DNA of 64,000 bases from Cytobacillus oceanisediminis 2691 (GTDB taxonomy: Bacteria > Bacillota > Bacilli > Bacillales > Cytobacillaceae), in assembly GCF_000294775.2 (NCBI RefSeq), contig NZ_CP015506.1, forward strand, positions 2,393,501-2,457,500. The letters run 5' to 3'. Position numbers and translations under genes: made by a program. Position 1 is the first letter of the stretch. Each line of letters starts with the position of its first letter. The notes beneath the pieces are model-generated. The model made no database searches, had not been told where the DNA came from, and saw only the letters and a list, made by a program, of their open reading frames with translations. Positions 1-64,000 of the stretch are shown here, piece after piece.

Positions 1-226
1 TTGTATATTTAGTGAGGTCATTAGTAACTTCAAAATAGCCATGTGCGCCAGCACCTTTGGCATGAACTACCCGCTCAGGCACGCGTTCTCTGTTGAAATG
101 GGCCAGTTTTTCCAGCAAGTGTACATCCTGAATCAAAGTAGGCCCTCTAGAGCCAGCTGTCATTGAATTTTGGTTGTCGCCAACAGGGGCGCCCCAGCTT
201 GTAGTTAGATTATTCTTATTTGTCAT
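1..226 (-). CDS. katA: Catalase KatA, N-terminal part (cut by window edge)
   Basis: The reverse strand from 226 encodes a protein starting [19 protein letters not shown] and continuing through [20 protein letters not shown] and [18 protein letters not shown], the characteristic N-terminus of clade-3 haem catalases, which degrade hydrogen peroxide in the cytoplasm. The window ends after about 75 residues, just past the conserved HAKGAGAHG stretch that carries the distal haem histidine, so the rest cannot be judged. The ATG at 224-226 is preceded by an AGGTG ribosome binding site. A perfect Per box lies upstream (306-320), so peroxide-inducible PerR control is expected. Confidence 0.95.
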
Positions 227-270
227 TCTATAATCACCTCATAAAAGTTTAATAGCTTGCTACATTCATA

Positions 271-298
271 ATGATAACATTTCTCAATGTAAAATCAA
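271..298 (-). promoter_or_regulatory. Likely sigma-A promoter of katA
   Basis: On the minus strand a -35-like TTGATT (293-298) is followed after 16 bases by a -10-like TATCAT (271-276), about 45 bases before the katA start codon. Both hexamers are imperfect, but they lie immediately downstream of the Per box, as expected for a PerR-repressed promoter. Confidence 0.5.
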
Positions 299-305
299 TA
301 CTTTT

Positions 306-320
306 TTATAATTATTATAA
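306..320. promoter_or_regulatory. Per box (PerR operator) upstream of katA
   Basis: TTATAATTATTATAA at 306-320 matches the PerR operator consensus TTATAATNATTATAA at every defined position. It is palindromic and lies just upstream of the proposed katA -35 element. PerR is the peroxide-sensing Fur-family repressor known to control katA in Bacillus. Confidence 0.88.
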
Positions 321-367
321 ATAAAGATAAGTTCTTAAGAAGAATCTCTTATAAAAAGAGGAGGAGA

Positions 368-487
368 ATGCTTGTTTTTAACGGCATTAGTATATTTATA
401 TTTGCGTTTTTTCTTAAAAGAACTGGTTTTTTCGGAAGGATGGGAGCAGAAGGGGGATGTTCATGTAAATTTAGAGGATCCATATGA
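368..487 (+). CDS. Possible 39-aa small membrane protein
   Basis: An ATG at 368 follows a strong GAGGAGG site (360-366) and opens a 39-residue frame starting MLVFNGISIFIFAFFLKRTG, a hydrophobic stretch long enough for one membrane pass, then a glycine/cysteine-rich tail (GAEGGCSCKFRGSI). It ends at TGA 485-487, just before the arcA terminator hairpin into which the IS element jumped, and is convergent with arcA. No family is recognised. The strong Shine-Dalgarno site and hydrophobic N-terminus are the only arguments for it. Confidence 0.35.
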   Translation: MLVFNGISIFIFAFFLKRTGFFGRMGAEGGCSCKFRGSI

Positions 488-519
488 AAAAATCGGGCGG
501 TATAAGGAACCGCCCGATT
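485..519 (-). terminator. Displaced arcA terminator (IS-distal copy)
   Basis: The hairpin ATCGGGCGGT / ACCGCCCGAT (492-518, seven-base loop) is followed, in minus-strand direction, by a T-run (complement of the A-run 487-492). This is the complete intrinsic terminator that should end arcA transcription, but the IS element now separates it from arcA by about 1.6 kb. Only the hairpin, without T-run, remains next to arcA at 2080-2108. Confidence 0.75.
491..519. repeat. 29-bp direct repeat, left flank of IS (target duplication)
   Basis: Bases 491-519 are identical to 2080-2108. They exactly abut the two ends of the insertion element, so they are its target-site duplication. The duplicated target is a palindromic terminator hairpin, a kind of target reported for IS1182-family elements. 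Confidence 0.9.
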
Positions 520-531
520 CAGTTTGTAGAC

Positions 532-569
532 AAAAAGAGTTCGGAATAGTCTCATTCCGAACTCTTTTT
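532..569. terminator. Bidirectional terminator at the left end of the IS
   Basis: Stem AAAAAGAGTTCGGAAT (532-547) and ATTCCGAACTCTTTTT (554-569) with a six-base loop AGTCTC. A/T-runs on both sides make it work in either direction. It lies inside the element downstream of the transposase and would insulate the IS from outside transcription. Confidence 0.8.
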
Positions 570-630
570 GTCATTTTTTGTAGGACTTCAAGTAATTACA
601 GAGAATTGCAGACCTCTCCGAGGTTATCAT

Positions 631-1989
631 TTAGGCCATTTCTGGACCTTGCCAAGTCCAGTTGGCCATTTTCTTCAAATTCATGGCAGCGAAAGTAAGC
701 ATCGCCTGCATCGACATTTTTTTAAGTCCCCTGAGGGTTGTCCAACGCATGCCATGCTTTTCTTTTGCATCTGCGAATACTCGTTCAATTGTTTCTTTGC
801 GTTTTTCATAGATCGGTTTGACGTCTTGATGGTGGCGAAGATGATCTGCTTCTTCCACATGTTCCTCCCACACATGACGTTGAATCAGTTTTTGATGTGC
901 TTGACTCTGTGTGCATTGAGACAAGAAAGGGCATCCAGCACAAATTCGAGGATCTGATTTATATTGACGATACCCTTCCTTTGTAGTTGTAGTATATTTT
1001 AATATCTCACCAGTTGGGCAAATGTAACAGTCAAAATGCTCATCATAAACATACTCATGTTTTCTGAAGAAACCCTCTTTTGTGCGAGGTCGTGTGTAAG
1101 GTAAAGCAGGTGTGATGTCGTTTTTCAATAAGTAGCTCGTGATAGCAGGTGTTTTATAGGCTGCGTCTGCCGCAACAGCTTTTGGTTTACTAACTTTCTC
1201 AATGACTTGTTCTACCAATGGCTCTAAAATATGACTATCATGCGTGTTACCAGGGGTTACAATTGCGCCTAACACGAAGCCGTTGCGGTCTGCGGCCGCA
1301 TGGAAAGAATAAGCGAACTGTTTTGTACGCTCATCTTTTACATAGTAGCCACTCTCTGGATCTGTTGTACTTTCCTTGATTTCTTTGTATTCTTCTTTAT
1401 CAAACTTATCTGGTGGAAACGGCTTTTTTCCATGATCCTCGCGGTCTTGGTTAATCTCCTCTTGAAGGCGTTCTTGATAAGCACGGGTTTCTTTTCGAAC
1501 AACTTTCTTTTCAAATTTGCGTTTATTTGCACTCGCTTTTACATGAGTAGAATCTACAAAAACGTGTTCAGCACTAATTAAATTCTTTTCAGCTGCGGTT
1601 TTTAAGATTCGGTAAAATATTTGTTCAAAGAGATCGGTGTCTTTAAATCGGCGCTCATAATTTTTACCGAAAGTTGAGAAGTGAGGAACTTTATCGTGAA
1701 AGCCATATCCTAAAAACCATCGATAAGCCATATTCGTTTTCAATTCTTCAATTGTTTGACGCATGGAGCGAATACCGAAGGTATATTGAATAAATGTGAG
1801 TTTAATTAATATTACAGGGTCAATACTTGGGCGGCCTTTTTCTGAATACTTATCTTTTACCAAGTCATAGATGAATGAGAAATTAATCGCCGCTTCAATT
1901 TTGCGGACCAAATGGTCCGCCGGTACAAGTTCGTCTAAAGCAACCATTTCAATTTGATCCCGTTGAATTGGATTATGTTTTGAAAGCAT
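631..1989 (-). CDS. IS1182-family transposase
   Basis: The 452-residue DDE transposase begins MLSKHNPIQRDQIEMVALDE. The N-terminal part contains the helix-rich DNA-binding region (LVRKIEAAINFSFI, GRPSIDPVILIKL). Catalytic acidic residues are visible in HVFVDSTHVKASAN, AVAADAAYKTPAI and RKETIERVFADAKEKHG (the final E of DDE). The length is typical of the family and no stop or frameshift interrupts it. The start is supported by GAGGTGAT seven bases upstream of the ATG at 1989. It is the only gene of the element and would cut and paste the 1560-bp IS. Confidence 0.93.
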   Translation of the reverse strand: MLSKHNPIQRDQIEMVALDELVPADHLVRKIEAAINFSFIYDLVKDKYSEKGRPSIDPVILIKLTFIQYTFGIRSMRQTIEELKTNMAYRWFLGYGFHDKVPHFSTFGKNYERRFKDTDLFEQIFYRILKTAAEKNLISAEHVFVDSTHVKASANKRKFEKKVVRKETRAYQERLQEEINQDREDHGKKPFPPDKFDKEEYKEIKESTTDPESGYYVKDERTKQFAYSFHAAADRNGFVLGAIVTPGNTHDSHILEPLVEQVIEKVSKPKAVAADAAYKTPAITSYLLKNDITPALPYTRPRTKEGFFRKHEYVYDEHFDCYICPTGEILKYTTTTKEGYRQYKSDPRICAGCPFLSQCTQSQAHQKLIQRHVWEEHVEEADHLRHHQDVKPIYEKRKETIERVFADAKEKHGMRWTTLRGLKKMSMQAMLTFAAMNLKKMANWTWQGPEMA

Positions 1990-2079
1990 TTAAATCACCT
2001 CAAGCATTGTATTACTTCTATTTTAAAATAAAAAAGACTGCAGACAAGCACGATTTTCATCGAGTTTGTCGACAGTCTG

Positions 2080-2108
2080 AATCGGGCGGTATAAGGAACC
2101 GCCCGATT
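2080..2108. repeat. 29-bp direct repeat, right flank of IS; truncated arcA terminator
   Basis: Identical to 491-519. It carries the hairpin ATCGGGCGGT / ACCGCCCGAT right after the arcA stop codon, but in arcA direction it is now followed by the IS end instead of the T-run, so termination here is probably weakened. Confidence 0.88.
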
Positions 2109-2110
2109 TA

Positions 2111-3346
2111 CTAGCTAATATTTTCTCTTATTATCGGCATGCTCATGCATCTTGGGCCACCCCGTCCTCTTGAGAGTTCTGAGCTGAGAATTTCAATGAC
2201 CTCAACCCCATTTTGACGGAGGATGTCGTTTGAGACATAATTCCGGTCATAAGTTACAACTACACCGGGAGCGATGGCGAGTGTATTGGATCCATCATTC
2301 CATTGTTCGCGTGCCGATGCAATCGGGCAGCCTCCTCCACAAGGGATTAACACTATTTCATCAAGATGAAGAACTTCTTTTAATGTTACCTTCAAAGAGT
2401 TTTTCTCTGTAATTTTAAGAAGATCTGAATTCTCCTCCTGTTCCAGTATGTAAATCTTCATACTGCCATCTCTATCTTCAATAGCAGGATGGTAGGTGAA
2501 TTTATCGTGGTCAATCATTGTAAATACAGTATCCAGGTGCATGAATGCACGGATTTTGGGGATTTCAACTGCCACAACTTTTTTAATGGATTTCTGGCGG
2601 GTGAATAGTTCCCTTGCAAGTTTTTCTATCCCTTGTGCAGAAGTTCTTGCGCTGACGCCAATGGCGACTACTTCATCGCTCAATATCAGTTCATCTCCAC
2701 CTTCTAGTGAGTAAAGATCATCACGTTTAAAGTAAGCAGGAATTTCATGTTTATTAAAACGGGGATGATGATTCATGATGTAGTCCATAAAAATGGACTC
2801 CCGTCTCCTTGCGGGTTCATGCATTCGATTAATGGTAATGCCTTCACCTATTACCGCAGCAGGATCCCGGGTAAAATAAAGGTTGGGCATTGGGTCCAGA
2901 TAAAAAGGATAATGATCAGGCATCAGTTCATGAAGATGAATTTTCTTATCCTGATCAATATCCGATTTTACGACACCTGACATCACTTTCTTTACCAGCT
3001 CATCAGGCGGAAGAGATAAGAGATAATCTTTTACAGTTTCGTAGGAACCATTTATATTCGATTGACTTTCCCATAAGACCTTTTCAATAAAAGACATTCT
3101 TGTCTCGTCTAGCTGTATGGCTTCTGTCATCAATTTATCGAGATATAAGACCTCAATTCCCCGATTGCTTAGTATATTGGCGAAATAATCATGTTCTTTT
3201 TGAATGGCAGGCAAAAAGGGGATGTCATCGAATAAAAGTCTTTTCAAATATTGAGGTGTGAGATTTTCAATTTCCTTACCCGGCCTATGCAGAAGGACCG
3301 TCTTTAATTCTCCAATTTCCGAAGTTACATTTAACGGATGTTTCAT
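2111..3346 (-). CDS. arcA: Arginine deiminase
   Basis: Hydrolyses L-arginine to citrulline and ammonia, the first step of the arginine deiminase pathway. The 411-residue protein shows [16 protein letters not shown] near the N-terminus, [32 protein letters not shown], the [10 protein letters not shown] histidine motif, [17 protein letters not shown] and the catalytic cysteine in [11 protein letters not shown] (about C400). The chosen start is the ATG at 3346 ([12 protein letters not shown]), preceded by TTGGAGGC; an in-frame TTG at 3361 would overlap this ribosome binding site. No arcB, arcC or arcD is beside it, so citrulline use must be encoded elsewhere or the gene acts alone. Its terminator was disrupted by the IS. 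Confidence 0.95.
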
Positions 3347-3694
3347 TATTAATGCCTCCAAAGGCTAAATGCCTGACCTATTGTTCTATGTTTGATTGGT
3401 TCCCTGTGTATTCATAGAGTAAACAGATCAATTTTGCGCATATTTATTCAATACAGCAAAAATGTGCCGGGTAAATTTTTTCAAATTAAAAGGGCAAACT
3501 ACATATCAGGCATTCTTAATGAAACTCAAAGAAAATCTGTCCTTCATAAGTGTACAAATTGAAAAAATGTGTTAAAGTATAAATTGAAAAACCTTTACAT
3601 AGCTTTATTTGCTTAACGAAATAATGTCCGTGCTGAAAATACAGTTGTGTATGAGTTGGCGACATTCAATAAAAATGAACTGGGGGATACTGAG
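3347..3694. other. Divergent arcA / kbl intergenic region
   Basis: About 350 AT-rich bases between divergent genes. A TATAAA at 3577-3582 is a possible -10 element for kbl, but no convincing -35 at proper spacing was found. On the minus strand TGAATAAAT and TATGAATAC resemble halves of arginine-repressor boxes, too weakly to call. I see no RNA gene here. Confidence 0.4.
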
Positions 3695-4885
3695 ATGACC
3701 AGCAAAATTTTAGATTCTTTTTTACAGGAAAACCTGGAGGATTTAAAGGATAGAGGACTTTACAACGTAATCGACCCTCTTGAAAGCCCAAATGGCCCTA
3801 TAATCAAAATCAATGGAAGAGAACTAATCAATCTTTCATCCAATAACTATTTAGGTTTGGCAACTGATGAAAGACTTAAAAAATCTGCCATCGAAGCAAT
3901 TGAGAAATATGGGGTTGGAGCAGGTGCTGTCCGTACTATAAATGGAACGCTTGAACTTCACACAAAACTTGAAGAAAAGCTTGCTGAGTTCAAACAAACA
4001 GAAGCAGCCATCGCATACCAATCTGGTTTTAATTGTAACATGGCGGCTATTTCAGCTGTTATGGATAAAAATGATGCTATTCTGTCTGATGAATTAAACC
4101 ATGCGTCCATTATTGATGGATGCCGTCTATCGAAAGCTAAGATTATTCGAGTAAATCATTCTGATATGGAAGATTTACGGGCAAAAGCGAAGGAAGCAAA
4201 AGAATCTGGACAGTACAACAAAATCATGATCATTACTGACGGCGTTTTCTCAATGGATGGGGACATCGCAAAGCTTCCTGAGATCGTGGAGATCGCCGAA
4301 GAATTTGATCTGATCACTTATGTGGATGATGCGCACGGTTCAGGAGTACTTGGAGAAGGAGCAGGGACTGTAAAGCACTTCGGCCTTTCCGATAAAATCG
4401 ATTTCCAGATCGGAACACTTTCTAAGGCAATAGGTGTTGTTGGTGGATATGTGGCCGGCAAAAAGGATTTGATTGATTGGCTGAAAGTCCGCAGCAGACC
4501 ATTCCTATTCTCAACATCTTTAACACCTGCTGATGTAGCAGCAAGCACGAAAGCCATTGAGCTGCTTATGGAAAGCACAGAGCTGAATGAAAAGTTATGG
4601 GAAAATGCCAATTACCTTAAGGATGGTCTGGAAAAATTAGGATTTGATATTGGCGACAGTGAAACACCAATCACTCCTTGTATTGTTGGAGATGAAGTAA
4701 AAACACAGGAATTCAGCAAAAAACTCAATGAAGAAGGCGTTTATGCGAAATCAATCGTCTTCCCGACTGTCCCAAGGGGAACGGGACGTGTCAGAAATAT
4801 GCCTTCTGCAGCACATACGAAAGAAATGCTGGATCAGGCTATTGCAATTTATGAAAAAGTCGGCAAAGAAATGGGAATTATTTAA
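3695..4885 (+). CDS. kbl: Glycine C-acetyltransferase (2-amino-3-ketobutyrate CoA ligase)
   Basis: PLP enzyme of the alpha-oxoamine synthase family that cleaves 2-amino-3-oxobutyrate with CoA into glycine and acetyl-CoA. The 396-residue protein has [10 protein letters not shown] near residue 45, the [11 protein letters not shown] glycine-rich loop, the [11 protein letters not shown] motif, [11 protein letters not shown] and the PLP lysine in [11 protein letters not shown] (K244). The start is the ATG at 3695 (MTSKILDSF) behind GGGGGAT; the longer frame starting at 3647 lacks a site. It is followed 54 bases later by the threonine dehydrogenase gene, so the two form the threonine-to-glycine pathway. 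Confidence 0.95.
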
Positions 4886-4939
4886 GTTTGACTATAAAGC
4901 AAAATCTATAAGGCAAAGAGGAAATGTTGGAGGAATAAA

Positions 4940-5884
4940 ATGAAACGAATTATGATTACTGGAGCTTTAGGTCAGATTGGCTCTGAACTAACCTTGAAAT
5001 TAAGAGAAATCTATGGAACAGACAATGTTATTGCAACAGACATCAGAAAAAATGAGTCTGAAGCTGCCCAATCAGGACCGTTTGAAATGGTTGATGTTAC
5101 TGATGCAAAATCAATGCTGGATACGGCTAAAAAATATAATGTGGATACAGTTATCCATATGGCAGCCCTGTTATCAGCAACAGCTGAAGCCAACCCAGTA
5201 TTTGCATGGAATTTAAATATGGGGGGTCTTATGAATGCACTTGAAACGGCTAGAGAGTGCAGCGCACAATTCTTTACGCCGAGCTCCATTGGCGCTTTTG
5301 GTCCTTCTACGCCAAAAGACAACACACCGCAGGATACTATTCACCGCCCAACTACTATGTATGGCGTGAACAAGGTTGCGGGCGAATTACTGTCTGATTA
5401 CTACTATTACAAGTTTGGTGTTGATACTAGAGGCCTGCGATTCCCTGGTTTAATCTCTTATGTTACTCCTCCAGGGGGCGGAACGACTGATTACGCTGTT
5501 GAGATCTACTATGAAGCGATTAAAAATGGCCGCTATACTTCTTATATCGACCAGGGCACATATATGGATATGATGTATATGCCGGATGCATTAAATGCTA
5601 TCGTTGATTTAATGGAAGCCGATGCAGATAAACTCAGTCACCGCAACTCCTTCAATGTAACTGCAATGAGTTTTGAACCTGAACAGATTGCTGCAGAGAT
5701 CAGAAAGCATATTCCTGGGTTTGAAATTTCCTATGAAGTTGATCCTGTGCGCCAGGCGATTGCCGACAGCTGGCCAAATTCGATTGATGCAAGTGCAGCA
5801 AAAGAAGAGTGGGGATTTAAAGCAGACTTCGATTTAGCCAAGATGACTGCTGATATGCTTGATAAACTAAGAACAAAATTATGA
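4940..5884 (+). CDS. tdh: L-threonine 3-dehydrogenase, short-chain (SDR) type
   Basis: NAD-dependent oxidation of L-threonine to 2-amino-3-oxobutyrate, the substrate of the kbl product encoded just upstream. The 314-residue protein is an extended SDR with the Rossmann motif [10 protein letters not shown] at the N-terminus, IHMAALLSA, the [11 protein letters not shown] serine region and the catalytic pair in [13 protein letters not shown] (Y..K). It belongs to the SDR-type threonine dehydrogenases, not to the zinc-dependent medium-chain type of E. coli. GTTGGAGG precedes the ATG. A bidirectional terminator follows directly. Confidence 0.9.
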
Positions 5885-5890
5885 TAAAGC

Positions 5891-5919
5891 AAAAGGGACG
5901 CCGTATGGCTGTCCCTTTT
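5891..5919. terminator. Bidirectional terminator between tdh and nat
   Basis: AAAAGGGAC (5891-5899) pairs with GTCCCTTTT (5911-5919); GCC/GGC inside the loop extends the stem. It serves tdh on the plus strand and the convergent N-acetyltransferase gene. Confidence 0.85.
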
Positions 5920-6661
5920 ATAGTTTTATATTGAATTGCTTGCGGAGGAATTCCCTTTTTTCCTCCTCGGTTAGTTCATATTTTTCTTTTGTGCCCGCTT
6001 CAGACTTAGTGACAGTCAATCCTGAGAGTGTAACACGGCCATTCTTTGTCGCAATAGTGGCCAGGTCGCCATGTGTAAAATGGGATTCAGGAGAAGTCTG
6101 ATTGAAAAAACATGCATCATGAAAGTCATTCAGCTGCCTTGGCTTATCAGAAAAACGGTAAAGAATTCTCCATTTACCATCCTCAAGTCTTTGAAGATCA
6201 TAAATTCCTTCACCGGACTCTCTTATCCGGTAAGTTCCGCTTACATCTGTTTTTTCCTCACCCGTTAAAGGTAAAGGCTGCCTGACGGAATCACCAAATC
6301 CTACGTCCACCAAATAAGGAATTTGGTTTAATAAAACCAGTATGGCTGCATGGGAATCTTCTCTGACCCATCCATCCGGCTTTTTGACGGTGCAGGAAAT
6401 CAAGTGGGATTGAAATCCCAGTTCTGACAGCAGATGTTGAAATAGACCGTTTAATTCATAACAAAAGCCTCCCCGGCTTCTTTCAAGAATTTTTTCAAAA
6501 AACGCATCTGTGTCAAGCATAATAGGAATTTTTCTTGTTACATCCAAGTTTTCAAAAGGAATTTTGTGCATATGGCTGCTCTGAAGTTCTTTCAGATATT
6601 CAAGATCAAGATTACGTTCAGCCGATACTGCAATGCGTTTTAAGTATTTCTCTGCATCCAT
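5918..6661 (-). CDS. Arylamine N-acetyltransferase
   Basis: Transfers acetyl groups from acetyl-CoA to arylamines or hydrazines through a cysteine-linked intermediate. The 247-residue protein shows the family opening (IPFENLDVTRKIPIML) and the catalytic triad Cys67 in SRGGFCYELNGLF, His104 in EDSHAAILVL and Asp119 in YLVDVGFGD. The length is slightly shorter than the usual 260-280. Transcription converges with tdh and shares its terminator. The physiological substrate cannot be read from the sequence. Confidence 0.92.
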   Translation of the reverse strand: MDAEKYLKRIAVSAERNLDLEYLKELQSSHMHKIPFENLDVTRKIPIMLDTDAFFEKILERSRGGFCYELNGLFQHLLSELGFQSHLISCTVKKPDGWVREDSHAAILVLLNQIPYLVDVGFGDSVRQPLPLTGEEKTDVSGTYRIRESGEGIYDLQRLEDGKWRILYRFSDKPRQLNDFHDACFFNQTSPESHFTHGDLATIATKNGRVTLSGLTVTKSEAGTKEKYELTEEEKREFLRKQFNIKL

Positions 6662-6792
6662 AAGATCACTCCATAAATTTTTTCTTTTTTAGCGATTAAG
6701 AAGGAAAAACAAATCAATTTGCAGTAATGAAATAGTTATACTAAAATGTCATTATATTTACATTTTAGCAAATTACACACGGGGGTTTAAAT

Positions 6793-7026
6793 ATGGCATA
6801 TGAAGTAACTGTTGAATTTTGCATGATGTGAAACTACGCACCAAAAGCCGCGAGTTTCGCGGAAGAACTTTTTACACATTTTCGCTCTGATATTTCAAAA
6901 ATGGAACTGGTTCCAAGTAAAGGCGGAGCTTTTGAAGTGACAGTAAATGGAGAAAAGCTTTATTCTAAGCTCGATACTGGCATTTTTCCTAAAACCAAAG
7001 AAATTATTGATAAGATGCAGGGATAA
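6793..7026 (+). CDS. SelW-like selenoprotein (Rdx family), Sec encoded by UGA
   Basis: A 77-residue frame runs from ATG 6793 to TAA 7024-7026, interrupted only by TGA at 6829-6831. Read with selenocysteine, the N-terminus is MAYEVTVEFCMMU followed by NYAPKAA, the CxxU redox motif of the SelW/SelT/SelH thioredoxin-like family. Downstream AFEVTVNGEKLYSK corresponds to the FFEVTVAGKLVHSK stretch of mammalian SelW. The frame stays open and conserved after the TGA, a stable hairpin follows it (6848-6862), and selA lies 0.7 kb downstream. GGGGGT precedes the ATG and a terminator follows the TAA. The likely role is a cytosolic selenol/thiol redox protein. An ordinary gene caller would miss or truncate it. 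Confidence 0.9.
6848..6862 (+). promoter_or_regulatory. Bacterial SECIS-like hairpin
   Basis: CCGCGA (6848-6853), loop GTT, TCGCGG (6857-6862): a perfect six-pair GC-rich stem starting 16 bases after the UGA and lying inside the coding sequence, as bacterial SECIS elements read by SelB do. Position and stability fit; whether the loop suits the host SelB is not testable here. Confidence 0.75.
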
Positions 7027-7033
7027 CCTGCCA

Positions 7034-7061
7034 AACCTTCTCCCCAGGGAGGAGGTTTTTT
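7034..7061 (+). terminator. Terminator after the selenoprotein gene
   Basis: AACCTTCTC (7034-7042) pairs with GAGGAGGTT (7049-7057, one G-U pair) and is followed by a T-run. It makes the selenoprotein gene monocistronic. Confidence 0.8.
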
Positions 7062-7077
7062 ACTGATCCATAACATT

Positions 7078-7224
7078 TTATCGCAGTCTAACGGGCAGTA
7101 AGACTCCCACTTCAAGACTCAGAGGAATCAATGGAGAATAAGTGGGGGTCAAACTGCCCGTAAAGGCCCGATTGGTTCAACTAACAATCAGTGGGGGATA
7201 AAACCCCACTGATTGAAGTTTCAC
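7078..7224. repeat. Highly structured intergenic element, possibly IS200/IS605-derived
   Basis: Three nested or consecutive hairpins fill this stretch. An outer stem pairs CGGGCAGT (7092-7099) with ACTGCCCG (7153-7160), continued by GACTCCCACT (7102-7111) with AGTGGGGGTC (7141-7150). Then follow a small GATTGGTT/AACAATC stem and a perfect 11-pair stem AATCAGTGGGG (7186-7196) with CCCCACTGATT (7204-7214). Its first 13 bases (7078-7090) recur at 24050-24062. No gene lies inside. It resembles non-autonomous palindromic IS200/IS605-type elements or an omega-RNA-like remnant, which I cannot verify. Confidence 0.55.
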
Positions 7225-7267
7225 TATATGTAAACAAAGGGCAGAAAGGCTACCTCTATCTCAGTTT

Positions 7268-7669
7268 TCAATTGATGCTGATATCTCTATCGCATCCTGG
7301 CCCAGCTTCCTTTTTATTTATAAAAATCTCTAATATCTCATTGGAAAAATTTGCACTTACCCTGTTTTTAATAACTGAAAAAGGCAGCTTAACTTTCCGC
7401 ATACATGGCTGGCCGCAGCGAATCGGGTCAGTTTCATCTATTTTAACCGCTTTAATGATCACCGTGTTTTCCTTTAAGGAAACGGTTACATCTTTTGAAA
7501 CGCATCCTGTTAAGAGCGCCTCAACAATAATTTCCGCTTCCGTATCATATAAGTCGATGCGAAAAGTAATTTGATCCAAATACGATGACAGCGGGTCCAG
7601 ATAATAATCCTCCATCCATTTTTCCAATTCATCCAAATTAAATGGATGGAAATCTTCCTTTTTGTTCAA
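7268..7669 (-). CDS. cotM: CotM-like alpha-crystallin (Hsp20) spore coat protein
   Basis: About 133 residues with a single alpha-crystallin domain: beta-strand rich TFRIDLYDTEAEIIVEA, then VTVSLKENTVIIKAV and the C-terminal RKVKLPFSVIKNRVSANFSN followed by EILEIFINK. It lies upstream of sspP-sspO-citB, where B. subtilis has the coat gene cotM, also an alpha-crystallin relative. The start is uncertain: TTG at 7669 has AGGGGG at good spacing; TTG at 7675 is too close to it. The likely role is in the outer spore coat, by position and fold. Confidence 0.7.
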   Translation of the reverse strand: MNKKEDFHPFNLDELEKWMEDYYLDPLSSYLDQITFRIDLYDTEAEIIVEALLTGCVSKDVTVSLKENTVIIKAVKIDETDPIRCGQPCMRKVKLPFSVIKNRVSANFSNEILEIFINKKEAGPGCDRDISIN

Positions 7670-7762
7670 TTTCAAAACCCCCTTGTTTCAATCTATAGTA
7701 TTCATTTCATGCAAAATAGTGAAAAATGATATAATAATCAGGCAAGTGCTGGAGGGATCTTA

Positions 7763-9166
7763 ATGAAAAGTACAGTCAGAAATATTTTACCGGTTCATGA
7801 ACTGCAAAAAGACCGGCGTTTTACCCATTTAATGAAACAGTATGGACTTGACTTTATACATACAACAAATATTTTAAAAGAGGTAATTTCTGAAATCAGG
7901 AATAACATTCTTGACGGGAATTGGACGGGCGAGGAGCCTGGTACGGAAAAATTTACGGAAGATATATTTAAAAAAGCAGAAGAGGTAATCAATGTTCGGT
8001 ATGGATACACTCTTAAAAGGGTTATCAATGCCACTGGCACTATTCTTCACACTAATCTTGGCCGAGCGCGTTTAAGCAAATCAGCAGCTGAACATATGCT
8101 TGAAATTGCCATGAACTATTCCAATTTGGAATATAACCTGGGCGAAGGAGCCCGGGGATCCAGGCATAGTCACCTGGAAAGCCTGGTCAAAGAGCTGACA
8201 GGAGCAGAAGCAGCGATGGCAGTTAACAATAATGCTGCTGCCGTTTATATCATCCTAAAAGCTCTTGCGGAAGAAAAAGAAGTAATAGTTTCCCGCGGTC
8301 AGCTTGTTGAAATCGGAGGCTCCTTCAGGGTATCAAGCATAATGGAAGAGAGCGGTGCAAAGCTTGTTGAAGTGGGAACAACGAATAAAACCCACTTAGA
8401 AGATTATAAACAAGTGATCAATGAAGATACAGCCATGATTATGAAGGTACATACGAGCAATTTTAAAATAATAGGTTTTACCAAAGAAGTTGGAACTGAC
8501 GAACTAGCCCAGCTATCTAAAGAAAAAAATATCATATTCTATGAAGATTTGGGCAGCGGTGCACTATTTGAATTTAAAAGCAAAGGAATCGGTAATGAGC
8601 CAACCGTAAGTGATGTGATAAAAATGGGGGCAGATATCGTTTCTTTTAGCGGGGACAAGCTTTTAGGCGGCCCGCAGGCAGGCATTATTGCCGGGAGAAA
8701 GGACTTAATCGAAAAACTGAAGAAACACCAGCTTGCCCGGGTACTTCGAGTTGATAAAATGACAATTGCAGCGCTCGAAGGCACGCTTATTGATTACTTA
8801 AAAGGGGAAGAGGGGCTGAAAAATATTCCGGTAGTCCATGATGTAATGACGACAAGTGAGGAACTCGAAACGAGAACTGCACAATTTCTTCACAGATTAC
8901 AAGCAGCTGCGAATGATTATGAATGCTCTATGAGAAAAAGCACAGGGCAAGTTGGGGGAGGAACAATGCCTGATGTTGAACTGCCTTCCTGGGTTGCCGT
9001 TTTAAAGCACTGGCGTTACTCACCGGAACATATTGGCCGACAGTTAAGAATTAATTGTACTCCTTCCATAATAGTGAGGATACATAAAGAAGAAGTACTG
9101 ATTGACCTGCGGGCAGTAACTGTAAATGAAGAGGACATCATTATAAAAGCATTAACTGCTATTTAA
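7763..9166 (+). CDS. selA: L-seryl-tRNA(Sec) selenium transferase
   Basis: Converts seryl-tRNA(Sec) to selenocysteinyl-tRNA(Sec) with selenophosphate. The 467-residue PLP protein shows the SelA signature VINATGTILHTNLGRARLS near residue 90, EYNLGEGARGSRHSHLE, VNNNAAAVYIIL, IIFYEDLGSGALFE and the PLP lysine in VSFSGDKLLGG (K299). GGAGGG lies before the ATG. It is separate from, but near, the selenoprotein gene at 6793. selB, selD and selC are not in this window and must lie elsewhere for the system to work. Confidence 0.95.
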   Translation: MKSTVRNILPVHELQKDRRFTHLMKQYGLDFIHTTNILKEVISEIRNNILDGNWTGEEPGTEKFTEDIFKKAEEVINVRYGYTLKRVINATGTILHTNLGRARLSKSAAEHMLEIAMNYSNLEYNLGEGARGSRHSHLESLVKELTGAEAAMAVNNNAAAVYIILKALAEEKEVIVSRGQLVEIGGSFRVSSIMEESGAKLVEVGTTNKTHLEDYKQVINEDTAMIMKVHTSNFKIIGFTKEVGTDELAQLSKEKNIIFYEDLGSGALFEFKSKGIGNEPTVSDVIKMGADIVSFSGDKLLGGPQAGIIAGRKDLIEKLKKHQLARVLRVDKMTIAALEGTLIDYLKGEEGLKNIPVVHDVMTTSEELETRTAQFLHRLQAAANDYECSMRKSTGQVGGGTMPDVELPSWVAVLKHWRYSPEHIGRQLRINCTPSIIVRIHKEEVLIDLRAVTVNEEDIIIKALTAI

Positions 9167-9171
9167 TTCTT

Positions 9172-9203
9172 GCAGCTGCCTGATTTTAAGGCAGCTGCTT
9201 TTT
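9172..9203 (+). terminator. Terminator after selA
   Basis: GCAGCTGCC (9172-9180), nine-base loop, GGCAGCTGC (9190-9198) and a T-run. It lies between selA and the convergent sspP gene. Confidence 0.85.
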
Positions 9204-9212
9204 GATTAAACT

Positions 9213-9359
9213 TTACATATCATGGTGGGAATTATGTTTTTGTCTGGTATGGTTCCGGTTTTTCACTTTTTTTGAGCCGCTTAAAGGTTCAGGCTGTCCA
9301 TCGTTATTATGCCCTTTGGGTGCATTTTTTCGCATGTCTTTGCTGTTGTTTTTATTCAT
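9213..9359 (-). CDS. sspP: Small acid-soluble spore protein P
   Basis: A 48-residue protein, [18 protein letters not shown], then [19 protein letters not shown] and QKHNSHHDM, nearly identical to the B. subtilis SspP I know and of the same length. GAGGGC precedes the ATG at 9359. It belongs to the minor SASPs made in the forespore under sigma-G. It converges with selA and is followed by sspO further along, as in B. subtilis. Confidence 0.93.
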
Positions 9360-9623
9360 TTTTTGATGCCCTCCTCATAATATAGGATGCTGACTTCCGC
9401 TCCAGGCAGCGTCCATACTGTGCTGCCGTCTTAAGGCTCTGGGTAACCAAGATAGAAGGTGAAACTCATCTTCCTCTCATGTGTTAGTGTGGCTCTTTTC
9501 CATGGAAAATTGCCTTGCAAATTGTGGCTGAAATTCAAGATTTCCACCTGAGTGATTTGGCGGAATATTTTATGGTTCTATTGCGCAATTTAATGGTACA
9601 AATTTTATTAGGAGTGAAAAAGC

Positions 9624-9881
9624 ATGCCATATCATAAAGATAAACAGCAGGCATTTCAGGCAGCGCAGCAGGGAATGGAAGATGCACAGGAGCTTTATGC
9701 TGAAATTGTAAAAGATTCTGCCAGTTACGGCCATCAGCTTAAACATCTTAAGCAGGAGGTAAATGAAGCGTACGCTCAAATTGAAAATGCACTTGAGGTT
9801 GCATCCGATCATCAGCGGGCACAATTGGAGAGATTCCAGCAGGACTTGCGATCCATGGTTGATGATGTGAACCAATACTAG
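9624..9881 (+). CDS. Small helical protein, YtzC/DUF2524-like
   Basis: An 85-residue hydrophilic, almost entirely alpha-helical protein (MPYHKDKQQAFQAAQQGMED, then QIENALEVASDHQRAQLERF) with heptad-like spacing suggesting a coiled coil. The ANDQQREQL-like segment (here ASDHQRAQL) resembles the DUF2524/YtzC family of Bacillus, a tentative assignment. TTAGGAG precedes the ATG. Function unknown. The 264 bases upstream of it (9360-9623) hold nothing else I can support. Confidence 0.65.
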   Translation: MPYHKDKQQAFQAAQQGMEDAQELYAEIVKDSASYGHQLKHLKQEVNEAYAQIENALEVASDHQRAQLERFQQDLRSMVDDVNQY

Positions 9882-9914
9882 AATGTTATGAATTGAAGGG
9901 AATAAAATTTTTTC

Positions 9915-9942
9915 CTAAAAACCCGGCTGCGACCAGCCGGGT
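9915..9942 (-). terminator. Terminator downstream of sspO
   Basis: ACCCGGCTG (9921-9929), loop CGAC, CAGCCGGGT (9934-9942). Read on the minus strand it ends in a T-run, so it terminates sspO. It may also stop the YtzC-like gene from the other side, less efficiently. Confidence 0.8.
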
Positions 9943-10038
9943 AATTTAATTTAAAATCAGATACAACATTTTGGTCTCGCAAAGAGCCTGCCTTCTCGAG
10001 GTGTCCTGAGTTGGGCAAGGCGTTTCCGCTTTCCTTAT

Positions 10039-10188
10039 TTACTGATTCTTCTTCCTCTTTTTATTATTTTGCTTTTGCGCTTCTGTTAGGGGTTCATTGG
10101 CAAATTCCTCATTGTATCCGGTGCCCATGCCCTGCCCTTTTGCATCATTCATACCCTCTATAATATGATTAGCCTTTCTTTTAGCCAT
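10039..10188 (-). CDS. sspO: Small acid-soluble spore protein O
   Basis: A 49-residue protein, [20 protein letters not shown], then [19 protein letters not shown] and NKKRKKNQ, matching SspO (CotK) of B. subtilis in length, start and the basic C-terminus. CGGAGGTGAT lies before the ATG at 10188. Minor forespore protein, expected sigma-G control. It is divergent from citB, the arrangement of the B. subtilis sspP-sspO-citB region. Confidence 0.92.
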
Positions 10189-10541
10189 AGCGAATCACCT
10201 CCGTATTATTATTTTTCCGTGAATGATGTCAATTTATGTTGTTTTTTAGACAAGAGATTTCTCTTTTTCGTTTTATCAGTATAATAACCAAGCTAGAACG
10301 GGTTTTATCCTCTAATTGAAAAACGCTATCAATTAGGGCGTTTAAAAGGCTAATTGTAGTAAATAAGAATTTGTGATAAGAAAAACTTATCAAAAACAAT
10401 AACTTTCTTGTTATTTACTTATATAACAGGTTGTATTAATATAGGAATTGTGAGAAAAGTAAGGATGGATGAAAATTCAAACTTTTCGACAATTACCTAA
10501 CACTTGGTATATGATGTTTATTGAAAGAGGGGGTAATACAT
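10189..10541. promoter_or_regulatory. citB control region with candidate CcpC operator
   Basis: The 353-base AT-rich stretch between sspO and citB holds a perfect dyad GATAAG-AAAAA-CTTATC at 10375-10391 and ATAAG half-sites before it (10363-10367). ATAA/TTAT dyads are the operator type of the LysR-type regulator CcpC that represses citB of B. subtilis in response to citrate. No unambiguous -35/-10 pair was identified; a CodY contribution is possible. A GAGGGGGT site (10527-10534) precedes the TTG start. Confidence 0.55.
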
Positions 10542-13250
10542 TTGGCAAAGAATGATGTGTTCAATTCCCGCAAATCCTTTGATCTGGACGGGAAGCGCTA
10601 TCATTACTATCATTTAGGCGCTCTGGAAGAAGCTGGAGTAGGTAATGTTTCCAAATTGCCTTATTCTATTAAGGTATTATTGGAATCAGTACTTCGTCAA
10701 TATGACGGCCGTGTAATTACAAAAGAGCATGTTGAAAACCTTGCAAAATGGGGAACTTCTGAAGTAAAAGAAGTAGATGTTCCTTTCAAACCATCACGTG
10801 TAATTCTGCAGGACTTCACTGGAGTTCCGGCAGTAGTTGACCTGGCTTCATTGCGTAAGGCAATGGCTGACATGGGTGGGGACCCTGACAAAATCAATCC
10901 TGAGAAGCCGGTTGATCTAGTTATCGACCACTCTGTACAGGTAGATAAGTATGGTACACCTGATTCTCTTGAAGCCAACATGGAGCTTGAATTCGAGCGC
11001 AATGCTGAGCGCTACCAGTTCTTGAGCTGGGCACAAAAAGCATTTGACAACTATCGTGCAGTTCCGCCTGCAACAGGTATTGTTCACCAGGTAAACCTTG
11101 AGTTCCTTGCGAATGTTGTTCATGCTCTTGAAACAACGGAAGGTGATTTTGAAACTTTCCCTGACACTCTTGTAGGTACTGACTCCCATACAACCATGAT
11201 CAACGGTATCGGCGTTCTTGGATGGGGTGTAGGAGGTATTGAAGCTGAAGCAGGTATGCTGGGACAGCCTTCATATTTCCCTGTTCCTGAAGTTGTAGGG
11301 GTTAAGCTTACTGGCGAGCTTCCTAACGGAACAACTGCTACTGACCTTGCATTAAAGGTAACCCAGGTACTGCGCAGCCAGGGAGTGGTTGGCAAGTTTG
11401 TAGAATTCTTCGGTCCTGGTGTTACACAGCTTCCATTGGCTGACCGTGCTACAATTGCTAACATGGCACCAGAATACGGAGCTACTTGCGGATTCTTCCC
11501 TGTTGATGCGGAAGCTCTGGATTACATGCGCCTGACTGGACGTCCAGAAGAGCAAATCAAAATTGTGGAAAAATACTGCAAAGAAAATGGAATGTTCTTT
11601 GATCCATCTCTAGAGCCAGTATATACGAATGTAGTTGAAATCAATCTTGCCGAAATCGAAGCGAACCTTTCAGGTCCTAAGCGTCCACAGGACTTAATTC
11701 CGCTTTCAGCTATGAAAAAGGAATTCAATGAGGCTATCACAGCTCCTCAAGGCAACCAGGGATTCGGTTTGGATAAGAAAGAAATCGACAAAGAAATCAC
11801 TGTTGAGTTTGCAAATGGCGATTCAACCAAGATGAAAACGGGTGCTGTTGCCATTGCTGCAATCACTAGCTGTACAAATACTTCAAACCCTTATGTTTTA
11901 GTTGGTGCAGGTTTAGTGGCGAAAAAGGCAGTTGAACTTGGAATGGAAGTTCCTAAGTTCGTAAAAACTTCCTTGGCTCCTGGATCTAAGGTTGTTACTG
12001 GATACCTGCGTGATTCAGGACTTCTTCCATACATGGAACAGCTTGGATTCAACCTTGTAGGGTATGGCTGTACAACATGTATCGGTAACTCAGGCCCATT
12101 AAGAGAAGAAATCGAAAAGGCTGTAGCTGAAAGCGATCTTCTTGTAACATCTGTTCTTTCCGGTAACCGTAACTTTGAAGGGCGTATCCATCCGCTTGTA
12201 AAAGCTAACTACCTGGCTTCTCCGCCATTAGTAGTCGCTTATGCACTAGCTGGAACAGTCGATATCGATCTTCAAAACGAGCCAATCGGAAAAGACAAGA
12301 ATGGCAACGATGTCTTCTTTAACGACATTTGGCCATCTACTGCTGAAGTTAATGAAGTGGTTAAACAGACTGTTACACCTGAATTGTTCCGTAAAGAATA
12401 TGCGCATGTATTTGATGACAATGCCCGCTGGAACCAAATCCAGACAAGCAATGAGCCGTTATATTCATTTGATGATAATTCAACATATATCCAGAATCCT
12501 CCGTTCTTTGAAGGCTTAACTCCTAATGCTGATGAAGTTAAACCTTTATCAGGATTGCGTGTTGTTGGCAAGTTCGGTGATTCTGTCACAACTGACCATA
12601 TTTCTCCGGCAGGTGCGATCGGCAAGGATACACCAGCAGGAAAATACCTTCGCGAGAACGGTGTTGAACCACGCGACTTTAACTCTTATGGATCCCGCCG
12701 CGGTAACCATGAAGTTATGATGCGCGGTACATTTGCAAACATCCGTATCCGCAACCAGATCGCACCAGGTACAGAAGGCGGCTTCACAACATACTGGCCA
12801 ACTGGCGAAGTAACTTCCATCTATGATGCATGCATGAAATACAAGGAAGATGGAACTGGCTTAGTAGTTCTTGCCGGCAAAGACTATGGAATGGGATCTT
12901 CCCGTGACTGGGCTGCAAAAGGTACGAACTTGCTTGGAATTAAAACAGTTATTGCTGAAAGCTATGAGCGTATCCACCGCTCCAACCTTGTTCTAATGGG
13001 TGTTCTGCCGCTTCAGTTCAAGGCAGGCGAAAGTGCAGAAACTCTTGGCTTGTCAGGTAAAGAAACGATCGATGTTCAAATCGACGAAAATGTTAGACCG
13101 CGTGAATTTGTTAAGGTTACAGCTACAGATGAAAACGGCAATCAGACTACTTTTGAAGCTCTTGTTCGTTTCGACTCTGAAGTTGAAATTGATTACTACC
13201 GTCACGGCGGAATCCTGCAAATGGTTCTTCGTGATAAATTGGCAAATTAA
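10542..13250 (+). CDS. citB: Aconitate hydratase
   Basis: TCA-cycle enzyme interconverting citrate and isocitrate with a 4Fe-4S cluster; bacilli also use it as an iron-responsive RNA-binding protein. The 902-residue protein has [49 protein letters not shown], the cluster cysteines in [11 protein letters not shown] and [12 protein letters not shown], the swivel-domain [15 protein letters not shown] and [12 protein letters not shown]. The start is set to TTG 10542 ([13 protein letters not shown]) because GAGGGGGT lies nine bases before it; a TTG at 10521 has no site. It ends in a strong terminator. Confidence 0.96.
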
Positions 13251-13253
13251 TTT

Positions 13254-13291
13254 AAAAAACCGCTATGTGCTCGTTCACATAGCGGTTTTTT
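13254..13291. terminator. Terminator after citB
   Basis: A perfect stem AAAACCGCTATGTG / CACATAGCGGTTTT with loop CTCGTT followed by T-run; the A-run on the other side makes it bidirectional. Confidence 0.9.
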
Positions 13292-13350
13292 ATTTACAAA
13301 ATATACGGGCTTAGGTATCTTAAATGTATATTAACTTTGGGGGGCTGACA

Positions 13351-13767
13351 TTGGATGCTTTTTTGATTGGACCTTTAATAGTAAAGTATGAATGGGTTTT
13401 AGTCCTGCTATCAGGTATCGTTGCTTATTTTACTATTGCAAATGTATTAAGAGACCAAAAGGAATATAAAAAAATCTTTCTGAATGTCATGCTCAATTCA
13501 ATGCTCTTTGGCTTTTTCACTTATAAGTTTAGTTCAATTCTCTTTCAAACCGAAAATATTCTAAGCAGCCCTATAGGGATTTTATATTTCTCAGGTGGAA
13601 GGAAAGGAGCCATTTTAGGGACTTTATTGGCACTTATCTATATAGTAATGGAAATTAAGAAATACAAATATCCGTTCAAAAAATGGATGTATGGAATTGT
13701 TTACGGATCTGTCACATTTATGCTGTCTTATTGGCTGTTCAGAACCTTATTAATTTTGCTTTTCTAG
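13351..13767 (+). CDS. Multi-pass membrane protein upstream of yneN
   Basis: About 138 residues, starting at TTG 13351 (MDAFLIGPLIVKYEWVL), which has TTGGGGGG at good distance; an ATG at 13324 lacks a site. Four hydrophobic segments: around LIGPLIVKYEWVLVLLSGIV, NVMLNSMLFGFFTYKF, GAILGTLLALIYIVME and the C-terminal VTFMLSYWLFRTLLILLF. The YFSGGRKGAILG loop recalls the prolipoprotein diacylglyceryl transferase fold, but the protein is too short for Lgt. It lies 55 bases before the thioredoxin-like gene and is probably co-transcribed; a role in membrane thiol chemistry is only a guess from position. Confidence 0.75.
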   Translation: MDAFLIGPLIVKYEWVLVLLSGIVAYFTIANVLRDQKEYKKIFLNVMLNSMLFGFFTYKFSSILFQTENILSSPIGILYFSGGRKGAILGTLLALIYIVMEIKKYKYPFKKWMYGIVYGSVTFMLSYWLFRTLLILLF

Positions 13768-13822
13768 GTTAAAATACAATCAAGGAAGCAAAAAGGTTTT
13801 AATAGCCGGGAGGGAAAACAGC

Positions 13823-14344
13823 ATGTTCAAAAAATTATTTGCAGCAGCTGTGTTATTAATAATTACTACTGCAATATTTGTAGTGCAGGCAGTTGAAAAA
13901 GATGAAGTCGAGAGTCATCCCGTTAATCAGACTGGTTTAGGAATTGGCTTGAAAGCCCCAGATTTTGAATTGAAAAACCTTCAGGGGGAAACAGTAAAGC
14001 TCTCAGATTATAAAGGAAAGAAAGTTATGCTTAACTTTTGGGCAACATGGTGTCCTCCATGTAAAGCTGAAATGCCTGACATCCAAAAATTCTATACTCA
14101 AAAGGGAAATCAAGTTGCTATCTTAGCAGTGAACATTGATCCACAATCTGATGTTGCCGGTTTTGCGGAAGAAATGCACGTGAATTTTCCCATACTGCTT
14201 GATGTAGATGAAAAAGTATCTAATGCCTATCAGATAATGACGATTCCTACCACTTTTTTTATTGATGAAGAAGGAATTATCCGGAATAAATACTTAAGTG
14301 CAATGTCCCTGGAGATTATGAATCAGTATATAGATGAAATGTAA
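13823..14344 (+). CDS. yneN: Membrane-anchored TlpA/ResA-type thioredoxin (YneN)
   Basis: A 173-residue extracytoplasmic thiol-disulfide protein. An uncleaved signal anchor (FKKLFAAAVLLIITTAIFVV) is followed by a thioredoxin domain with GLKAPDFELKNL, the active site FWATWCPPCKAEMP (CPPC), and the cis-proline in MTIPTTFFIDEEG. Its place right after citB matches B. subtilis yneN. GGGAGGG precedes the ATG. The CPPC site and AhpC/TSA-like fold suggest reduction of extracellular disulfides, for example in cytochrome c or spore protein maturation; the target is unknown. Confidence 0.9.
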   Translation: MFKKLFAAAVLLIITTAIFVVQAVEKDEVESHPVNQTGLGIGLKAPDFELKNLQGETVKLSDYKGKKVMLNFWATWCPPCKAEMPDIQKFYTQKGNQVAILAVNIDPQSDVAGFAEEMHVNFPILLDVDEKVSNAYQIMTIPTTFFIDEEGIIRNKYLSAMSLEIMNQYIDEM

Positions 14345-14374
14345 AAACATCTGCAAAGAGCAGATGTTTTTTAT
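14343..14374. terminator. Terminator after yneN
   Basis: AAAAACATCTGC (14343-14354) pairs with GCAGATGTTTTT (14360-14371), loop AAAGA, T-run after. Confidence 0.88.
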
Positions 14375-14533
14375 GTATAGGTTTACACCGCTATAAAAAA
14401 GGAAATGAAATTAGAAGAGTGATTTTTATGAATATTTTACCAATAAAAGCGAACCTTATGTACTTTTTTCACGTATTGTGGATATATGCGGATTAAATTT
14501 TCGAAAAGTTGTAATAATTTAAAGAGTTTCTGG

Positions 14534-14548
14534 AGATAATGACTGTTA
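14534..14548. promoter_or_regulatory. Possible Fur box upstream of the FbpB-like gene
   Basis: AGATAATGACTGTTA matches 10 of 14 defined positions of the 7-1-7 Fur consensus TGATAATNATTATCA and lies 30 bases before the start of an FbpB-like gene, a family named for Fur control. Weak on its own. Confidence 0.4.
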
Positions 14549-14577
14549 CAATGGTATTAAAGGAAGGTGAAAGATTT

Positions 14578-14709
14578 ATGAGAAAGCCTAGAAAACGCTC
14601 CTTTGCTGAATTAGTTTCAGAAAATAAACGCCAGCTTCTTAAAGACCAAGATGCAATGGAAAAAATCGAAGAACGCCTCGAGCTTAAACGTCTTAATAAG
14701 GCCGAATAG
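14578..14709 (+). CDS. FbpB-like small basic protein
   Basis: A 43-residue basic protein, MRKPRKRSFAELVSENKRQL followed by LKDQDAMEKIEERLELKR. It resembles the Fur-regulated basic proteins of Bacillus (FbpB family: RKRSFEELVxENKxxLLxD), small partners of the iron-sparing response, of which FbpB is proposed to help the FsrA small RNA. AAGGAAGGTG precedes the ATG, and a Fur-box-like palindrome lies further upstream. The family call rests on the N-terminal motif. Confidence 0.75.
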   Translation: MRKPRKRSFAELVSENKRQLLKDQDAMEKIEERLELKRLNKAE

Positions 14710-14721
14710 AATTACTTGCCA

Positions 14722-14752
14722 TTCATGAAACTCTCTGCATTTGACCATACTT
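14722..14752 (+). promoter_or_regulatory. Possible sigma-G promoter of sspN
   Basis: CATACTT (14746-14752) matches six of seven bases of the sigma-G -10 element CATACTA; 18 bases upstream lies a poor -35-like TTCATG. The downstream gene is a forespore SASP, so a sigma-G promoter is expected here. Confidence 0.4.
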
Positions 14753-14771
14753 AAAATGAGGAGGGATATCA

Positions 14772-14915
14772 ATGAGTAATCAAAAAAGACACCCTAATCA
14801 TTTTGCTCCGAACCATATTGGTACACAATCACGCGGATTTGGCGGCAACAAAGGCAAAAAAATGCAGGACAAATCCGGACAGCATGCACAAGTAATTCAA
14901 ACTAAAGGCGAATAA
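14772..14915 (+). CDS. sspN: Small acid-soluble spore protein N
   Basis: A 47-residue protein, [20 protein letters not shown], then [19 protein letters not shown] and VIQTKGE, matching SspN of B. subtilis in length and in the NKGxKMxDxSGQ...QTKGE end. GAGGAGGG precedes the ATG. Minor forespore protein; in B. subtilis it is next to tlp, as here, though a terminator separates the two genes. Confidence 0.92.
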
Positions 14916-14923
14916 TTGTAATT

Positions 14924-14954
14924 AACCTGCCGTTTCATTTTCGGCAGGTTTTTT
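14924..14954 (+). terminator. Terminator after sspN
   Basis: AACCTGCCG (14924-14932), loop TTTCATTTT, CGGCAGGTT (14942-14950), T-run to 14954. tlp must be read from its own promoter or by read-through. Confidence 0.88.
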
Positions 14955-15068
14955 GTTTCAAAAGTCAGGCATACCACAGGCAAGCTGCCCACACATTACC
15001 GCCAATATTTTTCTTGTTCTTTCACAAACTAATTTTGTACCATCACCTAATAAAGGGAGGAACAAACC

Positions 15069-15311
15069 ATGGCACATAACAGACCAAATCCAGATGACCG
15101 CAGCGATAACGTTGAAAAGCTTCAATCCATGATCGTTCATACTATCGAGAATATGGACGAAGCTGAAGAATCAATGAAGTATGCAAATGCAGAAGATCTT
15201 GAAAGGATTGAAGCAAAAAATGAACGCCGCAGGGAAAGCCTTGCTTCATTCCGTTCAGAAATAAAGGACGAATATCAGGCACAGCAGAACGGCAATAACG
15301 TTGAACAATAA
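15069..15311 (+). CDS. tlp: Small acid-soluble spore protein Tlp
   Basis: An 80-residue hydrophilic protein, MAHNRPNPDDRSDNVEKLQS, then NMDEAEESMKYANAEDLERI and KNERRRESLASFRSEIKDE. This is the Tlp family signature (PDDRSDNVEKLQ...RR.S...R.EIKDE). GGGAGG precedes the ATG. Forespore-specific in B. subtilis, downstream of sspN. The historical name thioredoxin-like does not reflect a thioredoxin fold; there is no CxxC. Confidence 0.93.
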   Translation: MAHNRPNPDDRSDNVEKLQSMIVHTIENMDEAEESMKYANAEDLERIEAKNERRRESLASFRSEIKDEYQAQQNGNNVEQ

Positions 15312-15326
15312 GTATTAGCATCCTAT

Positions 15327-15358
15327 AAAGACCTGATCCAGTGTGATTAGGTCTTTTT
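15327..15358 (+). terminator. Terminator after tlp
   Basis: AAAGACCTGATC pairs with GATTAGGTCTTT around loop CAGTGT, followed by T-run. Confidence 0.85.
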
Positions 15359-15454
15359 CTGCTGGAAGGTCATGATAAGAAGCTCATCCTTATAGATAAT
15401 TACAGAAATATGGTAAGATAAGTTGTGGAAACTAAGAAGAAGAAGTGATAATCG

Positions 15455-17767
15455 ATGACACAGCAGAAAAGACAGGCAAAACCGGCAGAGGGTCAGGCAT
15501 ATCATTGGAAAAATGAGCTTGATCAATACGGATACATACAAAATGAAGCAGAATTGCTTAATGTTATTAAAAACATCAATGAAAAGGCAGATCCCGGACT
15601 GCTTTCGGAATTACTGACCATTGCCGCTATTTCACGGTTAAGCAGGTATACAGATGATACTCTTGCCAGTGCATGGCTGCAAAAAGCTGTTGAACTGGAC
15701 AATGGCAATAGTATGGCGGCTGCCCAATTGGGAAAATCGGAATGGAAAAATAAAAGCAATCTTCTTGAAACCCTGACTTTCCCGCCGATTCGGGAGACCG
15801 ATAACAGGGCAGCAAAAAAGAAGACAGCTGAGCAATTTATAGAAATTTGCAGAAGCTTTATCAACAAATCAGATGATGAGTTAGAAGATCTGCAGAAAAA
15901 GCAGCATGCCTATGAGGATGTGGAATACCGGAAGCTGACTGAAATACTTGAAAAAGCTATTGAAGAAACAGCTTTTCTTTTAAAAGCATCTGAAGAATAT
16001 GAGCAATCTATATCCGGTGTTTTTCATACTTCAACCTACTACACCGATATGAAAAAGCACTTGAATGCCATTAACAGACTTAAAGGTGAATGGAAAGAGA
16101 TATTTGATGCGGAGGAAGAAGAATCTGATTTATCAAAAGATCCCTTGGATGAACTTAATGAAATGGTTGGCCTGCACTCGGTCAAAAGCAGAGTTCATGA
16201 CTTTTACCGTTTTTTAAAATATCAAAACGAACGTAAGTCACTTGGTTTTCAAACGAAAGATGAACTTAGCCTCAATATGATACTAACTGGCAATCCAGGT
16301 ACAGGCAAAACAACTATTGCCCGGCTTTTAGCAAAGATTTATCATAGCCTGGGTGTATTGCCGCGGGAAGAAGTGATTGAAGCAGATCGGTCACAGCTGG
16401 TTGGCGGATTTGTCGGGCAAACAGAGGAAAATGTCAGGGCGGCAGTTGAAAAGGCAATCGGTGGGGTGCTGTTCATTGATGAGGCGTACAGCTTAAAGCG
16501 TGAGGGACAGACAGGCAGCGATTATGGACAAACAGCCATTGATACTCTTGTATCGCTGATGACCGGGACTGAATATGGGGGGAAGTTTGCGGTTATCATG
16601 GCCGGTTATCCAGAAGAGATGAGACAATTTCTGGACAGCAATCCTGGCCTTCGGAGCCGTTTTCCAGAGTCAAATTTTATTGCACTGCCTGATTATTCTA
16701 ATGTGGAGCTTCTCCAGATTGCTGAAAAGCTGTCTGCGGATAATGATTATGTCCTTACGGAAGGAGCAAAGCAGGAACTGGGCAAACGAATTGAAAAAGA
16801 GCGGGTTGATGATACGTTCGGAAATGCCAGGACCGTCAGAAACATTGTTCTTGATGCCATTTTTAGAAAAGGCTCCCAAGCTAAAATGAACGAAAACATC
16901 ATGTCATATACACTCCTGGAAAAAGAAGATTTTGAAAGTGAAGAAGAAGAAAAGGTAATGAATCCTCAAGAGCAGCTTGCCCAGTTAATCGGACTTGAAA
17001 CAGTCAAAACAGAAGTTCAAAACTTAGTGTCATTTGTTAAGATGCAGCAGCTGCGCCGTGAAAGAGGGCTACCTGTAGTCCCTATCCAGCTGCATTCAGT
17101 ATTTACCGGTAATCCGGGGACAGGGAAAACGACTGTAGCCAAGATTTATGCAGAATTGCTGGAGGAATGCGGATTTCTTAAACGAGGACATTTGATGGTT
17201 GCGAGCCGTGCGGATTTTGTAGCTGGCTATGTAGGCCAAACCGCCATCAAAACAAAGAAAAAGATAAGAGAGGCATTAGGTGGCGTCCTATTCATCGATG
17301 AGGCCTATTCACTTCTTTCCCAGACATCAGGAGATTTCGGAAAAGAAGTCATCGATACATTAGTGGATGAAATGACAAAACATAACGAAAATCTTGTCGT
17401 TGTTTTAGCAGGCTATCCAAATGAAATGGAGAAGCTATTGTCAAGCAATCCCGGGTTAAAGTCCCGATTTAAAAAGTTCTTTCATTTTAAGGATTATTCA
17501 ACGGCAGAGCTCTTGGAAATAATCATTTCGTATGCTGGACAATATGAATATACGCCTACGGAAGAAGCGAGGGACTACCTTAACCGCACTTTATCAAAGA
17601 TCGAAATAAATGGGAACGGACGTTTTGCCGCCAACCTTGCGGATGAGGCGATTCAGGCACAGGCAATGAGAATTGTATCAGCAATTGATGAGGATATTGA
17701 GCAGGTTAGCATTTTGGAAAAAGAAGATTTCGAAATCGCTTTAAATAAGATAAGCAAAGGGGAATAG
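15455..17767 (+). CDS. Double AAA+ ATPase, SpoVK/CbbX-like
   Basis: A 770-residue cytoplasmic protein with an alpha-helical N-terminal region (residues 1-220, TPR-like) and two tandem AAA+ modules of the SpoVK/CbbX type. Walker A motifs are GNPGTGKTTIARLLAK (near residue 278) and GNPGTGKTTVAKIYAE (near 551). Walker B motifs GGVLFIDEAYSL are near 338 and 612. Arginine-finger regions NPGLRSRFPESNF and NPGLKSRFKKFFH occur in each. SpoVK itself has a single module. The protein probably acts as a ring-shaped remodelling chaperone; its client is unknown. It is inserted between tlp and yneP relative to B. subtilis and is two bases from yneP, suggesting co-transcription. Confidence 0.9.
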   Translation: MTQQKRQAKPAEGQAYHWKNELDQYGYIQNEAELLNVIKNINEKADPGLLSELLTIAAISRLSRYTDDTLASAWLQKAVELDNGNSMAAAQLGKSEWKNKSNLLETLTFPPIRETDNRAAKKKTAEQFIEICRSFINKSDDELEDLQKKQHAYEDVEYRKLTEILEKAIEETAFLLKASEEYEQSISGVFHTSTYYTDMKKHLNAINRLKGEWKEIFDAEEEESDLSKDPLDELNEMVGLHSVKSRVHDFYRFLKYQNERKSLGFQTKDELSLNMILTGNPGTGKTTIARLLAKIYHSLGVLPREEVIEADRSQLVGGFVGQTEENVRAAVEKAIGGVLFIDEAYSLKREGQTGSDYGQTAIDTLVSLMTGTEYGGKFAVIMAGYPEEMRQFLDSNPGLRSRFPESNFIALPDYSNVELLQIAEKLSADNDYVLTEGAKQELGKRIEKERVDDTFGNARTVRNIVLDAIFRKGSQAKMNENIMSYTLLEKEDFESEEEEKVMNPQEQLAQLIGLETVKTEVQNLVSFVKMQQLRRERGLPVVPIQLHSVFTGNPGTGKTTVAKIYAELLEECGFLKRGHLMVASRADFVAGYVGQTAIKTKKKIREALGGVLFIDEAYSLLSQTSGDFGKEVIDTLVDEMTKHNENLVVVLAGYPNEMEKLLSSNPGLKSRFKKFFHFKDYSTAELLEIIISYAGQYEYTPTEEARDYLNRTLSKIEINGNGRFAANLADEAIQAQAMRIVSAIDEDIEQVSILEKEDFEIALNKISKGE

Positions 17768-17769
17768 GT

Positions 17770-18207
17770 ATGCTCATTTCAACAAAAGAAATAGAAGTAA
17801 GGTATGCAGAAACAGATCAAATGGGAGTCGTGTATCACGCCAATTATCTGGTTTGGATGGAGCTTGGCCGGACACAGATCATAAAAGACCTTGGATTCAG
17901 TTATGCTGAAATGGAGAAGGATGGCATCATTTCGCCTGTTCTGGATATCCTGGCTTCCTACAAGAAACCATTGCGCTACGGTAAAACCGCGACGATAAAA
18001 ACGTGGATTGAAGAGTATGACGGGTTCCGCGTCAGCTATGGATATGAAATATACAATGATGAAGGAGACCTTGCAGTAACAGGCTTGTCCAAGCATGTTT
18101 GCGTCAAAAAGGATAATTTCCGGCCGATATCAATTAAAAAGAAATATCCTGATTGGCATGAAGCATATGAAGAAGCTAAAAAGCAGCCTGAGAGTGCTGT
18201 CAAATAA
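17770..18207 (+). CDS. yneP: Acyl-CoA thioesterase, hotdog fold (YneP)
   Basis: A 145-residue 4-hydroxybenzoyl-CoA thioesterase-like protein: EVRYAETDQMGVVYHANYLV carries the catalytic aspartate region of the family, followed by WMELGRTQIIKDLGFSYAEM. One hotdog domain, expected to work as a tetramer hydrolysing acyl-CoA esters. The order yneP-yneQ-yneR matches B. subtilis. It starts two bases after the AAA+ gene, with AAAGGGGAATAGGT as Shine-Dalgarno site. Confidence 0.9.
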   Translation: MLISTKEIEVRYAETDQMGVVYHANYLVWMELGRTQIIKDLGFSYAEMEKDGIISPVLDILASYKKPLRYGKTATIKTWIEEYDGFRVSYGYEIYNDEGDLAVTGLSKHVCVKKDNFRPISIKKKYPDWHEAYEEAKKQPESAVK

Positions 18208-18240
18208 TTTTGCCTGCTGCTTAAAGGATGGAGAAAATAT

Positions 18241-18540
18241 ATGGCATTCGGTCTTCGCAGAAAAGATCTTCAGGAATGGAAGATGAAAATTGATCATGGA
18301 GAAATTGCTTTTTTAACCCATTATTGGATAGATGATCGTTTCCCAGGCTGTAAAACGGTCACAAAGGTCGGATGTTCGGATCTGAAGAAATTGATAGAAT
18401 GGGGAGAAACACATGGCCTAAAGCCTGAGTGGATTGATTATCGGAATGATGGGTACTCGCACTATGATTTGATTGGTGCCAGGCAGAAAGAAATCCTTGA
18501 AAAGGAAAAGCTTTGGGAGCAGCTGGAAAGGCTGAAATGA
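18241..18540 (+). CDS. yneQ: Conserved protein YneQ
   Basis: A 99-residue protein starting MAFGLRRKDLQEWKMKIDHG, with HYWIDDRFPGCKTVTKVGC and WGETHGLKPEWIDYRNDGYS. Conserved in bacilli at this position; function unknown. GGATGGAGA precedes the ATG. Length and place fit YneQ. It lies downstream of yneP with a 33-base gap and ends in a terminator shared with the convergent yneR. Confidence 0.85.
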   Translation: MAFGLRRKDLQEWKMKIDHGEIAFLTHYWIDDRFPGCKTVTKVGCSDLKKLIEWGETHGLKPEWIDYRNDGYSHYDLIGARQKEILEKEKLWEQLERLK

Positions 18541-18541
18541 A

Positions 18542-18570
18542 AAAGAAGCAGGCCGGATCTGCTTCTTTTA
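18542..18570. terminator. Bidirectional terminator between yneQ and yneR
   Basis: AAAAGAAGCAG (18542-18552) pairs with CTGCTTCTTTT (18560-18570) around loop GCCGGAT; A/T-runs on both sides. Confidence 0.9.
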
Positions 18571-18861
18571 CCCATTGTTATATTTGAATTCAGGTTCCTG
18601 TGCTTTCTCATTAAATGTCACCAATAAATCATGATTATCAAAGTACCATAAGTCCTTTTCTTCAATAAAATAAGTAATTCCGTTTTTTTCAGTCTGGACT
18701 CCTGCGTTATGTGGGTGTTCATTAGAGACTCCTAATGAAAATCCCTGCTGGACAGTACTGCACCCGCCATATCTTGCAAAAAAGCGGACGAAGTCACCCT
18801 TATTCAAGAGCATTTCCTCCTGATACCATTGGGCAGCCTGATCTTCAATATGTATGTTCAT
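18568..18861 (-). CDS. yneR: HesB/IscA-like protein (YneR)
   Basis: A 97-residue protein of the HesB-like (Fe-S biogenesis) fold: MNIHIEDQAAQWYQEEMLLN, then FVRFFARYGGCSTVQQGFSL and ITYFIEEKDLWYFDNHDLLV. Only one cysteine (GGCST) corresponds to the three of true A-type carriers, as in other YneR-type proteins, so iron-sulfur transfer is doubtful. The start at 18861 is set by GGAGGAGGAATTTCAA directly upstream; a longer frame to 18969 has no support. It converges with yneQ. Confidence 0.87.
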   Translation of the reverse strand: MNIHIEDQAAQWYQEEMLLNKGDFVRFFARYGGCSTVQQGFSLGVSNEHPHNAGVQTEKNGITYFIEEKDLWYFDNHDLLVTFNEKAQEPEFKYNNG

Positions 18862-18959
18862 TTGAAATTCCTCCTCCTGGGTGATAGTCATATTATAGGC
18901 TAGTTTTTCTTTATGCGCGAATATAATGTTTTCATAAAATGAATTGATGGGGTGATTAG

Positions 18960-19220
18960 ATGAATTCATTTCGTTTTTTTAATATCTTAGGTGCCGCTCT
19001 GTTTACAGGCATAGCCCTCCAGGTGTTCATTCAAACGGATGGTACTAAAAAATTAACTGAATCAGGGATTTTTTTAACTGTATCAGCTCTATTGTATTTT
19101 GCCCTTACATTTATCTTTCATAAAAGCAAAAATCTTTTCGTCCCCCTGATGGCAGTTTTGGTTCTGCTATCTGTTGGCATGGTTTTTCTTCAGGAGCTGG
19201 TATTTGGAGGAGGACATTAA
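18960..19220 (+). CDS. Small membrane protein, three predicted passes
   Basis: An 86-residue protein, MNSFRFFNILGAALFTGIAL, with three hydrophobic stretches (residues 6-24, 38-52, 60-80) and a glycine-histidine end (VFGGGH). GGGGTGAT precedes the ATG. Divergent from yneR, with only 98 bases between starts, so the two promoters are close together. Not recognised; function unknown. Confidence 0.65.
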   Translation: MNSFRFFNILGAALFTGIALQVFIQTDGTKKLTESGIFLTVSALLYFALTFIFHKSKNLFVPLMAVLVLLSVGMVFLQELVFGGGH

Positions 19221-19282
19221 TAATTTGGCAAAGTAGGATGTGTATCCAGCTATGCTTATTAAGCTACTTTAATCCTATACAT

Positions 19283-19311
19283 AAAAAGGACTTGCTGCTG
19301 TCAGAAGTCCT
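19283..19311 (-). terminator. Terminator after the CPBP protease gene
   Basis: AGGACTT (19287-19293) pairs with AAGTCCT (19305-19311). In minus-strand direction it is followed by a T-run (complement of 19283-19287). Confidence 0.7.
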
Positions 19312-19315
19312 GCTT

Positions 19316-20128
19316 TTAACCTGGAAAAGGGATGAATCCGCTTAGAATCATAAATACATTCATGGCAATATGCCATATGACAGCCGGAAAAATGCTTCGG
19401 GATTTTACTGTAATGGCGGCATAAAAAACTCCGCCAAAAGCAAACAGCAGACATGAGATAAAAGAGTAGCCTAGCATTATATGGGAAAAACCGAACGCCA
19501 GCCCAGAAAAAAGGACAGCTGTCTTTTCTCCTGAAATCTCCGACATTCTGGATAAGATGATTCCTCTCCATAAGAGCTCTTCCATCATTCCATTAATGAT
19601 GGAGAAGCCAATCAGGAATATGATAAAGTCCCTGGTTAAGGAGTTTTCAGCTAAAAAAATTGAATACGCAAATGAAGCAAAATTAATCATGATAGCAACC
19701 ACAAGAAAATGTTTTATTTTTAATGAATGGAAGCCGCTCCATATGAATGGAAAAAATATCTGGGAATTCCAATCCGGCTTCCGCCAAAAAGGAATGGCAG
19801 TTTTGTTAAATTTTTTTGAGATATAAACAAGAAGAAGGATAGGGATCAACAGTAGAATCCGATTGAAAATCATTAAAATGGAGTGTTGAAAAGACAGTGC
19901 ATCTAGCATTTTATCGCCGTAAAGAAACAGTAGACTGCCTGTTAAATACCCTGCAATGATCCAGGGAAAAACACGTTCCTGCTCTGAAGTCAATAGTAAA
20001 AAAATGATAAGCCCAAAACAAAGTATGAAAGCGAAAGCAAAAAGTTTGTATTGAAAAAGCAATATTGCAGCTGTGAATATACATAATTGCAAATAAGGAA
20101 AAGACTTATTAACATAAGCGGTTTTCAT
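19316..20128 (-). CDS. CPBP-family intramembrane metalloprotease (CAAX-like)
   Basis: A 270-residue integral membrane protein with about eight hydrophobic segments and the three family motifs: MMEELLWRGII (EExxxR), FGFSHIMLG (FxxxH) and WHIAMNVF (HxxxN/B). Such enzymes process prenylated or other membrane peptides and sometimes give bacteriocin self-immunity. The start is placed at ATG 20128 (MKTAYVNKSFPYLQL) because AAAGGAGGTCTGATC lies before it. No peptide or bacteriocin gene is seen beside it. Confidence 0.9.
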   Translation of the reverse strand: MKTAYVNKSFPYLQLCIFTAAILLFQYKLFAFAFILCFGLIIFLLLTSEQERVFPWIIAGYLTGSLLFLYGDKMLDALSFQHSILMIFNRILLLIPILLLVYISKKFNKTAIPFWRKPDWNSQIFFPFIWSGFHSLKIKHFLVVAIMINFASFAYSIFLAENSLTRDFIIFLIGFSIINGMMEELLWRGIILSRMSEISGEKTAVLFSGLAFGFSHIMLGYSFISCLLFAFGGVFYAAITVKSRSIFPAVIWHIAMNVFMILSGFIPFPG

Positions 20129-20177
20129 GATCAGACCTCCTTTGCCTACAAAATATTTTACCATTTTTTACACAAAA

Positions 20178-20197
20178 AAAGCGCCAAAAAGCGCTTT
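20178..20197 (-). terminator. Terminator overlapping the capA-like stop codon
   Basis: AAAGCGC / GCGCTTT with a short A loop; read on the minus strand, it ends in a run of seven T (complement of 20174-20180). Confidence 0.7.
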
Positions 20198-21353
20198 ATT
20201 GAACATGATCGAGCATATGTGCCATAATTTCGCTGTATTTCGACTCTGCATTGGGAAGGCCATAGCCGCCAGCATCCTTCAATGGTACTACCCGATATTT
20301 TGGCTGTTTATTACTTACGTATGTTGGGATGAACCGCGGATTGGAAAGTTCAATATCGACCCCGTTTTGATCAATATATTTCGTAATCTCCACAGTTGCA
20401 ATACCGCCTATGTCCTTGTAATCATTAATCTGGCCGGATAAAAAATTGCCTAGAGAGTATACAACAAGAGATTTCCGTCCGTCTTTCCTGTCAATCCATT
20501 CCATTGGCTGCAGTACATGTGGATGGTGTCCGAAAATAATATCCACACCATCATTTGCGAGGACCTCTGCCAGTTCCTTTTGTTCCTCTGTGGGCTGAAG
20601 CTGGTATTCATTTCCCCAATGCATACTCATAACAACTACGTCAGCTTCATCTTTTGCCCGGTTAATTTCCTCTTTCATTGCTGTTCTATCAATGAGGTTA
20701 ACGAGATAATCTTTTCCTGCCGGAACGGGAATTCCGTTTGTACCATATGTGTAAGAAAGATAAGCAACTTTAATTCCGTTTTTGTTTATTACCTTCAAGG
20801 TTTGCTGTTCGCTGGGTGTTCTGTTTGTTCCCACATGCGGCAATCCTATCTGATCCAAATAATCCAGGGATGTTTTCAATCCTTTTTCTCCCTTATCGAG
20901 TGAATGGTTATTGGCAGTTGAAACTATGTCAACACCAGCCTCAATGAGGGCGTCTCCCACTTCCTGAGGGCTGTTGAACATGGGGTAACTGGAAATTCCT
21001 ATTTCCGGACCTCCCAAAATAGTTTCTTGATTGGCAAGCAGGATGTCGGGCGTTTTTAATAGCGTTTTTGCATGCTCAAACATTGGTTTGAAATCATAGC
21101 CTGTTTTTGTTTTTGCAACATTATATACCCTGTCATGAATAAGGATGTCGCCAATTGCTCCCAATGTCGCCTTCTCTATAAGCATTTTATTAACCGCGGT
21201 GGTTTCTCTGTTTTCCATATGAAATTGAGCAGGTTTTGCTTCAGCTGCCTCCGCTTTATTCTCTGTGTGCAATTGATAGATGAATAAAGCCGAACAAATA
21301 ATTAACATTGTACAGATGACTGTGGATAGTAAGAAGGCATTACTGAACTTCAT
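20196..21353 (-). CDS. CapA-family metallophosphatase-like protein
   Basis: A 385-residue protein: N-terminal signal anchor (SNAFLLSTVICTMLIICSAL), about 40 residues of linker, then a PGA_cap domain of the calcineurin-like fold with ATLGAIGDILIHDRVY (metal-binding D), DILLANQETILGG, IVSTANNHSLDKGEKGL and GHHPHVLQPMEW. Related proteins (CapA/PgsA/YwtB) take part in poly-gamma-glutamate capsule export. No capB/capC genes are here, so the role is probably as a stand-alone secreted enzyme. An anchor places it outside the membrane. Confidence 0.88.
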   Translation of the reverse strand: MKFSNAFLLSTVICTMLIICSALFIYQLHTENKAEAAEAKPAQFHMENRETTAVNKMLIEKATLGAIGDILIHDRVYNVAKTKTGYDFKPMFEHAKTLLKTPDILLANQETILGGPEIGISSYPMFNSPQEVGDALIEAGVDIVSTANNHSLDKGEKGLKTSLDYLDQIGLPHVGTNRTPSEQQTLKVINKNGIKVAYLSYTYGTNGIPVPAGKDYLVNLIDRTAMKEEINRAKDEADVVVMSMHWGNEYQLQPTEEQKELAEVLANDGVDIIFGHHPHVLQPMEWIDRKDGRKSLVVYSLGNFLSGQINDYKDIGGIATVEITKYIDQNGVDIELSNPRFIPTYVSNKQPKYRVVPLKDAGGYGLPNAESKYSEIMAHMLDHVQ

Positions 21354-21496
21354 AAAAATTATCCCCTTAATATAGAGTATAAAGATATATTAATAGTCTA
21401 ATTTTAATATGAAATTTTTCAATTTTCATCATATTTCTGCATTTTTTCAATTTTACATGGCATAATTTGATTTATTTTGAAATCGGTTTAATAAAT

Positions 21497-22573
21497 TCAG
21501 TTACTAATTAACGGAAGTTCAATTTCGAAAATAGTGCCCTGTGACATTTTCGAATAAACATTTATCTTGCCATCATGCTCTTCAATTATTTTTTGGCATA
21601 TGGATAGACCGATGCCGGTTCCTTTTTCTTTTGTTGTATAGAATGGGACGAACAATTTGCTTATTGTTTTTTCTGACATTCCCAATCCATTATCTTGGAT
21701 GGTGATGGATACTTTTTGGTTAAGGGCTTTTGCTTTAAGATCTATTTTTCCTTCTGGAGCAGGAATGCTTTCACATGCTTCCATTGCATTTCTAATAATA
21801 TTGATGAGGACCTGCTTTATCTGCTTCACATCACCATAGAAAATGGGATTATTAGGGCAAAGGCATACAGAAAGGTTAATATTTCTAATATGCGCCTCGC
21901 TTTCAAAGAATATTTTCATTTCCTTAACTAATCTGTTGACTTCTATTTCCGTTCTTTTGTTTTGAGGAGGTTTTGATGCATTTAAGAATTCATATATTAT
22001 ATCATTTGCCCGATTAATTTCTTCAATTGCAATCTCAGCGTACTGTTCTTTTCCGATTTCTAATAAATAAGGCTTCAAAAGCTGTAAAAATCCTTTTACA
22101 GTTGTTAGGGGATTCCGGATCTCATGTGCAATCCCCGCTAACTGTCCAGCATCAGCTGAATAGTCAGATATCAAAACAGTTTCTTTATTCTCTTTCACTG
22201 CTTTATTTAAGTGTTTCTTTTTTTCTTTTAATTGGTAATTAACGCGGTGCAGCCTTTTTTGCATGTGCTCCGCCATCTTTCTTAATTCCTCATCTTCTGA
22301 AGAGAGGGTAAAACAAAAAAGATGATAGTGCGCAGCATCACTTTTTTCTAGATGAATTCTATATGGAAGAATGCTATTACCTATTTTAAGTTTAAAAATG
22401 CCAGATTCATTTTTCTTTAATAGATTGTTGAATCTGCTAATATCTTCTGTTGCCAAAAATTCAGTAAACACTCCTTCAGCACTTATTAATGATGAAGTGA
22501 GTATTCTTAGGTTATGATCAATGAAAAAGTACGGGAAGGAAACATTTTCCAGTTGGCCTTGAGTTTTATCCAT
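21497..22573 (-). CDS. Orphan sensor histidine kinase, sporulation-kinase type
   Basis: A 358-residue soluble kinase. The N-terminal 120 residues form a PAS-like sensing region (FPYFFIDHNLRILTSSLISA), followed by a coiled coil (KMAEHMQKRLHRVNYQLKEK). The HisKA box is LAGIAHEIRNPLTTVKGFLQ with the phosphorylated histidine. The HATPase domain has INIIRNAMEAC (N box), IQDNGLGMSE (G1) and KGTGIGLSICQKIIEEH (G2). The H-box wording IAHEIRNPLTTVKGFLQLL is typical of KinA-E-like phosphorelay kinases feeding Spo0F. No response regulator gene is adjacent and no membrane segment is present. The signal is unknown. Confidence 0.9.
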   Translation of the reverse strand: MDKTQGQLENVSFPYFFIDHNLRILTSSLISAEGVFTEFLATEDISRFNNLLKKNESGIFKLKIGNSILPYRIHLEKSDAAHYHLFCFTLSSEDEELRKMAEHMQKRLHRVNYQLKEKKKHLNKAVKENKETVLISDYSADAGQLAGIAHEIRNPLTTVKGFLQLLKPYLLEIGKEQYAEIAIEEINRANDIIYEFLNASKPPQNKRTEIEVNRLVKEMKIFFESEAHIRNINLSVCLCPNNPIFYGDVKQIKQVLINIIRNAMEACESIPAPEGKIDLKAKALNQKVSITIQDNGLGMSEKTISKLFVPFYTTKEKGTGIGLSICQKIIEEHDGKINVYSKMSQGTIFEIELPLISN

Positions 22574-22795
22574 TTAATTCTTCATCCTAACTTTAACGTT
22601 TTTGGCTGAAATTTTAGCCTAAACTAATGTATGGCGAAAGATATCAATTTATGTTTCTTTATGTATAAAAATTGTTATATAGGCTTTATAGTATATGTTT
22701 CTAGGCCTTTGTAATCAGTATAATATTCCTTTAACACTTTATTCAAATAAACTAGACTGAAATATCAGAAAATAATTTAAGAATTAGAAAATTAG

Positions 22796-22825
22796 ACAAA
22801 AAAATACAGCAGATCTAGTCTGCTG
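22796..22825 (-). terminator. Terminator after plsY
   Basis: CAGCAGA (22807-22813), loop TCTAG, TCTGCTG (22819-22825), followed on the minus strand by a T-run. The remaining bases 22574-22795 are AT-rich and show no other element I can support. Confidence 0.82.
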
Positions 22826-22845
22826 CATTGCAGGCTGGCTGGTTT

Positions 22846-23430
22846 TCAGCCAAGCCATTTTATTTTGGGCTCGGTTTTGTCCCTGATTCGTTTAATATTT
22901 TCCCTATGTCTGTAAATAACAAAGATGCCAAGTATAGATACTACTATAATTAGTGGAATGTCCCATATAATTAGTGCGTAAATGATGGATGCCAGTGCTG
23001 CCAGAATAGAGGACAAGGACACGTACTTGGTTATGTAAAGGCTTAGAAAGAAAACACCCAATATGATAAGAAACATTAAGGGAACATAGGCTAACAGCAC
23101 TCCCCCCGATGTAGCGACTGCTTTACCACCGCGAAAGCCGGCAAACAGCGGATACATGTGCCCAATAACTGCAAAAACTCCTGCAGCAAGATGATGCATG
23201 TCCGATCCAAAGAAAAAGGGCAGGGATGCAGCAAGGGTGCCTTTTAAGATATCTGCTATGGTCACAATCATGCCGGCCTTAACACCAAGGGTCCGGAAAG
23301 TATTAGTTCCGCCTAAATTTCCGCTGCCATGCTCACGGATATCCACTCCATAAAAAAGTTTTCCTACTATTAAACCAGAAGGAATGGAGCCCAGTAAGTA
23401 AGCTAAAATAATGATAATTCCATAAATCAT
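22846..23430 (-). CDS. plsY: Glycerol-3-phosphate acyltransferase PlsY
   Basis: Transfers acyl groups from acyl-phosphate to glycerol-3-phosphate, the first step of phospholipid synthesis. The 194-residue membrane protein has five to six passes and the conserved loops [27 protein letters not shown], and [15 protein letters not shown]. In B. subtilis plsY (yneS) is next to yneT-parE-parC; here the next backbone gene, yneT, lies 29 kb away, which marks the left border of an inserted region. Confidence 0.95.
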
Positions 23431-23626
23431 AAAAACTCTCCTTCATACTTTCTATGTTAGTATATTGTACCATGTGAGCAAACCTGCATACCATGTGCAA
23501 ATAAAAAGTTGTCCAATTTATTTCAGGGAGGTTTTTCAAACTCTCTGGCTTGTGTTTGACATGATTAACAGCGGGTATTAGTAGACTGTCACAGCAATCA
23601 AATCTATATAAAGGAGAGATTCAAGC

Positions 23627-23950
23627 ATGGAACAGAATGTGAATAACGTAAATGGACAAGCAGGCAATGTAGAGGAAAAACTCAGTAATATGGGAAGCGA
23701 AAAGAAAGATGAAATTCTTTCAAGCTTTGACGGTTTTAAAGAATATTTAAGCGGAAAGGTCTCCCTGGGCCAGAAAATGGGCATGGATGAGGAACAGCTC
23801 GCGAACACAGCTCAAAAGGTAGGCGATTATCTGGCTTCCAAAGAAGATCCAAGAAACAGGGAAGAAAAGCTTCTGCAGGAATTGTGGAAGGTAGGAACTG
23901 AAGAAGAAAAGCATAAACTATCTCATATGCTTGTAAAGCTTGTAGGTTAA
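23627..23950 (+). CDS. DUF3243 protein (YmfJ-like)
   Basis: A 107-residue acidic, helical protein. After a polar 35-residue lead (MEQNVNNVNGQAGNVEEKLS) comes the DUF3243 domain: FDGFKEYLSGKVSLGQKMGM, then DYLASKEDPRNREEKLLQEL and HKLSHMLVKLV. Family members occur in many bacilli (YmfJ); no biochemical function is known to me. AAAGGAGAGA precedes the ATG, and a terminator follows. Confidence 0.8.
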   Translation: MEQNVNNVNGQAGNVEEKLSNMGSEKKDEILSSFDGFKEYLSGKVSLGQKMGMDEEQLANTAQKVGDYLASKEDPRNREEKLLQELWKVGTEEEKHKLSHMLVKLVG

Positions 23951-23962
23951 AATATATATCTT

Positions 23963-23993
23963 TAAAGGCGAAGGCGCAGGCCTTCGTCTTTTA
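23963..23993 (+). terminator. Terminator after the DUF3243 gene
   Basis: AAGGCGAAGGC pairs with GCCTTCGTCTT around GCAG, followed by a T-run. Confidence 0.75.
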
Positions 23994-24049
23994 TATTGAG
24001 TGAAGGCGTATAGATGAGTTTACAATAGTCAAAAATGGTCTATATATAG

Positions 24050-24081
24050 TTATCGCAGTCTAGCGGGTAGGGGGAGTCCTG
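24050..24081 (+). repeat. Partial copy of the 7078-7224 structured element
   Basis: TTATCGCAGTCTA (24050-24062) is identical to 7078-7090, and the next bases (GCGGGTAGGGGGAGTCC) remain similar before the similarity ends at the start of the phospholipase D-like gene. The AGGGGGAG in this fragment serves as that gene's ribosome binding site. Confidence 0.5.
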
Positions 24082-25524
24082 GTGAAAAAGGTTCTGGGAA
24101 AGTTAAATAGAAAAACGGTAGGGATACCCATTTTGAGCCTTGTGCTGGTATTGGCAGCAACTATTATCTATCAGTCCAATAAACCATTGCCAAAAGGCCT
24201 TTCTTTCGAAGGCGAAGTTTACACTGTAGAAGATATTAAGTTTTTATACGATTTGAATTTTGAAAAAGGTAACGGCAGAAGAGAAAGCGATCATCAGATC
24301 TTTAAGCGGATATTAGAAGCCATTGGTGAGGCGGAGGATTTTATCGTGATGGATATGTTTTTATTCAATGGTTTTACTGATGGGGATAAAGATTATCCGG
24401 ATATTAGCGGTAAAATAACTGATAAGCTCATCGAACAAAAACAGAGCCACCCCAATATGGATATTACAGTGATCACAGATCGGATTAACAGCACATATGG
24501 ATCACATGATGTACCCGAATTCAAGAAGCTGAAGGAGAATGGAATAAATGTAGTTTATACTTCATTAGTCCCTTTGAGAGATTCTAATCCAATTTATTCG
24601 GCATTTTGGCGTGTATTTATACAGTGGTTTGGACAGGGAGGCAATGGCTGGCTTCCCAATCCGCTCGCAGAAAATGCTCCTGAAGTGACATTTCGGTCAT
24701 ATCTCGATCTCATGAATATTAAAGCAAATCACCGGAAGGTTTTTGTAACGGAGAAAACAGGGATTGTAACATCCGGAAATCCCCACAATGCCAGTGGGTA
24801 TCATTCTAATATCGCGTTTGAAGTAAAAGGGCCAATCCTGGCTGATCTCGTTAAAACCGAGCAGGCGGTGGTCGATTATTCAGCATCAGGCAAACTGACA
24901 GATTTTAAGCCTGAAGACAGCAAAAAAACTGGGACTGTAAAGGCCCAGGTGCTGACTGAAGGGAAAATCTATAAACACATTATTAAAGAAATTAATAAAT
25001 CCGGCAAAGGTGAAACCATCTGGCTCGGCATGTTCTATCTTGCTGACCGGAAAGTGGTTGATTCTCTAAAAAAGGCAGCTGATCGGGGAGCGAAAGTAAA
25101 AATGATCCTGGATCCAAATCAGAATGCTTTCGGCTCTGAGAAAATTGGGCTTCCGAATATACCTGTCGCAGCTGAATTAGACAAATTAGGCCACGAAAAC
25201 ATAAAAATCAGATGGTACAATACGGGATTTGAGCAATACCATTCGAAAATCATGTATGTAACCGGCAAAGAAAATAGTATGATCATTGCTGGCTCAGCCA
25301 ATTTTACAAAGAGAAATCTGGATGATTTAAACCTGGAGACAAATTTAAAAATCAGCGCTCCTGACCAATCCCAGGTTATGAAGGATGTCGACAGCTACTT
25401 TAATAAGCTTTGGAATAATAACGGTGCAATTTATACGAAAAACTATCCTTCCAATGAAAAAATGCCTTTGGTAAAATATATTACTTACAGATTGCAGAAT
25501 CTTACTCACTTTACAACATATTGA
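24082..25524 (+). CDS. Phospholipase D-like protein, membrane anchored
   Basis: A 480-residue protein beginning at GTG 24082 behind AGGGGGAG. An N-terminal hydrophobic helix (VGIPILSLVLVLAATIIY) anchors it, facing outside. Two HKD-type motifs are visible: NHRKVFVTEKTGIVTSGNPH and QYHSKIMYVTGKENSMIIAG followed by SANFTKRNLDD. These are the two half-sites of the PLD/cardiolipin synthase superfamily. The substrate may be phospholipid, nucleic acid or another phosphodiester; the sequence does not decide. It stands alone, with a fragment of a repeat element forming its 5' end. Confidence 0.88.
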   Translation: MKKVLGKLNRKTVGIPILSLVLVLAATIIYQSNKPLPKGLSFEGEVYTVEDIKFLYDLNFEKGNGRRESDHQIFKRILEAIGEAEDFIVMDMFLFNGFTDGDKDYPDISGKITDKLIEQKQSHPNMDITVITDRINSTYGSHDVPEFKKLKENGINVVYTSLVPLRDSNPIYSAFWRVFIQWFGQGGNGWLPNPLAENAPEVTFRSYLDLMNIKANHRKVFVTEKTGIVTSGNPHNASGYHSNIAFEVKGPILADLVKTEQAVVDYSASGKLTDFKPEDSKKTGTVKAQVLTEGKIYKHIIKEINKSGKGETIWLGMFYLADRKVVDSLKKAADRGAKVKMILDPNQNAFGSEKIGLPNIPVAAELDKLGHENIKIRWYNTGFEQYHSKIMYVTGKENSMIIAGSANFTKRNLDDLNLETNLKISAPDQSQVMKDVDSYFNKLWNNNGAIYTKNYPSNEKMPLVKYITYRLQNLTHFTTY

Positions 25525-25653
25525 TAAAAACCTGAAACCTTTCCTGTTTTCATTCCGTTAATATAGGAAGGGTGGAAATAAGTTGTAGGTATTCTAAATT
25601 TTCTTCCCATTTTCTGTTTATTTCGATACGATGGAATTAAGGGAGGAAAAGGA

Positions 25654-27375
25654 ATGTATAAAATTGAAACAAGTCCACAAAAGCCTGCCGCTAAAAAACT
25701 TATCTTTGCGGGGCTTTTGTTTGCTTTTACACTGATAATTTCAAGCATTTTCATGATTTTATATCCTTTTGCTTCAAAGGAAAAGGTGTCTTACTTTAAA
25801 GGAGAACATCCGATATTGTTTATGGGCAAACAGGCGGGCAATGCTTATATAGAAGGTGAATCGATCTACCTGCCATTAACGTTTTTGAAGGAATTTGTCG
25901 ATGAAGGCATTATTCTTGATGAACACTCACAATCCATCATTATCGCCACAAAAAATAAAGTAGTGCAGATGCCATTGGAATCTTTGAGCTATTATGTGAA
26001 TGATAAGCCTATGAAACTGGATTTTACAGCTGCTAAACAGATAGGAAAAGACAGATATTTGGCTATCGAGCCGCTTTTGGCTTTCTATCCTATTACTTAT
26101 TCAATTCTCTCTGATACAGGTGCAATATGGGTTCACAAAGATGGAGAGTCAATGGTTTCCGGCAAGGTGAAGGAAAAAGATATTCATGAAGAATTGCTTC
26201 GGCTGAGGACGAAAGACAGTCTGGAATCTCCGTATACGGCTTCAGTATCTCCAAATGAAGAAGTTTTAGTAGAACAAGAAAAAGGAGACTACTATTTTAT
26301 TAGAAAAGAAGACGGTACAGCTGGTTATTTGAAGAAACAATACATAAAAAAGGGTGAGAACAAACAGATTGCTATTTCCCTTGAAGAATCTGCGTATACA
26401 GTGCCGGAACTGGAAGGTCCTATACAGCTGACCTGGGAAGCGGTATATACAAAGAACCCTAATACTTCAAAAATACCGAAGATGCCGGGTATTAATGTCA
26501 TTTCTCCAACATGGTTTGAGCTTGCGGACGGAAAAGGTTCCATCAAAAACCTGGGATCGAAAGAATATTCAATGTGGGCAAGAAAACAGGGATACCAAAT
26601 ATGGGGCTTGTTTTCAAATGCATTTGACCCTGATTTAACACATGAAGCATTTGGTTCTTTTGAATCAAGGAAGAATATGATTCGGCAGCTTATGCATTTC
26701 AGTCAAATGTATGAATTAAATGGGGTGAATCTGGACATTGAAAATGTTAATCCGGAGGATGGGCCATTAATAACACAGTTTGTGAGGGAAGCCACTCCGT
26801 ACTTTCATGAAGCAGGTTTAGTTGTGTCTATGGATATCACATTCATTTCATCGAGCGGTAATTGGTCGGCTTTTTATGAAAGGGATAAACTTGCCGGGAT
26901 AGCAGATTATTTGGTTGTCATGGCTTATGATGAACATTGGGGAAGCTCGTAGGTTGCAGGAAGCGTAGCGAGCCTGCCGTGGGTTGAAGAAAACCTGAAA
27001 CATCTGCTGGAGATTGTTCCTAATGAAAAATTAATATTGGGAGTGCCTTTATATACAAGACTGTGGGAACAAAAATCAAACGGGGATGTTTCTTCTAAAG
27101 CACTTTCTATGAGCAAAGTAAAAGAGTGGCTCAGTCAGAATAACGTTACTCCAGTATATGATCCGGAAAGCGGGCAAAATTATGCGGAGCATTTTTCAGA
27201 AAAAGATAAAATCACATATAAAGTGTGGCTTGAAGATGAACTATCATTAACCAAACGGACTGAATTGGCAAAGAAATATAATTTGGCCGGTGTGGCAAGC
27301 TGGAGCAGGTACTTTGCAGATGAAACAGCTTGGGCAGCATTAACATTAGATAATAAGGAAGTCACTAAGAAATGA
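25654..27375 (+). pseudogene. GH18 glycosidase with SH3-like domain, broken by in-frame TAG
   Basis: The frame from ATG 25654 (GGGAGG upstream) encodes an N-terminal anchor (LIFAGLLFAFTLIISSIFMI), a copper-amine-oxidase-N-like domain (YIEGESIYLPLTFLKEF), an SH3-like segment, and a glycosyl hydrolase family 18 barrel with the catalytic motif LNGVNLDIENV and LVVMAYDEHWGSS. TAG at 26950-26952 stops it after 432 residues. The same frame then continues VAGSVASLPWVEENL and the rest of the barrel (PNEKLILGVPLYTRLW, GVASWSRYFADE) to TGA 27375. Homologues read through this point without a stop (YvbX/YaaH-type spore-lytic enzymes), so a single C-to-T change from CAG is likely. It is either a recent nonsense mutation or a read-through gene. 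Confidence 0.85.
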
Positions 27376-27407
27376 AATAAGGCTGGAGAAAACCCCGGCC
27401 TTATTTT
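27375..27407 (+). terminator. Terminator after the GH18 gene
   Basis: AAATAAGGCTGG pairs with CCGGCCTTATTT around AGAAAAC, ending in T-rich sequence. Its survival next to the broken gene supports recent inactivation. Confidence 0.78.
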
Positions 27408-27419
27408 AAAATATAAGAA

Positions 27420-27820
27420 TGTATAAATTCTGAAGTTAGATAATTGACTAGCTCCATGCGCCAGCGGGTCTCGGGTCTAAGCGTGTCTAGTTACGACTCC
27501 TAGGGACTCTAGGTCATAAGCCGTTCCCTTCCAGAAGGAAAAACCGCCTTATGCTTGTCGTCCCTGGACAGTCGCCTCAACATTTCTATCAATCCGTCCA
27601 AATGGTTTAAGTACAGCCATTTAGCCGGCTCGTCTTATGCTTGAGGCCCGCAGGACAAGGAAGGCTTCGTCAGCGTAATCTTCGCACGACCAAAAGCGGC
27701 AGCTTTTGGGAGGATGCGGGTCATGCAGACGCTGCCACAGGACAAGGAAAGTTACGGCAGCGATACATCGCACGACCGAAAGCGGTAGCTTTTGGGAGGA
27801 CGTAGCGCTTTAAGTATGGG
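27420..27820. repeat. Bacillus intergenic repeat cluster
   Basis: The stretch 27440-27580 resembles the widespread Bacillus repeat beginning TTGACTAGCTCCA...CGCCAGC. It is followed by two tandem, diverged copies of a 60-base unit containing GCACGACCAAAAGCGGCAGC (near 27685) and GCACGACCGAAAGCGGTAGC (near 27769), each ending CTTTTGGGAGGA. No coding region is supported here. It separates the GH18 gene from the end of adeC. Confidence 0.6.
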
Positions 27821-27850
27821 TTCCTTTATAGGCGGGCAGCTTCCGCTTTT

Positions 27851-29587
27851 CTATGATTCTGCATTAATGTGGCTAAAGGAGCTGACGGAAAATAATCCTC
27901 TATCAGTTAACTTGAGCTCAGGTATTACTGGAAGCGCTAAAAATGAAAGCGTCAAAAACGGGTTGAATTCCATGCTGCATCCGACTGTTCTAAGTGCATG
28001 ATTCAACTCAGACAAACGTCCGAAAATAAATGAAGAATCCCGATCACTCATGAGCCCTGCAATAGGCAGGGGGAGTTCCGCAAGGATCTTTCCATCCTGG
28101 ACAACAGCCAGGCCGCCTTTCATTGATGCCGTATGCTTAATTGCCGCCAGTAAATCTTCATCAGAGGTGCCTGCTGCCACAATATTATGGGAATCGTGGG
28201 CAACCGTTGAGGCAATCCCTCCTCTTGTAATCCCCAGCCCCTTAATTATGCCAAGCCCGATGCTTCCAGTGAGGTGATGCCGCTCTACCACAGCCAATTT
28301 TAAATAATCTTTATCAGAATTAGGCTGGAAATAGCCATTAAGTGAATCGGCCTTTTCCACCAGGTGCCTGGTCACAATGCTGTTCGGTATAATGCCAATA
28401 ATATTGGCATTCCCAGTTCCCATTCTTATGCTTAAATCCTCACCGTTTAGGCTGCCGATTTTGACACTGTCCAAAATGGCAGTTACAGGTTCGAGGCTCT
28501 TAGGAACTGGATCCTTAATGACCCCGTTTTCTGCAGCAAGTATTCCGCTTTTCATTACTTTCTCAACCTTTACATTCCTAAGATCACTAAGAAATATCAG
28601 GTCGGCTTCATAACCGGGAGCAATAGCCCCTTTATTTTTCAGGCCGAAGCATTCTGCTGCATTCAGCGTAGCGATTTGAACGGCAAGAATAGGATCCATC
28701 CCATCCTTAATGGCCATTCTGACATTATGGTCAATGCTGCCTTCATTGATCAGGTCATCCAGATGCTTGTCATCCGTTACGAATAAACAGCGCCGTGCGT
28801 TATGTTCGCTGACAGATTTGAGAAGTGCTAATAAGTCCCTGGCCGCCGATCCTTCCCTCAGCATAACATACATCCCTTTGCGCATTCGGTCCAGCGCTTC
28901 TTCAGGGTTTATGCATTCATGGTCCGTTCTAATCCCGGCGGCCATGTATATATTAATTTCATCTGCATTAAGTCCTGCTGCATGCCCATCGATACATTTT
29001 CCTTTGCTATGAGCGTCTTCCAGTTTTTTTAGCATTTCTGAATCATTGTTCATAACAGCAGGGTAATCCATTACCTCACCAAGACCGAGCACTCTCGGGT
29101 GACCGTAATATTTTTCAAGATCCTTGTAACTGAGAGAAGCGCCGGCATTTTCAAATGGAGTTGCAGGCACACAGGATGGAAGCATAAAAAATACATCAAG
29201 CGGGATCTCTTCTGAAGATTCCAGCATGAAATCAATGCCTATTGTTCCGCTGACATTGGCTATTTCGTGAGGGTCTGCAATGACAGTCGTTACTCCGTGC
29301 GGGAGAACAACATTGCTGAATTCAGCAGGGGTAACCATCGCTGACTCAATATGGACATGCCCATCAATGAACCCGGGGGCTATATAGCTGCCCCCGGCAT
29401 CAATGATTTCCTTCCCTTCATAGCTTCCTAAGCCAGCTACGATTCCATCGGCAATGGCTATGTCTTCCTCAATGATTTCGCGTGTAAATACATTTATTAC
29501 CTTCCCGTTTTTAATAACCAGATCGGCAGGAGTCCTTTTGGCTGCCACGTCTATTCTTTTTCGTAAATTTTCAATGGTTAGCTTCAT
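27851..29587 (-). CDS. adeC: Adenine deaminase
   Basis: Hydrolyses adenine to hypoxanthine and ammonia, feeding xanthine dehydrogenase. The 578-residue amidohydrolase has the metal motif FIDGHVHIESAM (H77, H79), ADPHEIANV, the adenine-deaminase motif GLGEVMDYPAVM (E171), the metal histidine in IDGHAAGLNADE (H202), RTDHECINPEEA and LFVTDDKHLDDL. The C-terminal domain has VVERHHLTGSIGLG and AHDSHNIVAAGTSD. The full motif set marks it as the genuine adenine deaminase of the window, unlike the paralogue at 46031. Last gene of the xanthine dehydrogenase operon; GAGGAG precedes the ATG. Confidence 0.94.
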   Translation of the reverse strand: MKLTIENLRKRIDVAAKRTPADLVIKNGKVINVFTREIIEEDIAIADGIVAGLGSYEGKEIIDAGGSYIAPGFIDGHVHIESAMVTPAEFSNVVLPHGVTTVIADPHEIANVSGTIGIDFMLESSEEIPLDVFFMLPSCVPATPFENAGASLSYKDLEKYYGHPRVLGLGEVMDYPAVMNNDSEMLKKLEDAHSKGKCIDGHAAGLNADEINIYMAAGIRTDHECINPEEALDRMRKGMYVMLREGSAARDLLALLKSVSEHNARRCLFVTDDKHLDDLINEGSIDHNVRMAIKDGMDPILAVQIATLNAAECFGLKNKGAIAPGYEADLIFLSDLRNVKVEKVMKSGILAAENGVIKDPVPKSLEPVTAILDSVKIGSLNGEDLSIRMGTGNANIIGIIPNSIVTRHLVEKADSLNGYFQPNSDKDYLKLAVVERHHLTGSIGLGIIKGLGITRGGIASTVAHDSHNIVAAGTSDEDLLAAIKHTASMKGGLAVVQDGKILAELPLPIAGLMSDRDSSFIFGRLSELNHALRTVGCSMEFNPFLTLSFLALPVIPELKLTDRGLFSVSSFSHINAES

Positions 29588-29626
29588 GTAAACTCCTCGC
29601 TTTTTTTGAAAATGACAAACATCTTT

Positions 29627-30994
29627 TTAATGTCCGCCCATAATGAAATTAATGATAAAGGCTGTACTGACAAAATACATGATCCAGTGAATTTGATGAT
29701 GCTTGCCTGTAAGAAGCTTAAGCAGTGTGTAAGAGATAAAGCCGAATGCCAGCCCCTGGGCGATACTGAAAGTTAAAGGCATAAGAACGATTGTTAAAAA
29801 AACAGGTATGACATCAGTGAAGTCATCGAAGCTTATATGTTTTATTTCACTGAGCATTAAGGCACCAACGAGGATAAGGATAGGTGCTGTGGCTACAGAT
29901 GGTATGAAATAAATGAGCGGAGCAAAAATGAGCGACAGAAAAAATAAAACAGCTACAGTTAAAGCAGTTAAGCCAGTGCGTCCGCCTTCCGAGATCCCGG
30001 TTGCGTTTTCCACATATGCGTTTAAGGCAGTGCTTCCAAAGGCTGCACTTGCCATCGTGCCAATTGCATCTGCCTGAAGTGCACGATCCAGATTTTCAAT
30101 TTTTCCATTTTCATCAGTGAGGCCAGCTTTTCTTGATAATCCGATGAGGGTAGCTAAATTGTCAAATAATTCTACAATAGTAAAGGAGAAAATGACTGAG
30201 ATGATGCCATATTTTACTGCTCCCATAATATCCATAGCTAAAAACGTGTCAGACATGCTTGGAAGACTGAGGGATACGATATCACTTACGGCCTTTGGAT
30301 AGGCAATAAAGCCAACAATCATGGCCAGCGCACTTGTACCCAATATGCTAATCAGCAGCGCGCCTTTTACTTTTTTCGCCATGAGGAGGGCGGCAATAAT
30401 TAATCCAAAAAGGGCAAGAAGCGGGCCTTGGCTTGTTATGCTTCCTAAGCCGACAAATGTAGATTCATTTGCGACCACAAGTTCTGCATTTTTTAAGCCA
30501 ATAAAAGCAATGAATAATCCAATCCCAACACCTATAGCTGACTTTAAAACATCCGGGACACCATCTACGATCTTTTGGCGGACTCCTGTAACTGTTAAAA
30601 TTAAAAACACAATTCCCGATATAAATACAGCTCCAAGGGCTGTTTGCCAGGAAAGTCCCTGACCAAGGACTACTGTATAAGCAAAAAAAGCATTCAGCCC
30701 CATGCCAGGGGCAACCGCAACAGGGAAATTTGCCCACAGTGCCATTAGAAGAGTACAGAAGACACTTGCGTATATGGTTGCAGCCAGTGCGGCTTCTTTT
30801 GGTATTCCTGCGTCCGCTAAGATAATCGGGTTGACAAAGATAATATAACTCATTGTCATAAACGAAGTAACGCCCGCAAGAAGTTCTGTCTTTACATTGG
30901 TATTTCGTGCGGATAGCTTAAAGAGCCGTTCTAAGAGGTTCGCACCAGAGGCAGGCGGGAGGCCTGAACCAAGATCCTTTTCGATTATCGACAT
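29627..30994 (-). CDS. Hypoxanthine/guanine-type permease (PbuG/PbuO, AzgA family)
   Basis: A 455-residue transporter with 12-14 membrane segments. Family signatures include FMTMSYIIFVNPIILADAG, VAVAPGMGLNAFFAYTVV, ATLIGLSRKAGLTDENG and NAYVENATGISEGGRTGLTA. These mark the NCS2/AzgA branch that imports hypoxanthine, guanine or adenine by proton symport. Which base it carries is not decidable from sequence alone. It lies between adenine deaminase and the xdhC-like genes in one orientation; AAGGAGTGA precedes the ATG. No riboswitch was seen in the 90-base gap before it. Confidence 0.9.
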   Translation of the reverse strand: MSIIEKDLGSGLPPASGANLLERLFKLSARNTNVKTELLAGVTSFMTMSYIIFVNPIILADAGIPKEAALAATIYASVFCTLLMALWANFPVAVAPGMGLNAFFAYTVVLGQGLSWQTALGAVFISGIVFLILTVTGVRQKIVDGVPDVLKSAIGVGIGLFIAFIGLKNAELVVANESTFVGLGSITSQGPLLALFGLIIAALLMAKKVKGALLISILGTSALAMIVGFIAYPKAVSDIVSLSLPSMSDTFLAMDIMGAVKYGIISVIFSFTIVELFDNLATLIGLSRKAGLTDENGKIENLDRALQADAIGTMASAAFGSTALNAYVENATGISEGGRTGLTALTVAVLFFLSLIFAPLIYFIPSVATAPILILVGALMLSEIKHISFDDFTDVIPVFLTIVLMPLTFSIAQGLAFGFISYTLLKLLTGKHHQIHWIMYFVSTAFIINFIMGGH

Positions 30995-31084
30995 GAAAAG
31001 TCACTCCTTCTTCATGGTAAATGTCCATTCTGCCATACAAACTGACTTGACCATGGAATAGGCGGGAGTTATACATTATTTTGG

Positions 31085-31399
31085 TTAAATTGGTTCAATA
31101 AAGACATCCATAATTCCGCCGCAGATTCCTCCATCTTCAAAAAATAGCCCTTTCGTTAAATCAACGCGCTGTTGACTTGGAGTATTCGATTGGATGACTT
31201 CGAAGGCCTTCTCAATCACTTCTGCTTCACCGCAGCCCCCGCCAATTGTACCTTCAATTCTTCCGCAGGGAAACACAATCATTCGGCTTCCAGTTTTTCT
31301 CGGAGTGGACCCTTTGGTGCGAATAATTGTGGCGAGCGCTGCTTTCTCACCTCCTTTCCTGACTTCCATGGCTCGCTTTATGAGCTGCATTTGGTCCAT
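31085..31399 (-). CDS. XdhC/CoxI N-terminal domain protein
   Basis: A 104-residue protein consisting only of the XdhC/CoxI N-terminal domain: LATIIRTKGSTPRKTGSRM, GRIEGTIGGGCGEAEVIEKA and FFEDGGICGGIMDVFIEP. XdhC proteins bind molybdenum cofactor, help its sulfuration and insert it into xanthine dehydrogenase. The usual Rossmann C-terminal half is encoded separately by the preceding gene (31378-32211), and the frames overlap by 22 bases. The pair therefore probably works as a split XdhC. GAGGGGGCC lies before the ATG. Confidence 0.85.
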   Translation of the reverse strand: MDQMQLIKRAMEVRKGGEKAALATIIRTKGSTPRKTGSRMIVFPCGRIEGTIGGGCGEAEVIEKAFEVIQSNTPSQQRVDLTKGLFFEDGGICGGIMDVFIEPI

Positions 31400-32211
31400 T
31401 TGCCGGCCCCCTCATGGAAACCCATCTTCGCATACTTTTTAATCTGTGTACTTAAAGAATTTCCAGATTTTTGATTTTTTACTTTCAGAATTTCTGCCAT
31501 AATACTGACTGCTATCTCTGCAGGTGTTTCTGCTCCGATATCTAGTCCTACAGGGGTGTATAAATTGTCAAAGCTTTCATCCGGAAAATCCTGCTGAAGT
31601 TCTTTAAAAACACCTGAAATGCGCCTTCTGCTGCCAATCATGCCTATATATCCTGCCTGACTGTTTCTTTTTAAAAGTTCATTCAAACTGAGCACGTCAT
31701 ATTTATGTCCCCTGGTAAGAAGGAGAATATAGGTTTTTTCCGAAATATCCACATCCCTGAAATAATGCAGATAGGATTGGCAAACCACTTCATTGGCAAA
31801 TGGAAAGCGTTCCCTGTTTGCGAACTCTTCCCGATCGTCTATTACTGTGACGAAAAATCCCAGCATACGCCCCATTTCTGCCACGGGTTCACACACATGG
31901 CCCGCCCCGGCGACTATCAAATGGAGCGGAGCAGGGAAGTATTCTGCAAAACATTCAATTATGCTGTCCTTCCACACAAATTTCACTGCGCCGGACCGCT
32001 TTTTGGCGACAAGTATACTGCATTGTGCTATTAATAGATCCTTCACATCCTGCGGCAGCAGTGAGTTTTCAGTACAGAGGCCTCCATCTGGCCATAATAA
32101 CGCTTTGGCTCCGAGGATTTTGTTATCAGGATAGTCTGTAATGGTAAGGAGAAATGTGTCTTTTCGGTTATTGATGGACTCTTCTAATTTGGCAAATAAA
32201 TTGCGGCTCAT
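31378..32211 (-). CDS. pucA: XdhC-family maturation factor with Rossmann domain (PucA-like)
   Basis: About 277 residues. The C-terminal half is the XdhC Rossmann domain: PLHLIVAGAGHVCEPVAEMG, FVTVIDDREEFANRERFP, LLLTRGHKYDVLSL, YIGMIGSRRRISGVFKEL and the ending GLDIGAETPAEIAVSIMAEI. The N-terminal part corresponds to a degenerate XdhC domain. It is needed for insertion of sulfurated molybdenum cofactor into xanthine dehydrogenase. The start is probably ATG 32211 (MSRNLFAKLEE), 10 bases from AAGGTGA; GTG 32223 and ATG 32220, overlapping the pucD stop, are alternatives. Confidence 0.87.
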   Translation of the reverse strand: MSRNLFAKLEESINNRKDTFLLTITDYPDNKILGAKALLWPDGGLCTENSLLPQDVKDLLIAQCSILVAKKRSGAVKFVWKDSIIECFAEYFPAPLHLIVAGAGHVCEPVAEMGRMLGFFVTVIDDREEFANRERFPFANEVVCQSYLHYFRDVDISEKTYILLLTRGHKYDVLSLNELLKRNSQAGYIGMIGSRRRISGVFKELQQDFPDESFDNLYTPVGLDIGAETPAEIAVSIMAEILKVKNQKSGNSLSTQIKKYAKMGFHEGAGKWTKCSS

Positions 32212-32219
32212 CAATTGCA

Positions 32220-34508
32220 TCACCTTGCAGATTGGACTTTTTGTTTTTTTAGATCTTTCAATGCATTAAAAACTCTTTCAGGAGTAGCAGGCAGTTGAAA
32301 GATTCTAGCTCCTGTTGCATCATATATGGCCGACATGATAGCAGCGATAATCGGAATCATCACTACTTCACCAATTCCTTTTGCCCCAAAAGGCCCTGAT
32401 TGTTCGGGCTCTTCAACAGGGAAGGTCTCAATTAAAGGCGTCTCGCGAATAGTGGGGATGATATAATCAGTGAAATTCCGTGTCTTATGATAACCATTCT
32501 CTATCAGCACATCCTCAAAAAGGGTATAGCCGATTCCCATTACTGCTCCCCCTTCAGCCTGGCCCTCTAACCCCTGCGGATTAATGACTTTTCCAGCATC
32601 AGGGATGGAAACAACCCGCAAAACATCCGTTTCACCAGTTAAAGTATCTACTTCAACCATCACGACATGGGTTAAATATCCGTATAAATGATGGGGGGCG
32701 CCGCCTGAGCCTTTGATTTCTTCCTTTTCTTTTGGAAGGTAGAAGTGTCCTTCTACTCTGGCAGACTGATGTTGATCATAAAGGTGCTTATATATAGACT
32801 TATAGGGTATGATTTGTCCATCGGCTGAAATATGGTTTGGTCTTAAGTCAATTCTTGATGCTTGTAAATTCAGCATTTCAGCAGCTGTTTGGATAAGAAG
32901 CTCAGTCATCTTGGGTGCTGCTGCCGCAACAGCTCTTCCGCCGGTGTAGGTGGAGCGGGAGGCAGTTACAGTACCGCCATCAAGTGTCTTCTGTGTATCT
33001 CCTTGAACAACCATAATATTGCTGATATCACAGTTCAGCATCTCAGCCGCTATCTGGGCGTACACAGTGCTATTGCCTCCGCCGATTTCCTCGCATCCGA
33101 CACCTACAAGAAATTTACCGTCTGACTGAAGTTCGATAGAGGCGGCTCCATAATCAGGCAGGCCAATACCCATTCCAATGCCATGAAAGGAAGTTGCGAG
33201 GGACACCCCCCGTTTTTTCCATGGCTCACTCACTTCGGATTTATATTTTTCACGGTTCTTCCACAGATCGCAATTTTCTGCGGTTTCAAGTGTTTTATAG
33301 GTGCCCACACTGGATTTGACAATGTGGCCGACACTTGAAACTTCGCCCTGATGATAGACATTTTTTTTGCGAAGTTCAATTGGATTCATTCCCAGTTTTT
33401 CTGCAATCATATCCATATGGGTTTCAATTCCCATACATACCTGGTTGACGCCAAAGCCTCTGAAGGCACCGGCAATGCCATTATTGGTATAAACACAGAA
33501 GCCTTCGAGATCCACATTTGGAATTTTATAAGGGCCGCAAGAATGCTCGATTGCCAGAGCGATGACTGCCCCACCCAGGGAAGCATAGGCCCCGGTATCT
33601 CCTATGGCAGTTACCTGGTTAGCGATCAATGTGCCGTCTTTTTTGGCAGCTGTTTTCATTTTGACTTTAAATGGATGCCTTTTTATGCCGGCAATGACAG
33701 ACTCTTCACGGCTTAAATGAATTTTTACCGGCCGCCCGTTTGTATGCATGGCAAGGAGAGCCAGATAAATTTGAACCGTAATCTCATCCTTCCCGCCGAA
33801 TGCTCCTCCAATAGGACTTGAAATGACTCTGATTCTTTCAGGGTTATAAGCCAGGGACCTTGCAATCTGCATTCGATCACGGTACGCGTATTGGCCAGGG
33901 CAGCGAATCGTGAGGAATCCTTCTTCATCCATAACTCCCCAGCCGCCTTCTGTTTCAATAAATGCATGCATTTGGCGGGGGGAGTAGAAGGTATTCTCAA
34001 CAATGATGTCAGCTTCTTCGAAGGCTTCCTCAATGTTTCCGTTTTTTATTTTCACATGGCTGTGCAAATTGCCATCAGGATGAAGCTTTGGAGCAGAATC
34101 GGTTAAGGCATATTCAGCATCAGCAACAACTTCCAAAGGCTCATAATCCACTTTGATTAACGTCAGTGCCTGTTCGGCGATTTCCAGAGTTTCTGCTGCA
34201 GCCAGTGCTACAGCATCCCCTGTGCACCGTACGACATCTGAGCACAGAACAGGCTGATCGGGAACAACAATCCCAAATCCATTAAAGCCGGGAATATCTT
34301 TATGGGTAAGTACACAAATAACACCTGGGAGGTTTTTAGCTGCTTCAGTGTCAATGGATTTTATTTTGGCATGCGGATATTCAGACCGCAGGACTTTGCC
34401 CCAAACCATATTGTCAAATTGGTAATCGGTCATATATTTTAATTCTCCTGTTACTTTTTCCAGGCCATCAATTCTTTGGACTCTTTTTCCAACCCATTTG
34501 GTGTTCAT
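32220..34508 (-). CDS. pucD: Xanthine dehydrogenase, molybdopterin-binding subunit
   Basis: Catalytic large subunit that hydroxylates hypoxanthine and xanthine. About 762 residues, starting at ATG 34508 (MNTKWVGKRVQRIDGLEKV) with AGGAGGTGGG upstream and an ATGA overlap with the preceding gene. Visible motifs: GLEKVTGELKYMTDYQF, VISSPIGGAFGGKDEITVQ, NGIAGAFRGFGVNQVCMGIE (AFRG arginine), GVGCEEIGGGNSTVYAQIAA and the catalytic glutamate near the end in GPFGAKGIGEVVMIP. All belong to the XDH/aldehyde oxidase family. The neighbouring FAD and 2Fe-2S subunits complete the heterotrimer. Confidence 0.95.
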   Translation of the reverse strand: MNTKWVGKRVQRIDGLEKVTGELKYMTDYQFDNMVWGKVLRSEYPHAKIKSIDTEAAKNLPGVICVLTHKDIPGFNGFGIVVPDQPVLCSDVVRCTGDAVALAAAETLEIAEQALTLIKVDYEPLEVVADAEYALTDSAPKLHPDGNLHSHVKIKNGNIEEAFEEADIIVENTFYSPRQMHAFIETEGGWGVMDEEGFLTIRCPGQYAYRDRMQIARSLAYNPERIRVISSPIGGAFGGKDEITVQIYLALLAMHTNGRPVKIHLSREESVIAGIKRHPFKVKMKTAAKKDGTLIANQVTAIGDTGAYASLGGAVIALAIEHSCGPYKIPNVDLEGFCVYTNNGIAGAFRGFGVNQVCMGIETHMDMIAEKLGMNPIELRKKNVYHQGEVSSVGHIVKSSVGTYKTLETAENCDLWKNREKYKSEVSEPWKKRGVSLATSFHGIGMGIGLPDYGAASIELQSDGKFLVGVGCEEIGGGNSTVYAQIAAEMLNCDISNIMVVQGDTQKTLDGGTVTASRSTYTGGRAVAAAAPKMTELLIQTAAEMLNLQASRIDLRPNHISADGQIIPYKSIYKHLYDQHQSARVEGHFYLPKEKEEIKGSGGAPHHLYGYLTHVVMVEVDTLTGETDVLRVVSIPDAGKVINPQGLEGQAEGGAVMGIGYTLFEDVLIENGYHKTRNFTDYIIPTIRETPLIETFPVEEPEQSGPFGAKGIGEVVMIPIIAAIMSAIYDATGARIFQLPATPERVFNALKDLKKQKVQSAR

Positions 34509-35380
34509 TGGTTTTCCCACCTCCTGATTAGACGATATAACCCTCTTTCCAGTAAAGCGCTTGCCATATCTCTTCTATATGTAGCAGTTGCTCTTCCATC
34601 TGAAATGGGCATGACCTCTTTCCAGGCAATTTTGGCAATATTCTGGATTAATTCCTCGTTAAGCTGCCCCAGGGTAAGCATTGATTCACACTTACGTGCA
34701 CGGATAATAGTCGGCGCCACAGAACCGAAGGCAATTTTTCCTTCCGTGCAATTGCGGTCATTGTCCATTGTGAGTGAAATGGCTACATTCACAATGGAAA
34801 TGGATTGTGCTTTTCGGGGGCCGAGCTTTTGGAAAATGCCTATACCATTTGATTTTTGCGGCTTTATTAGGATATTTGTAATCATTTCATTTTCTTTTAA
34901 AACTGTCCTGCCGGGACCAGTGATAAACTCTTCGATTGGAATGGTCCGTTTATTCGTCAGCGAGGTGAGTTCGAGCATGGCACCGAGAACATACAAAGCC
35001 GGAAGGGTATCGCCCGCAGGGGAAGCAGTAGCAATATTTCCCCCGATTGTTCCCATATTCTGCATTTGGGTGGCTCCGACTTCACGGGCTGCTTCCACGA
35101 GAACATCCGCTTTTCTCTGCAGAAGCGGTGATTGAATCATATCGGTATGTGTGGTCAAGGGGCCAATATGGATAAAATCTTCACTTTCTTTGATATAGCG
35201 CAGCTCTTTTAAGTTTTTAATATTTATCCATGTATCAGGCCGCCATTTGCCTTCCTTCATCCGGACTGCTGCATCTGTCCCGCCGGCTATCAATCTATGT
35301 TTCCTGTCTTCCTTTGATAGCTGGGTCAGACATTCGGATAGTGAGGAAGGGGTAATCATATCAATTTCTGAAACGAGCAT
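34505..35380 (-). CDS. pucC: Xanthine dehydrogenase, FAD-binding subunit
   Basis: About 291 residues with the FAD-binding motif LIAGGTDAAVRMKEG near the N-terminus, GATQMQNMGTIGGNIATASP (second FAD motif), and GPGRTVLKENEMITNILI. It passes electrons from the iron-sulfur centres to FAD and NAD. The start is ATG 35380 (MLVSEIDMITPSSL) behind GGGAGGT; the in-frame TTG at 35395 would overlap this site. The stop overlaps the pucD start (ATGA), indicating translational coupling. Confidence 0.93.
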   Translation of the reverse strand: MLVSEIDMITPSSLSECLTQLSKEDRKHRLIAGGTDAAVRMKEGKWRPDTWINIKNLKELRYIKESEDFIHIGPLTTHTDMIQSPLLQRKADVLVEAAREVGATQMQNMGTIGGNIATASPAGDTLPALYVLGAMLELTSLTNKRTIPIEEFITGPGRTVLKENEMITNILIKPQKSNGIGIFQKLGPRKAQSISIVNVAISLTMDNDRNCTEGKIAFGSVAPTIIRARKCESMLTLGQLNEELIQNIAKIAWKEVMPISDGRATATYRRDMASALLERGLYRLIRRWENQ

Positions 35381-35396
35381 TGATTTACCTCCCAAG

Positions 35397-35981
35397 TCAT
35401 TTTTTTAGGGCATTTATATAATCTGCCTGTTTATTCAGGTTGAGATGAATCTCATCATTTTCAACGGGCACTTCAAGAAGAGCTTTTTCATGCTTTTGAA
35501 TTACAAATCTCAGGCCCATTCTTTCTTCCTTGATAGATAAAAGATCGCTTCTCAATTGGGCGGAAAAGAGGATAGGGTGACCTCTTTTGCATTGATGGCT
35601 GGGAACTGCAATCAGGCCGCCGCTTTTTGCAAGAGATTCTGCAAGCCTGTTAACGGTGAAAGACTGAAGCGGCTGGTCAACAGATGTAATAAGAATCGTT
35701 TCTGCTGACTTGACTGCGGTTTTAACTCCGGAAATGATTGATGAGCATTTTCCTTCATGGAATTGTTCATTCATTATGATTTTGATAGGGTATTTCTTTG
35801 CGATAGGAATAAATTCTTCGGCTTTGTAACCCAAAACGACAACAATGTCAGAAAACACGGATTCCATGAGGTTTTGCAGCTGATGCTCGAATAATGTCGT
35901 TCCTTGCCACGGCAGCAGTCCTTTTAAAGTGCCCATTCTGCTGGATCGGCCTGCAGCAAGAACAATAGCTGTATGTGTCAT
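35397..35981 (-). CDS. pucB: Molybdenum cofactor nucleotidyltransferase (PucB/MocA-like)
   Basis: A 194-residue MobA-like NTP transferase: AIVLAAGRSSRMGTLKGLLP (nucleotide-binding signature), VVVLGYKAEEFIPIAKKY, FHEGKCSSIISGVKTAVKSA and ILITSVDQPLQSFT. Members of this branch attach CMP to molybdopterin for XDH-family enzymes, which fits its place inside the XDH operon. It starts three bases after the stop of pucE, so it is probably translated by coupling. Confidence 0.9.
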   Translation of the reverse strand: MTHTAIVLAAGRSSRMGTLKGLLPWQGTTLFEHQLQNLMESVFSDIVVVLGYKAEEFIPIAKKYPIKIIMNEQFHEGKCSSIISGVKTAVKSAETILITSVDQPLQSFTVNRLAESLAKSGGLIAVPSHQCKRGHPILFSAQLRSDLLSIKEERMGLRFVIQKHEKALLEVPVENDEIHLNLNKQADYINALKK

Positions 35982-35984
35982 GGA

Positions 35985-36473
35985 CTATTTGGCTGCTTCC
36001 GGTTCGGATATTTTTTTTGAAGCAGCTGTCTGCACTGCCTTAATAATTTTTGTATAGCCTGTACAGCGGCATAGATTGCCGCCTAATGCTGTTTTAATTT
36101 CCTCTGCAGATGGGATCGTGTCAACTTTATCTAAAAATGTTTTAGCTGATACGATGATACCCGGAGTACAGTAACCGCACTGTGTTGCCCCTTCAGCAAT
36201 AAATGATTCCTGAATTACATCGAGATTTGGTGATAGGCCGACTCCTTCACAAGTTGTGATCACCTGGTTTTCCGCCTGGCCAGCGAGGACTAGACAGGAG
36301 CATACAACCTCTTTATTGATTAGTACAGAGCATGATCCGCATTCTCCCTTACCGCAGCATTCCTTGCTGGCAGTCAATCCTAAATCTTCCCTTAAGACAT
36401 CCAGGAGTGTTTTAGCAGGCGGGCAAACGACCGTACGTTCCTTTCCATTAACAATAAAATTAATACTTTTCAA
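35985..36473 (-). CDS. pucE: Xanthine dehydrogenase, 2Fe-2S subunit
   Basis: A 162-residue protein with two 2Fe-2S domains. The plant-type ferredoxin cysteines are in KECCGKGECGSCSVLINKE and VVCSCLVLAGQ; the helical second domain has TQCGYCTPGIIVSAK and GGNLCRCTGYTKIIKA. It relays electrons between the molybdenum centre and FAD. It starts at TTG 36473 behind GAGGAGGCGAAGAT, and is the first gene of the minus-strand operon, directly downstream of the purine riboswitch. Confidence 0.94.
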   Translation of the reverse strand: MKSINFIVNGKERTVVCPPAKTLLDVLREDLGLTASKECCGKGECGSCSVLINKEVVCSCLVLAGQAENQVITTCEGVGLSPNLDVIQESFIAEGATQCGYCTPGIIVSAKTFLDKVDTIPSAEEIKTALGGNLCRCTGYTKIIKAVQTAASKKISEPEAAK

Positions 36474-36614
36474 ATCTTCGCCTCCTCATAGAGCTTTGAA
36501 ACTTAAAAATGACAATGAGAAATTGTGTGAGTATTAAGGGATAATAGTCTGGCGAGCAAGCAGAGGTATTTAAATTATGATATTATGCATATTCTTCTAA
36601 ATAGACTAATAAGC

Positions 36615-36732
36615 ACAAAAAAATTCCTGCACAAAAGGTTCCTGGATGCTATCCACAGGAAAAAGCCTTTCGTAGATAGGAATTCCGGTTCCCAGTAGAA
36701 ACCCTCAAACCGATTATTGAGGTTATACGAAA
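36615..36732 (-). promoter_or_regulatory. Purine riboswitch (guanine type) before the XDH operon
   Basis: On the minus strand 36732-36668 folds like the purine aptamer. P1 is TTTCGTA / TACGAAA (36732-36726 with 36674-36668). P2 is CCTCAA / TTGAGG, enclosing an L2 that contains GG. J2/3 is GTTTCTAC. P3 is TGGGA / TCCTA, with L3 ACCGGAA offering the CC for L2-L3 kissing. J3/1 is TCTACG, with C at the ligand-pairing position, which selects guanine, hypoxanthine or a similar oxopurine rather than adenine. Downstream, ACGAAAGG can pair with CCTTTTGT, competing with P1, and GCAGGAA plus seven T (36630-36617) offers a terminator. It lies 142 bases before pucE. Confidence 0.85.
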
Positions 36733-36810
36733 AATTCTATTTGATTTTTCAGTGTGCTGGAGGGAGGTATTATCAAGACAATTATAGAAATAGAGGGGGA
36801 GTTGATTTGT

Positions 36811-36840
36811 AGTGTAATAGTTAAGCTAATATTTTGTCAA
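36811..36840 (-). promoter_or_regulatory. Sigma-A promoter of the XDH operon
   Basis: On the minus strand a perfect -35 TTGACA (36835-36840) is followed after 18 bases by TACACT (36811-36816). Transcription would start about 70 bases before the riboswitch aptamer. Confidence 0.6.
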
Positions 36841-36864
36841 GTAAGAATTTTCTGATAAATGGTA

Positions 36865-36893
36865 TTGACTTATAAAACTGCCTTGTTTAATAT
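36865..36893 (+). promoter_or_regulatory. Sigma-A promoter of the MpsC-domain gene
   Basis: TTGACT (36865-36870), 17-base spacer, TAATAT (36888-36893), then AGGAGGA before the ATG at 36915. It is divergent from the XDH promoter, with -35 boxes only 24 bases apart. Confidence 0.72.
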
Positions 36894-36914
36894 AGTGAAT
36901 AACAGGAGGACTAC

Positions 36915-37265
36915 ATGACTGTAATAACCTCAAAATTCCATCAATCATTAAAAAAAGATCTCGCTTTTCTTTATAATCGTGTCAATCAGGAGATCTACGG
37001 TACAGGCGTAAAGAAACAGCGTCTTGAAACTTTTGATGATAGAGTCATCATATTTGCTCAGCATAAGCGTGTACAGGCACTGCATATGCTAAGCCAGAAT
37101 TTTCATCACCTTACCATATCGGTTGATTCAGCATTAATTGTTGAATTTAAATCGCTTTTAAAGGGTCTGATTGAAAATTCTCTCCATTTGAAAGTCAAAA
37201 CGATTTTAAAAGATTACGATCCTGATACCGAAGAAGCATGCACAGTTATTTATTTTGAAGAATAG
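36915..37265 (+). CDS. MpsC/DUF2294-domain protein
   Basis: A 116-residue protein that looks like a single DUF2294 (MpsC) domain: FHQSLKKDLAFLYNRVNQEI, YGTGVKKQRLETFDDRVIIF and LTISVDSALIVEFKSLLKGL, ending TGxxEA-like (DPDTEEACTVIYFEE). MpsC domains were named from a staphylococcal cation-translocating, membrane-potential system; small stand-alone versions are common in bacilli and their role is unclear. It is divergent from the XDH operon. Whether it belongs with purine use is not shown. Confidence 0.75.
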   Translation: MTVITSKFHQSLKKDLAFLYNRVNQEIYGTGVKKQRLETFDDRVIIFAQHKRVQALHMLSQNFHHLTISVDSALIVEFKSLLKGLIENSLHLKVKTILKDYDPDTEEACTVIYFEE

Positions 37266-37366
37266 CAGTTTTACAATATGTTTGGGGAAGCTGTGCATGC
37301 CGCAGTTTTTCTTAAACCTGAATATCGGAGCGGTTCCTTTGCCTTTTGTTTAACGGAAGCTGAATG

Positions 37367-37428
37367 AAACCGCAGTAATAGAGCATCTATGTGTACTTTG
37401 ATGTTATCTATTGCTGCGGTTTTTTTTA
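37367..37428 (+). terminator. Long-stem terminator or attenuator before the purine permease
   Basis: AAACCGCAGTAATAG...CATC pairs with GATG...CTATTGCTGCGGTTT in a stem of about 20 pairs, then eight T. It may end the MpsC gene, but it lies in the 254-base leader of the permease. No clear promoter was found in the 90 bases between it and the permease start, so attenuation of read-through is possible. Confidence 0.7.
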
Positions 37429-37519
37429 TACTCATTTTTCTTTTGGGAGGTGATGCCTGTTTTTATCCGCTGGAGTCAGGCTGAGGCATAACAAAGAATT
37501 AAACCTGGAGGGGAAGTCT

Positions 37520-38848
37520 TTGGAAAAGCTAAATCCTTGGAAAGTAGGGACTTTGGGATTTCAGCATGTGCTGGCCATGTATGCAGGTGCTGTTATTGTT
37601 CCACTGATTGTTGGACCGGCAATAGGGCTCACGGCCCAGCAGCTTGCTTACTTAATTTCAATTGATTTATTTACTTGCGGGATTGCTACATTGCTTCAAG
37701 TAATAGGGGGGAGGCATTTTGGCATAAGGCTGCCGGTGATTCTTGGATGTACTTTTACAGCAGTCGGACCCATGATTGCCATCGGGAATTTGCAGGGCAT
37801 TACAGCCATCTACGGGGCCATTATTGCTTCGGGAATCATCGTAATGATCTTATCTCAATTTATGAGTAAAATAATGAGATTTTTCCCGCCGGTCGTAACC
37901 GGTTCAGTGGTAGCTATTATCGGGGTTTCCTTGATCCCTGTTGCAATGAATAATGCTGCAGGAGGACTTGGTTCCCCAGAATATGGGAGTGCCCAGAATT
38001 TATTCCTGGCTGCATTTACACTCGTTCTCATTATTTTAATGAACAGGTTCTTTAAAGGCTATATGAGAGCTATATCTGTGCTGCTTTCATTGGTGGCCGG
38101 AACGATCACTGCTTATTTTATGGGGCTCGTCAGCTTTGCCGAAGTCAGCCAGGCTTCCTGGTTTCATGTCGTTCAGCCATTTTATTTCGGATTCCCGACA
38201 TTCAATGCCTCGGCCATACTTACAATGACTTTAGTAGCTATTGTGAGCATGATTGAATCTACTGGGGTATTTCTGGCCCTCGGAGATGTCTGCGAGAGAA
38301 AGCTGGACTCCAAAGACATAAAAAAAGGGCTGCGTGCAGAGGGGCTGGCTGTGGTAATAGGAGGAATCTTTAATGCATTTCCTTATACGTCCTTTTCACA
38401 GAATGTGGGACTTGTAGCGCTAACTAAAGTAAAAACGAGAAATGTAGTTATCGCAGCTGGCGTTATATTAATGATTTTGGGGCTTTTGCCTAAAGTGGCA
38501 GCTCTGACCACGATTATCCCTATGGCTGTTCTTGGCGGAGCAATGATTCCAATGTTTGGAATGGTTATCTCATCCGGAATCAGAATGCTTTCTGTTGTTG
38601 ATTTCAGCAAAAATGAAAACTTGCTTATCGTTGCCTGTTCCATAGGAATCGGACTTGGTTCGGCAGTTGTCCCGCAAATTTTTGAAAGTCTTCCAACAAG
38701 CGCACGCTTGCTGGTTGAAAATGGGATCGTGCTGGGAAGCATCACAGCAATTTTATTAAATTTGGTATTTAATTATAAAGATTTAAATATAAGTGAAAGT
38801 GAAAGAATCGAACAGCTGAAAGGAGATCATTCAGCTGAAGCGATTTAA
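37520..38848 (+). CDS. NCS2 xanthine/uracil-family permease (PbuX/PucK-like)
   Basis: A 442-residue transporter with about 14 membrane segments, starting at TTG 37520 behind GAGGGGAAG. Signatures: GFQHVLAMYAGAVIVPLIVG, LPVILGCTFTAVGPMIAIG, IESTGVFLALGDVCERKLD and AFPYTSFSQNVGLVALTKVK (the NCS2 signature). The ALTKVKTR ending and the Q in FSQN are typical of xanthine/urate carriers rather than uracil carriers. It is followed 71 bases later by the cyclic amidohydrolase, with only a small hairpin (38868-38889, no T-run), so it probably heads the microcompartment operon and supplies its substrate. Confidence 0.9.
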   Translation: MEKLNPWKVGTLGFQHVLAMYAGAVIVPLIVGPAIGLTAQQLAYLISIDLFTCGIATLLQVIGGRHFGIRLPVILGCTFTAVGPMIAIGNLQGITAIYGAIIASGIIVMILSQFMSKIMRFFPPVVTGSVVAIIGVSLIPVAMNNAAGGLGSPEYGSAQNLFLAAFTLVLIILMNRFFKGYMRAISVLLSLVAGTITAYFMGLVSFAEVSQASWFHVVQPFYFGFPTFNASAILTMTLVAIVSMIESTGVFLALGDVCERKLDSKDIKKGLRAEGLAVVIGGIFNAFPYTSFSQNVGLVALTKVKTRNVVIAAGVILMILGLLPKVAALTTIIPMAVLGGAMIPMFGMVISSGIRMLSVVDFSKNENLLIVACSIGIGLGSAVVPQIFESLPTSARLLVENGIVLGSITAILLNLVFNYKDLNISESERIEQLKGDHSAEAI

Positions 38849-38919
38849 ATGCAATTGCTGAAACCATCTGCCTCTTCTTCGGGAGGCAGAAATCCAAATA
38901 ATAGATAGGAGCAGGAGAA

Positions 38920-40380
38920 ATGGATTTAATTTTGAAAAATGCAAGCATTCCCCAGGGAGATCGTCAGGTTTTAACAAATATTCTGGTAAACGAGGGAAAA
39001 ATTGTTGGCTACACTAATGACATTTCTTTTCTAAATGCAGCCAGGGTAATTGATATTAAAGGAAAATTAGTCGTTCCAGGCTGTATTGATCCGCATACTC
39101 ATTTTATGGATCCAGGCTTCACTCATAGAGAAACCTTTGCTACTGGCAGCCGTTCTGCAGCAGCCGGAGGCTTAACAACCATTATAGATATGCCTTGCTG
39201 CAGCAAGCCATCCGTTCGTGATGGGGAGAGTTTCAATAAAAAAATCGGACCAATCAGGGATCAGGCCTATATTGATTACTGTTTCTGGGGAGGCATGACT
39301 GGAGAAGATGCTCGTGAAGGCTGGATTGATAATATTTATCCGCAGATTGACCAGGGAGTTGTTGCCTTTAAAGTTTACATGACTCCTTCTGTACCTACCT
39401 TCCCTAAAGTATCGGACGCAGAGATGCTGGAAATTTTCAGTAACGTTGCAAAAACCGGACTCCCAATTGGTGTACATGCTGAAAACTATGATATCTGCAC
39501 ATTCTATTCCAAAAAACTTGAAAAGGAAGGGCGCCTTGACGGACCAGCATGGGCGGAAGCGCGTTCAAGCCTCGCTGAGAAGGTGGCCATTGAATTGATT
39601 CTCAGCTTTGCAGAAGCTACAGACGCACGTGTACATGTGGTACATATGAGCACAAAAGAAGGCGTCGAGCTGGTAAAAGCAGCCAAGAAGCGTGGTGTTA
39701 AGGTTACAGCAGAAACCTGTCCTCACTATCTTGTACTTAATGCAAAGGACTCCATGTCAGAGCGCGGTTCCTATGCAAAGATTGCTCCTCCTTTACGAGG
39801 AAAAGAGGATAACGAATCTCACTGGCAGGCTCTGGCTGACGGAACCATCGATTTTGTCGGTACAGATCATGCTCCATATGAAATTGCCACAGAAAAGGAT
39901 TATCCTGGGGCAACGATCTGGAACACTTTCCCTGGCATACCCGGGGTAGAAACGATGGTGCCGATCCTTGTCAGTGAAGGTTTAAATAAAGGCCGTTTAT
40001 CCCTATCAAGATTTGTCGAGGTAACGAGCCGCAATGCCGCCATTCACTATGGCATTTACCCTAAAAAGGGATCAATGGAAATTGGCAGTGATGCTGATTT
40101 CACTGTTATTGATCTTGAGAAAGAATATGTAATAGACGAGCAAAAAACAGAATCAATGGCTAAATATAACCCTCTGCATGGCATGAAGCTTAAAGGAAAG
40201 CCAGTCCAAACGATCATTCGCGGAAACGTGATTTTCGATGAAGATAAAGGCATCGTAGGAGAAGCGGGCTATGGTGAGTATGTTCCGCGCCAAAGCATTC
40301 AGAGGCTTGAGAGAACATTCAAGTATGAAAAATACGAAGCGGTAAAAGCAAAAACAAAAGACCCAGTAGCACAGCAATAA
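38920..40380 (+). CDS. Cyclic amidohydrolase (allantoinase/hydantoinase/dihydroorotase family)
   Basis: A 486-residue binuclear metal amidohydrolase. Metal ligands are all present: H59 and H61 in GCIDPHTHFMDPG, the carboxylated lysine K151 in VVAFKVYMTP, H186 in IGVHAENYD, H242 in VHVVHMSTKEG, and catalytic D316 in FVGTDHAPYE. Such enzymes open cyclic amide rings of hydantoin, dihydropyrimidine, allantoin or dihydroorotate. It is the first enzyme of the BMC locus. From its context I infer that it opens the six-membered ring of xanthine to 4-ureido-5-imidazolecarboxylate; dihydropyrimidinase or allantoinase activity are the alternatives. It has a polar C-terminal tail of about 30 residues. Confidence 0.88.
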   Translation: MDLILKNASIPQGDRQVLTNILVNEGKIVGYTNDISFLNAARVIDIKGKLVVPGCIDPHTHFMDPGFTHRETFATGSRSAAAGGLTTIIDMPCCSKPSVRDGESFNKKIGPIRDQAYIDYCFWGGMTGEDAREGWIDNIYPQIDQGVVAFKVYMTPSVPTFPKVSDAEMLEIFSNVAKTGLPIGVHAENYDICTFYSKKLEKEGRLDGPAWAEARSSLAEKVAIELILSFAEATDARVHVVHMSTKEGVELVKAAKKRGVKVTAETCPHYLVLNAKDSMSERGSYAKIAPPLRGKEDNESHWQALADGTIDFVGTDHAPYEIATEKDYPGATIWNTFPGIPGVETMVPILVSEGLNKGRLSLSRFVEVTSRNAAIHYGIYPKKGSMEIGSDADFTVIDLEKEYVIDEQKTESMAKYNPLHGMKLKGKPVQTIIRGNVIFDEDKGIVGEAGYGEYVPRQSIQRLERTFKYEKYEAVKAKTKDPVAQQ

Positions 40381-40407
40381 ATAGTTAATAGAGGGAGGCT
40401 GACCGGA

Positions 40408-40998
40408 TTGGAACTTAGGGGAAAAAAGCACTGTGTGGTCATTATTGATATGTTAAACGACTTTATCGGCGAAAAAGCAGCATTAAGGTGTGAAAATGGC
40501 GAAAAAATAGTTCCCAAAATTCAAGAGCTTATTCAATTCGCTCATGAGCACAATATCCAGGTTGTGCATGTTCAGGAAGCACACAGAAAAAATGACCGGG
40601 ATTTTCGCGTGAGGCCTGTCCATGCAGTTAAGGGAACCTGGGGTTCGGAATTCATTCCAGAGCTTCAGCCTGATGAGAGCAAAGGGGATTATGTGGTTCA
40701 AAAGAGGCGGCATAGTGCGTTTAGCTACACCGATTTTGATCTCTTCTTGAGAGAAGAAGAAATTGATACCGTCGTGCTGACTGGAGTCTGGACCAATGTA
40801 TGTGTTCGCAGTACTGCTTCTGATGCTTTGTATCACGGCTACAATGTCATTTGCATTTCAGATGCCACCGCTTCTCAGGATGACGATATGCATGTATCAG
40901 GTTTAAGAGACATTGATATCTTCGGAGATATATTATCAACAGAAAATTACAAAATGCTTGCTAAAAAGAAATTCTCCCAAGACGAATCTGTTGTCTAA
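40408..40998 (+). CDS. Isochorismatase-like cysteine hydrolase
   Basis: A 196-residue protein starting at TTG 40408, nine bases after GAGGGAGG. The catalytic triad of the family is visible: D14 in CVVIIDMLNDF, K99 in VVQKRRHSAFSYT and C132 in VWTNVCVRSTASDA. The family includes nicotinamidase, N-carbamoylsarcosine amidase, ureidoacrylate and biuret hydrolases. Its place directly after the ring-opening enzyme suggests removal of a carbamoyl group (inferred: ureidoimidazole carboxylate to aminoimidazole carboxylate, CO2 and ammonia). Its stop overlaps the next start. Confidence 0.87.
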   Translation: MELRGKKHCVVIIDMLNDFIGEKAALRCENGEKIVPKIQELIQFAHEHNIQVVHVQEAHRKNDRDFRVRPVHAVKGTWGSEFIPELQPDESKGDYVVQKRRHSAFSYTDFDLFLREEEIDTVVLTGVWTNVCVRSTASDALYHGYNVICISDATASQDDDMHVSGLRDIDIFGDILSTENYKMLAKKKFSQDESVV

Positions 40999-41578
40999 CT
41001 CCTCGCTGGGGACTAGGAAAAAGCGGATTTTAGTGGGCATTACCGGAGCAAGCGGATCATTGTATGCTTATACATTGATCCGCGCTCTTCATCAATTAGA
41101 GATCGAAACGCATTTAATTGCTACGGAGATGGGAGAAAAAGTAATGCAATTTGAATGCGGGGTCAAGATGGACGAGCTGAAGGAGTATGCCACTATCCAC
41201 AGCAACCAAAATCTTTTCGCTGCGGTTGCCAGCGGATCCTTTAAGACAGACGGAATGGTTATCGTGCCATGTTCGATGAATACATTGGGAGCTATTGCGA
41301 ATGGGGTCGGTGATACGCTACTAAGCAGGGCTGCCAGTGTTGTCTTGAAGGAGAATCGAAAGTTCATTATTGTTCCTCGGGAAGCACCTTTTAATTTGAT
41401 TCATTTGCGCAATATGACTCTTCTTGCTGAGAGTGGAGCATGTATAATGCCTGCATCACCAGGCTTCTATCATAAGCCGACGGAAATATGGGAGCTGGCC
41501 AACTTTATGGTGGCAAGGATCTTGGACATGCTGGATATTGACCATGAGCTGCTGGAGAGATGGGGGGAAAAGGCATGA
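40991..41578 (+). CDS. ubiX: Flavin prenyltransferase UbiX
   Basis: About 195 residues: KKRILVGITGASGSLYAYTL (FMN-binding P-loop-like N-terminus), MVIVPCSMNTLGAIANGVGD, LSRAASVVLKENRKFIIVPR and EAPFNLIHLRNM. It makes the prenylated FMN cofactor required by UbiD decarboxylases. The start is uncertain; TTG 40991 overlaps the preceding stop by eight bases and gives the usual family length, while no ribosome binding site is obvious, which suggests translational coupling. Its gene overlaps ubiD (ATGA). Confidence 0.9.
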   Translation: MSNSSLGTRKKRILVGITGASGSLYAYTLIRALHQLEIETHLIATEMGEKVMQFECGVKMDELKEYATIHSNQNLFAAVASGSFKTDGMVIVPCSMNTLGAIANGVGDTLLSRAASVVLKENRKFIIVPREAPFNLIHLRNMTLLAESGACIMPASPGFYHKPTEIWELANFMVARILDMLDIDHELLERWGEKA

Positions 41579-42912
41579 ACCCTGTAACAATGAGGGCATT
41601 GCTGGATAGATGGGAAAGCATGGGACTTCTTCATCGGGTGAAAAAAGAAGTGGATCCGATGCACGAGCTGGGGGCAGTGATTAATGCCAAAAAAGGAAAA
41701 GAGCCTTTTTTATTTGAAAAAATTAAAGGCTATCAATCTTCCATGGCGGCCGGTTTGGGAGGTGACAGAGAGCTGATGGCTGACAGCATGGGAATCCAGT
41801 CTGCCGAACTTATTCCTAAAATCATCGATTCAATTGTTAACCCTATTCCAACCACGTTAAGGCAAACTGGCCCTGTTCAGGAGAATCTGGTGAGCGGGGA
41901 ATTCGATCTTGCAGACTTGTTTCCTATCCCAACCTATCACGCGGAAGACTCAGGTGCCTATTATGTTTCAGGAATATTGGTGGTTAAAGATTTATCGGGG
42001 AGAAAAAGGTATACCTCCATTCGCAGAATGCAATATCTTGGCGGGAATCGAACGAATATTCTCATAACCTCTCCAGAGCTGATGGAGCAATATGTCCATT
42101 ATGAAAGCATTGGCGAACCGATGGAAGTGGCTGTTATGTTTGGAGTGGTTCCAGCAGTTGTATTAAGTTCTCAGATTAGTACACATTTGTATCATACCGA
42201 CAAATTGGATGTTGCCGGTGCACTGCTCGGCCAATCCCTTGATGTTGTTCAATGCAAAACGGTCGATCTGGAAGTATTGGCTGAGGCGGAAATCGTTTTG
42301 GAAGGCAGAATGCTGCCATATGAAAGAGAACTGGAAGGACCGTTTGGCGAACTGGCAGGTTATTATGGCACCAGAACGCCTCAGCCGGTTGTAGAGTTTT
42401 CAGCCGTTACTTATCGTGATAATGCTATCTCACAGACTATTTTTCCATCAAGCTATGAAGAAAGGCTGCCGATGGCGCTTGTAAGGGAAGCTACGCTTTT
42501 AAGCACCGTCCGGCAAGTGGTTCCAAATATAAAAGCTGTACATATCTCGATGGGCGGGGTGGCTCGCTATCATGCAGTCATTCAAATTGAGAAGAAGCAT
42601 GATGGTGACGGCAAGCAGGCAGCACTTGCAGCTTTTGCAAGCGATAAGGATTTAAAGCATGTGGTTGTCGTGAATGATGATGTCGATATTTTTGATTCAG
42701 ATGATGTTGAATGGGCCATTGCGACAAGAGTCCAGGCTGGTGATGACATATTTATCGTTCAGGGTGCAAAGGGATCGCCGCTCGAGTCTTCCCATCATCT
42801 AAAAGGAGTCAGTGATAAGATGGGCATCGACGCAACCTATCCTCTTGGAAAAGAAGAGTTATTTAAAAGGACTTCAATCCCCATTGAAGTGAATCTCGAA
42901 GACTATCTTTAA
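41575..42912 (+). CDS. UbiD-family prFMN-dependent decarboxylase
   Basis: A 445-residue (de)carboxylase. Visible UbiD features: IPTYHAEDSGAYYVSGILV, RRMQYLGGNRTNILI, EGRMLPYERELEGPFGELAG (the ExxxE catalytic region), SSYEERLPMALVREA and AVHISMGGVARYHAVIQI. The start ATG 41575 overlaps the ubiX stop (ATGA), with GGGGGGAAA upstream. UbiD enzymes remove carboxyl groups from aromatic or heteroaromatic rings, including pyrrole- and furan-carboxylates. I propose 4-amino-5-imidazolecarboxylate as substrate here. A UbiD enzyme inside a BMC shell locus is unusual. Confidence 0.9.
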   Translation: MNPVTMRALLDRWESMGLLHRVKKEVDPMHELGAVINAKKGKEPFLFEKIKGYQSSMAAGLGGDRELMADSMGIQSAELIPKIIDSIVNPIPTTLRQTGPVQENLVSGEFDLADLFPIPTYHAEDSGAYYVSGILVVKDLSGRKRYTSIRRMQYLGGNRTNILITSPELMEQYVHYESIGEPMEVAVMFGVVPAVVLSSQISTHLYHTDKLDVAGALLGQSLDVVQCKTVDLEVLAEAEIVLEGRMLPYERELEGPFGELAGYYGTRTPQPVVEFSAVTYRDNAISQTIFPSSYEERLPMALVREATLLSTVRQVVPNIKAVHISMGGVARYHAVIQIEKKHDGDGKQAALAAFASDKDLKHVVVVNDDVDIFDSDDVEWAIATRVQAGDDIFIVQGAKGSPLESSHHLKGVSDKMGIDATYPLGKEELFKRTSIPIEVNLEDYL

Positions 42913-42937
42913 GCTTCTGCAGTAGAGGAGGTCAAAA

Positions 42938-43201
42938 ATGAAGGCAATAGGCTTGATTGAAACTAGGGGGTTGACAGCGGCTATTGAAGCGCTGGACTCA
43001 ATGGCAAAAGCGGCAAATGTCAGTTTAGTTGATTTAAAGAGAGTCGGATCCGGCCTTGTCACCGTCATTATTGAGGGCGATGTCGCAGCAGTGTCTGCAG
43101 CTGTTGAGGTTGGGAAGACTGCACACACCATGACAGGAGGAGAACTGGTTTCGGCTAATGTTATTCCCCGCCCTCATTCAGAACTTCGCAAAATTCTTTA
43201 A
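42938..43201 (+). CDS. BMC-H shell protein
   Basis: An 87-residue single-domain BMC protein: MKAIGLIETRGLTAAIEALD, then LKRVGSGLVTVIIEGDVAAV and [13 protein letters not shown]. It has the canonical pore-loop GSG between strands. Such proteins form flat hexamers that tile microcompartment facets. TAGAGGAGG precedes the ATG, and it lies 25 bases after ubiD in the same operon. Confidence 0.95.
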   Translation: MKAIGLIETRGLTAAIEALDSMAKAANVSLVDLKRVGSGLVTVIIEGDVAAVSAAVEVGKTAHTMTGGELVSANVIPRPHSELRKIL

Positions 43202-43217
43202 AGGAGGTGCATAATGT

Positions 43218-44177
43218 GTGTCTGACTTTATTAAAAGTGTTGTAGAAGAAGTGATGAAGCCTTACGGCAAGTCAAAAGTAAATCCTATTAATGGGGTTTC
43301 CAACCAGTCCCCCCCAAGCAGGCAGCAGGGAACGAAGAAGAATATACCGGGCATTACCCGGCCTAATTACCAGAAGGAAAAAATGAATAAAAGAATATCA
43401 GTTCATCATTCAGTACCGGTCAAGACTGCAGAGCCACATCAAAACCTTAAAAGGCAACCAGTTTCTCATTCTGCACCCAAGTCTTCAGCTAAGGAAAAAA
43501 TTGCACAGCTTCAAACCCTATCCCTGGTACAGGGGAAACATCCGGTTTCTTCCAATGCTGGCTTTGCTGATATAAAACCTGACCGTAATGCAAGAGAAAG
43601 CCAGCTTATCGGACAAACGCCGGAGGGTGTAAAAGTCTGGCTGTTCTCAGAGCTTCATCCAGCTCTTGAAAGCTCTTTTCAGCGGGAATTAAAAACAGCC
43701 TCAATCGGTGTAGTCATTTCAGAAAAATGCACGCCAGGGCAGTTATTTATGCTGAATGACCTTTTAAGAGAGTTTCCTTCTTTAAGATATTGCCTGACAT
43801 GGGACAAAAACAGCGGGAAATCTTTTTCGCTGGAGCTATATGAAGAGAATCATGGGATACTATTAAACGCCTTAAAGAGCTTCTTTAAAAAACTTTCCCA
43901 AAAATCCTTTAAAACTACTCAAATCTATAGAGAAAAATCCCCCAGTCCATGGCTTACTAAACAATTGGGGCTGAACTCTTCAATCGGCGGTGTGGCTGTC
44001 ATTGAAGGGATCGACTATTATTCGGGTATTTTGATCCTTGACCGTTACATGAAAAAAAGCACTTCTGAACATTTCAATTTTTTAATAGAGAAGAAATACT
44101 TGCTGCTTCATGGACACTATGATGATGTTTCACGCATCTCTGATCAGCTTCATAAGGAATTCGACAGAATTAATTAG
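43218..44177 (+). CDS. Adapter-like BMC protein with N-terminal encapsulation-type helix
   Basis: 319 residues, starting at GTG 43218, eight bases after AAGGAGGTG; the ATG at 43214 is followed by a stop, so GTG is decisive. The first 18 residues (MSDFIKSVVEEVMKPYGK) form an amphipathic helix like the peptides that target cargo to shells. Residues 20-120 are low-complexity, rich in P, S, Q, K and H (linker). The C-terminal 190 residues form a compact domain (VKVWLFSELHPALESSFQRE, SIGVVISEKCTPGQLFML, GGVAVIEGIDYYSGILIL) that I do not recognise. It sits among the shell genes. Inferred role: scaffold or linker between shell and enzymes. Confidence 0.8.
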   Translation: MSDFIKSVVEEVMKPYGKSKVNPINGVSNQSPPSRQQGTKKNIPGITRPNYQKEKMNKRISVHHSVPVKTAEPHQNLKRQPVSHSAPKSSAKEKIAQLQTLSLVQGKHPVSSNAGFADIKPDRNARESQLIGQTPEGVKVWLFSELHPALESSFQRELKTASIGVVISEKCTPGQLFMLNDLLREFPSLRYCLTWDKNSGKSFSLELYEENHGILLNALKSFFKKLSQKSFKTTQIYREKSPSPWLTKQLGLNSSIGGVAVIEGIDYYSGILILDRYMKKSTSEHFNFLIEKKYLLLHGHYDDVSRISDQLHKEFDRIN

Positions 44178-44282
44178 TTGTAAGCCAGCATCTCTGTCAC
44201 AGATCAGAAACTATTCATCCCGGAAGCATCTTATAGGCATGGAGAGATGATTTGTCTATTTCATAGGAGGGGGATTTACCAG

Positions 44283-44696
44283 TTGCAAGCATTGGGACTG
44301 ATTGAAACCGTTGGTTATTCAACAGCAGTTTCTGCAGCAGATGCAGCCGTAAAAGCAGCAGATGTAGAAATTGTAGGAATTGAAAAAGTAATAGGAGTGG
44401 AGAGCTATCTGGGGGTTACAATCCATTTTAACGGGGATGTAGCGGCAGTGAAGTCTGCTGTCGATGCTGGTGTTAGTGCTGCAGAAAGAATTGGAAAAGT
44501 AATTTCTGCTCATGTCATCCCGCGTGCCCACAGTGAAGTAGCAGGGAAGCTGCTTCCGAATTTTAAGCTGGAAGATATGCATCCTGGAAATGATGCTCAA
44601 GGGGGTAACAGACTAGAGGTTAACCCGAATAGAAAAAAGCAAGCAAAAGAGAGCAGCAACTTTAATGTTAACGATACAGACAAATCATCAGGTTAA
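44283..44696 (+). CDS. BMC-H shell protein with expanded pore loop and polar tail
   Basis: 137 residues from TTG 44283 ([20 protein letters not shown]), ten bases after AGGAGGGGG; a longer frame from ATG 44247 overlaps this site. The BMC fold is clear ([54 protein letters not shown]). The pore loop IGVESYLG is about four residues longer than the usual GSG/GFG type. After the domain come about 45 polar residues ([13 protein letters not shown]), probably disordered. The tail may bind cargo or face the lumen. Confidence 0.9.
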
Positions 44697-44719
44697 TAAA
44701 TTTAAGGAGGAAACACACA

Positions 44720-45004
44720 ATGGGTGAAGCATTGGGATTAATCGAGACAAAAGGTCTTGTAGGCGCAGTAGAGGCAGCGGATGCAATGGTTAAAGCAGCT
44801 AATGTGGAGATCTGCGGATATGAAAAAGTGGGATTTGGTCTTGTAACGGTTATGGTCAGAGGAGATGTTGGAGCAGTTAAAGCAGCCACCGATGCAGGTG
44901 CGGAAGCGGCCAGCAGAGTTGGAGAACTCATTTCGGTACATGTCATCCCAAGGCCGCACAGCGAAGTTGAAAGAGCTCTTTTATCAAAAAATATCGGTGA
45001 ATAA
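44720..45004 (+). CDS. BMC-H shell protein
   Basis: 94 residues: [20 protein letters not shown], then [20 protein letters not shown] and [18 protein letters not shown]. Canonical hexamer-forming BMC domain with a GFG pore loop. TAAGGAGGAAAC precedes the ATG. It is the second closest match to the generic EutM/PduA type and is likely a major facet protein. Confidence 0.95.
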
Positions 45005-45006
45005 GC

Positions 45007-45738
45007 ATGAGCAGCAAAAAGCAGAGTGTTATGGCAAAAAACACTCTGCAGGAGCTTTACCTGCGAAATGACAGCTGCAGAGACAGAAAACCTCACATCC
45101 TGGCTCTATTAACCTCTCATATGATAGGGATGGAACCAGGATTTTCTTACTTGAAAAAGTTAACAAAGAAAGATATTACACTCAGAATGGCTGCTGAGGA
45201 GGAAATGCTAAAACAATTTCCGCTTCAGGAGTTAGTTAATCTGACTGGAAATGACGATTGGATCTCTCCGACAGCGTTTCATGCCCAGCCAATTGATCAA
45301 TTCGATGAGATCTTTTTGCCTATTCTATCCTTTTCTTTAATAACAGACATACTGTCCCTTAACGAAAAGAGACCAATTGTGCAGATCATCCTAAAGGGCT
45401 TATTGAAGGGAAAACGGATCACGGCTTTAAAGGCTGGAGGTGATCCCTTCAGCCAATATTGGAAACTGAAAGGAATGGATAAAGGCCCCGACATGTTAAA
45501 AAGGAAGCTCAATGAGCAGATGACAGAACTGAAGATGCTTGGAATCAGATTAATAGATTTCCATCAACAAGCAGAATTTGATGTTCAGCATGTGAAGAAA
45601 ACGGTTATTACCGATGAATCAGTCCGGTTTGCCCGTTTTAGTAAGCTTGATCAAATAGCTGTTCCAAAAGGGGCTATCATTACCCCCCTTGCAAGAGATA
45701 CAGCAAAGGAACTGAAGATCGAAATCATTCTACATTAA
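45007..45738 (+). CDS. BMC-associated protein of unknown function
   Basis: 243 residues, starting two bases after the preceding stop. The N-terminus (MSSKKQSVMAKNTLQELYLR) is basic and helical. The middle is mixed alpha/beta with LTSHMIGMEPGFSYLKKLTK, ISPTAFHAQPIDQFDEIFLP and KRITALKAGGDPFSQYW, resembling flavoprotein-like or EutQ/PduO-neighbour proteins of other BMC loci. The C-terminus IAVPKGAIITPLARDTAKEL is a motif recurring in BMC-associated enzymes (PKGxxxTPxAxDxAxExxI). I do not recognise the enzyme. Confidence 0.75.
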   Translation: MSSKKQSVMAKNTLQELYLRNDSCRDRKPHILALLTSHMIGMEPGFSYLKKLTKKDITLRMAAEEEMLKQFPLQELVNLTGNDDWISPTAFHAQPIDQFDEIFLPILSFSLITDILSLNEKRPIVQIILKGLLKGKRITALKAGGDPFSQYWKLKGMDKGPDMLKRKLNEQMTELKMLGIRLIDFHQQAEFDVQHVKKTVITDESVRFARFSKLDQIAVPKGAIITPLARDTAKELKIEIILH

Positions 45739-45751
45739 GGAGAAGGTCTTT

Positions 45752-46027
45752 ATGCAAATGGGAATAGTGGTTGGTCGTGTAACTGCCACAAGAAAAGATG
45801 ATAATCTTGTGGGCACAAAATTATTAATTACCCAGCCTGTAGGATTGGACGGCACGCTGTTACCGAACCCCATTATAACCGTTGATACTGTTGGTGCCGG
45901 AATAGGAGAGAAGGTCATATATGTGACTGGAAGCATGGCATCAAGAGCCGTCCAAAATAAAGATGCTCCTATAGATGCGGCCATTATCGGAATTATTGAC
46001 AGTGTAGAAGGGGAGACAGGGGGTTAA
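45752..46027 (+). CDS. BMC-P vertex protein (EutN/CcmL family)
   Basis: 91 residues: MQMGIVVGRVTATRKDDNLV, then KLLITQPVGLDGTLLPNPII, DTVGAGIGEKVIYVTGSMAS and PIDAAIIGIIDSVE. This is the pentameric EutN/CcmL fold that caps the vertices of icosahedral shells. Only one such gene is present, enough for a closed shell. AAGGAGAAGG precedes the ATG. The gene is followed three bases later by the deaminase paralogue. Confidence 0.95.
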   Translation: MQMGIVVGRVTATRKDDNLVGTKLLITQPVGLDGTLLPNPIITVDTVGAGIGEKVIYVTGSMASRAVQNKDAPIDAAIIGIIDSVEGETGG

Positions 46028-46030
46028 TAA

Positions 46031-47842
46031 ATGGATGCAATAGACATAAAAAAGGCAGTGCAATACCGCAAGCTTATTGACGTGCTGCTTGATTCCAGCC
46101 AGTTTGCTGATGTAGTCCTGAAAGGAGGATACTTCATCAATGTCATCACCCGGGAGATCTATGAAGCAGACGTTGCGATGAAAGGTGAATATATTTTAAT
46201 GGCGGGAGATGCAAAAGACTTAATCGGGCCAAAAACGAAAGTGGAAAACATTCAGGGGAAATTCGTATGTCCCGGGTTTATTGATTCTCATATGCATTTT
46301 GAAAGTGCAATGCTGACTTGCACGGAATTCTCCAAGCTTTCCATTCCGACTGGGACCACCACGCTGATTGGAGATCCGCATGAAATTGGAAATGTCCTGG
46401 GGGTTCACGGGATGCAGGCGATGATTGAAGAAGCAAAGACACTTCCAAACCGGATCCTTTTCACGGTTCCCTGCGCGGTGCCTGATGCTCCCGGACTTGA
46501 AACCTCCGGATTTGATGTGACTTCCAAGGATATGAAAGAGCTATTGGCTGACCCAAATGTACAGGGAATTGGAGAGATACAGAGCTTCAGCAATATCAGG
46601 CCGGTATATGAGCATGCCCCGGAATTAATAGACGACCTTGTTGCCGCAGTTTCGTATGCAAACAGCATAGGAAAAACGGTTGAAGGGAATGCACCAGGAT
46701 TGTTTGGCAAAGAGCTTGCCGCCCATATTATCAGTGGCGGGAACCATGTGTCCTGCCATGAGACTACGACAAAAGAAGAAACTGTCGAAAAGCTGCGCAA
46801 TGGTGTAAGTGTGTTCATGCGTGAAGGCTCTTCCCAAAGAAATATGGCAGACTGTATCCGTGCCATAACAGAGGATGGGCTCGATTCCCGCCGTGCAATC
46901 CTTGTATCAGATGATATGGTGCCTGCTGATCTGTTAAATTACGGACATATGAATGATATTGTCCGCAGAACTATTGCTGTAGGCATTGATCCTGTGGAGG
47001 CCATCCAAATGGCGACCATAAATCCGGCTTCCCATTTTGGCTTTAAAGATGTTGGGGTAATTGCACCAGGCAAACGGGCAGACGTTGTCGTGATCAGCGA
47101 CCTGAACAATATGACCGTTGACCAGGTATATCTTGCAGGAAAAAAAGCAGCTGAAAAAGGCGAATTAACCATAGATATTGCTCCTTACATATATCCGGAA
47201 AGTGTGAAAAAGTCAGTGAGGAGAAAACCTGTAACACTCAAGGAGCTGGCTATTGAGGCTTCAGGCAGCCGAGCAAAAGTAAGGGCAATTGAAGCTATAC
47301 CTTTTCAGAACTTAACTGGCGGAAGCGAGTTCACTCTGAATGTCAAAGACGGCATTGTGCTGCCTTGCCTTAAGCAGGATGTGCTGCCGCTTCTGGTTGT
47401 AGAACGCCACGGCAGAACAGGAAAAATCGGTAAGACTTTCCTGCATGGCTTCGATTTGAAAAGCGGTGCCATTGCAGAAAGCGTCGCCCATGATACACAC
47501 AATATCATCGTAACAGGGACAAACTACGAAGATATGGTAACTGCGGTGAACCGTGTAATTGCAATGGATGGCGGAATAGCGATGATAAAGGATAGCAAAG
47601 TAGTCGGTGACCTGCCATTGAGGATTGGCGGTTTAATGACAGACGAATTAACTGGAAAAGAAATGAGTGAAAAGGTAGACGAATTGTCGCAGCTTGCAAA
47701 AGATGTTCTTGGCTGTGGCATGGAGGTTCCGTTTATGCATTTATCATTCTGGTCACTGGTAACAAGCCCTAAGTGGAAAATTACAGATATGGGACTGATC
47801 GATGTAGATAAATTTGAGGTCATTCCGACCATTATTAATTGA
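46031..47842 (+). CDS. Diverged adenine-deaminase paralogue in the BMC operon
   Basis: 603 residues of the adenine deaminase family: FIDSHMHFESAML (H87, H89), IGDPHEIGNVLG, ILVSDDMVPAD and the C-terminal domain LPLLVVERHGRTGKIGKTFL, AESVAHDTHNIIVTGTN. It differs from the true AdeC (27851) at key places. The metal-binding His of DGHAxGL is Asn220 here (EGNAPGL), and the EVMDYP motif is replaced by EIQSFS. Such changes suggest another substrate. I propose deamination of 4-aminoimidazole, half of the adenine ring system, to 4-imidazolone. Adenine deamination is the default alternative. Four bases after the BMC-P gene; no encapsulation peptide is obvious. Confidence 0.88.
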   Translation: MDAIDIKKAVQYRKLIDVLLDSSQFADVVLKGGYFINVITREIYEADVAMKGEYILMAGDAKDLIGPKTKVENIQGKFVCPGFIDSHMHFESAMLTCTEFSKLSIPTGTTTLIGDPHEIGNVLGVHGMQAMIEEAKTLPNRILFTVPCAVPDAPGLETSGFDVTSKDMKELLADPNVQGIGEIQSFSNIRPVYEHAPELIDDLVAAVSYANSIGKTVEGNAPGLFGKELAAHIISGGNHVSCHETTTKEETVEKLRNGVSVFMREGSSQRNMADCIRAITEDGLDSRRAILVSDDMVPADLLNYGHMNDIVRRTIAVGIDPVEAIQMATINPASHFGFKDVGVIAPGKRADVVVISDLNNMTVDQVYLAGKKAAEKGELTIDIAPYIYPESVKKSVRRKPVTLKELAIEASGSRAKVRAIEAIPFQNLTGGSEFTLNVKDGIVLPCLKQDVLPLLVVERHGRTGKIGKTFLHGFDLKSGAIAESVAHDTHNIIVTGTNYEDMVTAVNRVIAMDGGIAMIKDSKVVGDLPLRIGGLMTDELTGKEMSEKVDELSQLAKDVLGCGMEVPFMHLSFWSLVTSPKWKITDMGLIDVDKFEVIPTIIN

Positions 47843-47846
47843 ACTT

Positions 47847-47871
47847 AAAAGCGGCGTTCTCTGCCGCTTTT
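47847..47871. terminator. Hairpin within the BMC operon, possible partial terminator
   Basis: AAAAGCGGC (47847-47855), loop GTTCTCT, GCCGCTTTT (47863-47871). It lies between the deaminase paralogue and the cyclase gene. The T-run is only four, so it may attenuate rather than end transcription, dividing the operon into shell-proximal and distal parts. Confidence 0.65.
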
Positions 47872-47909
47872 CATATAGTAAAAAAATTAGCAGGGCAAGG
47901 AGGAATAGC

Positions 47910-48593
47910 ATGGGAGTTAAATTAGTCGATTTAACGCAGGAAATTTATCAGGGAATGCCTGTTTTTCCCCTTCATCAAAAAACAATGATCTTCCCAAATA
48001 TCTCTCACGAAGAAAGTGAAAAGCAAGTGGGATTTATGTTTGCAACCAATAATCTATTAATCAATGAACATGGCCCTACCCATAGCGATGCAACCTATGA
48101 ATATGATCCAAACGGCAAATACATCGATGAAATGCCGCTTGAATATTTTTACGGGCCCGCAGTTTGCCTGGATGTGTCCCACATCCAGCCTGATCGATAT
48201 ATTACAGACCGTGATCTCGAGGAGGCATTGCGAAAATCACAGCAGTTTATTGAAAAAGGAGATATCGTTCTCCTCTATACCGGCCACTATAATCGCTCTT
48301 ATGGTACAGACAAATGGCTCACAACCTACACGGGCCTGAATTATCAAGCAGCCAAATGGCTGGCTGAAAAAGGTGCGGTCAATATAGGCATCGATGCCCC
48401 GGCCATTGACCATCCGGATGATCCGAAGTATTCCGGGCACCTCATTTGCCGGGAATATGGGATAACCAATACGGAAAATCTCTGTAATCTCGATCAGATT
48501 GCAGGAATGCGATTTCTATATTTCGGACTGCCGCTCAAGATTCGAAAAGGAACGGGATCTCCAGTTCGTGCTGTAGCCGTTTTCATTGAATAA
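47910..48593 (+). CDS. Cyclase-family metal hydrolase (kynurenine formamidase-like)
   Basis: 227 residues from ATG 47910 (MGVKLVDLTQEIYQGMPVFP), with AAGGAGG before it. The family metal motif appears as NEHGPTHSDATYEYDP (canonical HxGTHxDxP with changes), and the ending GIDAPAIDHPDD and FLYFGLPLKIRKGTGSPVRA is typical. Members hydrolyse amides such as N-formylkynurenine or cyclic amides. In the proposed pathway it could open 4-imidazolone to formiminoglycine. It could also be the deformylase. Function by sequence alone is uncertain. Confidence 0.82.
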   Translation: MGVKLVDLTQEIYQGMPVFPLHQKTMIFPNISHEESEKQVGFMFATNNLLINEHGPTHSDATYEYDPNGKYIDEMPLEYFYGPAVCLDVSHIQPDRYITDRDLEEALRKSQQFIEKGDIVLLYTGHYNRSYGTDKWLTTYTGLNYQAAKWLAEKGAVNIGIDAPAIDHPDDPKYSGHLICREYGITNTENLCNLDQIAGMRFLYFGLPLKIRKGTGSPVRAVAVFIE

Positions 48594-48613
48594 CAACAAA
48601 GGTTGGTGATCAA

Positions 48614-49237
48614 ATGAAAGAGGTTTTTAACAAGGGGAAGATCAGAGACGAAATGATTATCCCCCCTTATGAAGGAAGAAGCGCCCTGATTCACAAAGGA
48701 GAAGAGCTCATAATTATTGATATGGAAGGAAAACAAGTGGGGGATTTTGTCTGTTTTAACTATAAAGATCCTGAGGAACATGTTTCACCTGTTCATATGC
48801 GTGCCTCATTAAGCAGCATTCGGCTTAAAACGGGAGATTGGCTTTACAGCAACCGCCGCCGCCCGCTGATGCAGCTAGTGGAAGACACTGTTGGAAAACA
48901 TGATTTCTTCTTTCCTGCTTGTGATTATTACCGCTATAAAGTTGATTTTGGCAAGGAGGATCACCCAAATTGCCATGATAATATTGCGGCTGCTTTGAAA
49001 AAGTATGATATTCACCCCCCTGTCATTCCGGATCCCATCAATATATTTATGAATAATGTCCTTGATGATGCTGGTGATTATGTCATTACCGAGCCTCTTT
49101 CCAAGCCTGGTGATTACATAAGGCTGAAAGCATTGTGCGATGTTGTCATTGCCTGTACAACCTGTTCCCAGGACATGGCACCGGTTAATGGGTTTAAAGT
49201 GACCCCTATTAAAATGCAAATAGTGGAGGCGGATTAA
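48614..49237 (+). CDS. DUF1989 protein (urea-carboxylase-associated type)
   Basis: 207 residues: AALIHKGEELII-like region (SALIHKGEELIIIDMEGKQV), DFVCFNYKDPEEHVSPVHMR, SNRRRPLMQLVEDTVGKHDF, DHPNCHDNIAAAL and IACTTCSQDMAPVNG. Conserved Cys and His residues suggest metal binding. DUF1989 proteins accompany urea carboxylase and guanidine degradation and include carboxyguanidine deiminases. In this locus a deiminase acting on a formimino or amidine group (formiminoglycine) would fit. The stop overlaps the next start by one base. Confidence 0.82.
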   Translation: MKEVFNKGKIRDEMIIPPYEGRSALIHKGEELIIIDMEGKQVGDFVCFNYKDPEEHVSPVHMRASLSSIRLKTGDWLYSNRRRPLMQLVEDTVGKHDFFFPACDYYRYKVDFGKEDHPNCHDNIAAALKKYDIHPPVIPDPINIFMNNVLDDAGDYVITEPLSKPGDYIRLKALCDVVIACTTCSQDMAPVNGFKVTPIKMQIVEAD

Positions 49238-50409
49238 TGAATGACATTCAGTTTCTTCAGCAGCTGCTTCAAATCGACAGCTCTAATCCGCCAGGAAACG
49301 AACATTTAGTGACTGAAGCTTTTATTAACAGATGCAAACAAAATTGTCTGCCGTTTAAAGTGACAATACTTGATGAGACTCGAAGCAATTTTGAAGTTAC
49401 GCTTCCGGGAAAAAGCGGTAAACAGCTAGTCTTATGCGGCCATATGGATACCGTTTCTCCTGGAACGGGAGAATGGATTTACTCTCCATTTTCAGGTGAA
49501 ATCGCAGATGGACGCATATATGGCAGAGGAGCATCTGATATGAAAAGCGGTCTTGCAGCGATGTTCCTGGCATTGGAAGAGCTGTATCTCACGAGTACTG
49601 TACCCCCTGCTGGCGTTACTTTTTTGGCAACAGCCGGGGAGGAAGTCGACAGCTGCGGGGCAAGGGCTTTTATAAAGGAGAATGACTGCAGAAAAATAGA
49701 TGCACTAATCATTGCCGAACCGACAAATGAAAAAATTGTGATTGGCCATAAGGGAGCTCTTTGGCTTGAAATAACAGCGTATGGAAAAACCTCTCACGGT
49801 TCGATGCCGGAACAGGGAATAAATGCAGTAGATCATATGCTTAAAATAGTCCGGCTATTGGATGAAATGAAAATTGGATGGATGACAGATAGGAAGCCAC
49901 TCGGACAAAGCAGCCTGGCTGTTACCATGATTGAAGGCGGAGTGCAAACCAATGTCATTCCAGATAAATGCAGCATCAGAGCAGATATAAGAACCGTCCC
50001 TCCTCAATCCCATTCCAGTTTTATAAACATGCTGAAATCCAAACTTGATCTGCTGATGGATCAGGAAGAGATTTATAAATACAGTGTTGAAACCATCCTG
50101 GACCGTCCATCTATTTTAACGGATCCTGCTGAGGACATTATTCAAATAGCGCAAATGATCAAAGGCGAATCGCCAGCAAACCATTACGGGGTGTCCTACT
50201 ATACAGATGGTGCCGTTCTTAATCCAAGGAGTGAGATTCCTACCCTGATTTACGGCCCGGGAGACGAAAAGCTTGCCCATCAGCCAAATGAGTGGGTGAG
50301 TCTGGCGGCTTATCAGCGCTCCATTCAATTTTACAAGCAGCTTATCATGACATATGGAAAACTGGAGCCAGGAGAAGCAAGTCCTGTACAAGGGGGAGGA
50401 AGAAGTTGA
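49237..50409 (+). CDS. M20-family metal-dependent hydrolase
   Basis: 390 residues of the ArgE/DapE/carboxypeptidase G2 type. Zinc ligands: H in LVLCGHMDTVSPG, D in GRGASDMKSGLAAM, E-E in ATAGEEVDSCGA and a further acidic site in IAEPTNEKIVIGHKG. The lid/dimerisation domain lies between residues 180 and 290 (SHGSMPEQGINAVDHMLKIV). It hydrolyses an acyl-amino or carbamoyl-amino bond; a known relative (YlmB) is a deformylase, so N-formylglycine to glycine plus formate is a possible role here. Overlaps both neighbours by one to four bases, implying tight coupling. Confidence 0.88.
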   Translation: MNDIQFLQQLLQIDSSNPPGNEHLVTEAFINRCKQNCLPFKVTILDETRSNFEVTLPGKSGKQLVLCGHMDTVSPGTGEWIYSPFSGEIADGRIYGRGASDMKSGLAAMFLALEELYLTSTVPPAGVTFLATAGEEVDSCGARAFIKENDCRKIDALIIAEPTNEKIVIGHKGALWLEITAYGKTSHGSMPEQGINAVDHMLKIVRLLDEMKIGWMTDRKPLGQSSLAVTMIEGGVQTNVIPDKCSIRADIRTVPPQSHSSFINMLKSKLDLLMDQEEIYKYSVETILDRPSILTDPAEDIIQIAQMIKGESPANHYGVSYYTDGAVLNPRSEIPTLIYGPGDEKLAHQPNEWVSLAAYQRSIQFYKQLIMTYGKLEPGEASPVQGGGRS

Positions 50410-51743
50410 GCAGTATACTGATAAAAAATGCTGAAATCATCACGATGAACGCAGCTGAAGAAATCGTTTTCGGCGACCTTTATATTGTGGATGACCGCAT
50501 CGTGGAAATTGGCCAGAATTTAACACATAAAGCTGATAAAGTAATGGATGCTTCAGGAAAAACAATCATACCGGGATTTATCCAGACACATATACATCTA
50601 TGCCAGACATTATTCCGAGGACAGGCTGATGATCTTGAACTGCTTGATTGGCTGAAACAGAAAATCTGGCCGCTGGAGGCTTCGCATGATGAAGAATCCA
50701 TCTATTATTCTGCCATGCTGGGGATTGGTGAATTGCTTCAAAGCGGAACAACAACTGTGGTGGACATGGAAACGGTCAATCATACCGAATATGCATTTCA
50801 GGCAATTGCCGAGAGCGGCATACGGGCACTTGCCGGAAAGGTCATGATGGATAAGGGGGATGAAGTTCCAGTTCCGTTAAGGGAAAATACCTTAAAGTCC
50901 ATCCAGCAAAGCGCAGATCTGCTTGAGAAATGGCATAACAGCGATAATGGACGAATACAATATGCCTTCTGTCCCCGTTTTGTAGTTTCCTGCACAGAGG
51001 AATTGCTGAAAAGTGTCAGGGATCTTTCTGCACAGTACAATGTAAGAGTCCATACGCACGCATCGGAAAATGCCAATGAAATTCTGCTTGTTGAAAGAGA
51101 ATTAGGCATGCGGAATGTAGTTTACTTGGACAGCATTGGGCTTGCCAATGAAAGGCTGATTCTTGCGCATTGTGTTTGGCTTGATGAAGAAGAAAAAAGG
51201 ATCATCAAAGAGCGTGGTGTAAAGGTCAGCCATTGTCCGGGATCCAATTTAAAGCTGGCATCAGGTGTAGCAGAAATTCCTTCTTTATTGGATCAGCAGG
51301 CTTTTGTCAGCCTGGGTGCTGATGGTGCTCCCTGCAATAACAATCTGGATATGTTCAATGAAATGAGATTGGCTGCAATCATTCAGAAGCCTGTACATGG
51401 ACCAACAGCAATGAATGCCAGAACAGTCTTCAGAATGGCTACGATCGGCGGAGCTAAAGCAGTTGGAATGGAAAAGGAAATCGGAAGCCTTGAGCCCGGA
51501 AAGAAAGCAGACCTTGCTATTCTTAATCTGAATGATTTTCATGTGTATCCGTCATTTGATATCGACACCATCTCGAGGATTGTCTATTCAGCCACTCGAG
51601 CAGATGTAGAAATAACCATTGTAAACGGGAAAATCGTCATGGAAAATAGGAAGCTAAAAACGGTTGATAAAGAAATGGTGTTAAGAGAAGCGAACATCAG
51701 CATAAAGAGGCTGCTTAAAAGATTAGAGACAGCCGTTTATTAA
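50406..51743 (+). CDS. Amidohydrolase, HutF/guanine-deaminase/SAH-deaminase-like
   Basis: 445 residues from TTG 50406, overlapping the previous stop (TTGA). Mononuclear metal motif: H62 and H64 in GFIQTHIHLCQTLFRG, then VRVHTHASENANE, LILAHCVWLDEEE and SLGADGAPCNNNLDMFNEM (catalytic Asp). This family contains guanine, 8-oxoguanine and S-adenosylhomocysteine deaminases and formiminoglutamate deiminase HutF. Two roles fit the island: producing xanthine from guanine, or deiminating formiminoglycine. An upstream frame extending to 50292 is an overlap with the M20 gene and is not used. A terminator follows, closing the operon. Confidence 0.88.
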   Translation: MSSILIKNAEIITMNAAEEIVFGDLYIVDDRIVEIGQNLTHKADKVMDASGKTIIPGFIQTHIHLCQTLFRGQADDLELLDWLKQKIWPLEASHDEESIYYSAMLGIGELLQSGTTTVVDMETVNHTEYAFQAIAESGIRALAGKVMMDKGDEVPVPLRENTLKSIQQSADLLEKWHNSDNGRIQYAFCPRFVVSCTEELLKSVRDLSAQYNVRVHTHASENANEILLVERELGMRNVVYLDSIGLANERLILAHCVWLDEEEKRIIKERGVKVSHCPGSNLKLASGVAEIPSLLDQQAFVSLGADGAPCNNNLDMFNEMRLAAIIQKPVHGPTAMNARTVFRMATIGGAKAVGMEKEIGSLEPGKKADLAILNLNDFHVYPSFDIDTISRIVYSATRADVEITIVNGKIVMENRKLKTVDKEMVLREANISIKRLLKRLETAVY

Positions 51744-51753
51744 TCTTCTAATT

Positions 51754-51782
51754 CGGCTGAAAGCAAATCAGCCGTTTTTTTT
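51754..51782 (+). terminator. Terminator at the end of the BMC operon
   Basis: CGGCTGA (51754-51760), loop AAGCAAA, TCAGCCG (51768-51774), then eight T. Confidence 0.9.
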
Positions 51783-51813
51783 ATGGTAAAATATAGTAAA
51801 GAGGAGTGATGAT

Positions 51814-52674
51814 GTGAAAGCCGGCATTTTGGATCATGCAAATCTAGTGCAGGCATCCGAGTTTATTGCAGGAATGAACTCTCTGCGCCAGTGTCATATA
51901 GGGTATTTGGGGACCAGCCAAAACGATATTCTTCATAGTCTGGAAGAAATGAATAGTGATGCCGAATCAGCTGCATTTATTGTCTGGAAGGATGGCGCAA
52001 TTGCAGGTTTTCTGGGAGTAGATGCTGATCTTAATAAAGGGACAGCAGAATTATGGGGTCCTTTTGTTCAGGAATTTGAATTTATGAGACTTTTATGGGA
52101 AAAAGCACTTCATTATTTTGAAGGAAACCTGCATTCTTACTTTCTGTTTGCGGATACAGCCAACCATACTGCTGCCGAATTTGCTTTAAGTAACGGATTC
52201 AAGCCGCAATCTGCTCAGACATACATGGAACTGAAAGGAAATCCCAGTAATGAATTAAGAGATATCAGTTTATTGCCGCCTCACAGCCATAGCGAGTTTA
52301 TCCATTTGCATGATACATTGTTTCCCCATACATATTATTCAGGAAAAGAGATTATCGGAAGATTGAGTGACGAACACAAAGTTTATACATCTGGTGATGC
52401 GGATGGATTAAATGGCTATTTATATGCTGAATACAATCGTGATGAAAAAGAAGGAAGCATTGAATTCATTGGTGTGAAATTCTGTAAACGCAAGAAGGGC
52501 ATTGGACGAAAATTGCTTGATATGGCGGTTCATGACCTTTTTGTGAATGCTGGATCCGCAAGCATTAAGCTTTGTGTGGGAACAACCAACCAGAAAGCCC
52601 TGTCTCTTTATAAAAAAGCAGGATTTAAAGTTGAAAGGTCATTGAGTTTTTATAAGCTGTATATTTGGGAATAA
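51814..52674 (+). CDS. GNAT acetyltransferase with two GNAT-like halves
   Basis: 286 residues from GTG 51814 behind GAGGAGTGATG. The C-terminal half has the acetyl-CoA-binding motif VKFCKRKKGIGRKLLDMAVH and the ending TNQKALSLYKKAGFKVERS. The N-terminal half (AAFIVWKDGAIAGFLGVDAD, SNGFKPQSAQTYMELKGN) looks like a degenerate GNAT domain. Acetyl-transfer from acetyl-CoA to an unknown amine. It lies between the BMC operon and the yneT remnant. Confidence 0.85.
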   Translation: MKAGILDHANLVQASEFIAGMNSLRQCHIGYLGTSQNDILHSLEEMNSDAESAAFIVWKDGAIAGFLGVDADLNKGTAELWGPFVQEFEFMRLLWEKALHYFEGNLHSYFLFADTANHTAAEFALSNGFKPQSAQTYMELKGNPSNELRDISLLPPHSHSEFIHLHDTLFPHTYYSGKEIIGRLSDEHKVYTSGDADGLNGYLYAEYNRDEKEGSIEFIGVKFCKRKKGIGRKLLDMAVHDLFVNAGSASIKLCVGTTNQKALSLYKKAGFKVERSLSFYKLYIWE

Positions 52675-52745
52675 GAGCAATAAGTTAGTGCGCTTTTAAG
52701 ATTTTAGGTAAAATATAATTAACCAGAAAAATTGGAGGGAACAAA

Positions 52746-53159
52746 ATGGCTATTGAAAATCCAAGCAGGGACCAAATCGGTGTTCTATAAAAAAAGGCAA
52801 AGCGGATTGCTGTTGTGGGGTTAAGCGGAAATCCTGAACGCACATCCTATATGGTGTCAGAGGCGATGCAAAAAGCCGGCTATGAAATTATCCCGGTTAA
52901 TCCCGCTGTTGATGAGGTACTTGGTGTAAAGGCTGTAGCAAGTCTTAAAGAGATCGAGGGGCATGTAGATATCGTCAATGTATTCAGGCGTTCAGAGTTT
53001 CTTCCGGAAATTGCTCGGGAGTTTGCCGAAATAGATGCTGATATCTTCTGGGCTCAGCTTGGAGTGGCAAACCAGGAAGCATATGATTTTCTAAAAGAAA
53101 AAGGCTGCACTGTCATCATGGACCGCTGCATTAAAGTTGAACACGCACTAACGAAGTAA
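52746..53159 (+). pseudogene. yneT: CoA-binding protein YneT, interrupted by in-frame TAA
   Basis: From ATG 52746 (GGAGGGAACAAA upstream) the frame reads MAIENPSRDQIGVL, TAA at 52788-52790, then KKAKRIAVVGLSGNPERTSY and the rest of a CoA_binding (Rossmann) domain to TAA 53159 (DIVNVFRRSEFLPEIAREF, CTVIMDRCIKVEHALTK). The only later start is GTG 52815, which would cut off the first beta strand and part of the GLSGNP nucleotide loop. A TTA-to-TAA change would explain it. The neighbour order yneT-parE-parC matches B. subtilis. Function in other bacilli is unknown beyond CoA binding. Confidence 0.82.
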
Positions 53160-53165
53160 ACTCAG

Positions 53166-53197
53166 CATGAGGTCTGCTTAAGATCTCATGTTTTTTA
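53166..53197 (+). terminator. Terminator after yneT
   Basis: CATGAGGTCT (53166-53175) pairs with AGATCTCATG (53181-53190, one G-U pair), loop GCTTA, followed by T-runs. Confidence 0.75.
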
Positions 53198-53473
53198 TTT
53201 TTTATAGAATCCCTGTAAATAAAGGGTTTGTGTAACGGAAATAATCAGGATAAATCTTTTAAATCCCAAGATCTTATTTGCCAAAACCAAATAAATAGAT
53301 AAAATAAAGCATAGACCATCCTAAATTATATGGTAAAATATGAATACAGAACATCTGTTCTAGCCTTGGGATATCAAAGGAAATGGACTTAAAAGCTGAA
53401 TTCTCATACGGGTGTTCTTAGTGCCGAGATTTTGACGGCATGTGTTTTTGCAGGAAATGAAAGGGGTATGTTC
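53198..53473 (+). other. parE upstream region
   Basis: About 275 AT-rich bases. A TATGGTAAAATATGA segment (53328-53342) may hold the -10 region of the parE promoter. No firm -35, riboswitch or RNA gene was identified. Confidence 0.4.
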
Positions 53474-55456
53474 GTGGCAAGAAATCAGGAAGCTTTTGAC
53501 TACAATGATGATGCCATACAGGTACTCGAAGGGCTTGAAGCTGTTAGAAAACGCCCTGGGATGTACATTGGAAGTACGGATGCAAGGGGTTTGCACCATC
53601 TTGTATATGAGATTGTCGATAACGCTGTCGATGAAGCGCTGGCAGGTTACGGGGATCATATCATTGTCAAAATACATAAAGATAATTCAATTAGTGTTCA
53701 AGATAAAGGACGCGGTATGCCTACAGGTATGCACAGAATGGGCAAGCCGACTCCAGAAGTCATATTAACTGTCCTTCATGCAGGGGGAAAGTTTGGCCAG
53801 GGAGGCTATAAGACAAGCGGCGGGCTGCATGGTGTTGGTGCATCCGTAGTCAACGCCCTCTCAGAGTGGCTTGTTGTTAAAATTAAACGTGATGGCTTTG
53901 TGTATGAACAGCGTTTCGAGCTGGGCGGAAAGCCGGTTACAACGCTCGAAAAAGTGGGCAAGACAAATCAATCAGGAACTACCATCCACTTTAAGCCAGA
54001 TCCGTCGATTTTTTCGACTACCACGTATAATTACGAAACACTCTGCGAGCGGCTTCGTGAGTCTGCATTCCTTCTAAAAGGAATGAAAATAGAAATCATA
54101 GATGAACGTAATGACTTTCATGACGTTTTTCACTATGAAAATGGCATAGAAGCATTTGTTGAATATTTAAATGAAGAAAAGGATATTCTTCACCCTGTAG
54201 TAAGCTTTGAAGGCGAGAGCAATGGAATTGAAGTGGATTTTGCTTTTCAATTCAATGATGGATATTCGGAAAATGTCCTTTCGTTTGTTAACAACGTCCG
54301 CACAAAAGACGGCGGTACGCATGAGGCTGGGTCCAAAACAGCGATGACAAGGGCTTTTAATGAATATGCCCGCAAAGTGAATCTTCTGAAGGAAAAAGAT
54401 AAAAACCTGGATGGAGCGGATCTGCGGGAAGGATTCACAGCTATCGTCTCTGTTCGTGTTCCGGAGGAGCTTTTGCAGTTTGAGGGCCAGACGAAAGGCA
54501 AACTGGGGACCAGTGAAGCACGGTCGGCTGTTGATTCAGTTGTTTCCGAGCATTTGTCTTATTTCCTTGAAGAAAACCCTGAGACAAGCTCTCTATTAAT
54601 TAAAAAAGCGATAAAAGCTTTCCAGGCGAGAGAAGCAGCCCGCAAAGCACGTGAGGAAGCAAGAAGCGGGAAGAAGCGGAAAAAATCTGAAGCCATGCTT
54701 TCAGGAAAACTTACACCAGCACAGTCGCGCAACCCGCAAAGAAACGAATTGTACCTGGTTGAGGGCGATTCTGCCGGGGGATCTGCTAAACAGGGCAGGG
54801 ACAGGCGCTTCCAGGCTGTGCTCCCGCTTAGAGGTAAAGTAATCAACACGGAAAAAGCAAAGCTCCAGGATATCTTTAAAAATGAAGAAATCAATACCAT
54901 TATCCATGCAGTCGGAGCAGGCGTTGGCTCAGATTTTAATCTGGAAGATGTCAACTATGATAAAGTAATCATCATGACAGATGCCGATACCGATGGAGCA
55001 CATATCCAGGTGCTTTTGCTTACTTTCTTTTACAGGTATATGAAACCGCTGCTTGAAGCGGGCAAGGTATTCATTGCGCTGCCTCCTTTATACAAAGTCA
55101 GCAAAGGTTCAGGCAAAAAAGAAGTGATTGAGTATGCATGGAGTGATGATGATCTTCAGGATACCATTAAAAAAGTGGGTAAGGGATATATGCTTCAACG
55201 CTATAAAGGGCTTGGCGAAATGAACGCCGATCAGCTATGGGAGACGACTATGGATCCAGAGTCGCGCACACTGATCCGCGTTAAGATTGATGATGCAGCA
55301 AGAGCTGAACGCCGTGTGACCACATTGATGGGTGATAAGGTTGAACCGCGCCGCAAATGGATCGAGTCCAATGTGGCATTCGGCCTTGAAGAAGATGGAA
55401 GCATACTTGAAAATGAGAATATTTCAGTGCTAGAGGAGGAGGGTGATGAATCATGA
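53474..55456 (+). CDS. parE: DNA topoisomerase IV subunit B
   Basis: ATPase subunit of the type II topoisomerase that decatenates sister chromosomes. 660 residues from GTG 53474 ([20 protein letters not shown]), which has AAAGGGG seven bases upstream; ATG 53468 is too close to it, and the longer frame to 53432 lacks a site. GHKL ATPase: [49 protein letters not shown]. Toprim: [20 protein letters not shown] and [14 protein letters not shown]. It overlaps parC by four bases. Confidence 0.96.
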
Positions 55457-57903
55457 GTTCTGCTGAAAAATTCCGGGACCTTCCTCTTGAAGATGTATTA
55501 GGCGACCGCTTTGGGCGTTATAGTAAATATATTATTCAGGATCGTGCCCTTCCCGATGCTCGTGATGGATTAAAGCCTGTTCAAAGACGGATCCTTTATG
55601 CCATGCATGTAGAAGGCAATACACACGAAAAGGGCTTTAGAAAGTCTGCTAAAACAGTCGGAAATGTAATCGGCAATTATCATCCGCATGGCGATACTTC
55701 TGTATATGACGCCATGGTGCGGATGAGCCAGGATTGGAAGGTTCGAAACCTTCTTGTTGAAATGCACGGCAATAACGGGAGCATCGATGGAGATCCTCCG
55801 GCAGCCATGCGTTATACAGAGGCTCGATTATCGGCCCTTTCTTCCGAATTGCTGAGAGATATTGAGAAAAGAACCGTTGAATTTATCCCGAACTTTGATG
55901 ATACTTCCAGTGAGCCAACCGTTTTGCCCGCTGTCTATCCGAATTTGCTAGTCAATGGCTCAACAGGTATTTCTGCTGGATATGCAACGGATATTCCGCC
56001 TCATCATTTAAATGAGATTATTGATGGGGTTATTTTACGGATGGATAAGCCGGATTGTTCTATCGATGATCTGATGGAGCATATTAAAGGACCTGATTTC
56101 CCTACTGGAGGCATCATCCAGGGAGTCGATGGAATTAAAAAAGCTTATGAAACAGGAAGAGGAAAAATTATTGTCCGCGGAAAGGCCGAATTCGAAGATT
56201 TGCGCGGAGGCAAAAAGCAAATTGTCATAACTGAAATTCCTTATGAAGTGAATAAAGCCAATCTGGTAAAGAAGATTGATGAATTCCGACTGGACCGGAA
56301 AGTCGAAGGCATCGCCGAAGTCCGTGATGAAACGGATCGGACAGGCCTTCGGATTGTGATTGAGTTAAAAAAGGATGCAGATCCTGAAGGCGTCCTTCAT
56401 TATCTGTACAAAAACAGTGATTTGCAGATCCCTTATAACTTCAATATGGTTGCTATCCACAATCGTCACCCGAAATTAATGGGTTTAAGAGAGCTTCTGG
56501 ATGCCTATATCGGCCATCGTAAAGAAGTTGTTACACGCAGATCTCAGTTTGAGCTGCAAAAGGCTGAGGCGCGTCAGCATATCGTTGAAGGCCTGATGAA
56601 GGCTCTTTCCATCCTGGATGAAGTGATTACTACAATCCGGGCATCTAAAGATAAGCGGGATGCAAAAGATAATCTGATTGCAAAGTTTGAGTTCACTGAA
56701 CCTCAGGCTGAAGCAATTGTTTCCCTCCAGCTTTATCGCTTAACCAATACAGACATTACTGCCTTAAGAGCAGAAGCTGAGGATCTTGCTAAGCTAATCG
56801 GCGAACTGAAATCCATTTTGGAAAGTGAGAAGAAGCTATTCTCTGTTATAAAAAAAGAGCTAAGAGATGTCAAAAAGCGTTTTGCCGATGAACGCCGTAC
56901 GAGAATTGAAGCGGAGATCGAAGAAATCAAGATCAATCTTGAAGTTCTGGTAGCCAGTGAAGATGTGATTGTAACGGTAACAAAGGAAGGCTATGTCAAG
57001 CGCACAAGCCAGAGGTCGTTTGCCGCCTCAAACGGACAGGATTTTGGCATGAAGGATTCAGACAGGCTGATTGCAAAGCTTGATATGAATACGACCGATG
57101 TTCTCCTTGTGTTTACGAATAAAGGAAACTATTTATACTGTCCAGTACATCAGCTGCCGGATATCCGCTGGAAGGACCTTGGACAGCATATTGCCAATAT
57201 CATACCGATCGACCGGAATGAATCGATTGTCCGGGCTATTCCAGTTAAAGATTTTGAAACGGAAGAATACCTGCTCTTTATGACGAAAAATGGAATGGTA
57301 AAGAAAACCGAGCTAAAAGCTTATAAAGCTCAAAGATATTCCAAGCCGCTTGTGGCAGTTAATGTAAAAGGCACTGATGAAGTTCTCGACGTTTATTTAA
57401 CAGATGGCACGAAGGAAATATTCCTTGCCACTTACCAGGGATTCGGCCTCTGGTTCCATGAAGAGGAAGTAAGTATCGTTGGTGCCCGGGCAGCAGGCGT
57501 TAAAGGCATTAACCTTAAAGACGGCGATTTTGTCGCAGGTGCTCAGCTAATTGAGGATCAGAAAGAGCAGTCTGTCGTGATTGTTACACAGCGAGGATCT
57601 ATAAAAAAAATGAAGATGAGCGAATTTGAACGGACTTCCCGTGCCAAGCGCGGTGTAGTGATGCTTCGTGAATTGAAATCTAACCCTCACCGTATTGTTG
57701 GGTGTGTGATTGTCAAAAGCAAAGATGAAATATACATTGAAACGGAAAAAGGCCATATTGAAGCAGTTATTGCTTCATCCATCCGCTTTAATGACAGATA
57801 TTCCAATGGATCGTTCATCATTGACGAATCCGAAAGCGGTAAAGCAAAATGCATCTGGAGGGCTGAAGTCAAGGAAGTAGATGACAGCCACGTGACTGAA
57901 TAA
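55453..57903 (+). CDS. parC: DNA topoisomerase IV subunit A
   Basis: Breakage-reunion subunit pairing with ParE. 816 residues, ATG overlapping the parE stop (ATGA). Motifs: [20 protein letters not shown], the quinolone-determining region [18 protein letters not shown] and the catalytic tyrosine in [11 protein letters not shown]. The C-terminal beta-pinwheel includes [15 protein letters not shown]. The residues usually Ser80 and Glu84 in Gram-positive ParC/GrlA are Thr and Asp here. A strong terminator follows. Confidence 0.96.
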
Positions 57904-57907
57904 GATT

Positions 57908-57938
57908 AAAAAACCCCCTGTTAATGCAGGGGTTTTTT
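57908..57938. terminator. Terminator after parC
   Basis: AAAAAACCCCCTG pairs with CAGGGGTTTTTT around TTAATG. Confidence 0.9.
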
Positions 57939-58285
57939 GTCTACTTAGAATTATGTTATAGGGAAAGTAGTTCGTGCTCTTTAATGGCTCCCGATTTTTT
58001 AGAGGGACTGAATCCGATAGGTTCTTGCAAATTAATAATTCAGAAGAATATTATTCTTTAGAAAGGTAAAGTGTATAAAAAATTTATTCAAACTTAAATG
58101 AAAACGATTAAAAATATTTAAATTAATTGGCAAAATCGATTATTTTTCGCTTAATATCAAGGTTTTTAATGTATTTTATCGAAATGGAATGAATATTCGA
58201 CTTGTCTATTAAAAATTCTTTTGATAGATTATAAGGAGTGTGTTGTTTTTGTGAAATAACAAAAGAATTGATTAGGGGGAATAGT
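57939..58285 (+). promoter_or_regulatory. alsT upstream region
   Basis: About 350 AT-rich bases. TGAAAACGATTAAA (58099-58112) resembles a catabolite-responsive element but lacks the final CA. TTGTCT (58202-58207) with TAGATT/TATAAG 17-22 bases later may be part of the promoter. Nothing else is supported here. Confidence 0.35.
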
Positions 58286-59719
58286 ATGGGCTTTTTGGAA
58301 TCAATCGTAGGCTTTCTGAATGATCTATTATGGACTTACATTTTGATTGCCGCATTAATCATTTTAGGTTTATATTTCAGCTTCAAAAGCCGGTTTGTCC
58401 AATTAAGATATTTAGGTGAAATGTTCAGAATATTGGGCGATAAAGCGATGGTATCTGCAGAAGGCAAGAGAGGGATATCATCATTTCAGGCTTTTACTAT
58501 TAGTGCAGCATCCCGTGTAGGTACTGGTAACATAGCAGGTGTAGCAACTGCCATAGCGGCCGGCGGACCTGGTGCAGTTTTCTGGATGTGGCTCATTGCA
58601 CTCATTGGCGGGGCTTCCAGCTTCATTGAAAGTACTCTGGCTCAGATTTATAAAGTGAAAGATAAGGATGGTTTCCGCGGAGGCCCGGCCTACTATATGG
58701 AAAAAGGGCTAAATAAACGCTGGATGGGAATAATTTTTGCAATCATTATTACATTCTGTTTTGGGTTGGTTTTTAACTCTGTTCAATCAAACACCATCTC
58801 ATTAGCCTTTAGTGAAGCATTTGGTGCCAGCCGTCTATCTATTGGACTTGTACTGGCGGCATTAACAGCGATCATCATTTTCGGCGGTGTTAAACGAATT
58901 GCATATGTATCTCAAGTCGTTGTGCCGATTATGGCGGTTATATACTTGGCGGTTGCCATTGTAATTGTCATAATGAACATTACAGAAATCCCTAATCTGA
59001 TTGGCAGCATAATTAAAGGAGCTTTCGGGCTCGATCAGGCTGCTGGCGGAGCAATGGGTGCCGCAGTGATGATGGGGATTAAGAGGGGTCTCTTTTCAAA
59101 CGAGGCAGGAATGGGAAGCGTGCCAAATGCGGCTGCTACAGCTTCAGTATCCCATCCTGTAAAACAAGGATTGATTCAAACCCTTGGGGTATTTGTAGAT
59201 ACGATATTAATCTGTTCTGCTACAGCCTTTATTATTCTGCTATCAGGTGAATATGCTAATTCTGACCTTACAGGCATTGAATTGACACAGGCAGCCCTTA
59301 GCACACATGTTGGATCATGGGCACCAATATTTATAGCTGTTGCTATTTTCTTATTTGCGTTCACATCTGTAATCGGAAATTATTATTATGGTGAAACGAA
59401 TATTGAATTTATTAAAGAAAGTAGCTCTGCGTTATTTATTTATCGCATTGCCGTACTGGGAATGGTTATTTTCGGATCTGTAGTAGATTTAGCAATTGTT
59501 TGGAGCCTTGCAGATTTATTCATGGGTATAATGGCCATCATTAACTTTATTGCAATTGTATTGCTCGCTAAAATTGCCTTTGCAGCCCTGAAGGACTATA
59601 AGGCACAGAGAAAAGAAGGAAAAGATCCTGTGTTCTATGCTGACTCTATTCCGGGTCTAAAAGGGATTGAATCATGGGAAACCAAGGAAAATGCATTAAA
59701 GAAGAAGGCAGCTAAATAA
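58286..59719 (+). CDS. alsT: Sodium:alanine/glycine symporter, AGCS family
   Basis: Sodium-coupled uptake of small neutral amino acids (glutamine, alanine or glycine in known members). 477 residues from ATG 58286 (MGFLESIVGFLNDLL) behind TTAGGGGGAA; a frame start at 58238 has no site. About ten membrane segments; the family signature TISAASRVGTGNIAGVATAI is followed by AAGGPGAVFWMWLIALIGGA, and FRGGPAYYMEKGL and FSNEAGMGSVPNAAATA are conserved loops. Downstream of parC as in B. subtilis. Confidence 0.94.
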   Translation: MGFLESIVGFLNDLLWTYILIAALIILGLYFSFKSRFVQLRYLGEMFRILGDKAMVSAEGKRGISSFQAFTISAASRVGTGNIAGVATAIAAGGPGAVFWMWLIALIGGASSFIESTLAQIYKVKDKDGFRGGPAYYMEKGLNKRWMGIIFAIIITFCFGLVFNSVQSNTISLAFSEAFGASRLSIGLVLAALTAIIIFGGVKRIAYVSQVVVPIMAVIYLAVAIVIVIMNITEIPNLIGSIIKGAFGLDQAAGGAMGAAVMMGIKRGLFSNEAGMGSVPNAAATASVSHPVKQGLIQTLGVFVDTILICSATAFIILLSGEYANSDLTGIELTQAALSTHVGSWAPIFIAVAIFLFAFTSVIGNYYYGETNIEFIKESSSALFIYRIAVLGMVIFGSVVDLAIVWSLADLFMGIMAIINFIAIVLLAKIAFAALKDYKAQRKEGKDPVFYADSIPGLKGIESWETKENALKKKAAK

Positions 59720-59730
59720 TTTATTTCTGC

Positions 59731-59764
59731 AAAACCTCTTATCCTTAGGATAGGAGGTTTTTTG
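59731..59764. terminator. Terminator after alsT
   Basis: AAAACCTCTTATCC pairs with GGATAGGAGGTTTT around TTA, with T-run. Confidence 0.88.
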
Positions 59765-59825
59765 TGATTTTACATGTTATTTCCATAAATGGGCAAGATA
59801 ATAAAAAATTAGGGAGGATTAGTAA

Positions 59826-60587
59826 ATGAAAAAAGAATTGCTTTTTGCGTTTGCGGCTTTCTTTTTTATGTCTCTATCCGCCATAACAGGTGTATATGCT
59901 GGTGAGGAAGAACAAAGAGCTGTAACGGTGTCAAAAGATAAAGTGGATGTAACAGGTGATAATAAGGCGGATACCGTCTATATTAAGGGTGTTTATTATG
60001 AGGAAGGCGCGTCCTTTTTAAAGGAAATATCACTCGAAATAAAGGCTTCAGACGGTAAAATATATAAAGCAGAGCTTGCAGGAGGCTATGAACCTCAAAT
60101 ACAGTTTGAGGATTTAAATCATGATTCCATTAAAGATATGTTTATAAGTATTCCAACAGGGGGAAGCGGCGGTCTGTCGAATTTTTATTTATATACGTTA
60201 AAGGACTTCATGTTAACAGAACTGGCAGTTCCAGACCCTTTAGTGATCAATAGCCAATTCGAAAATGGCTACAAAGCCAATATTAGCATTCAAGAAACCA
60301 AACAATCATATACGTTTGATTTAAGGGACCGGAGCGAGGAATATGAACGGCTTGGTCTGTATTTAAACGGAAAACTAAGTGAACCCACTGAACTAATGGT
60401 AAATCCTTATAGCACGCTGAAGATCATCCCTGTTGAAGGACAAAACGGATTATTGGGAGTTCAGAGAATTAGCGGTGCTTATAATGCAGATACAATCGCA
60501 TTTGTAGAATCTTTCTGGCTGTATGAAGAAGGGAAATGGATGTTAAAAGACACCAAAGTGATGAAAATGAATTCCCGCAAGCGTTAA
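59826..60587 (+). CDS. Secreted protein of unknown function
   Basis: 253 residues with a classical signal peptide (KKELLFAFAAFFFMSLSAIT, likely cleavage after VYA). The mature part is beta-rich with a VCBS/FG-GAP-like calcium-type stretch (VDVTGDNKADTVYIKG, FEDLNHDSIKDMFISIPTGG). The pattern is seen in many secreted Bacillus proteins; no enzyme motif is recognised. GGGAGG precedes the ATG. In B. subtilis another secreted or lipoprotein gene (ynfC) lies in this neighbourhood, but similarity is not evident. Confidence 0.75.
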   Translation: MKKELLFAFAAFFFMSLSAITGVYAGEEEQRAVTVSKDKVDVTGDNKADTVYIKGVYYEEGASFLKEISLEIKASDGKIYKAELAGGYEPQIQFEDLNHDSIKDMFISIPTGGSGGLSNFYLYTLKDFMLTELAVPDPLVINSQFENGYKANISIQETKQSYTFDLRDRSEEYERLGLYLNGKLSEPTELMVNPYSTLKIIPVEGQNGLLGVQRISGAYNADTIAFVESFWLYEEGKWMLKDTKVMKMNSRKR

Positions 60588-60665
60588 CGATATGGGCATT
60601 TGTCACGTTTCTTTCAGCACCCCATATACTGGGCATATGGAAATTTGTATATGGGGGCGCTTATT

Positions 60666-61139
60666 ATGAGTAATTTTAATCCATCTAAGCTGTCGGTTAA
60701 ATATTTGCCTCCTGCGACGGAATTCAGGCCCGTAGACAGCAGGAAATATACACTTACACACTCAGATGCAACAGGAGAATTATTTTTGGCGATAGGTGAA
60801 TGCTATGATTTTAATGCAGTCAATCGTAAGTTCCGCGATGAAGCATTTGCTGAATGGATTCCCCAAATGGGGCAGTATGTTCTGAGCGGAAGGGTGTATA
60901 TCAGCGGCGGAGAATTCGATCAGCAATACGCAAAAATAAGGTTTCTTATCTTCCAAAAAGAATTGGATCTGGCGCTGACAGCGATGGTTTATGGAGATAG
61001 ATGCTTTTTTACCAATTATCCCTGGCTGCTTGATTCGCCAATCTTTATATATTTTGAATCCGTTTACCCGGAGTTCAGCAAGCTGCTTTATTACGGAACT
61101 CCCAGAAAATATTTAAGTGCTGCATTGCAGCCAGTATGA
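60666..61139 (+). CDS. Staygreen-domain protein
   Basis: 157 residues from ATG 60666 (MSNFNPSKLSVKYLPPATEF), with GGGGGC upstream; the longer frame from 60600 has no site. The RKYTLTHSDATGELFLAIG segment, CYDFNAVNRKFRDEAFAEW and YVLSGRVYISGGEFDQQYAK are characteristic of bacterial Staygreen-family proteins. Their plant relatives remove magnesium from chlorophyll a. Bacilli make no chlorophyll, so the natural substrate is unknown, perhaps another metal tetrapyrrole. Stand-alone gene. Confidence 0.85.
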   Translation: MSNFNPSKLSVKYLPPATEFRPVDSRKYTLTHSDATGELFLAIGECYDFNAVNRKFRDEAFAEWIPQMGQYVLSGRVYISGGEFDQQYAKIRFLIFQKELDLALTAMVYGDRCFFTNYPWLLDSPIFIYFESVYPEFSKLLYYGTPRKYLSAALQPV

Positions 61140-61250
61140 AAAAAATGCGCGTGATGGAACGTGTGTTCCGTTTTGTGAAAAATGGCTCTAAACGCAGCAA
61201 CAAATGTAAAAGAAGCTGTATTTTATCATAAAAGCAAAGGAGCGATTAGA

Positions 61251-61388
61251 ATGAAGAAAGAACAGGAGAAAACATTTGGATTGAGTTATGAATCGGATGG
61301 AGAGATGGGGGAAAAAAACAAAAGCAATATTAAGGATAATAAAGAACAAGATGATATGTTTTTTAATATTACACAGGATAGTGAATAA
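61251..61388 (+). CDS. Small acidic protein of unknown function
   Basis: 45 residues: MKKEQEKTFGLSYESDGEMG, then KNKSNIKDNKEQDDMFFNIT. The start at ATG 61251 is set by AAAGGAGCG seven bases upstream; a longer frame starts at 61182 without a site. Highly charged and probably disordered. No family is recognised. Confidence 0.5.
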   Translation: MKKEQEKTFGLSYESDGEMGEKNKSNIKDNKEQDDMFFNITQDSE

Positions 61389-62128
<740 letters not shown>

Positions 62129-63697
62129 TTGTTGATTCGTTTGCTTCCTTGTATAATAGCTATTTCTATTCTCCTATTCGGCTGCGCCAGCAGTGGTCAA
62201 AATTCAAATGAACAGGATAAGAAAGCAGCTGCTATTCAAACAGAAAGTCAGTCTTCACCTAAAGTTATACTTCTTGTTATCGATTCGTTGATGGATGAGC
62301 CTTTAAAAAAAGCAATACAAGAGAAAAAAGCTCCTGCTCTGGCCTTCTTTTTAAAACACGGACAATATAGTAAAAATGTAGTAAGTTCCTATCCAACCAT
62401 GTCGGTTACAATCGACAGTTCTTTAATAACTGGTGCTTACCCGGATGAGACTAAGATTCCTGGACTCGTTTGGTTTAATAATGATAAGAAGCAAATCATC
62501 ACTTATGGAAATGGGCTTTTTGAAATAATGAAAATTGGGGTTTCCCAATTTGCTGAAAGTATCATGCATCAATATAATAATGTTGACCTCAGTCCAAATG
62601 TAAGCACCATCCATGAGGATCTGGACAGAATTAAAAAGGAATCAGCATCCATTAACGCATTTATTTATCGGGGAAATTATCATCATACCCTTAAAGTACC
62701 CAAGTTGATAACAAAAGTGAGTAATTTACCTGGGGAATACGAAACTGTTGGGCCGAAAATGCTGTCTTTAGGTACATTTATTCAACAGGACAAAAAGAAT
62801 AATCACATTGTGAATCGTTTAGGACTTAATGATGCCTTCGCGGTTCAAGAATTAAAATACCTTTTGGAAAAAAATATTATCCCTGAATTTACAATCCTGT
62901 ATATTTCAGGAAATGACTTTACTGTACATAGGAAAGGGCCAAAAACAATAAAAGGAATTGAAAAACTTGATAAGTATCTTCAGGAGGTCTTGAATAGTTT
63001 TCCGAAATGGGAGGATGCCCTTAAAAATTATAATTGGGTTATTGTTGGAGACAGTAAACAATCACCTGTCATTGAATCGAAAAAAGAAGCTTTAATCGAT
63101 TTAAAAGAAATCCTTTCTGAATATAGGATTTTAAAGCTCGGCAAGCCTGCTGGAAAAGAAGATGAAATTGTCATTACAGCAAATGAACGAATGGCTTATG
63201 TCTATGAAATTAATGGAAGTATTTCAGTAAAAAACATTGCCGAAAGGTTAAAAAAAGATCAGAGGATTGCCTGGATTGCATGGAAGGAAAAAGAATTAAT
63301 ACATGTGATATCTGGGGATCATGAGGGTTCCTTTGATTTTAATTCAGGTGGAACCTATCGTGATGTTTATAATCAAGCATGGTCTATAAAAGGAAATACC
63401 TCCATTCTCGATTTAACCTTAAAGAACAAGAATATTCATTATGGGGATTATCCTGATGGATTAGCAAGGCTATATGGAGCTATGTATTCTCAGGAAGGTG
63501 AATTTCTTGTCGTTGACGCAAAACCCGGGTATGAATTCATTGGTGAAAGTTCACCTGAACATTCCGGTGGCGGTGCCCATGGCTCCATGCATAAAGATGA
63601 TTCACTAATCCCCATCATTGTTACAGGAACCAATAAAAGTATCGAGCACCTGCGGATTGTAGATTTGAAACAATGGATTATGGATTTTTGGAATTGA
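62129..63697 (+). CDS. Alkaline-phosphatase-superfamily lipoprotein
   Basis: 522 residues from TTG 62129 (GCAGGTGA upstream). A lipoprotein signal peptide ends in the lipobox LLFGC (cysteine near residue 19), so the enzyme is tethered outside the membrane. The catalytic domain of the nucleotide pyrophosphatase/phosphodiesterase type shows VILLVIDSLMDEPL (metal-binding D), SSYPTMSVTIDSSLITGAYP (the T nucleophile), NDFTVHRKGP and VIVGDSKQSP, and ends with HSGGGAHGSMHKDDSLIPII (metal His). It hydrolyses a phosphate mono- or diester; the substrate is unknown. Confidence 0.86.
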   Translation: MLIRLLPCIIAISILLFGCASSGQNSNEQDKKAAAIQTESQSSPKVILLVIDSLMDEPLKKAIQEKKAPALAFFLKHGQYSKNVVSSYPTMSVTIDSSLITGAYPDETKIPGLVWFNNDKKQIITYGNGLFEIMKIGVSQFAESIMHQYNNVDLSPNVSTIHEDLDRIKKESASINAFIYRGNYHHTLKVPKLITKVSNLPGEYETVGPKMLSLGTFIQQDKKNNHIVNRLGLNDAFAVQELKYLLEKNIIPEFTILYISGNDFTVHRKGPKTIKGIEKLDKYLQEVLNSFPKWEDALKNYNWVIVGDSKQSPVIESKKEALIDLKEILSEYRILKLGKPAGKEDEIVITANERMAYVYEINGSISVKNIAERLKKDQRIAWIAWKEKELIHVISGDHEGSFDFNSGGTYRDVYNQAWSIKGNTSILDLTLKNKNIHYGDYPDGLARLYGAMYSQEGEFLVVDAKPGYEFIGESSPEHSGGGAHGSMHKDDSLIPIIVTGTNKSIEHLRIVDLKQWIMDFWN

Positions 63698-63750
63698 AAA
63701 AACATAAACCTGCTCTCAGCAAATACCTGAGCGAAGGTTTATGTTTAGTT
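63696..63750. terminator. Bidirectional terminator after the lipoprotein gene
   Basis: AAACATAAACCT (63700-63711) pairs with AGGTTTATGTTT (63735-63746); an inner GCTC...GAGC extends the stem. It serves both convergent genes. Confidence 0.88.
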
Positions 63751-63790
63751 TAAATCACCAGTTATTTTGAATCAGTTCAGTATGCTAAAT

Positions 63791-64000
63791 TTAAAATGAT
63801 TCATTAACCTCCCAGGATTCCACCAGTTTATATGCTGTTTGCGGATTATAGCCTTTTCCCAGCAAGTACGCAATGGCTGCAACCTCAGTCATTGCATGGG
63901 AAACTGAAGTGAATTTTGCTTCTGTTAAGCCATAATTCACAAATGGCTTTACCATCATTAAGGTTTCGTTTTTTAAATCTCTGTATGGAATATAGTAACC
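63791..64000 (-). CDS. C-terminal part of a protein cut by the window edge
   Basis: The reverse strand from 64000 reads an open frame of 69 residues to TAA at 63791: GYYIPYRDLKNETLMMVKPF, then YGLTEAKFTSVSHAMTEVAA and AYLLGKGYNPQTAYKLVESW. Mostly helical; not recognised. Because the N-terminus is missing, start, length and function cannot be judged. It converges with the lipoprotein gene and shares its terminator region. Confidence 0.7.
   Translation of the reverse strand, partial: GYYIPYRDLKNETLMMVKPFVNYGLTEAKFTSVSHAMTEVAAIAYLLGKGYNPQTAYKLVESWEVNESF

What the first reader, a model, noticed from the sequence alone, without database searches (positions are those of the whole stretch)
37520..51743. 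A bacterial microcompartment whose enzymes follow the xanthine-to-glycine pathway
The locus combines a full minimal shell (three BMC-H, one BMC-P) with hydrolases and a decarboxylase but no aldehyde or alcohol dehydrogenase and no phosphotransacylase. The order is purine permease, cyclic amidohydrolase, isochorismatase-like hydrolase, UbiX/UbiD, shell genes, adenine-deaminase-like, cyclase-like, DUF1989, M20, HutF-like. It mirrors the clostridial sequence xanthine, 4-ureido-5-imidazolecarboxylate, 4-amino-5-imidazolecarboxylate, 4-aminoimidazole, 4-imidazolone, formiminoglycine, glycine plus formate. An adjacent divergent operon makes xanthine from adenine and hypoxanthine. Sequestration could retain unstable 4-aminoimidazole. 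BMC loci with amidohydrolases have been catalogued, and one type may be linked to xanthine; I cannot check whether this one is described.
Basis: partly seen in the sequence, partly recalled or inferred. Interest (0 to 1): 0.95.

Follow-up and report, generated by a model that had tools for sequence, protein, structure and literature searches.

The report
Xanthine-degrading microcompartment with folate-free ending
This operon encodes shell proteins and enzymes of an already catalogued kind of bacterial organelle (BUF1/Xau) that is predicted to break xanthine down to glycine, and here two hydrolases likely do the final step for which relatives in clostridia carry a folate-type transferase.

Summary
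The operon is real and its gene content matches BUF1/Xau, a microcompartment type catalogued in 2014 and predicted in 2019 to degrade xanthine. A 2025 paper credits Tong 2023 with finding the xanthinase gene cluster in Clostridia and Bacilli. So the core idea is not new. Three things are added here.

(1) The Bacilli loci, this one included, lack the formiminotransferase (FTCD) of clostridial genomes and carry DUF1989 plus, usually, an M20 hydrolase. Of 63 genomes, 46 have DUF1989, 14 have FTCD, none has both and 3 have neither. One Neobacillus, nested among DUF1989 loci, has FTCD plus a cyclodeaminase-like gene in the same operon instead. DUF1989 as formiminoglycine deiminase and M20 as N-formylglycine deformylase is the best reading; it is untested.

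(2) The 319-aa protein without a Pfam match is predicted to be a hidden trimeric shell protein (BMC-T) with a targeting-like N-terminal helix and an invariant RPNYQ motif.

(3) A purine riboswitch leads the divergent xdh operon. In some relatives, glycine-catabolic genes, glycine riboswitches or formate dehydrogenase sit beside the locus, supporting glycine and formate as products.

Correction: the last gene is not HutF-like but a 5'-deoxyadenosine-deaminase-type enzyme.

The parts
27851..29587 (-). adenine deaminase (true Ade type), last gene of the divergent xdh operon
   Evidence: TIGR01178 682 bits over cut-off 472.5; Pfam
29627..30994 (-). second purine-type permease (Xan_ur_permease)
   Evidence: Pfam 162 bits; no NCBIfam match at E 0.001
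31085..36473 (-). xanthine dehydrogenase operon: XdhC pieces, large subunit 32220-34520, FAD subunit 34505-35395, MocA-like 35397-35981, 2Fe-2S subunit 35985-36473
   Evidence: Pfam
36653..36750 (-). purine riboswitch aptamer in the leader of the xdh operon
   Evidence: RF00167 66.5 bits, gathering score 37
36915..37265 (+). MpsC-domain protein, first small gene before the permease; conserved in many Bacilli loci, role unknown
   Evidence: Pfam MpsC 28 bits; synteny
37520..38848 (+). xanthine permease PbuX
   Evidence: TIGR03173 563 bits, cut-off 414
38920..40380 (+). cyclic amidohydrolase, likely xanthine amidohydrolase (xanthinase), step 1
   Evidence: Pfam Amidohydro_1; nearest solved structures L-hydantoinase 1gkr and allantoinase 3hm7; the HxH, K, H, H, D columns (metal ligands as recalled) are invariant in 10 rows
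40408..40998 (+). isochorismatase-fold hydrolase, likely ureidoimidazolecarboxylate amidohydrolase, step 2
   Evidence: Pfam; next to 38920 gene in 54 of 56 loci; Asp, Lys and Cys (catalytic positions as recalled) invariant in 54 of 54
40991..41578 (+). UbiX flavin prenyltransferase (makes prFMN); TTG start overlapping the gene before
   Evidence: NF004685 224 bits, cut-off 188; start codon scan
41560..42912 (+). UbiD-family prFMN decarboxylase, likely 4-amino-5-imidazolecarboxylate decarboxylase, step 3
   Evidence: TIGR00148 311 bits, cut-off 245; nearest solved protein 6h6v 407 bits, next different protein 165; Arg and two Glu (catalytic triad as recalled) 53 of 53
42938..43201 (+). BMC-H shell protein
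   Evidence: PF00936 95 bits
43218..44177 (+). hidden BMC-T shell protein (predicted) with N-terminal targeting-like helix, invariant RPNYQ motif and disordered linker
44247..44696 (+). BMC-H shell protein with C-terminal tail
   Evidence: PF00936 84 bits
44720..45004 (+). BMC-H shell protein, the most conserved of the three
   Evidence: PF00936 104 bits; identities
45007..45738 (+). UbiX-like flavoprotein-fold protein (predicted), microcompartment-associated
45752..46027 (+). BMC-P shell pentamer protein
   Evidence: PF03319 100 bits
46031..47842 (+). adenine-deaminase-like, likely 4-aminoimidazole deaminase, step 4
   Evidence: TIGR01178 473.2 bits against cut-off 472.5, versus 682 for the Ade at 27851
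47910..48593 (+). cyclase-family hydrolase, likely 4-imidazolone amidohydrolase, step 5
   Evidence: PF04199; nearest solved: kynurenine formamidase, isatin hydrolase; within 400 bases of DUF1989 in 42 of 43 loci
48614..49237 (+). DUF1989 hydrolase, likely formiminoglycine deiminase, step 6
   Evidence: PF09347 181 bits; metal site C103, C120, C184, H117, D187, D44 conserved in 98-100% of 43 relatives; FTCD exclusion
49237..50409 (+). M20 ArgE/DapE-type hydrolase, likely N-formylglycine deformylase, step 7; start overlaps DUF1989 stop (TAATG)
   Evidence: TIGR01910 254 bits, cut-off 218; His, Asp, Asp, Glu, Glu and Glu of the M20 motifs 33 of 33, the last motif 14-19 of 33 because several loci end before it; adjacent to DUF1989 in 37 of 43 loci
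50406..51743 (+). 5'-deoxyadenosine-deaminase-type amidohydrolase, likely a purine deaminase feeding the pathway; not HutF
   Evidence: PRK07228 733 bits, cut-off 522; HutF 90 bits, cut-off 413; purine riboswitch directly before its relatives in L018, L020 and L034

Best explanation
The operon encodes the shell and enzymes of a BUF1/Xau-type microcompartment that is predicted to degrade xanthine to glycine by hydrolyses and one prFMN-dependent decarboxylation, and in these Bacilli the last stretch, formiminoglycine to glycine, is likely done without folate by a DUF1989 deiminase and an M20 deformylase. Inferred route: xanthine -> 4-ureido-5-imidazolecarboxylate (38920) -> 4-amino-5-imidazolecarboxylate + NH3 + CO2 (40408) -> 4-aminoimidazole + CO2 (UbiD 41560, with prFMN from UbiX) -> 4-imidazolone + NH3 (46031) -> formiminoglycine (47910) -> N-formylglycine + NH3 (DUF1989 48614) -> glycine + formate (M20 49237). 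PbuX would import xanthine; the divergent XDH/adenine-deaminase operon, behind a purine riboswitch, would supply it from adenine and hypoxanthine. The shell, including a hidden BMC-T whose N-terminal helix and RPNYQ motif may bind the enzyme core, would keep unstable 4-aminoimidazole at the enzymes. Shown: gene content, conservation of active-site residues, the exclusion pattern and one operon-level swap, riboswitch matches. Predicted: the BMC-T fold, backed by sequence links. Inferred: every substrate, and which enzymes lie inside.
For: Shell plus enzyme set conserved in order across Bacilli. FTCD and DUF1989 exclude each other: 50 genomes give FTCD 9, DUF1989 39, both 0, neither 2; 13 further genomes give DUF1989 7, FTCD 5, both 0, neither 1. 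Neobacillus notoginsengisoli (L020/L070), sister to a DUF1989+M20 locus with SH-aLRT 100, has FTCD and FchA-like genes in the same operon and no DUF1989. DUF1989 metal ligands intact (sites from PMC12560246); the family includes carboxyguanidine deiminase (PMC11271267; PMC11410670). M20 start overlaps the DUF1989 stop, M20 is adjacent in 37 of 43 loci, and in G198 it sits with isochorismatase, BMC-H and BMC-P genes. Glycine genes lie in the flanks of 8 of 35 DUF1989 genomes, with glyA, sda and gcv genes in a row behind a glycine riboswitch in L041. Formate dehydrogenase follows M20 in L105 and lies near it in L175, there behind a tandem glycine riboswitch. Purine riboswitches in 12 of 15 Bacilli sources plus the window, before XDH in 10 of the 15 and before the last-gene relative in 3.
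Against: No enzyme here was assayed. Five Fictibacillus loci have DUF1989 but no M20 beside it; four of these genomes hold only 32-34% M20 paralogues and one none at E 1e-40, so another deformylase or another DUF1989 reaction is needed there. f19 genomes have only an unlinked 45-47% M20 relative. The FTCD/DUF1989 split mostly follows Clostridia versus Bacilli: the tree needs only 2 changes, so there is one clean independent switch. Most FTCD-positive clostridial genomes have two or three FTCD genes, some perhaps for histidine. Three genomes have neither gene: G045 (1.5 Mb MAG), G048 (xanthinase piece only) and G606, which is rated 99% complete; G606 shows only a cyclase fragment at contig ends. 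The window itself has no glycine genes beside the operon, and 27 of the 35 flanked genomes have none either. Both Neobacillus genes score below their NCBIfam cut-offs (FtcD 219.8 against 221.25; FchA 202.5 against 275), though PF07837 is over its own.
Confidence: 0.7

Rival explanations
1. Same organelle, but DUF1989 splits formiminoglycine directly into glycine and formamide (as formiminoglutamase does), and M20 does something else or is only helpful.
For: Fictibacillus loci manage with DUF1989 and no close M20; in G198 a nitrilase-family gene lies divergently next to DUF1989 (best hits far below cut-offs).
Against: M20 overlaps DUF1989 and is adjacent in 37 of 43 loci; ArgE/DapE enzymes cleave N-acyl amino acids and the known DUF1989 deiminase releases ammonia (established knowledge); formate dehydrogenase beside or near M20 in two lineages, although formate could also come from formamide.
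Confidence: 0.18
2. Ravcheev 2019 assignment: the cyclase-family gene opens xanthine and the dihydropyrimidinase-like gene opens 4-imidazolone, with a folate transferase at the end.
For: Published prediction (PMC6620236, passages); mapping of Amet_4587 to the cyclase and Amet_4584 to the amidohydrolase is my inference from gene order in L043/L044.
Against: The amidohydrolase pairs with the isochorismatase (54 of 56) and the pair occurs apart from the rest in G678/G606 and in f19, while the cyclase sits by the finishing gene: DUF1989 in 42 of 43 loci, FTCD in L043, L044, G678 and G568. Not everywhere: in L046 and L057 no FTCD lies beside the cyclase, and in G493 they are about 7 kb apart. No FTCD in any of the 46 DUF1989 genomes.
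Confidence: 0.06
3. The compartment acts on hydantoins or dihydropyrimidines rather than xanthine.
For: Nearest solved relatives of 38920 are L-hydantoinase, allantoinase and D-hydantoinases.
Against: PbuX over its cut-off, XDH operon with purine riboswitch, purine riboswitches in relatives, and a UbiD and an adenine-deaminase-like enzyme, for which I recall no role in hydantoin or pyrimidine breakdown.
Confidence: 0.04

Closest known systems
BUF (BUF1) locus type, Axen 2014 (PMC4207490, passages) and Sutter 2021 (PMC8217296, passages)
   Same: [quoted passage not shown] amidohydrolases, deaminase, carboxy-lyase, isochorismatase
   Different: No formiminotransferase here; DUF1989 and M20 instead; BMC-T too diverged for Pfam
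Xau xanthine-utilisation microcompartment, Ravcheev 2019 (PMC6620236, passages)
   Same: Predicted anaerobic xanthine degradation; XDH genes; says Bacillus fordii and Bacillus sp. 2_A_57_CT2 lack the transferase in the cluster; the B. fordii (Siminovitchia fordii) locus L025 matches the window's core order
   Different: Ring-opening enzymes assigned the other way round (inferred mapping); the passages I read give no substitute for the missing transferase in Bacillus
Xanthinase pathway, Tong 2023 Cell Chem Biol (not held; seen only as cited in PMC12507026 passages, and PMC11688493 passages; abstract recalled)
   Same: Per PMC12507026: xanthinase, then hydrolytic and decarboxylative steps to glycine, gene cluster in Clostridia and Bacilli; recalled: four hydrolases and a prFMN decarboxylase
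   Different: Whether it treats the Bacilli ending, DUF1989 or M20 could not be checked
HutF-HutG type histidine ending (recalled): formiminoglutamate to formylglutamate to glutamate plus formate
   Same: Same chemical logic: deimination then deformylation, no folate
   Different: Different protein families; substrate here would be formiminoglycine
Carboxyguanidine deiminase CgdAB (DUF1989), as cited in PMC11271267 and PMC11410670 (passages)
   Same: DUF1989 hydrolase acting on an amidine-like carbon
   Different: Window protein scores 121 and 77 bits against UAAP models with cut-offs 285 and 206; one DUF1989 gene in G000, not a pair
PduB/EtuB BMC-T shell proteins
   Same: Predicted tandem BMC fold
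   Different: 9-12% identity, no Pfam BMC match among those listed for 37 members; RPNYQ motif

Membership tests
BUF1/Xau microcompartment | Shell set BMC-H, BMC-P and BMC-T without aldehyde dehydrogenase | tested here: met
   Pfam; BMC-T by predicted fold and sequence chain
BUF1/Xau microcompartment | Conserved enzyme core: cyclic amidohydrolase, isochorismatase, UbiX/UbiD, adenine-deaminase-like, cyclase | tested here: met
BUF1/Xau microcompartment | Xanthine dehydrogenase genes in the genome, often adjacent | tested here: met
BUF1/Xau microcompartment | Formiminotransferase XauG (variable: Ravcheev's own text says two Bacillus members lack it in the cluster, so not treated as defining) | tested here: not met
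   PF07837 0 matches in G000; Ravcheev passage
BUF1/Xau microcompartment | Enzymes act on xanthine inside a shell | not testable with these tools
   needs assays and electron microscopy
   90 bits; PRK07228 733 bits, cut-off 522
Carboxyguanidine deiminase / UAAP (CgdA, CgdB) | Score over curated cut-offs 284.7 or 205.95 | tested here: not met
   121.3 and 77.2 bits
DUF1989 metal-dependent hydrolases | Pfam match and zinc Cys triad | tested here: met
   PF09347 181 bits; C103 and C120 in 100%, C184 in 98% of 43 relatives
BMC-T shell proteins (43218 gene) | Two tandem BMC domains | tested here: met
   [not shown]
Encapsulation peptide | Short amphipathic terminal helix joined by a linker | tested here: inconclusive
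   43218 N-terminal helix 3-12 at low confidence, hydrophobic moment 0.60, the highest N-terminal value of 15 proteins, but C-terminal values of several are higher; no binding test

The most novel reading that the evidence does not exclude
In Bacilli the Xau organelle is a complete, folate-free purine mill: seven reactions, none needing a diffusible cofactor, turn xanthine into glycine, formate, three ammonia and two CO2 behind one protein shell. DUF1989 is a formiminoglycine deiminase, M20 an N-formylglycine deformylase, and a tethered BMC-T (N-terminal helix, RPNYQ motif) binds the enzyme core to the shell. Because no step depends on tetrahydrofolate, the whole route, not only its middle, could be enclosed, unlike the clostridial version.
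Probability: 0.37. Interest if true: 0.78.

Novelty: new variant of a known kind. Interest (0 to 1): 0.6.

Why it matters
Microcompartments are read as either carbon-fixing or aldehyde-processing; BUF1/Xau is the proposed third kind (PMC4207490, PMC6620236, passages). The Bacilli variant makes a clean, testable statement about two enzyme families (DUF1989, M20) in purine breakdown, and one Neobacillus operon appears to swap it for a folate route. Hydrolytic xanthine degradation is also of practical interest for clearing purines in hyperuricemia (PMC11688493, passages). A hidden BMC-T with a conserved linear motif offers a handle on how such organelles may bind their enzymes.

Tried and rejected
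HutF role for the last gene: rejected on cut-offs. Minimal shell of BMC-H and BMC-P only: rejected after fold search and a relative with two Pfam BMC stretches. Encapsulation peptides on the enzymes: a hydrophobic-moment scan of both termini did not single out any enzyme, so which enzymes are inside stays open. Using FTCD absence alone as proof: not accepted, since the split mostly follows Clostridia versus Bacilli; the Neobacillus switch carries the weight. Dropped before counting: G490 and G775 (E about 1e-143 to 1e-145), as probable hydantoinase-type paralogues; L055 (31% identity) was also treated as a paralogue. Thirteen of the genomes count as new; G422, G213, G404, G637 and G678 were taken as repeats of G036, G034, G035, G049 and G040 from equal contig numbers and coordinates. 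Literature: nine searches listed no paper that, by title, abstract or the passages I opened, gives DUF1989 or M20 a part in this pathway; one search listed only 15 of 1,007 papers. Tong 2023 and Schneider 2020 are not held, so this is not proof that it is unpublished. Families missing from the fold lists are not excluded.

Full report
What is there. The operon at 37520-51743 is confirmed. The divergent operon 27851-36473 holds adenine deaminase, a permease, XdhC pieces and xanthine dehydrogenase subunits. A purine riboswitch of 66.5 bits lies in its leader at 36653-36750.

Prior art. The locus type is BUF of Axen 2014 (passages), listed as BUF1 by Sutter 2021 (passages), predicted to be a xanthine compartment Xau by Ravcheev 2019 (passages), and repeated as such in PMC8156839 and PMC11346464 (passages). 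PMC12507026 (passages) says that the xanthinase gene cluster was identified by Tong 2023 in Clostridia and Bacilli, with a xanthinase kcat of 0.1 per second. I could not read Tong 2023; from memory its abstract names four hydrolases of different families and a prFMN-dependent decarboxylase. The core of the finding is therefore known or predicted.

Relatives. A scan of GTDB genomes with the 38920 protein gave 57 loci. Gene order is nearly fixed in Bacilli: xanthinase, isochorismatase, UbiX, UbiD, BMC-H, 319-aa protein, BMC-H, BMC-H, 243-aa protein, BMC-P, Ade-like, cyclase, DUF1989, M20; the deaminase follows where the stretch reaches it, though not in every genome. Clostridial loci lack DUF1989 and M20, and the cyclase, where seen, is divergent; in L043 and L044 a formiminotransferase (FTCD) lies beside it, in L046 and L057 it does not.

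The exclusion. FTCD_N (PF07837) and DUF1989 (PF09347) were sought in 50 whole genomes, the own genome plus 49 of the 57 loci: FTCD 9 of 50, DUF1989 39 of 50, both 0, neither 2. Wider sampling found xanthinase relatives in 11 of 398 class genomes and 12 of 398 phylum genomes, the own genome included in each; two of the latter were dropped as paralogues. After removing repeats, 13 new genomes remained: 7 of 7 Bacilli with DUF1989 and no FTCD, 5 of 6 others with FTCD and no DUF1989, and one (G606, rated 99% complete) with neither. Total: DUF1989 46, FTCD 14, both 0, neither 3 of 63. Most clostridial genomes have two or three FTCD genes, so not every copy need serve this pathway. In Neobacillus notoginsengisoli the operon runs cyclase, deaminase, FTCD (219.8 bits, cut-off 221.25), FchA-like (202.5 bits, cut-off 275), with no DUF1989 in the genome. 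Its four core enzymes are sister to those of N. mesonae, which has DUF1989 and M20 (SH-aLRT 100). This one independent switch is the best evidence that DUF1989, with M20, does the job of FTCD. The tree needs just one more change, so 63 genomes are not 63 independent events.

Chemistry fit. The gap from formiminoglycine to glycine without folate needs loss of an imino nitrogen and of a formyl group. DUF1989 proteins include carboxyguanidine deiminase (PMC11271267, PMC11410670; passages). The residues named for the metal sites of TMAO demethylase in PMC12560246 (passages) are C103, C120, C184, H117, D187 and D44 here and are conserved in 98-100% of 43 relatives. M20 is ArgE/DapE type with its motifs conserved, and its start codon overlaps the DUF1989 stop. 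M20 is adjacent to DUF1989 in 37 of 43 loci; L012 is cut off and five Fictibacillus loci lack it. G198 has an M20 of 57% identity beside isochorismatase, BMC-H and BMC-P genes about 12 kb from its xanthinase; f19 genomes have an unlinked 45-47% relative. Four Fictibacillus genomes hold only 32-34% paralogues and one none at E 1e-40: unexplained.

Product side. In 8 of the 35 DUF1989 genomes whose further flanks I fetched, glycine-catabolic genes lie beside the locus: the Siminovitchia group (four genomes), Virgibacillus alimentarius, one of two f27 genomes, Paludifilum and Thermoflavimicrobium daqui, the last two in upstream flanks. In T. daqui glyA, sdaAB, sdaAA, gcvT, gcvH and gcvP genes stand in a row behind a glycine riboswitch. 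Formate dehydrogenase follows M20 in Evansella vedderi and lies near it in G198 behind a tandem glycine riboswitch; both have TGA at the same place in the frame, which from memory is where such enzymes carry selenocysteine. Purine riboswitches were found in 12 of 15 Bacilli sources and 0 of 5 other sources; ten of the 15 have one before XDH and three before the last-gene relative.

Order of steps. The xanthinase candidate and the isochorismatase are neighbours in 54 of 56 loci and occur as a pair away from the shell genes in G678, G606 and f19. The cyclase sits by the gene that would finish the pathway: DUF1989 in 42 of 43 loci, FTCD in L043, L044, G678 and G568, but not in L046, L057 or G493. 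UbiD is by far closest to 6h6v (407 bits against 165 for the next protein), which I recall as HmfF, an enzyme of five-membered heteroaromatic acids. The 46031 protein just reaches the adenine deaminase cut-off (473.2 against 472.5) while the window also holds a clear adenine deaminase at 27851 (682), which fits a changed substrate.

Verdict. A known kind of organelle in a Bacilli variant. Well supported: membership, xanthine, glycine. Likely: the DUF1989 and M20 ending. Untested: all activities, and which enzymes are enclosed.

Noticed in passing
window 36653-36750 (-) and L007, L010, L015, L016, L024, L053, L175: In purine riboswitches before the xdh operon the nucleotide before the conserved specificity C (position 73 by recalled xpt numbering) varies (A, U, G, C), whereas the four of eight other aptamers of the same genome that my pattern could read all have A. 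Possibly a changed ligand.
   Followed up: partly
L105:2251-4311 and L175 about 12525-14580: Formate dehydrogenase genes beside or near the Xau M20 gene carry an in-frame TGA at the same place, probably a selenocysteine codon, in Bacilli.
   Followed up: partly
window 7763-9166 (+): A SelA (L-seryl-tRNA selenium transferase) gene lies in the same window.
   Followed up: no
own genome G000:C1:2713831-2722974: A second group of five BMC-domain matches about 275 kb away, so this genome has another set of shell genes.
   Followed up: no
L152-L155 (G678, G606): Xanthinase-isochorismatase pairs, two of them with a UbiD gene, without shell genes in the fetched stretch: a possible shell-free, nitrogen-scavenging short version.
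   Followed up: partly
L132-L135, L149-L151 (f19 genomes): The xanthinase-isochorismatase pair is some 10 kb from, and opposite to, the shell and Ade-cyclase-DUF1989 cluster.
   Followed up: no
L156-L158, e.g. L157:11008-11814: An MreB/FtsA/Hsp70-like ATPase-fold protein sits in the shell cluster of f106 genomes (Pfam run on the L157 copy only).
   Followed up: no
window 36915-37265 (+): A small MpsC-domain protein precedes the operon in many Bacilli loci; role unknown.
   Followed up: no
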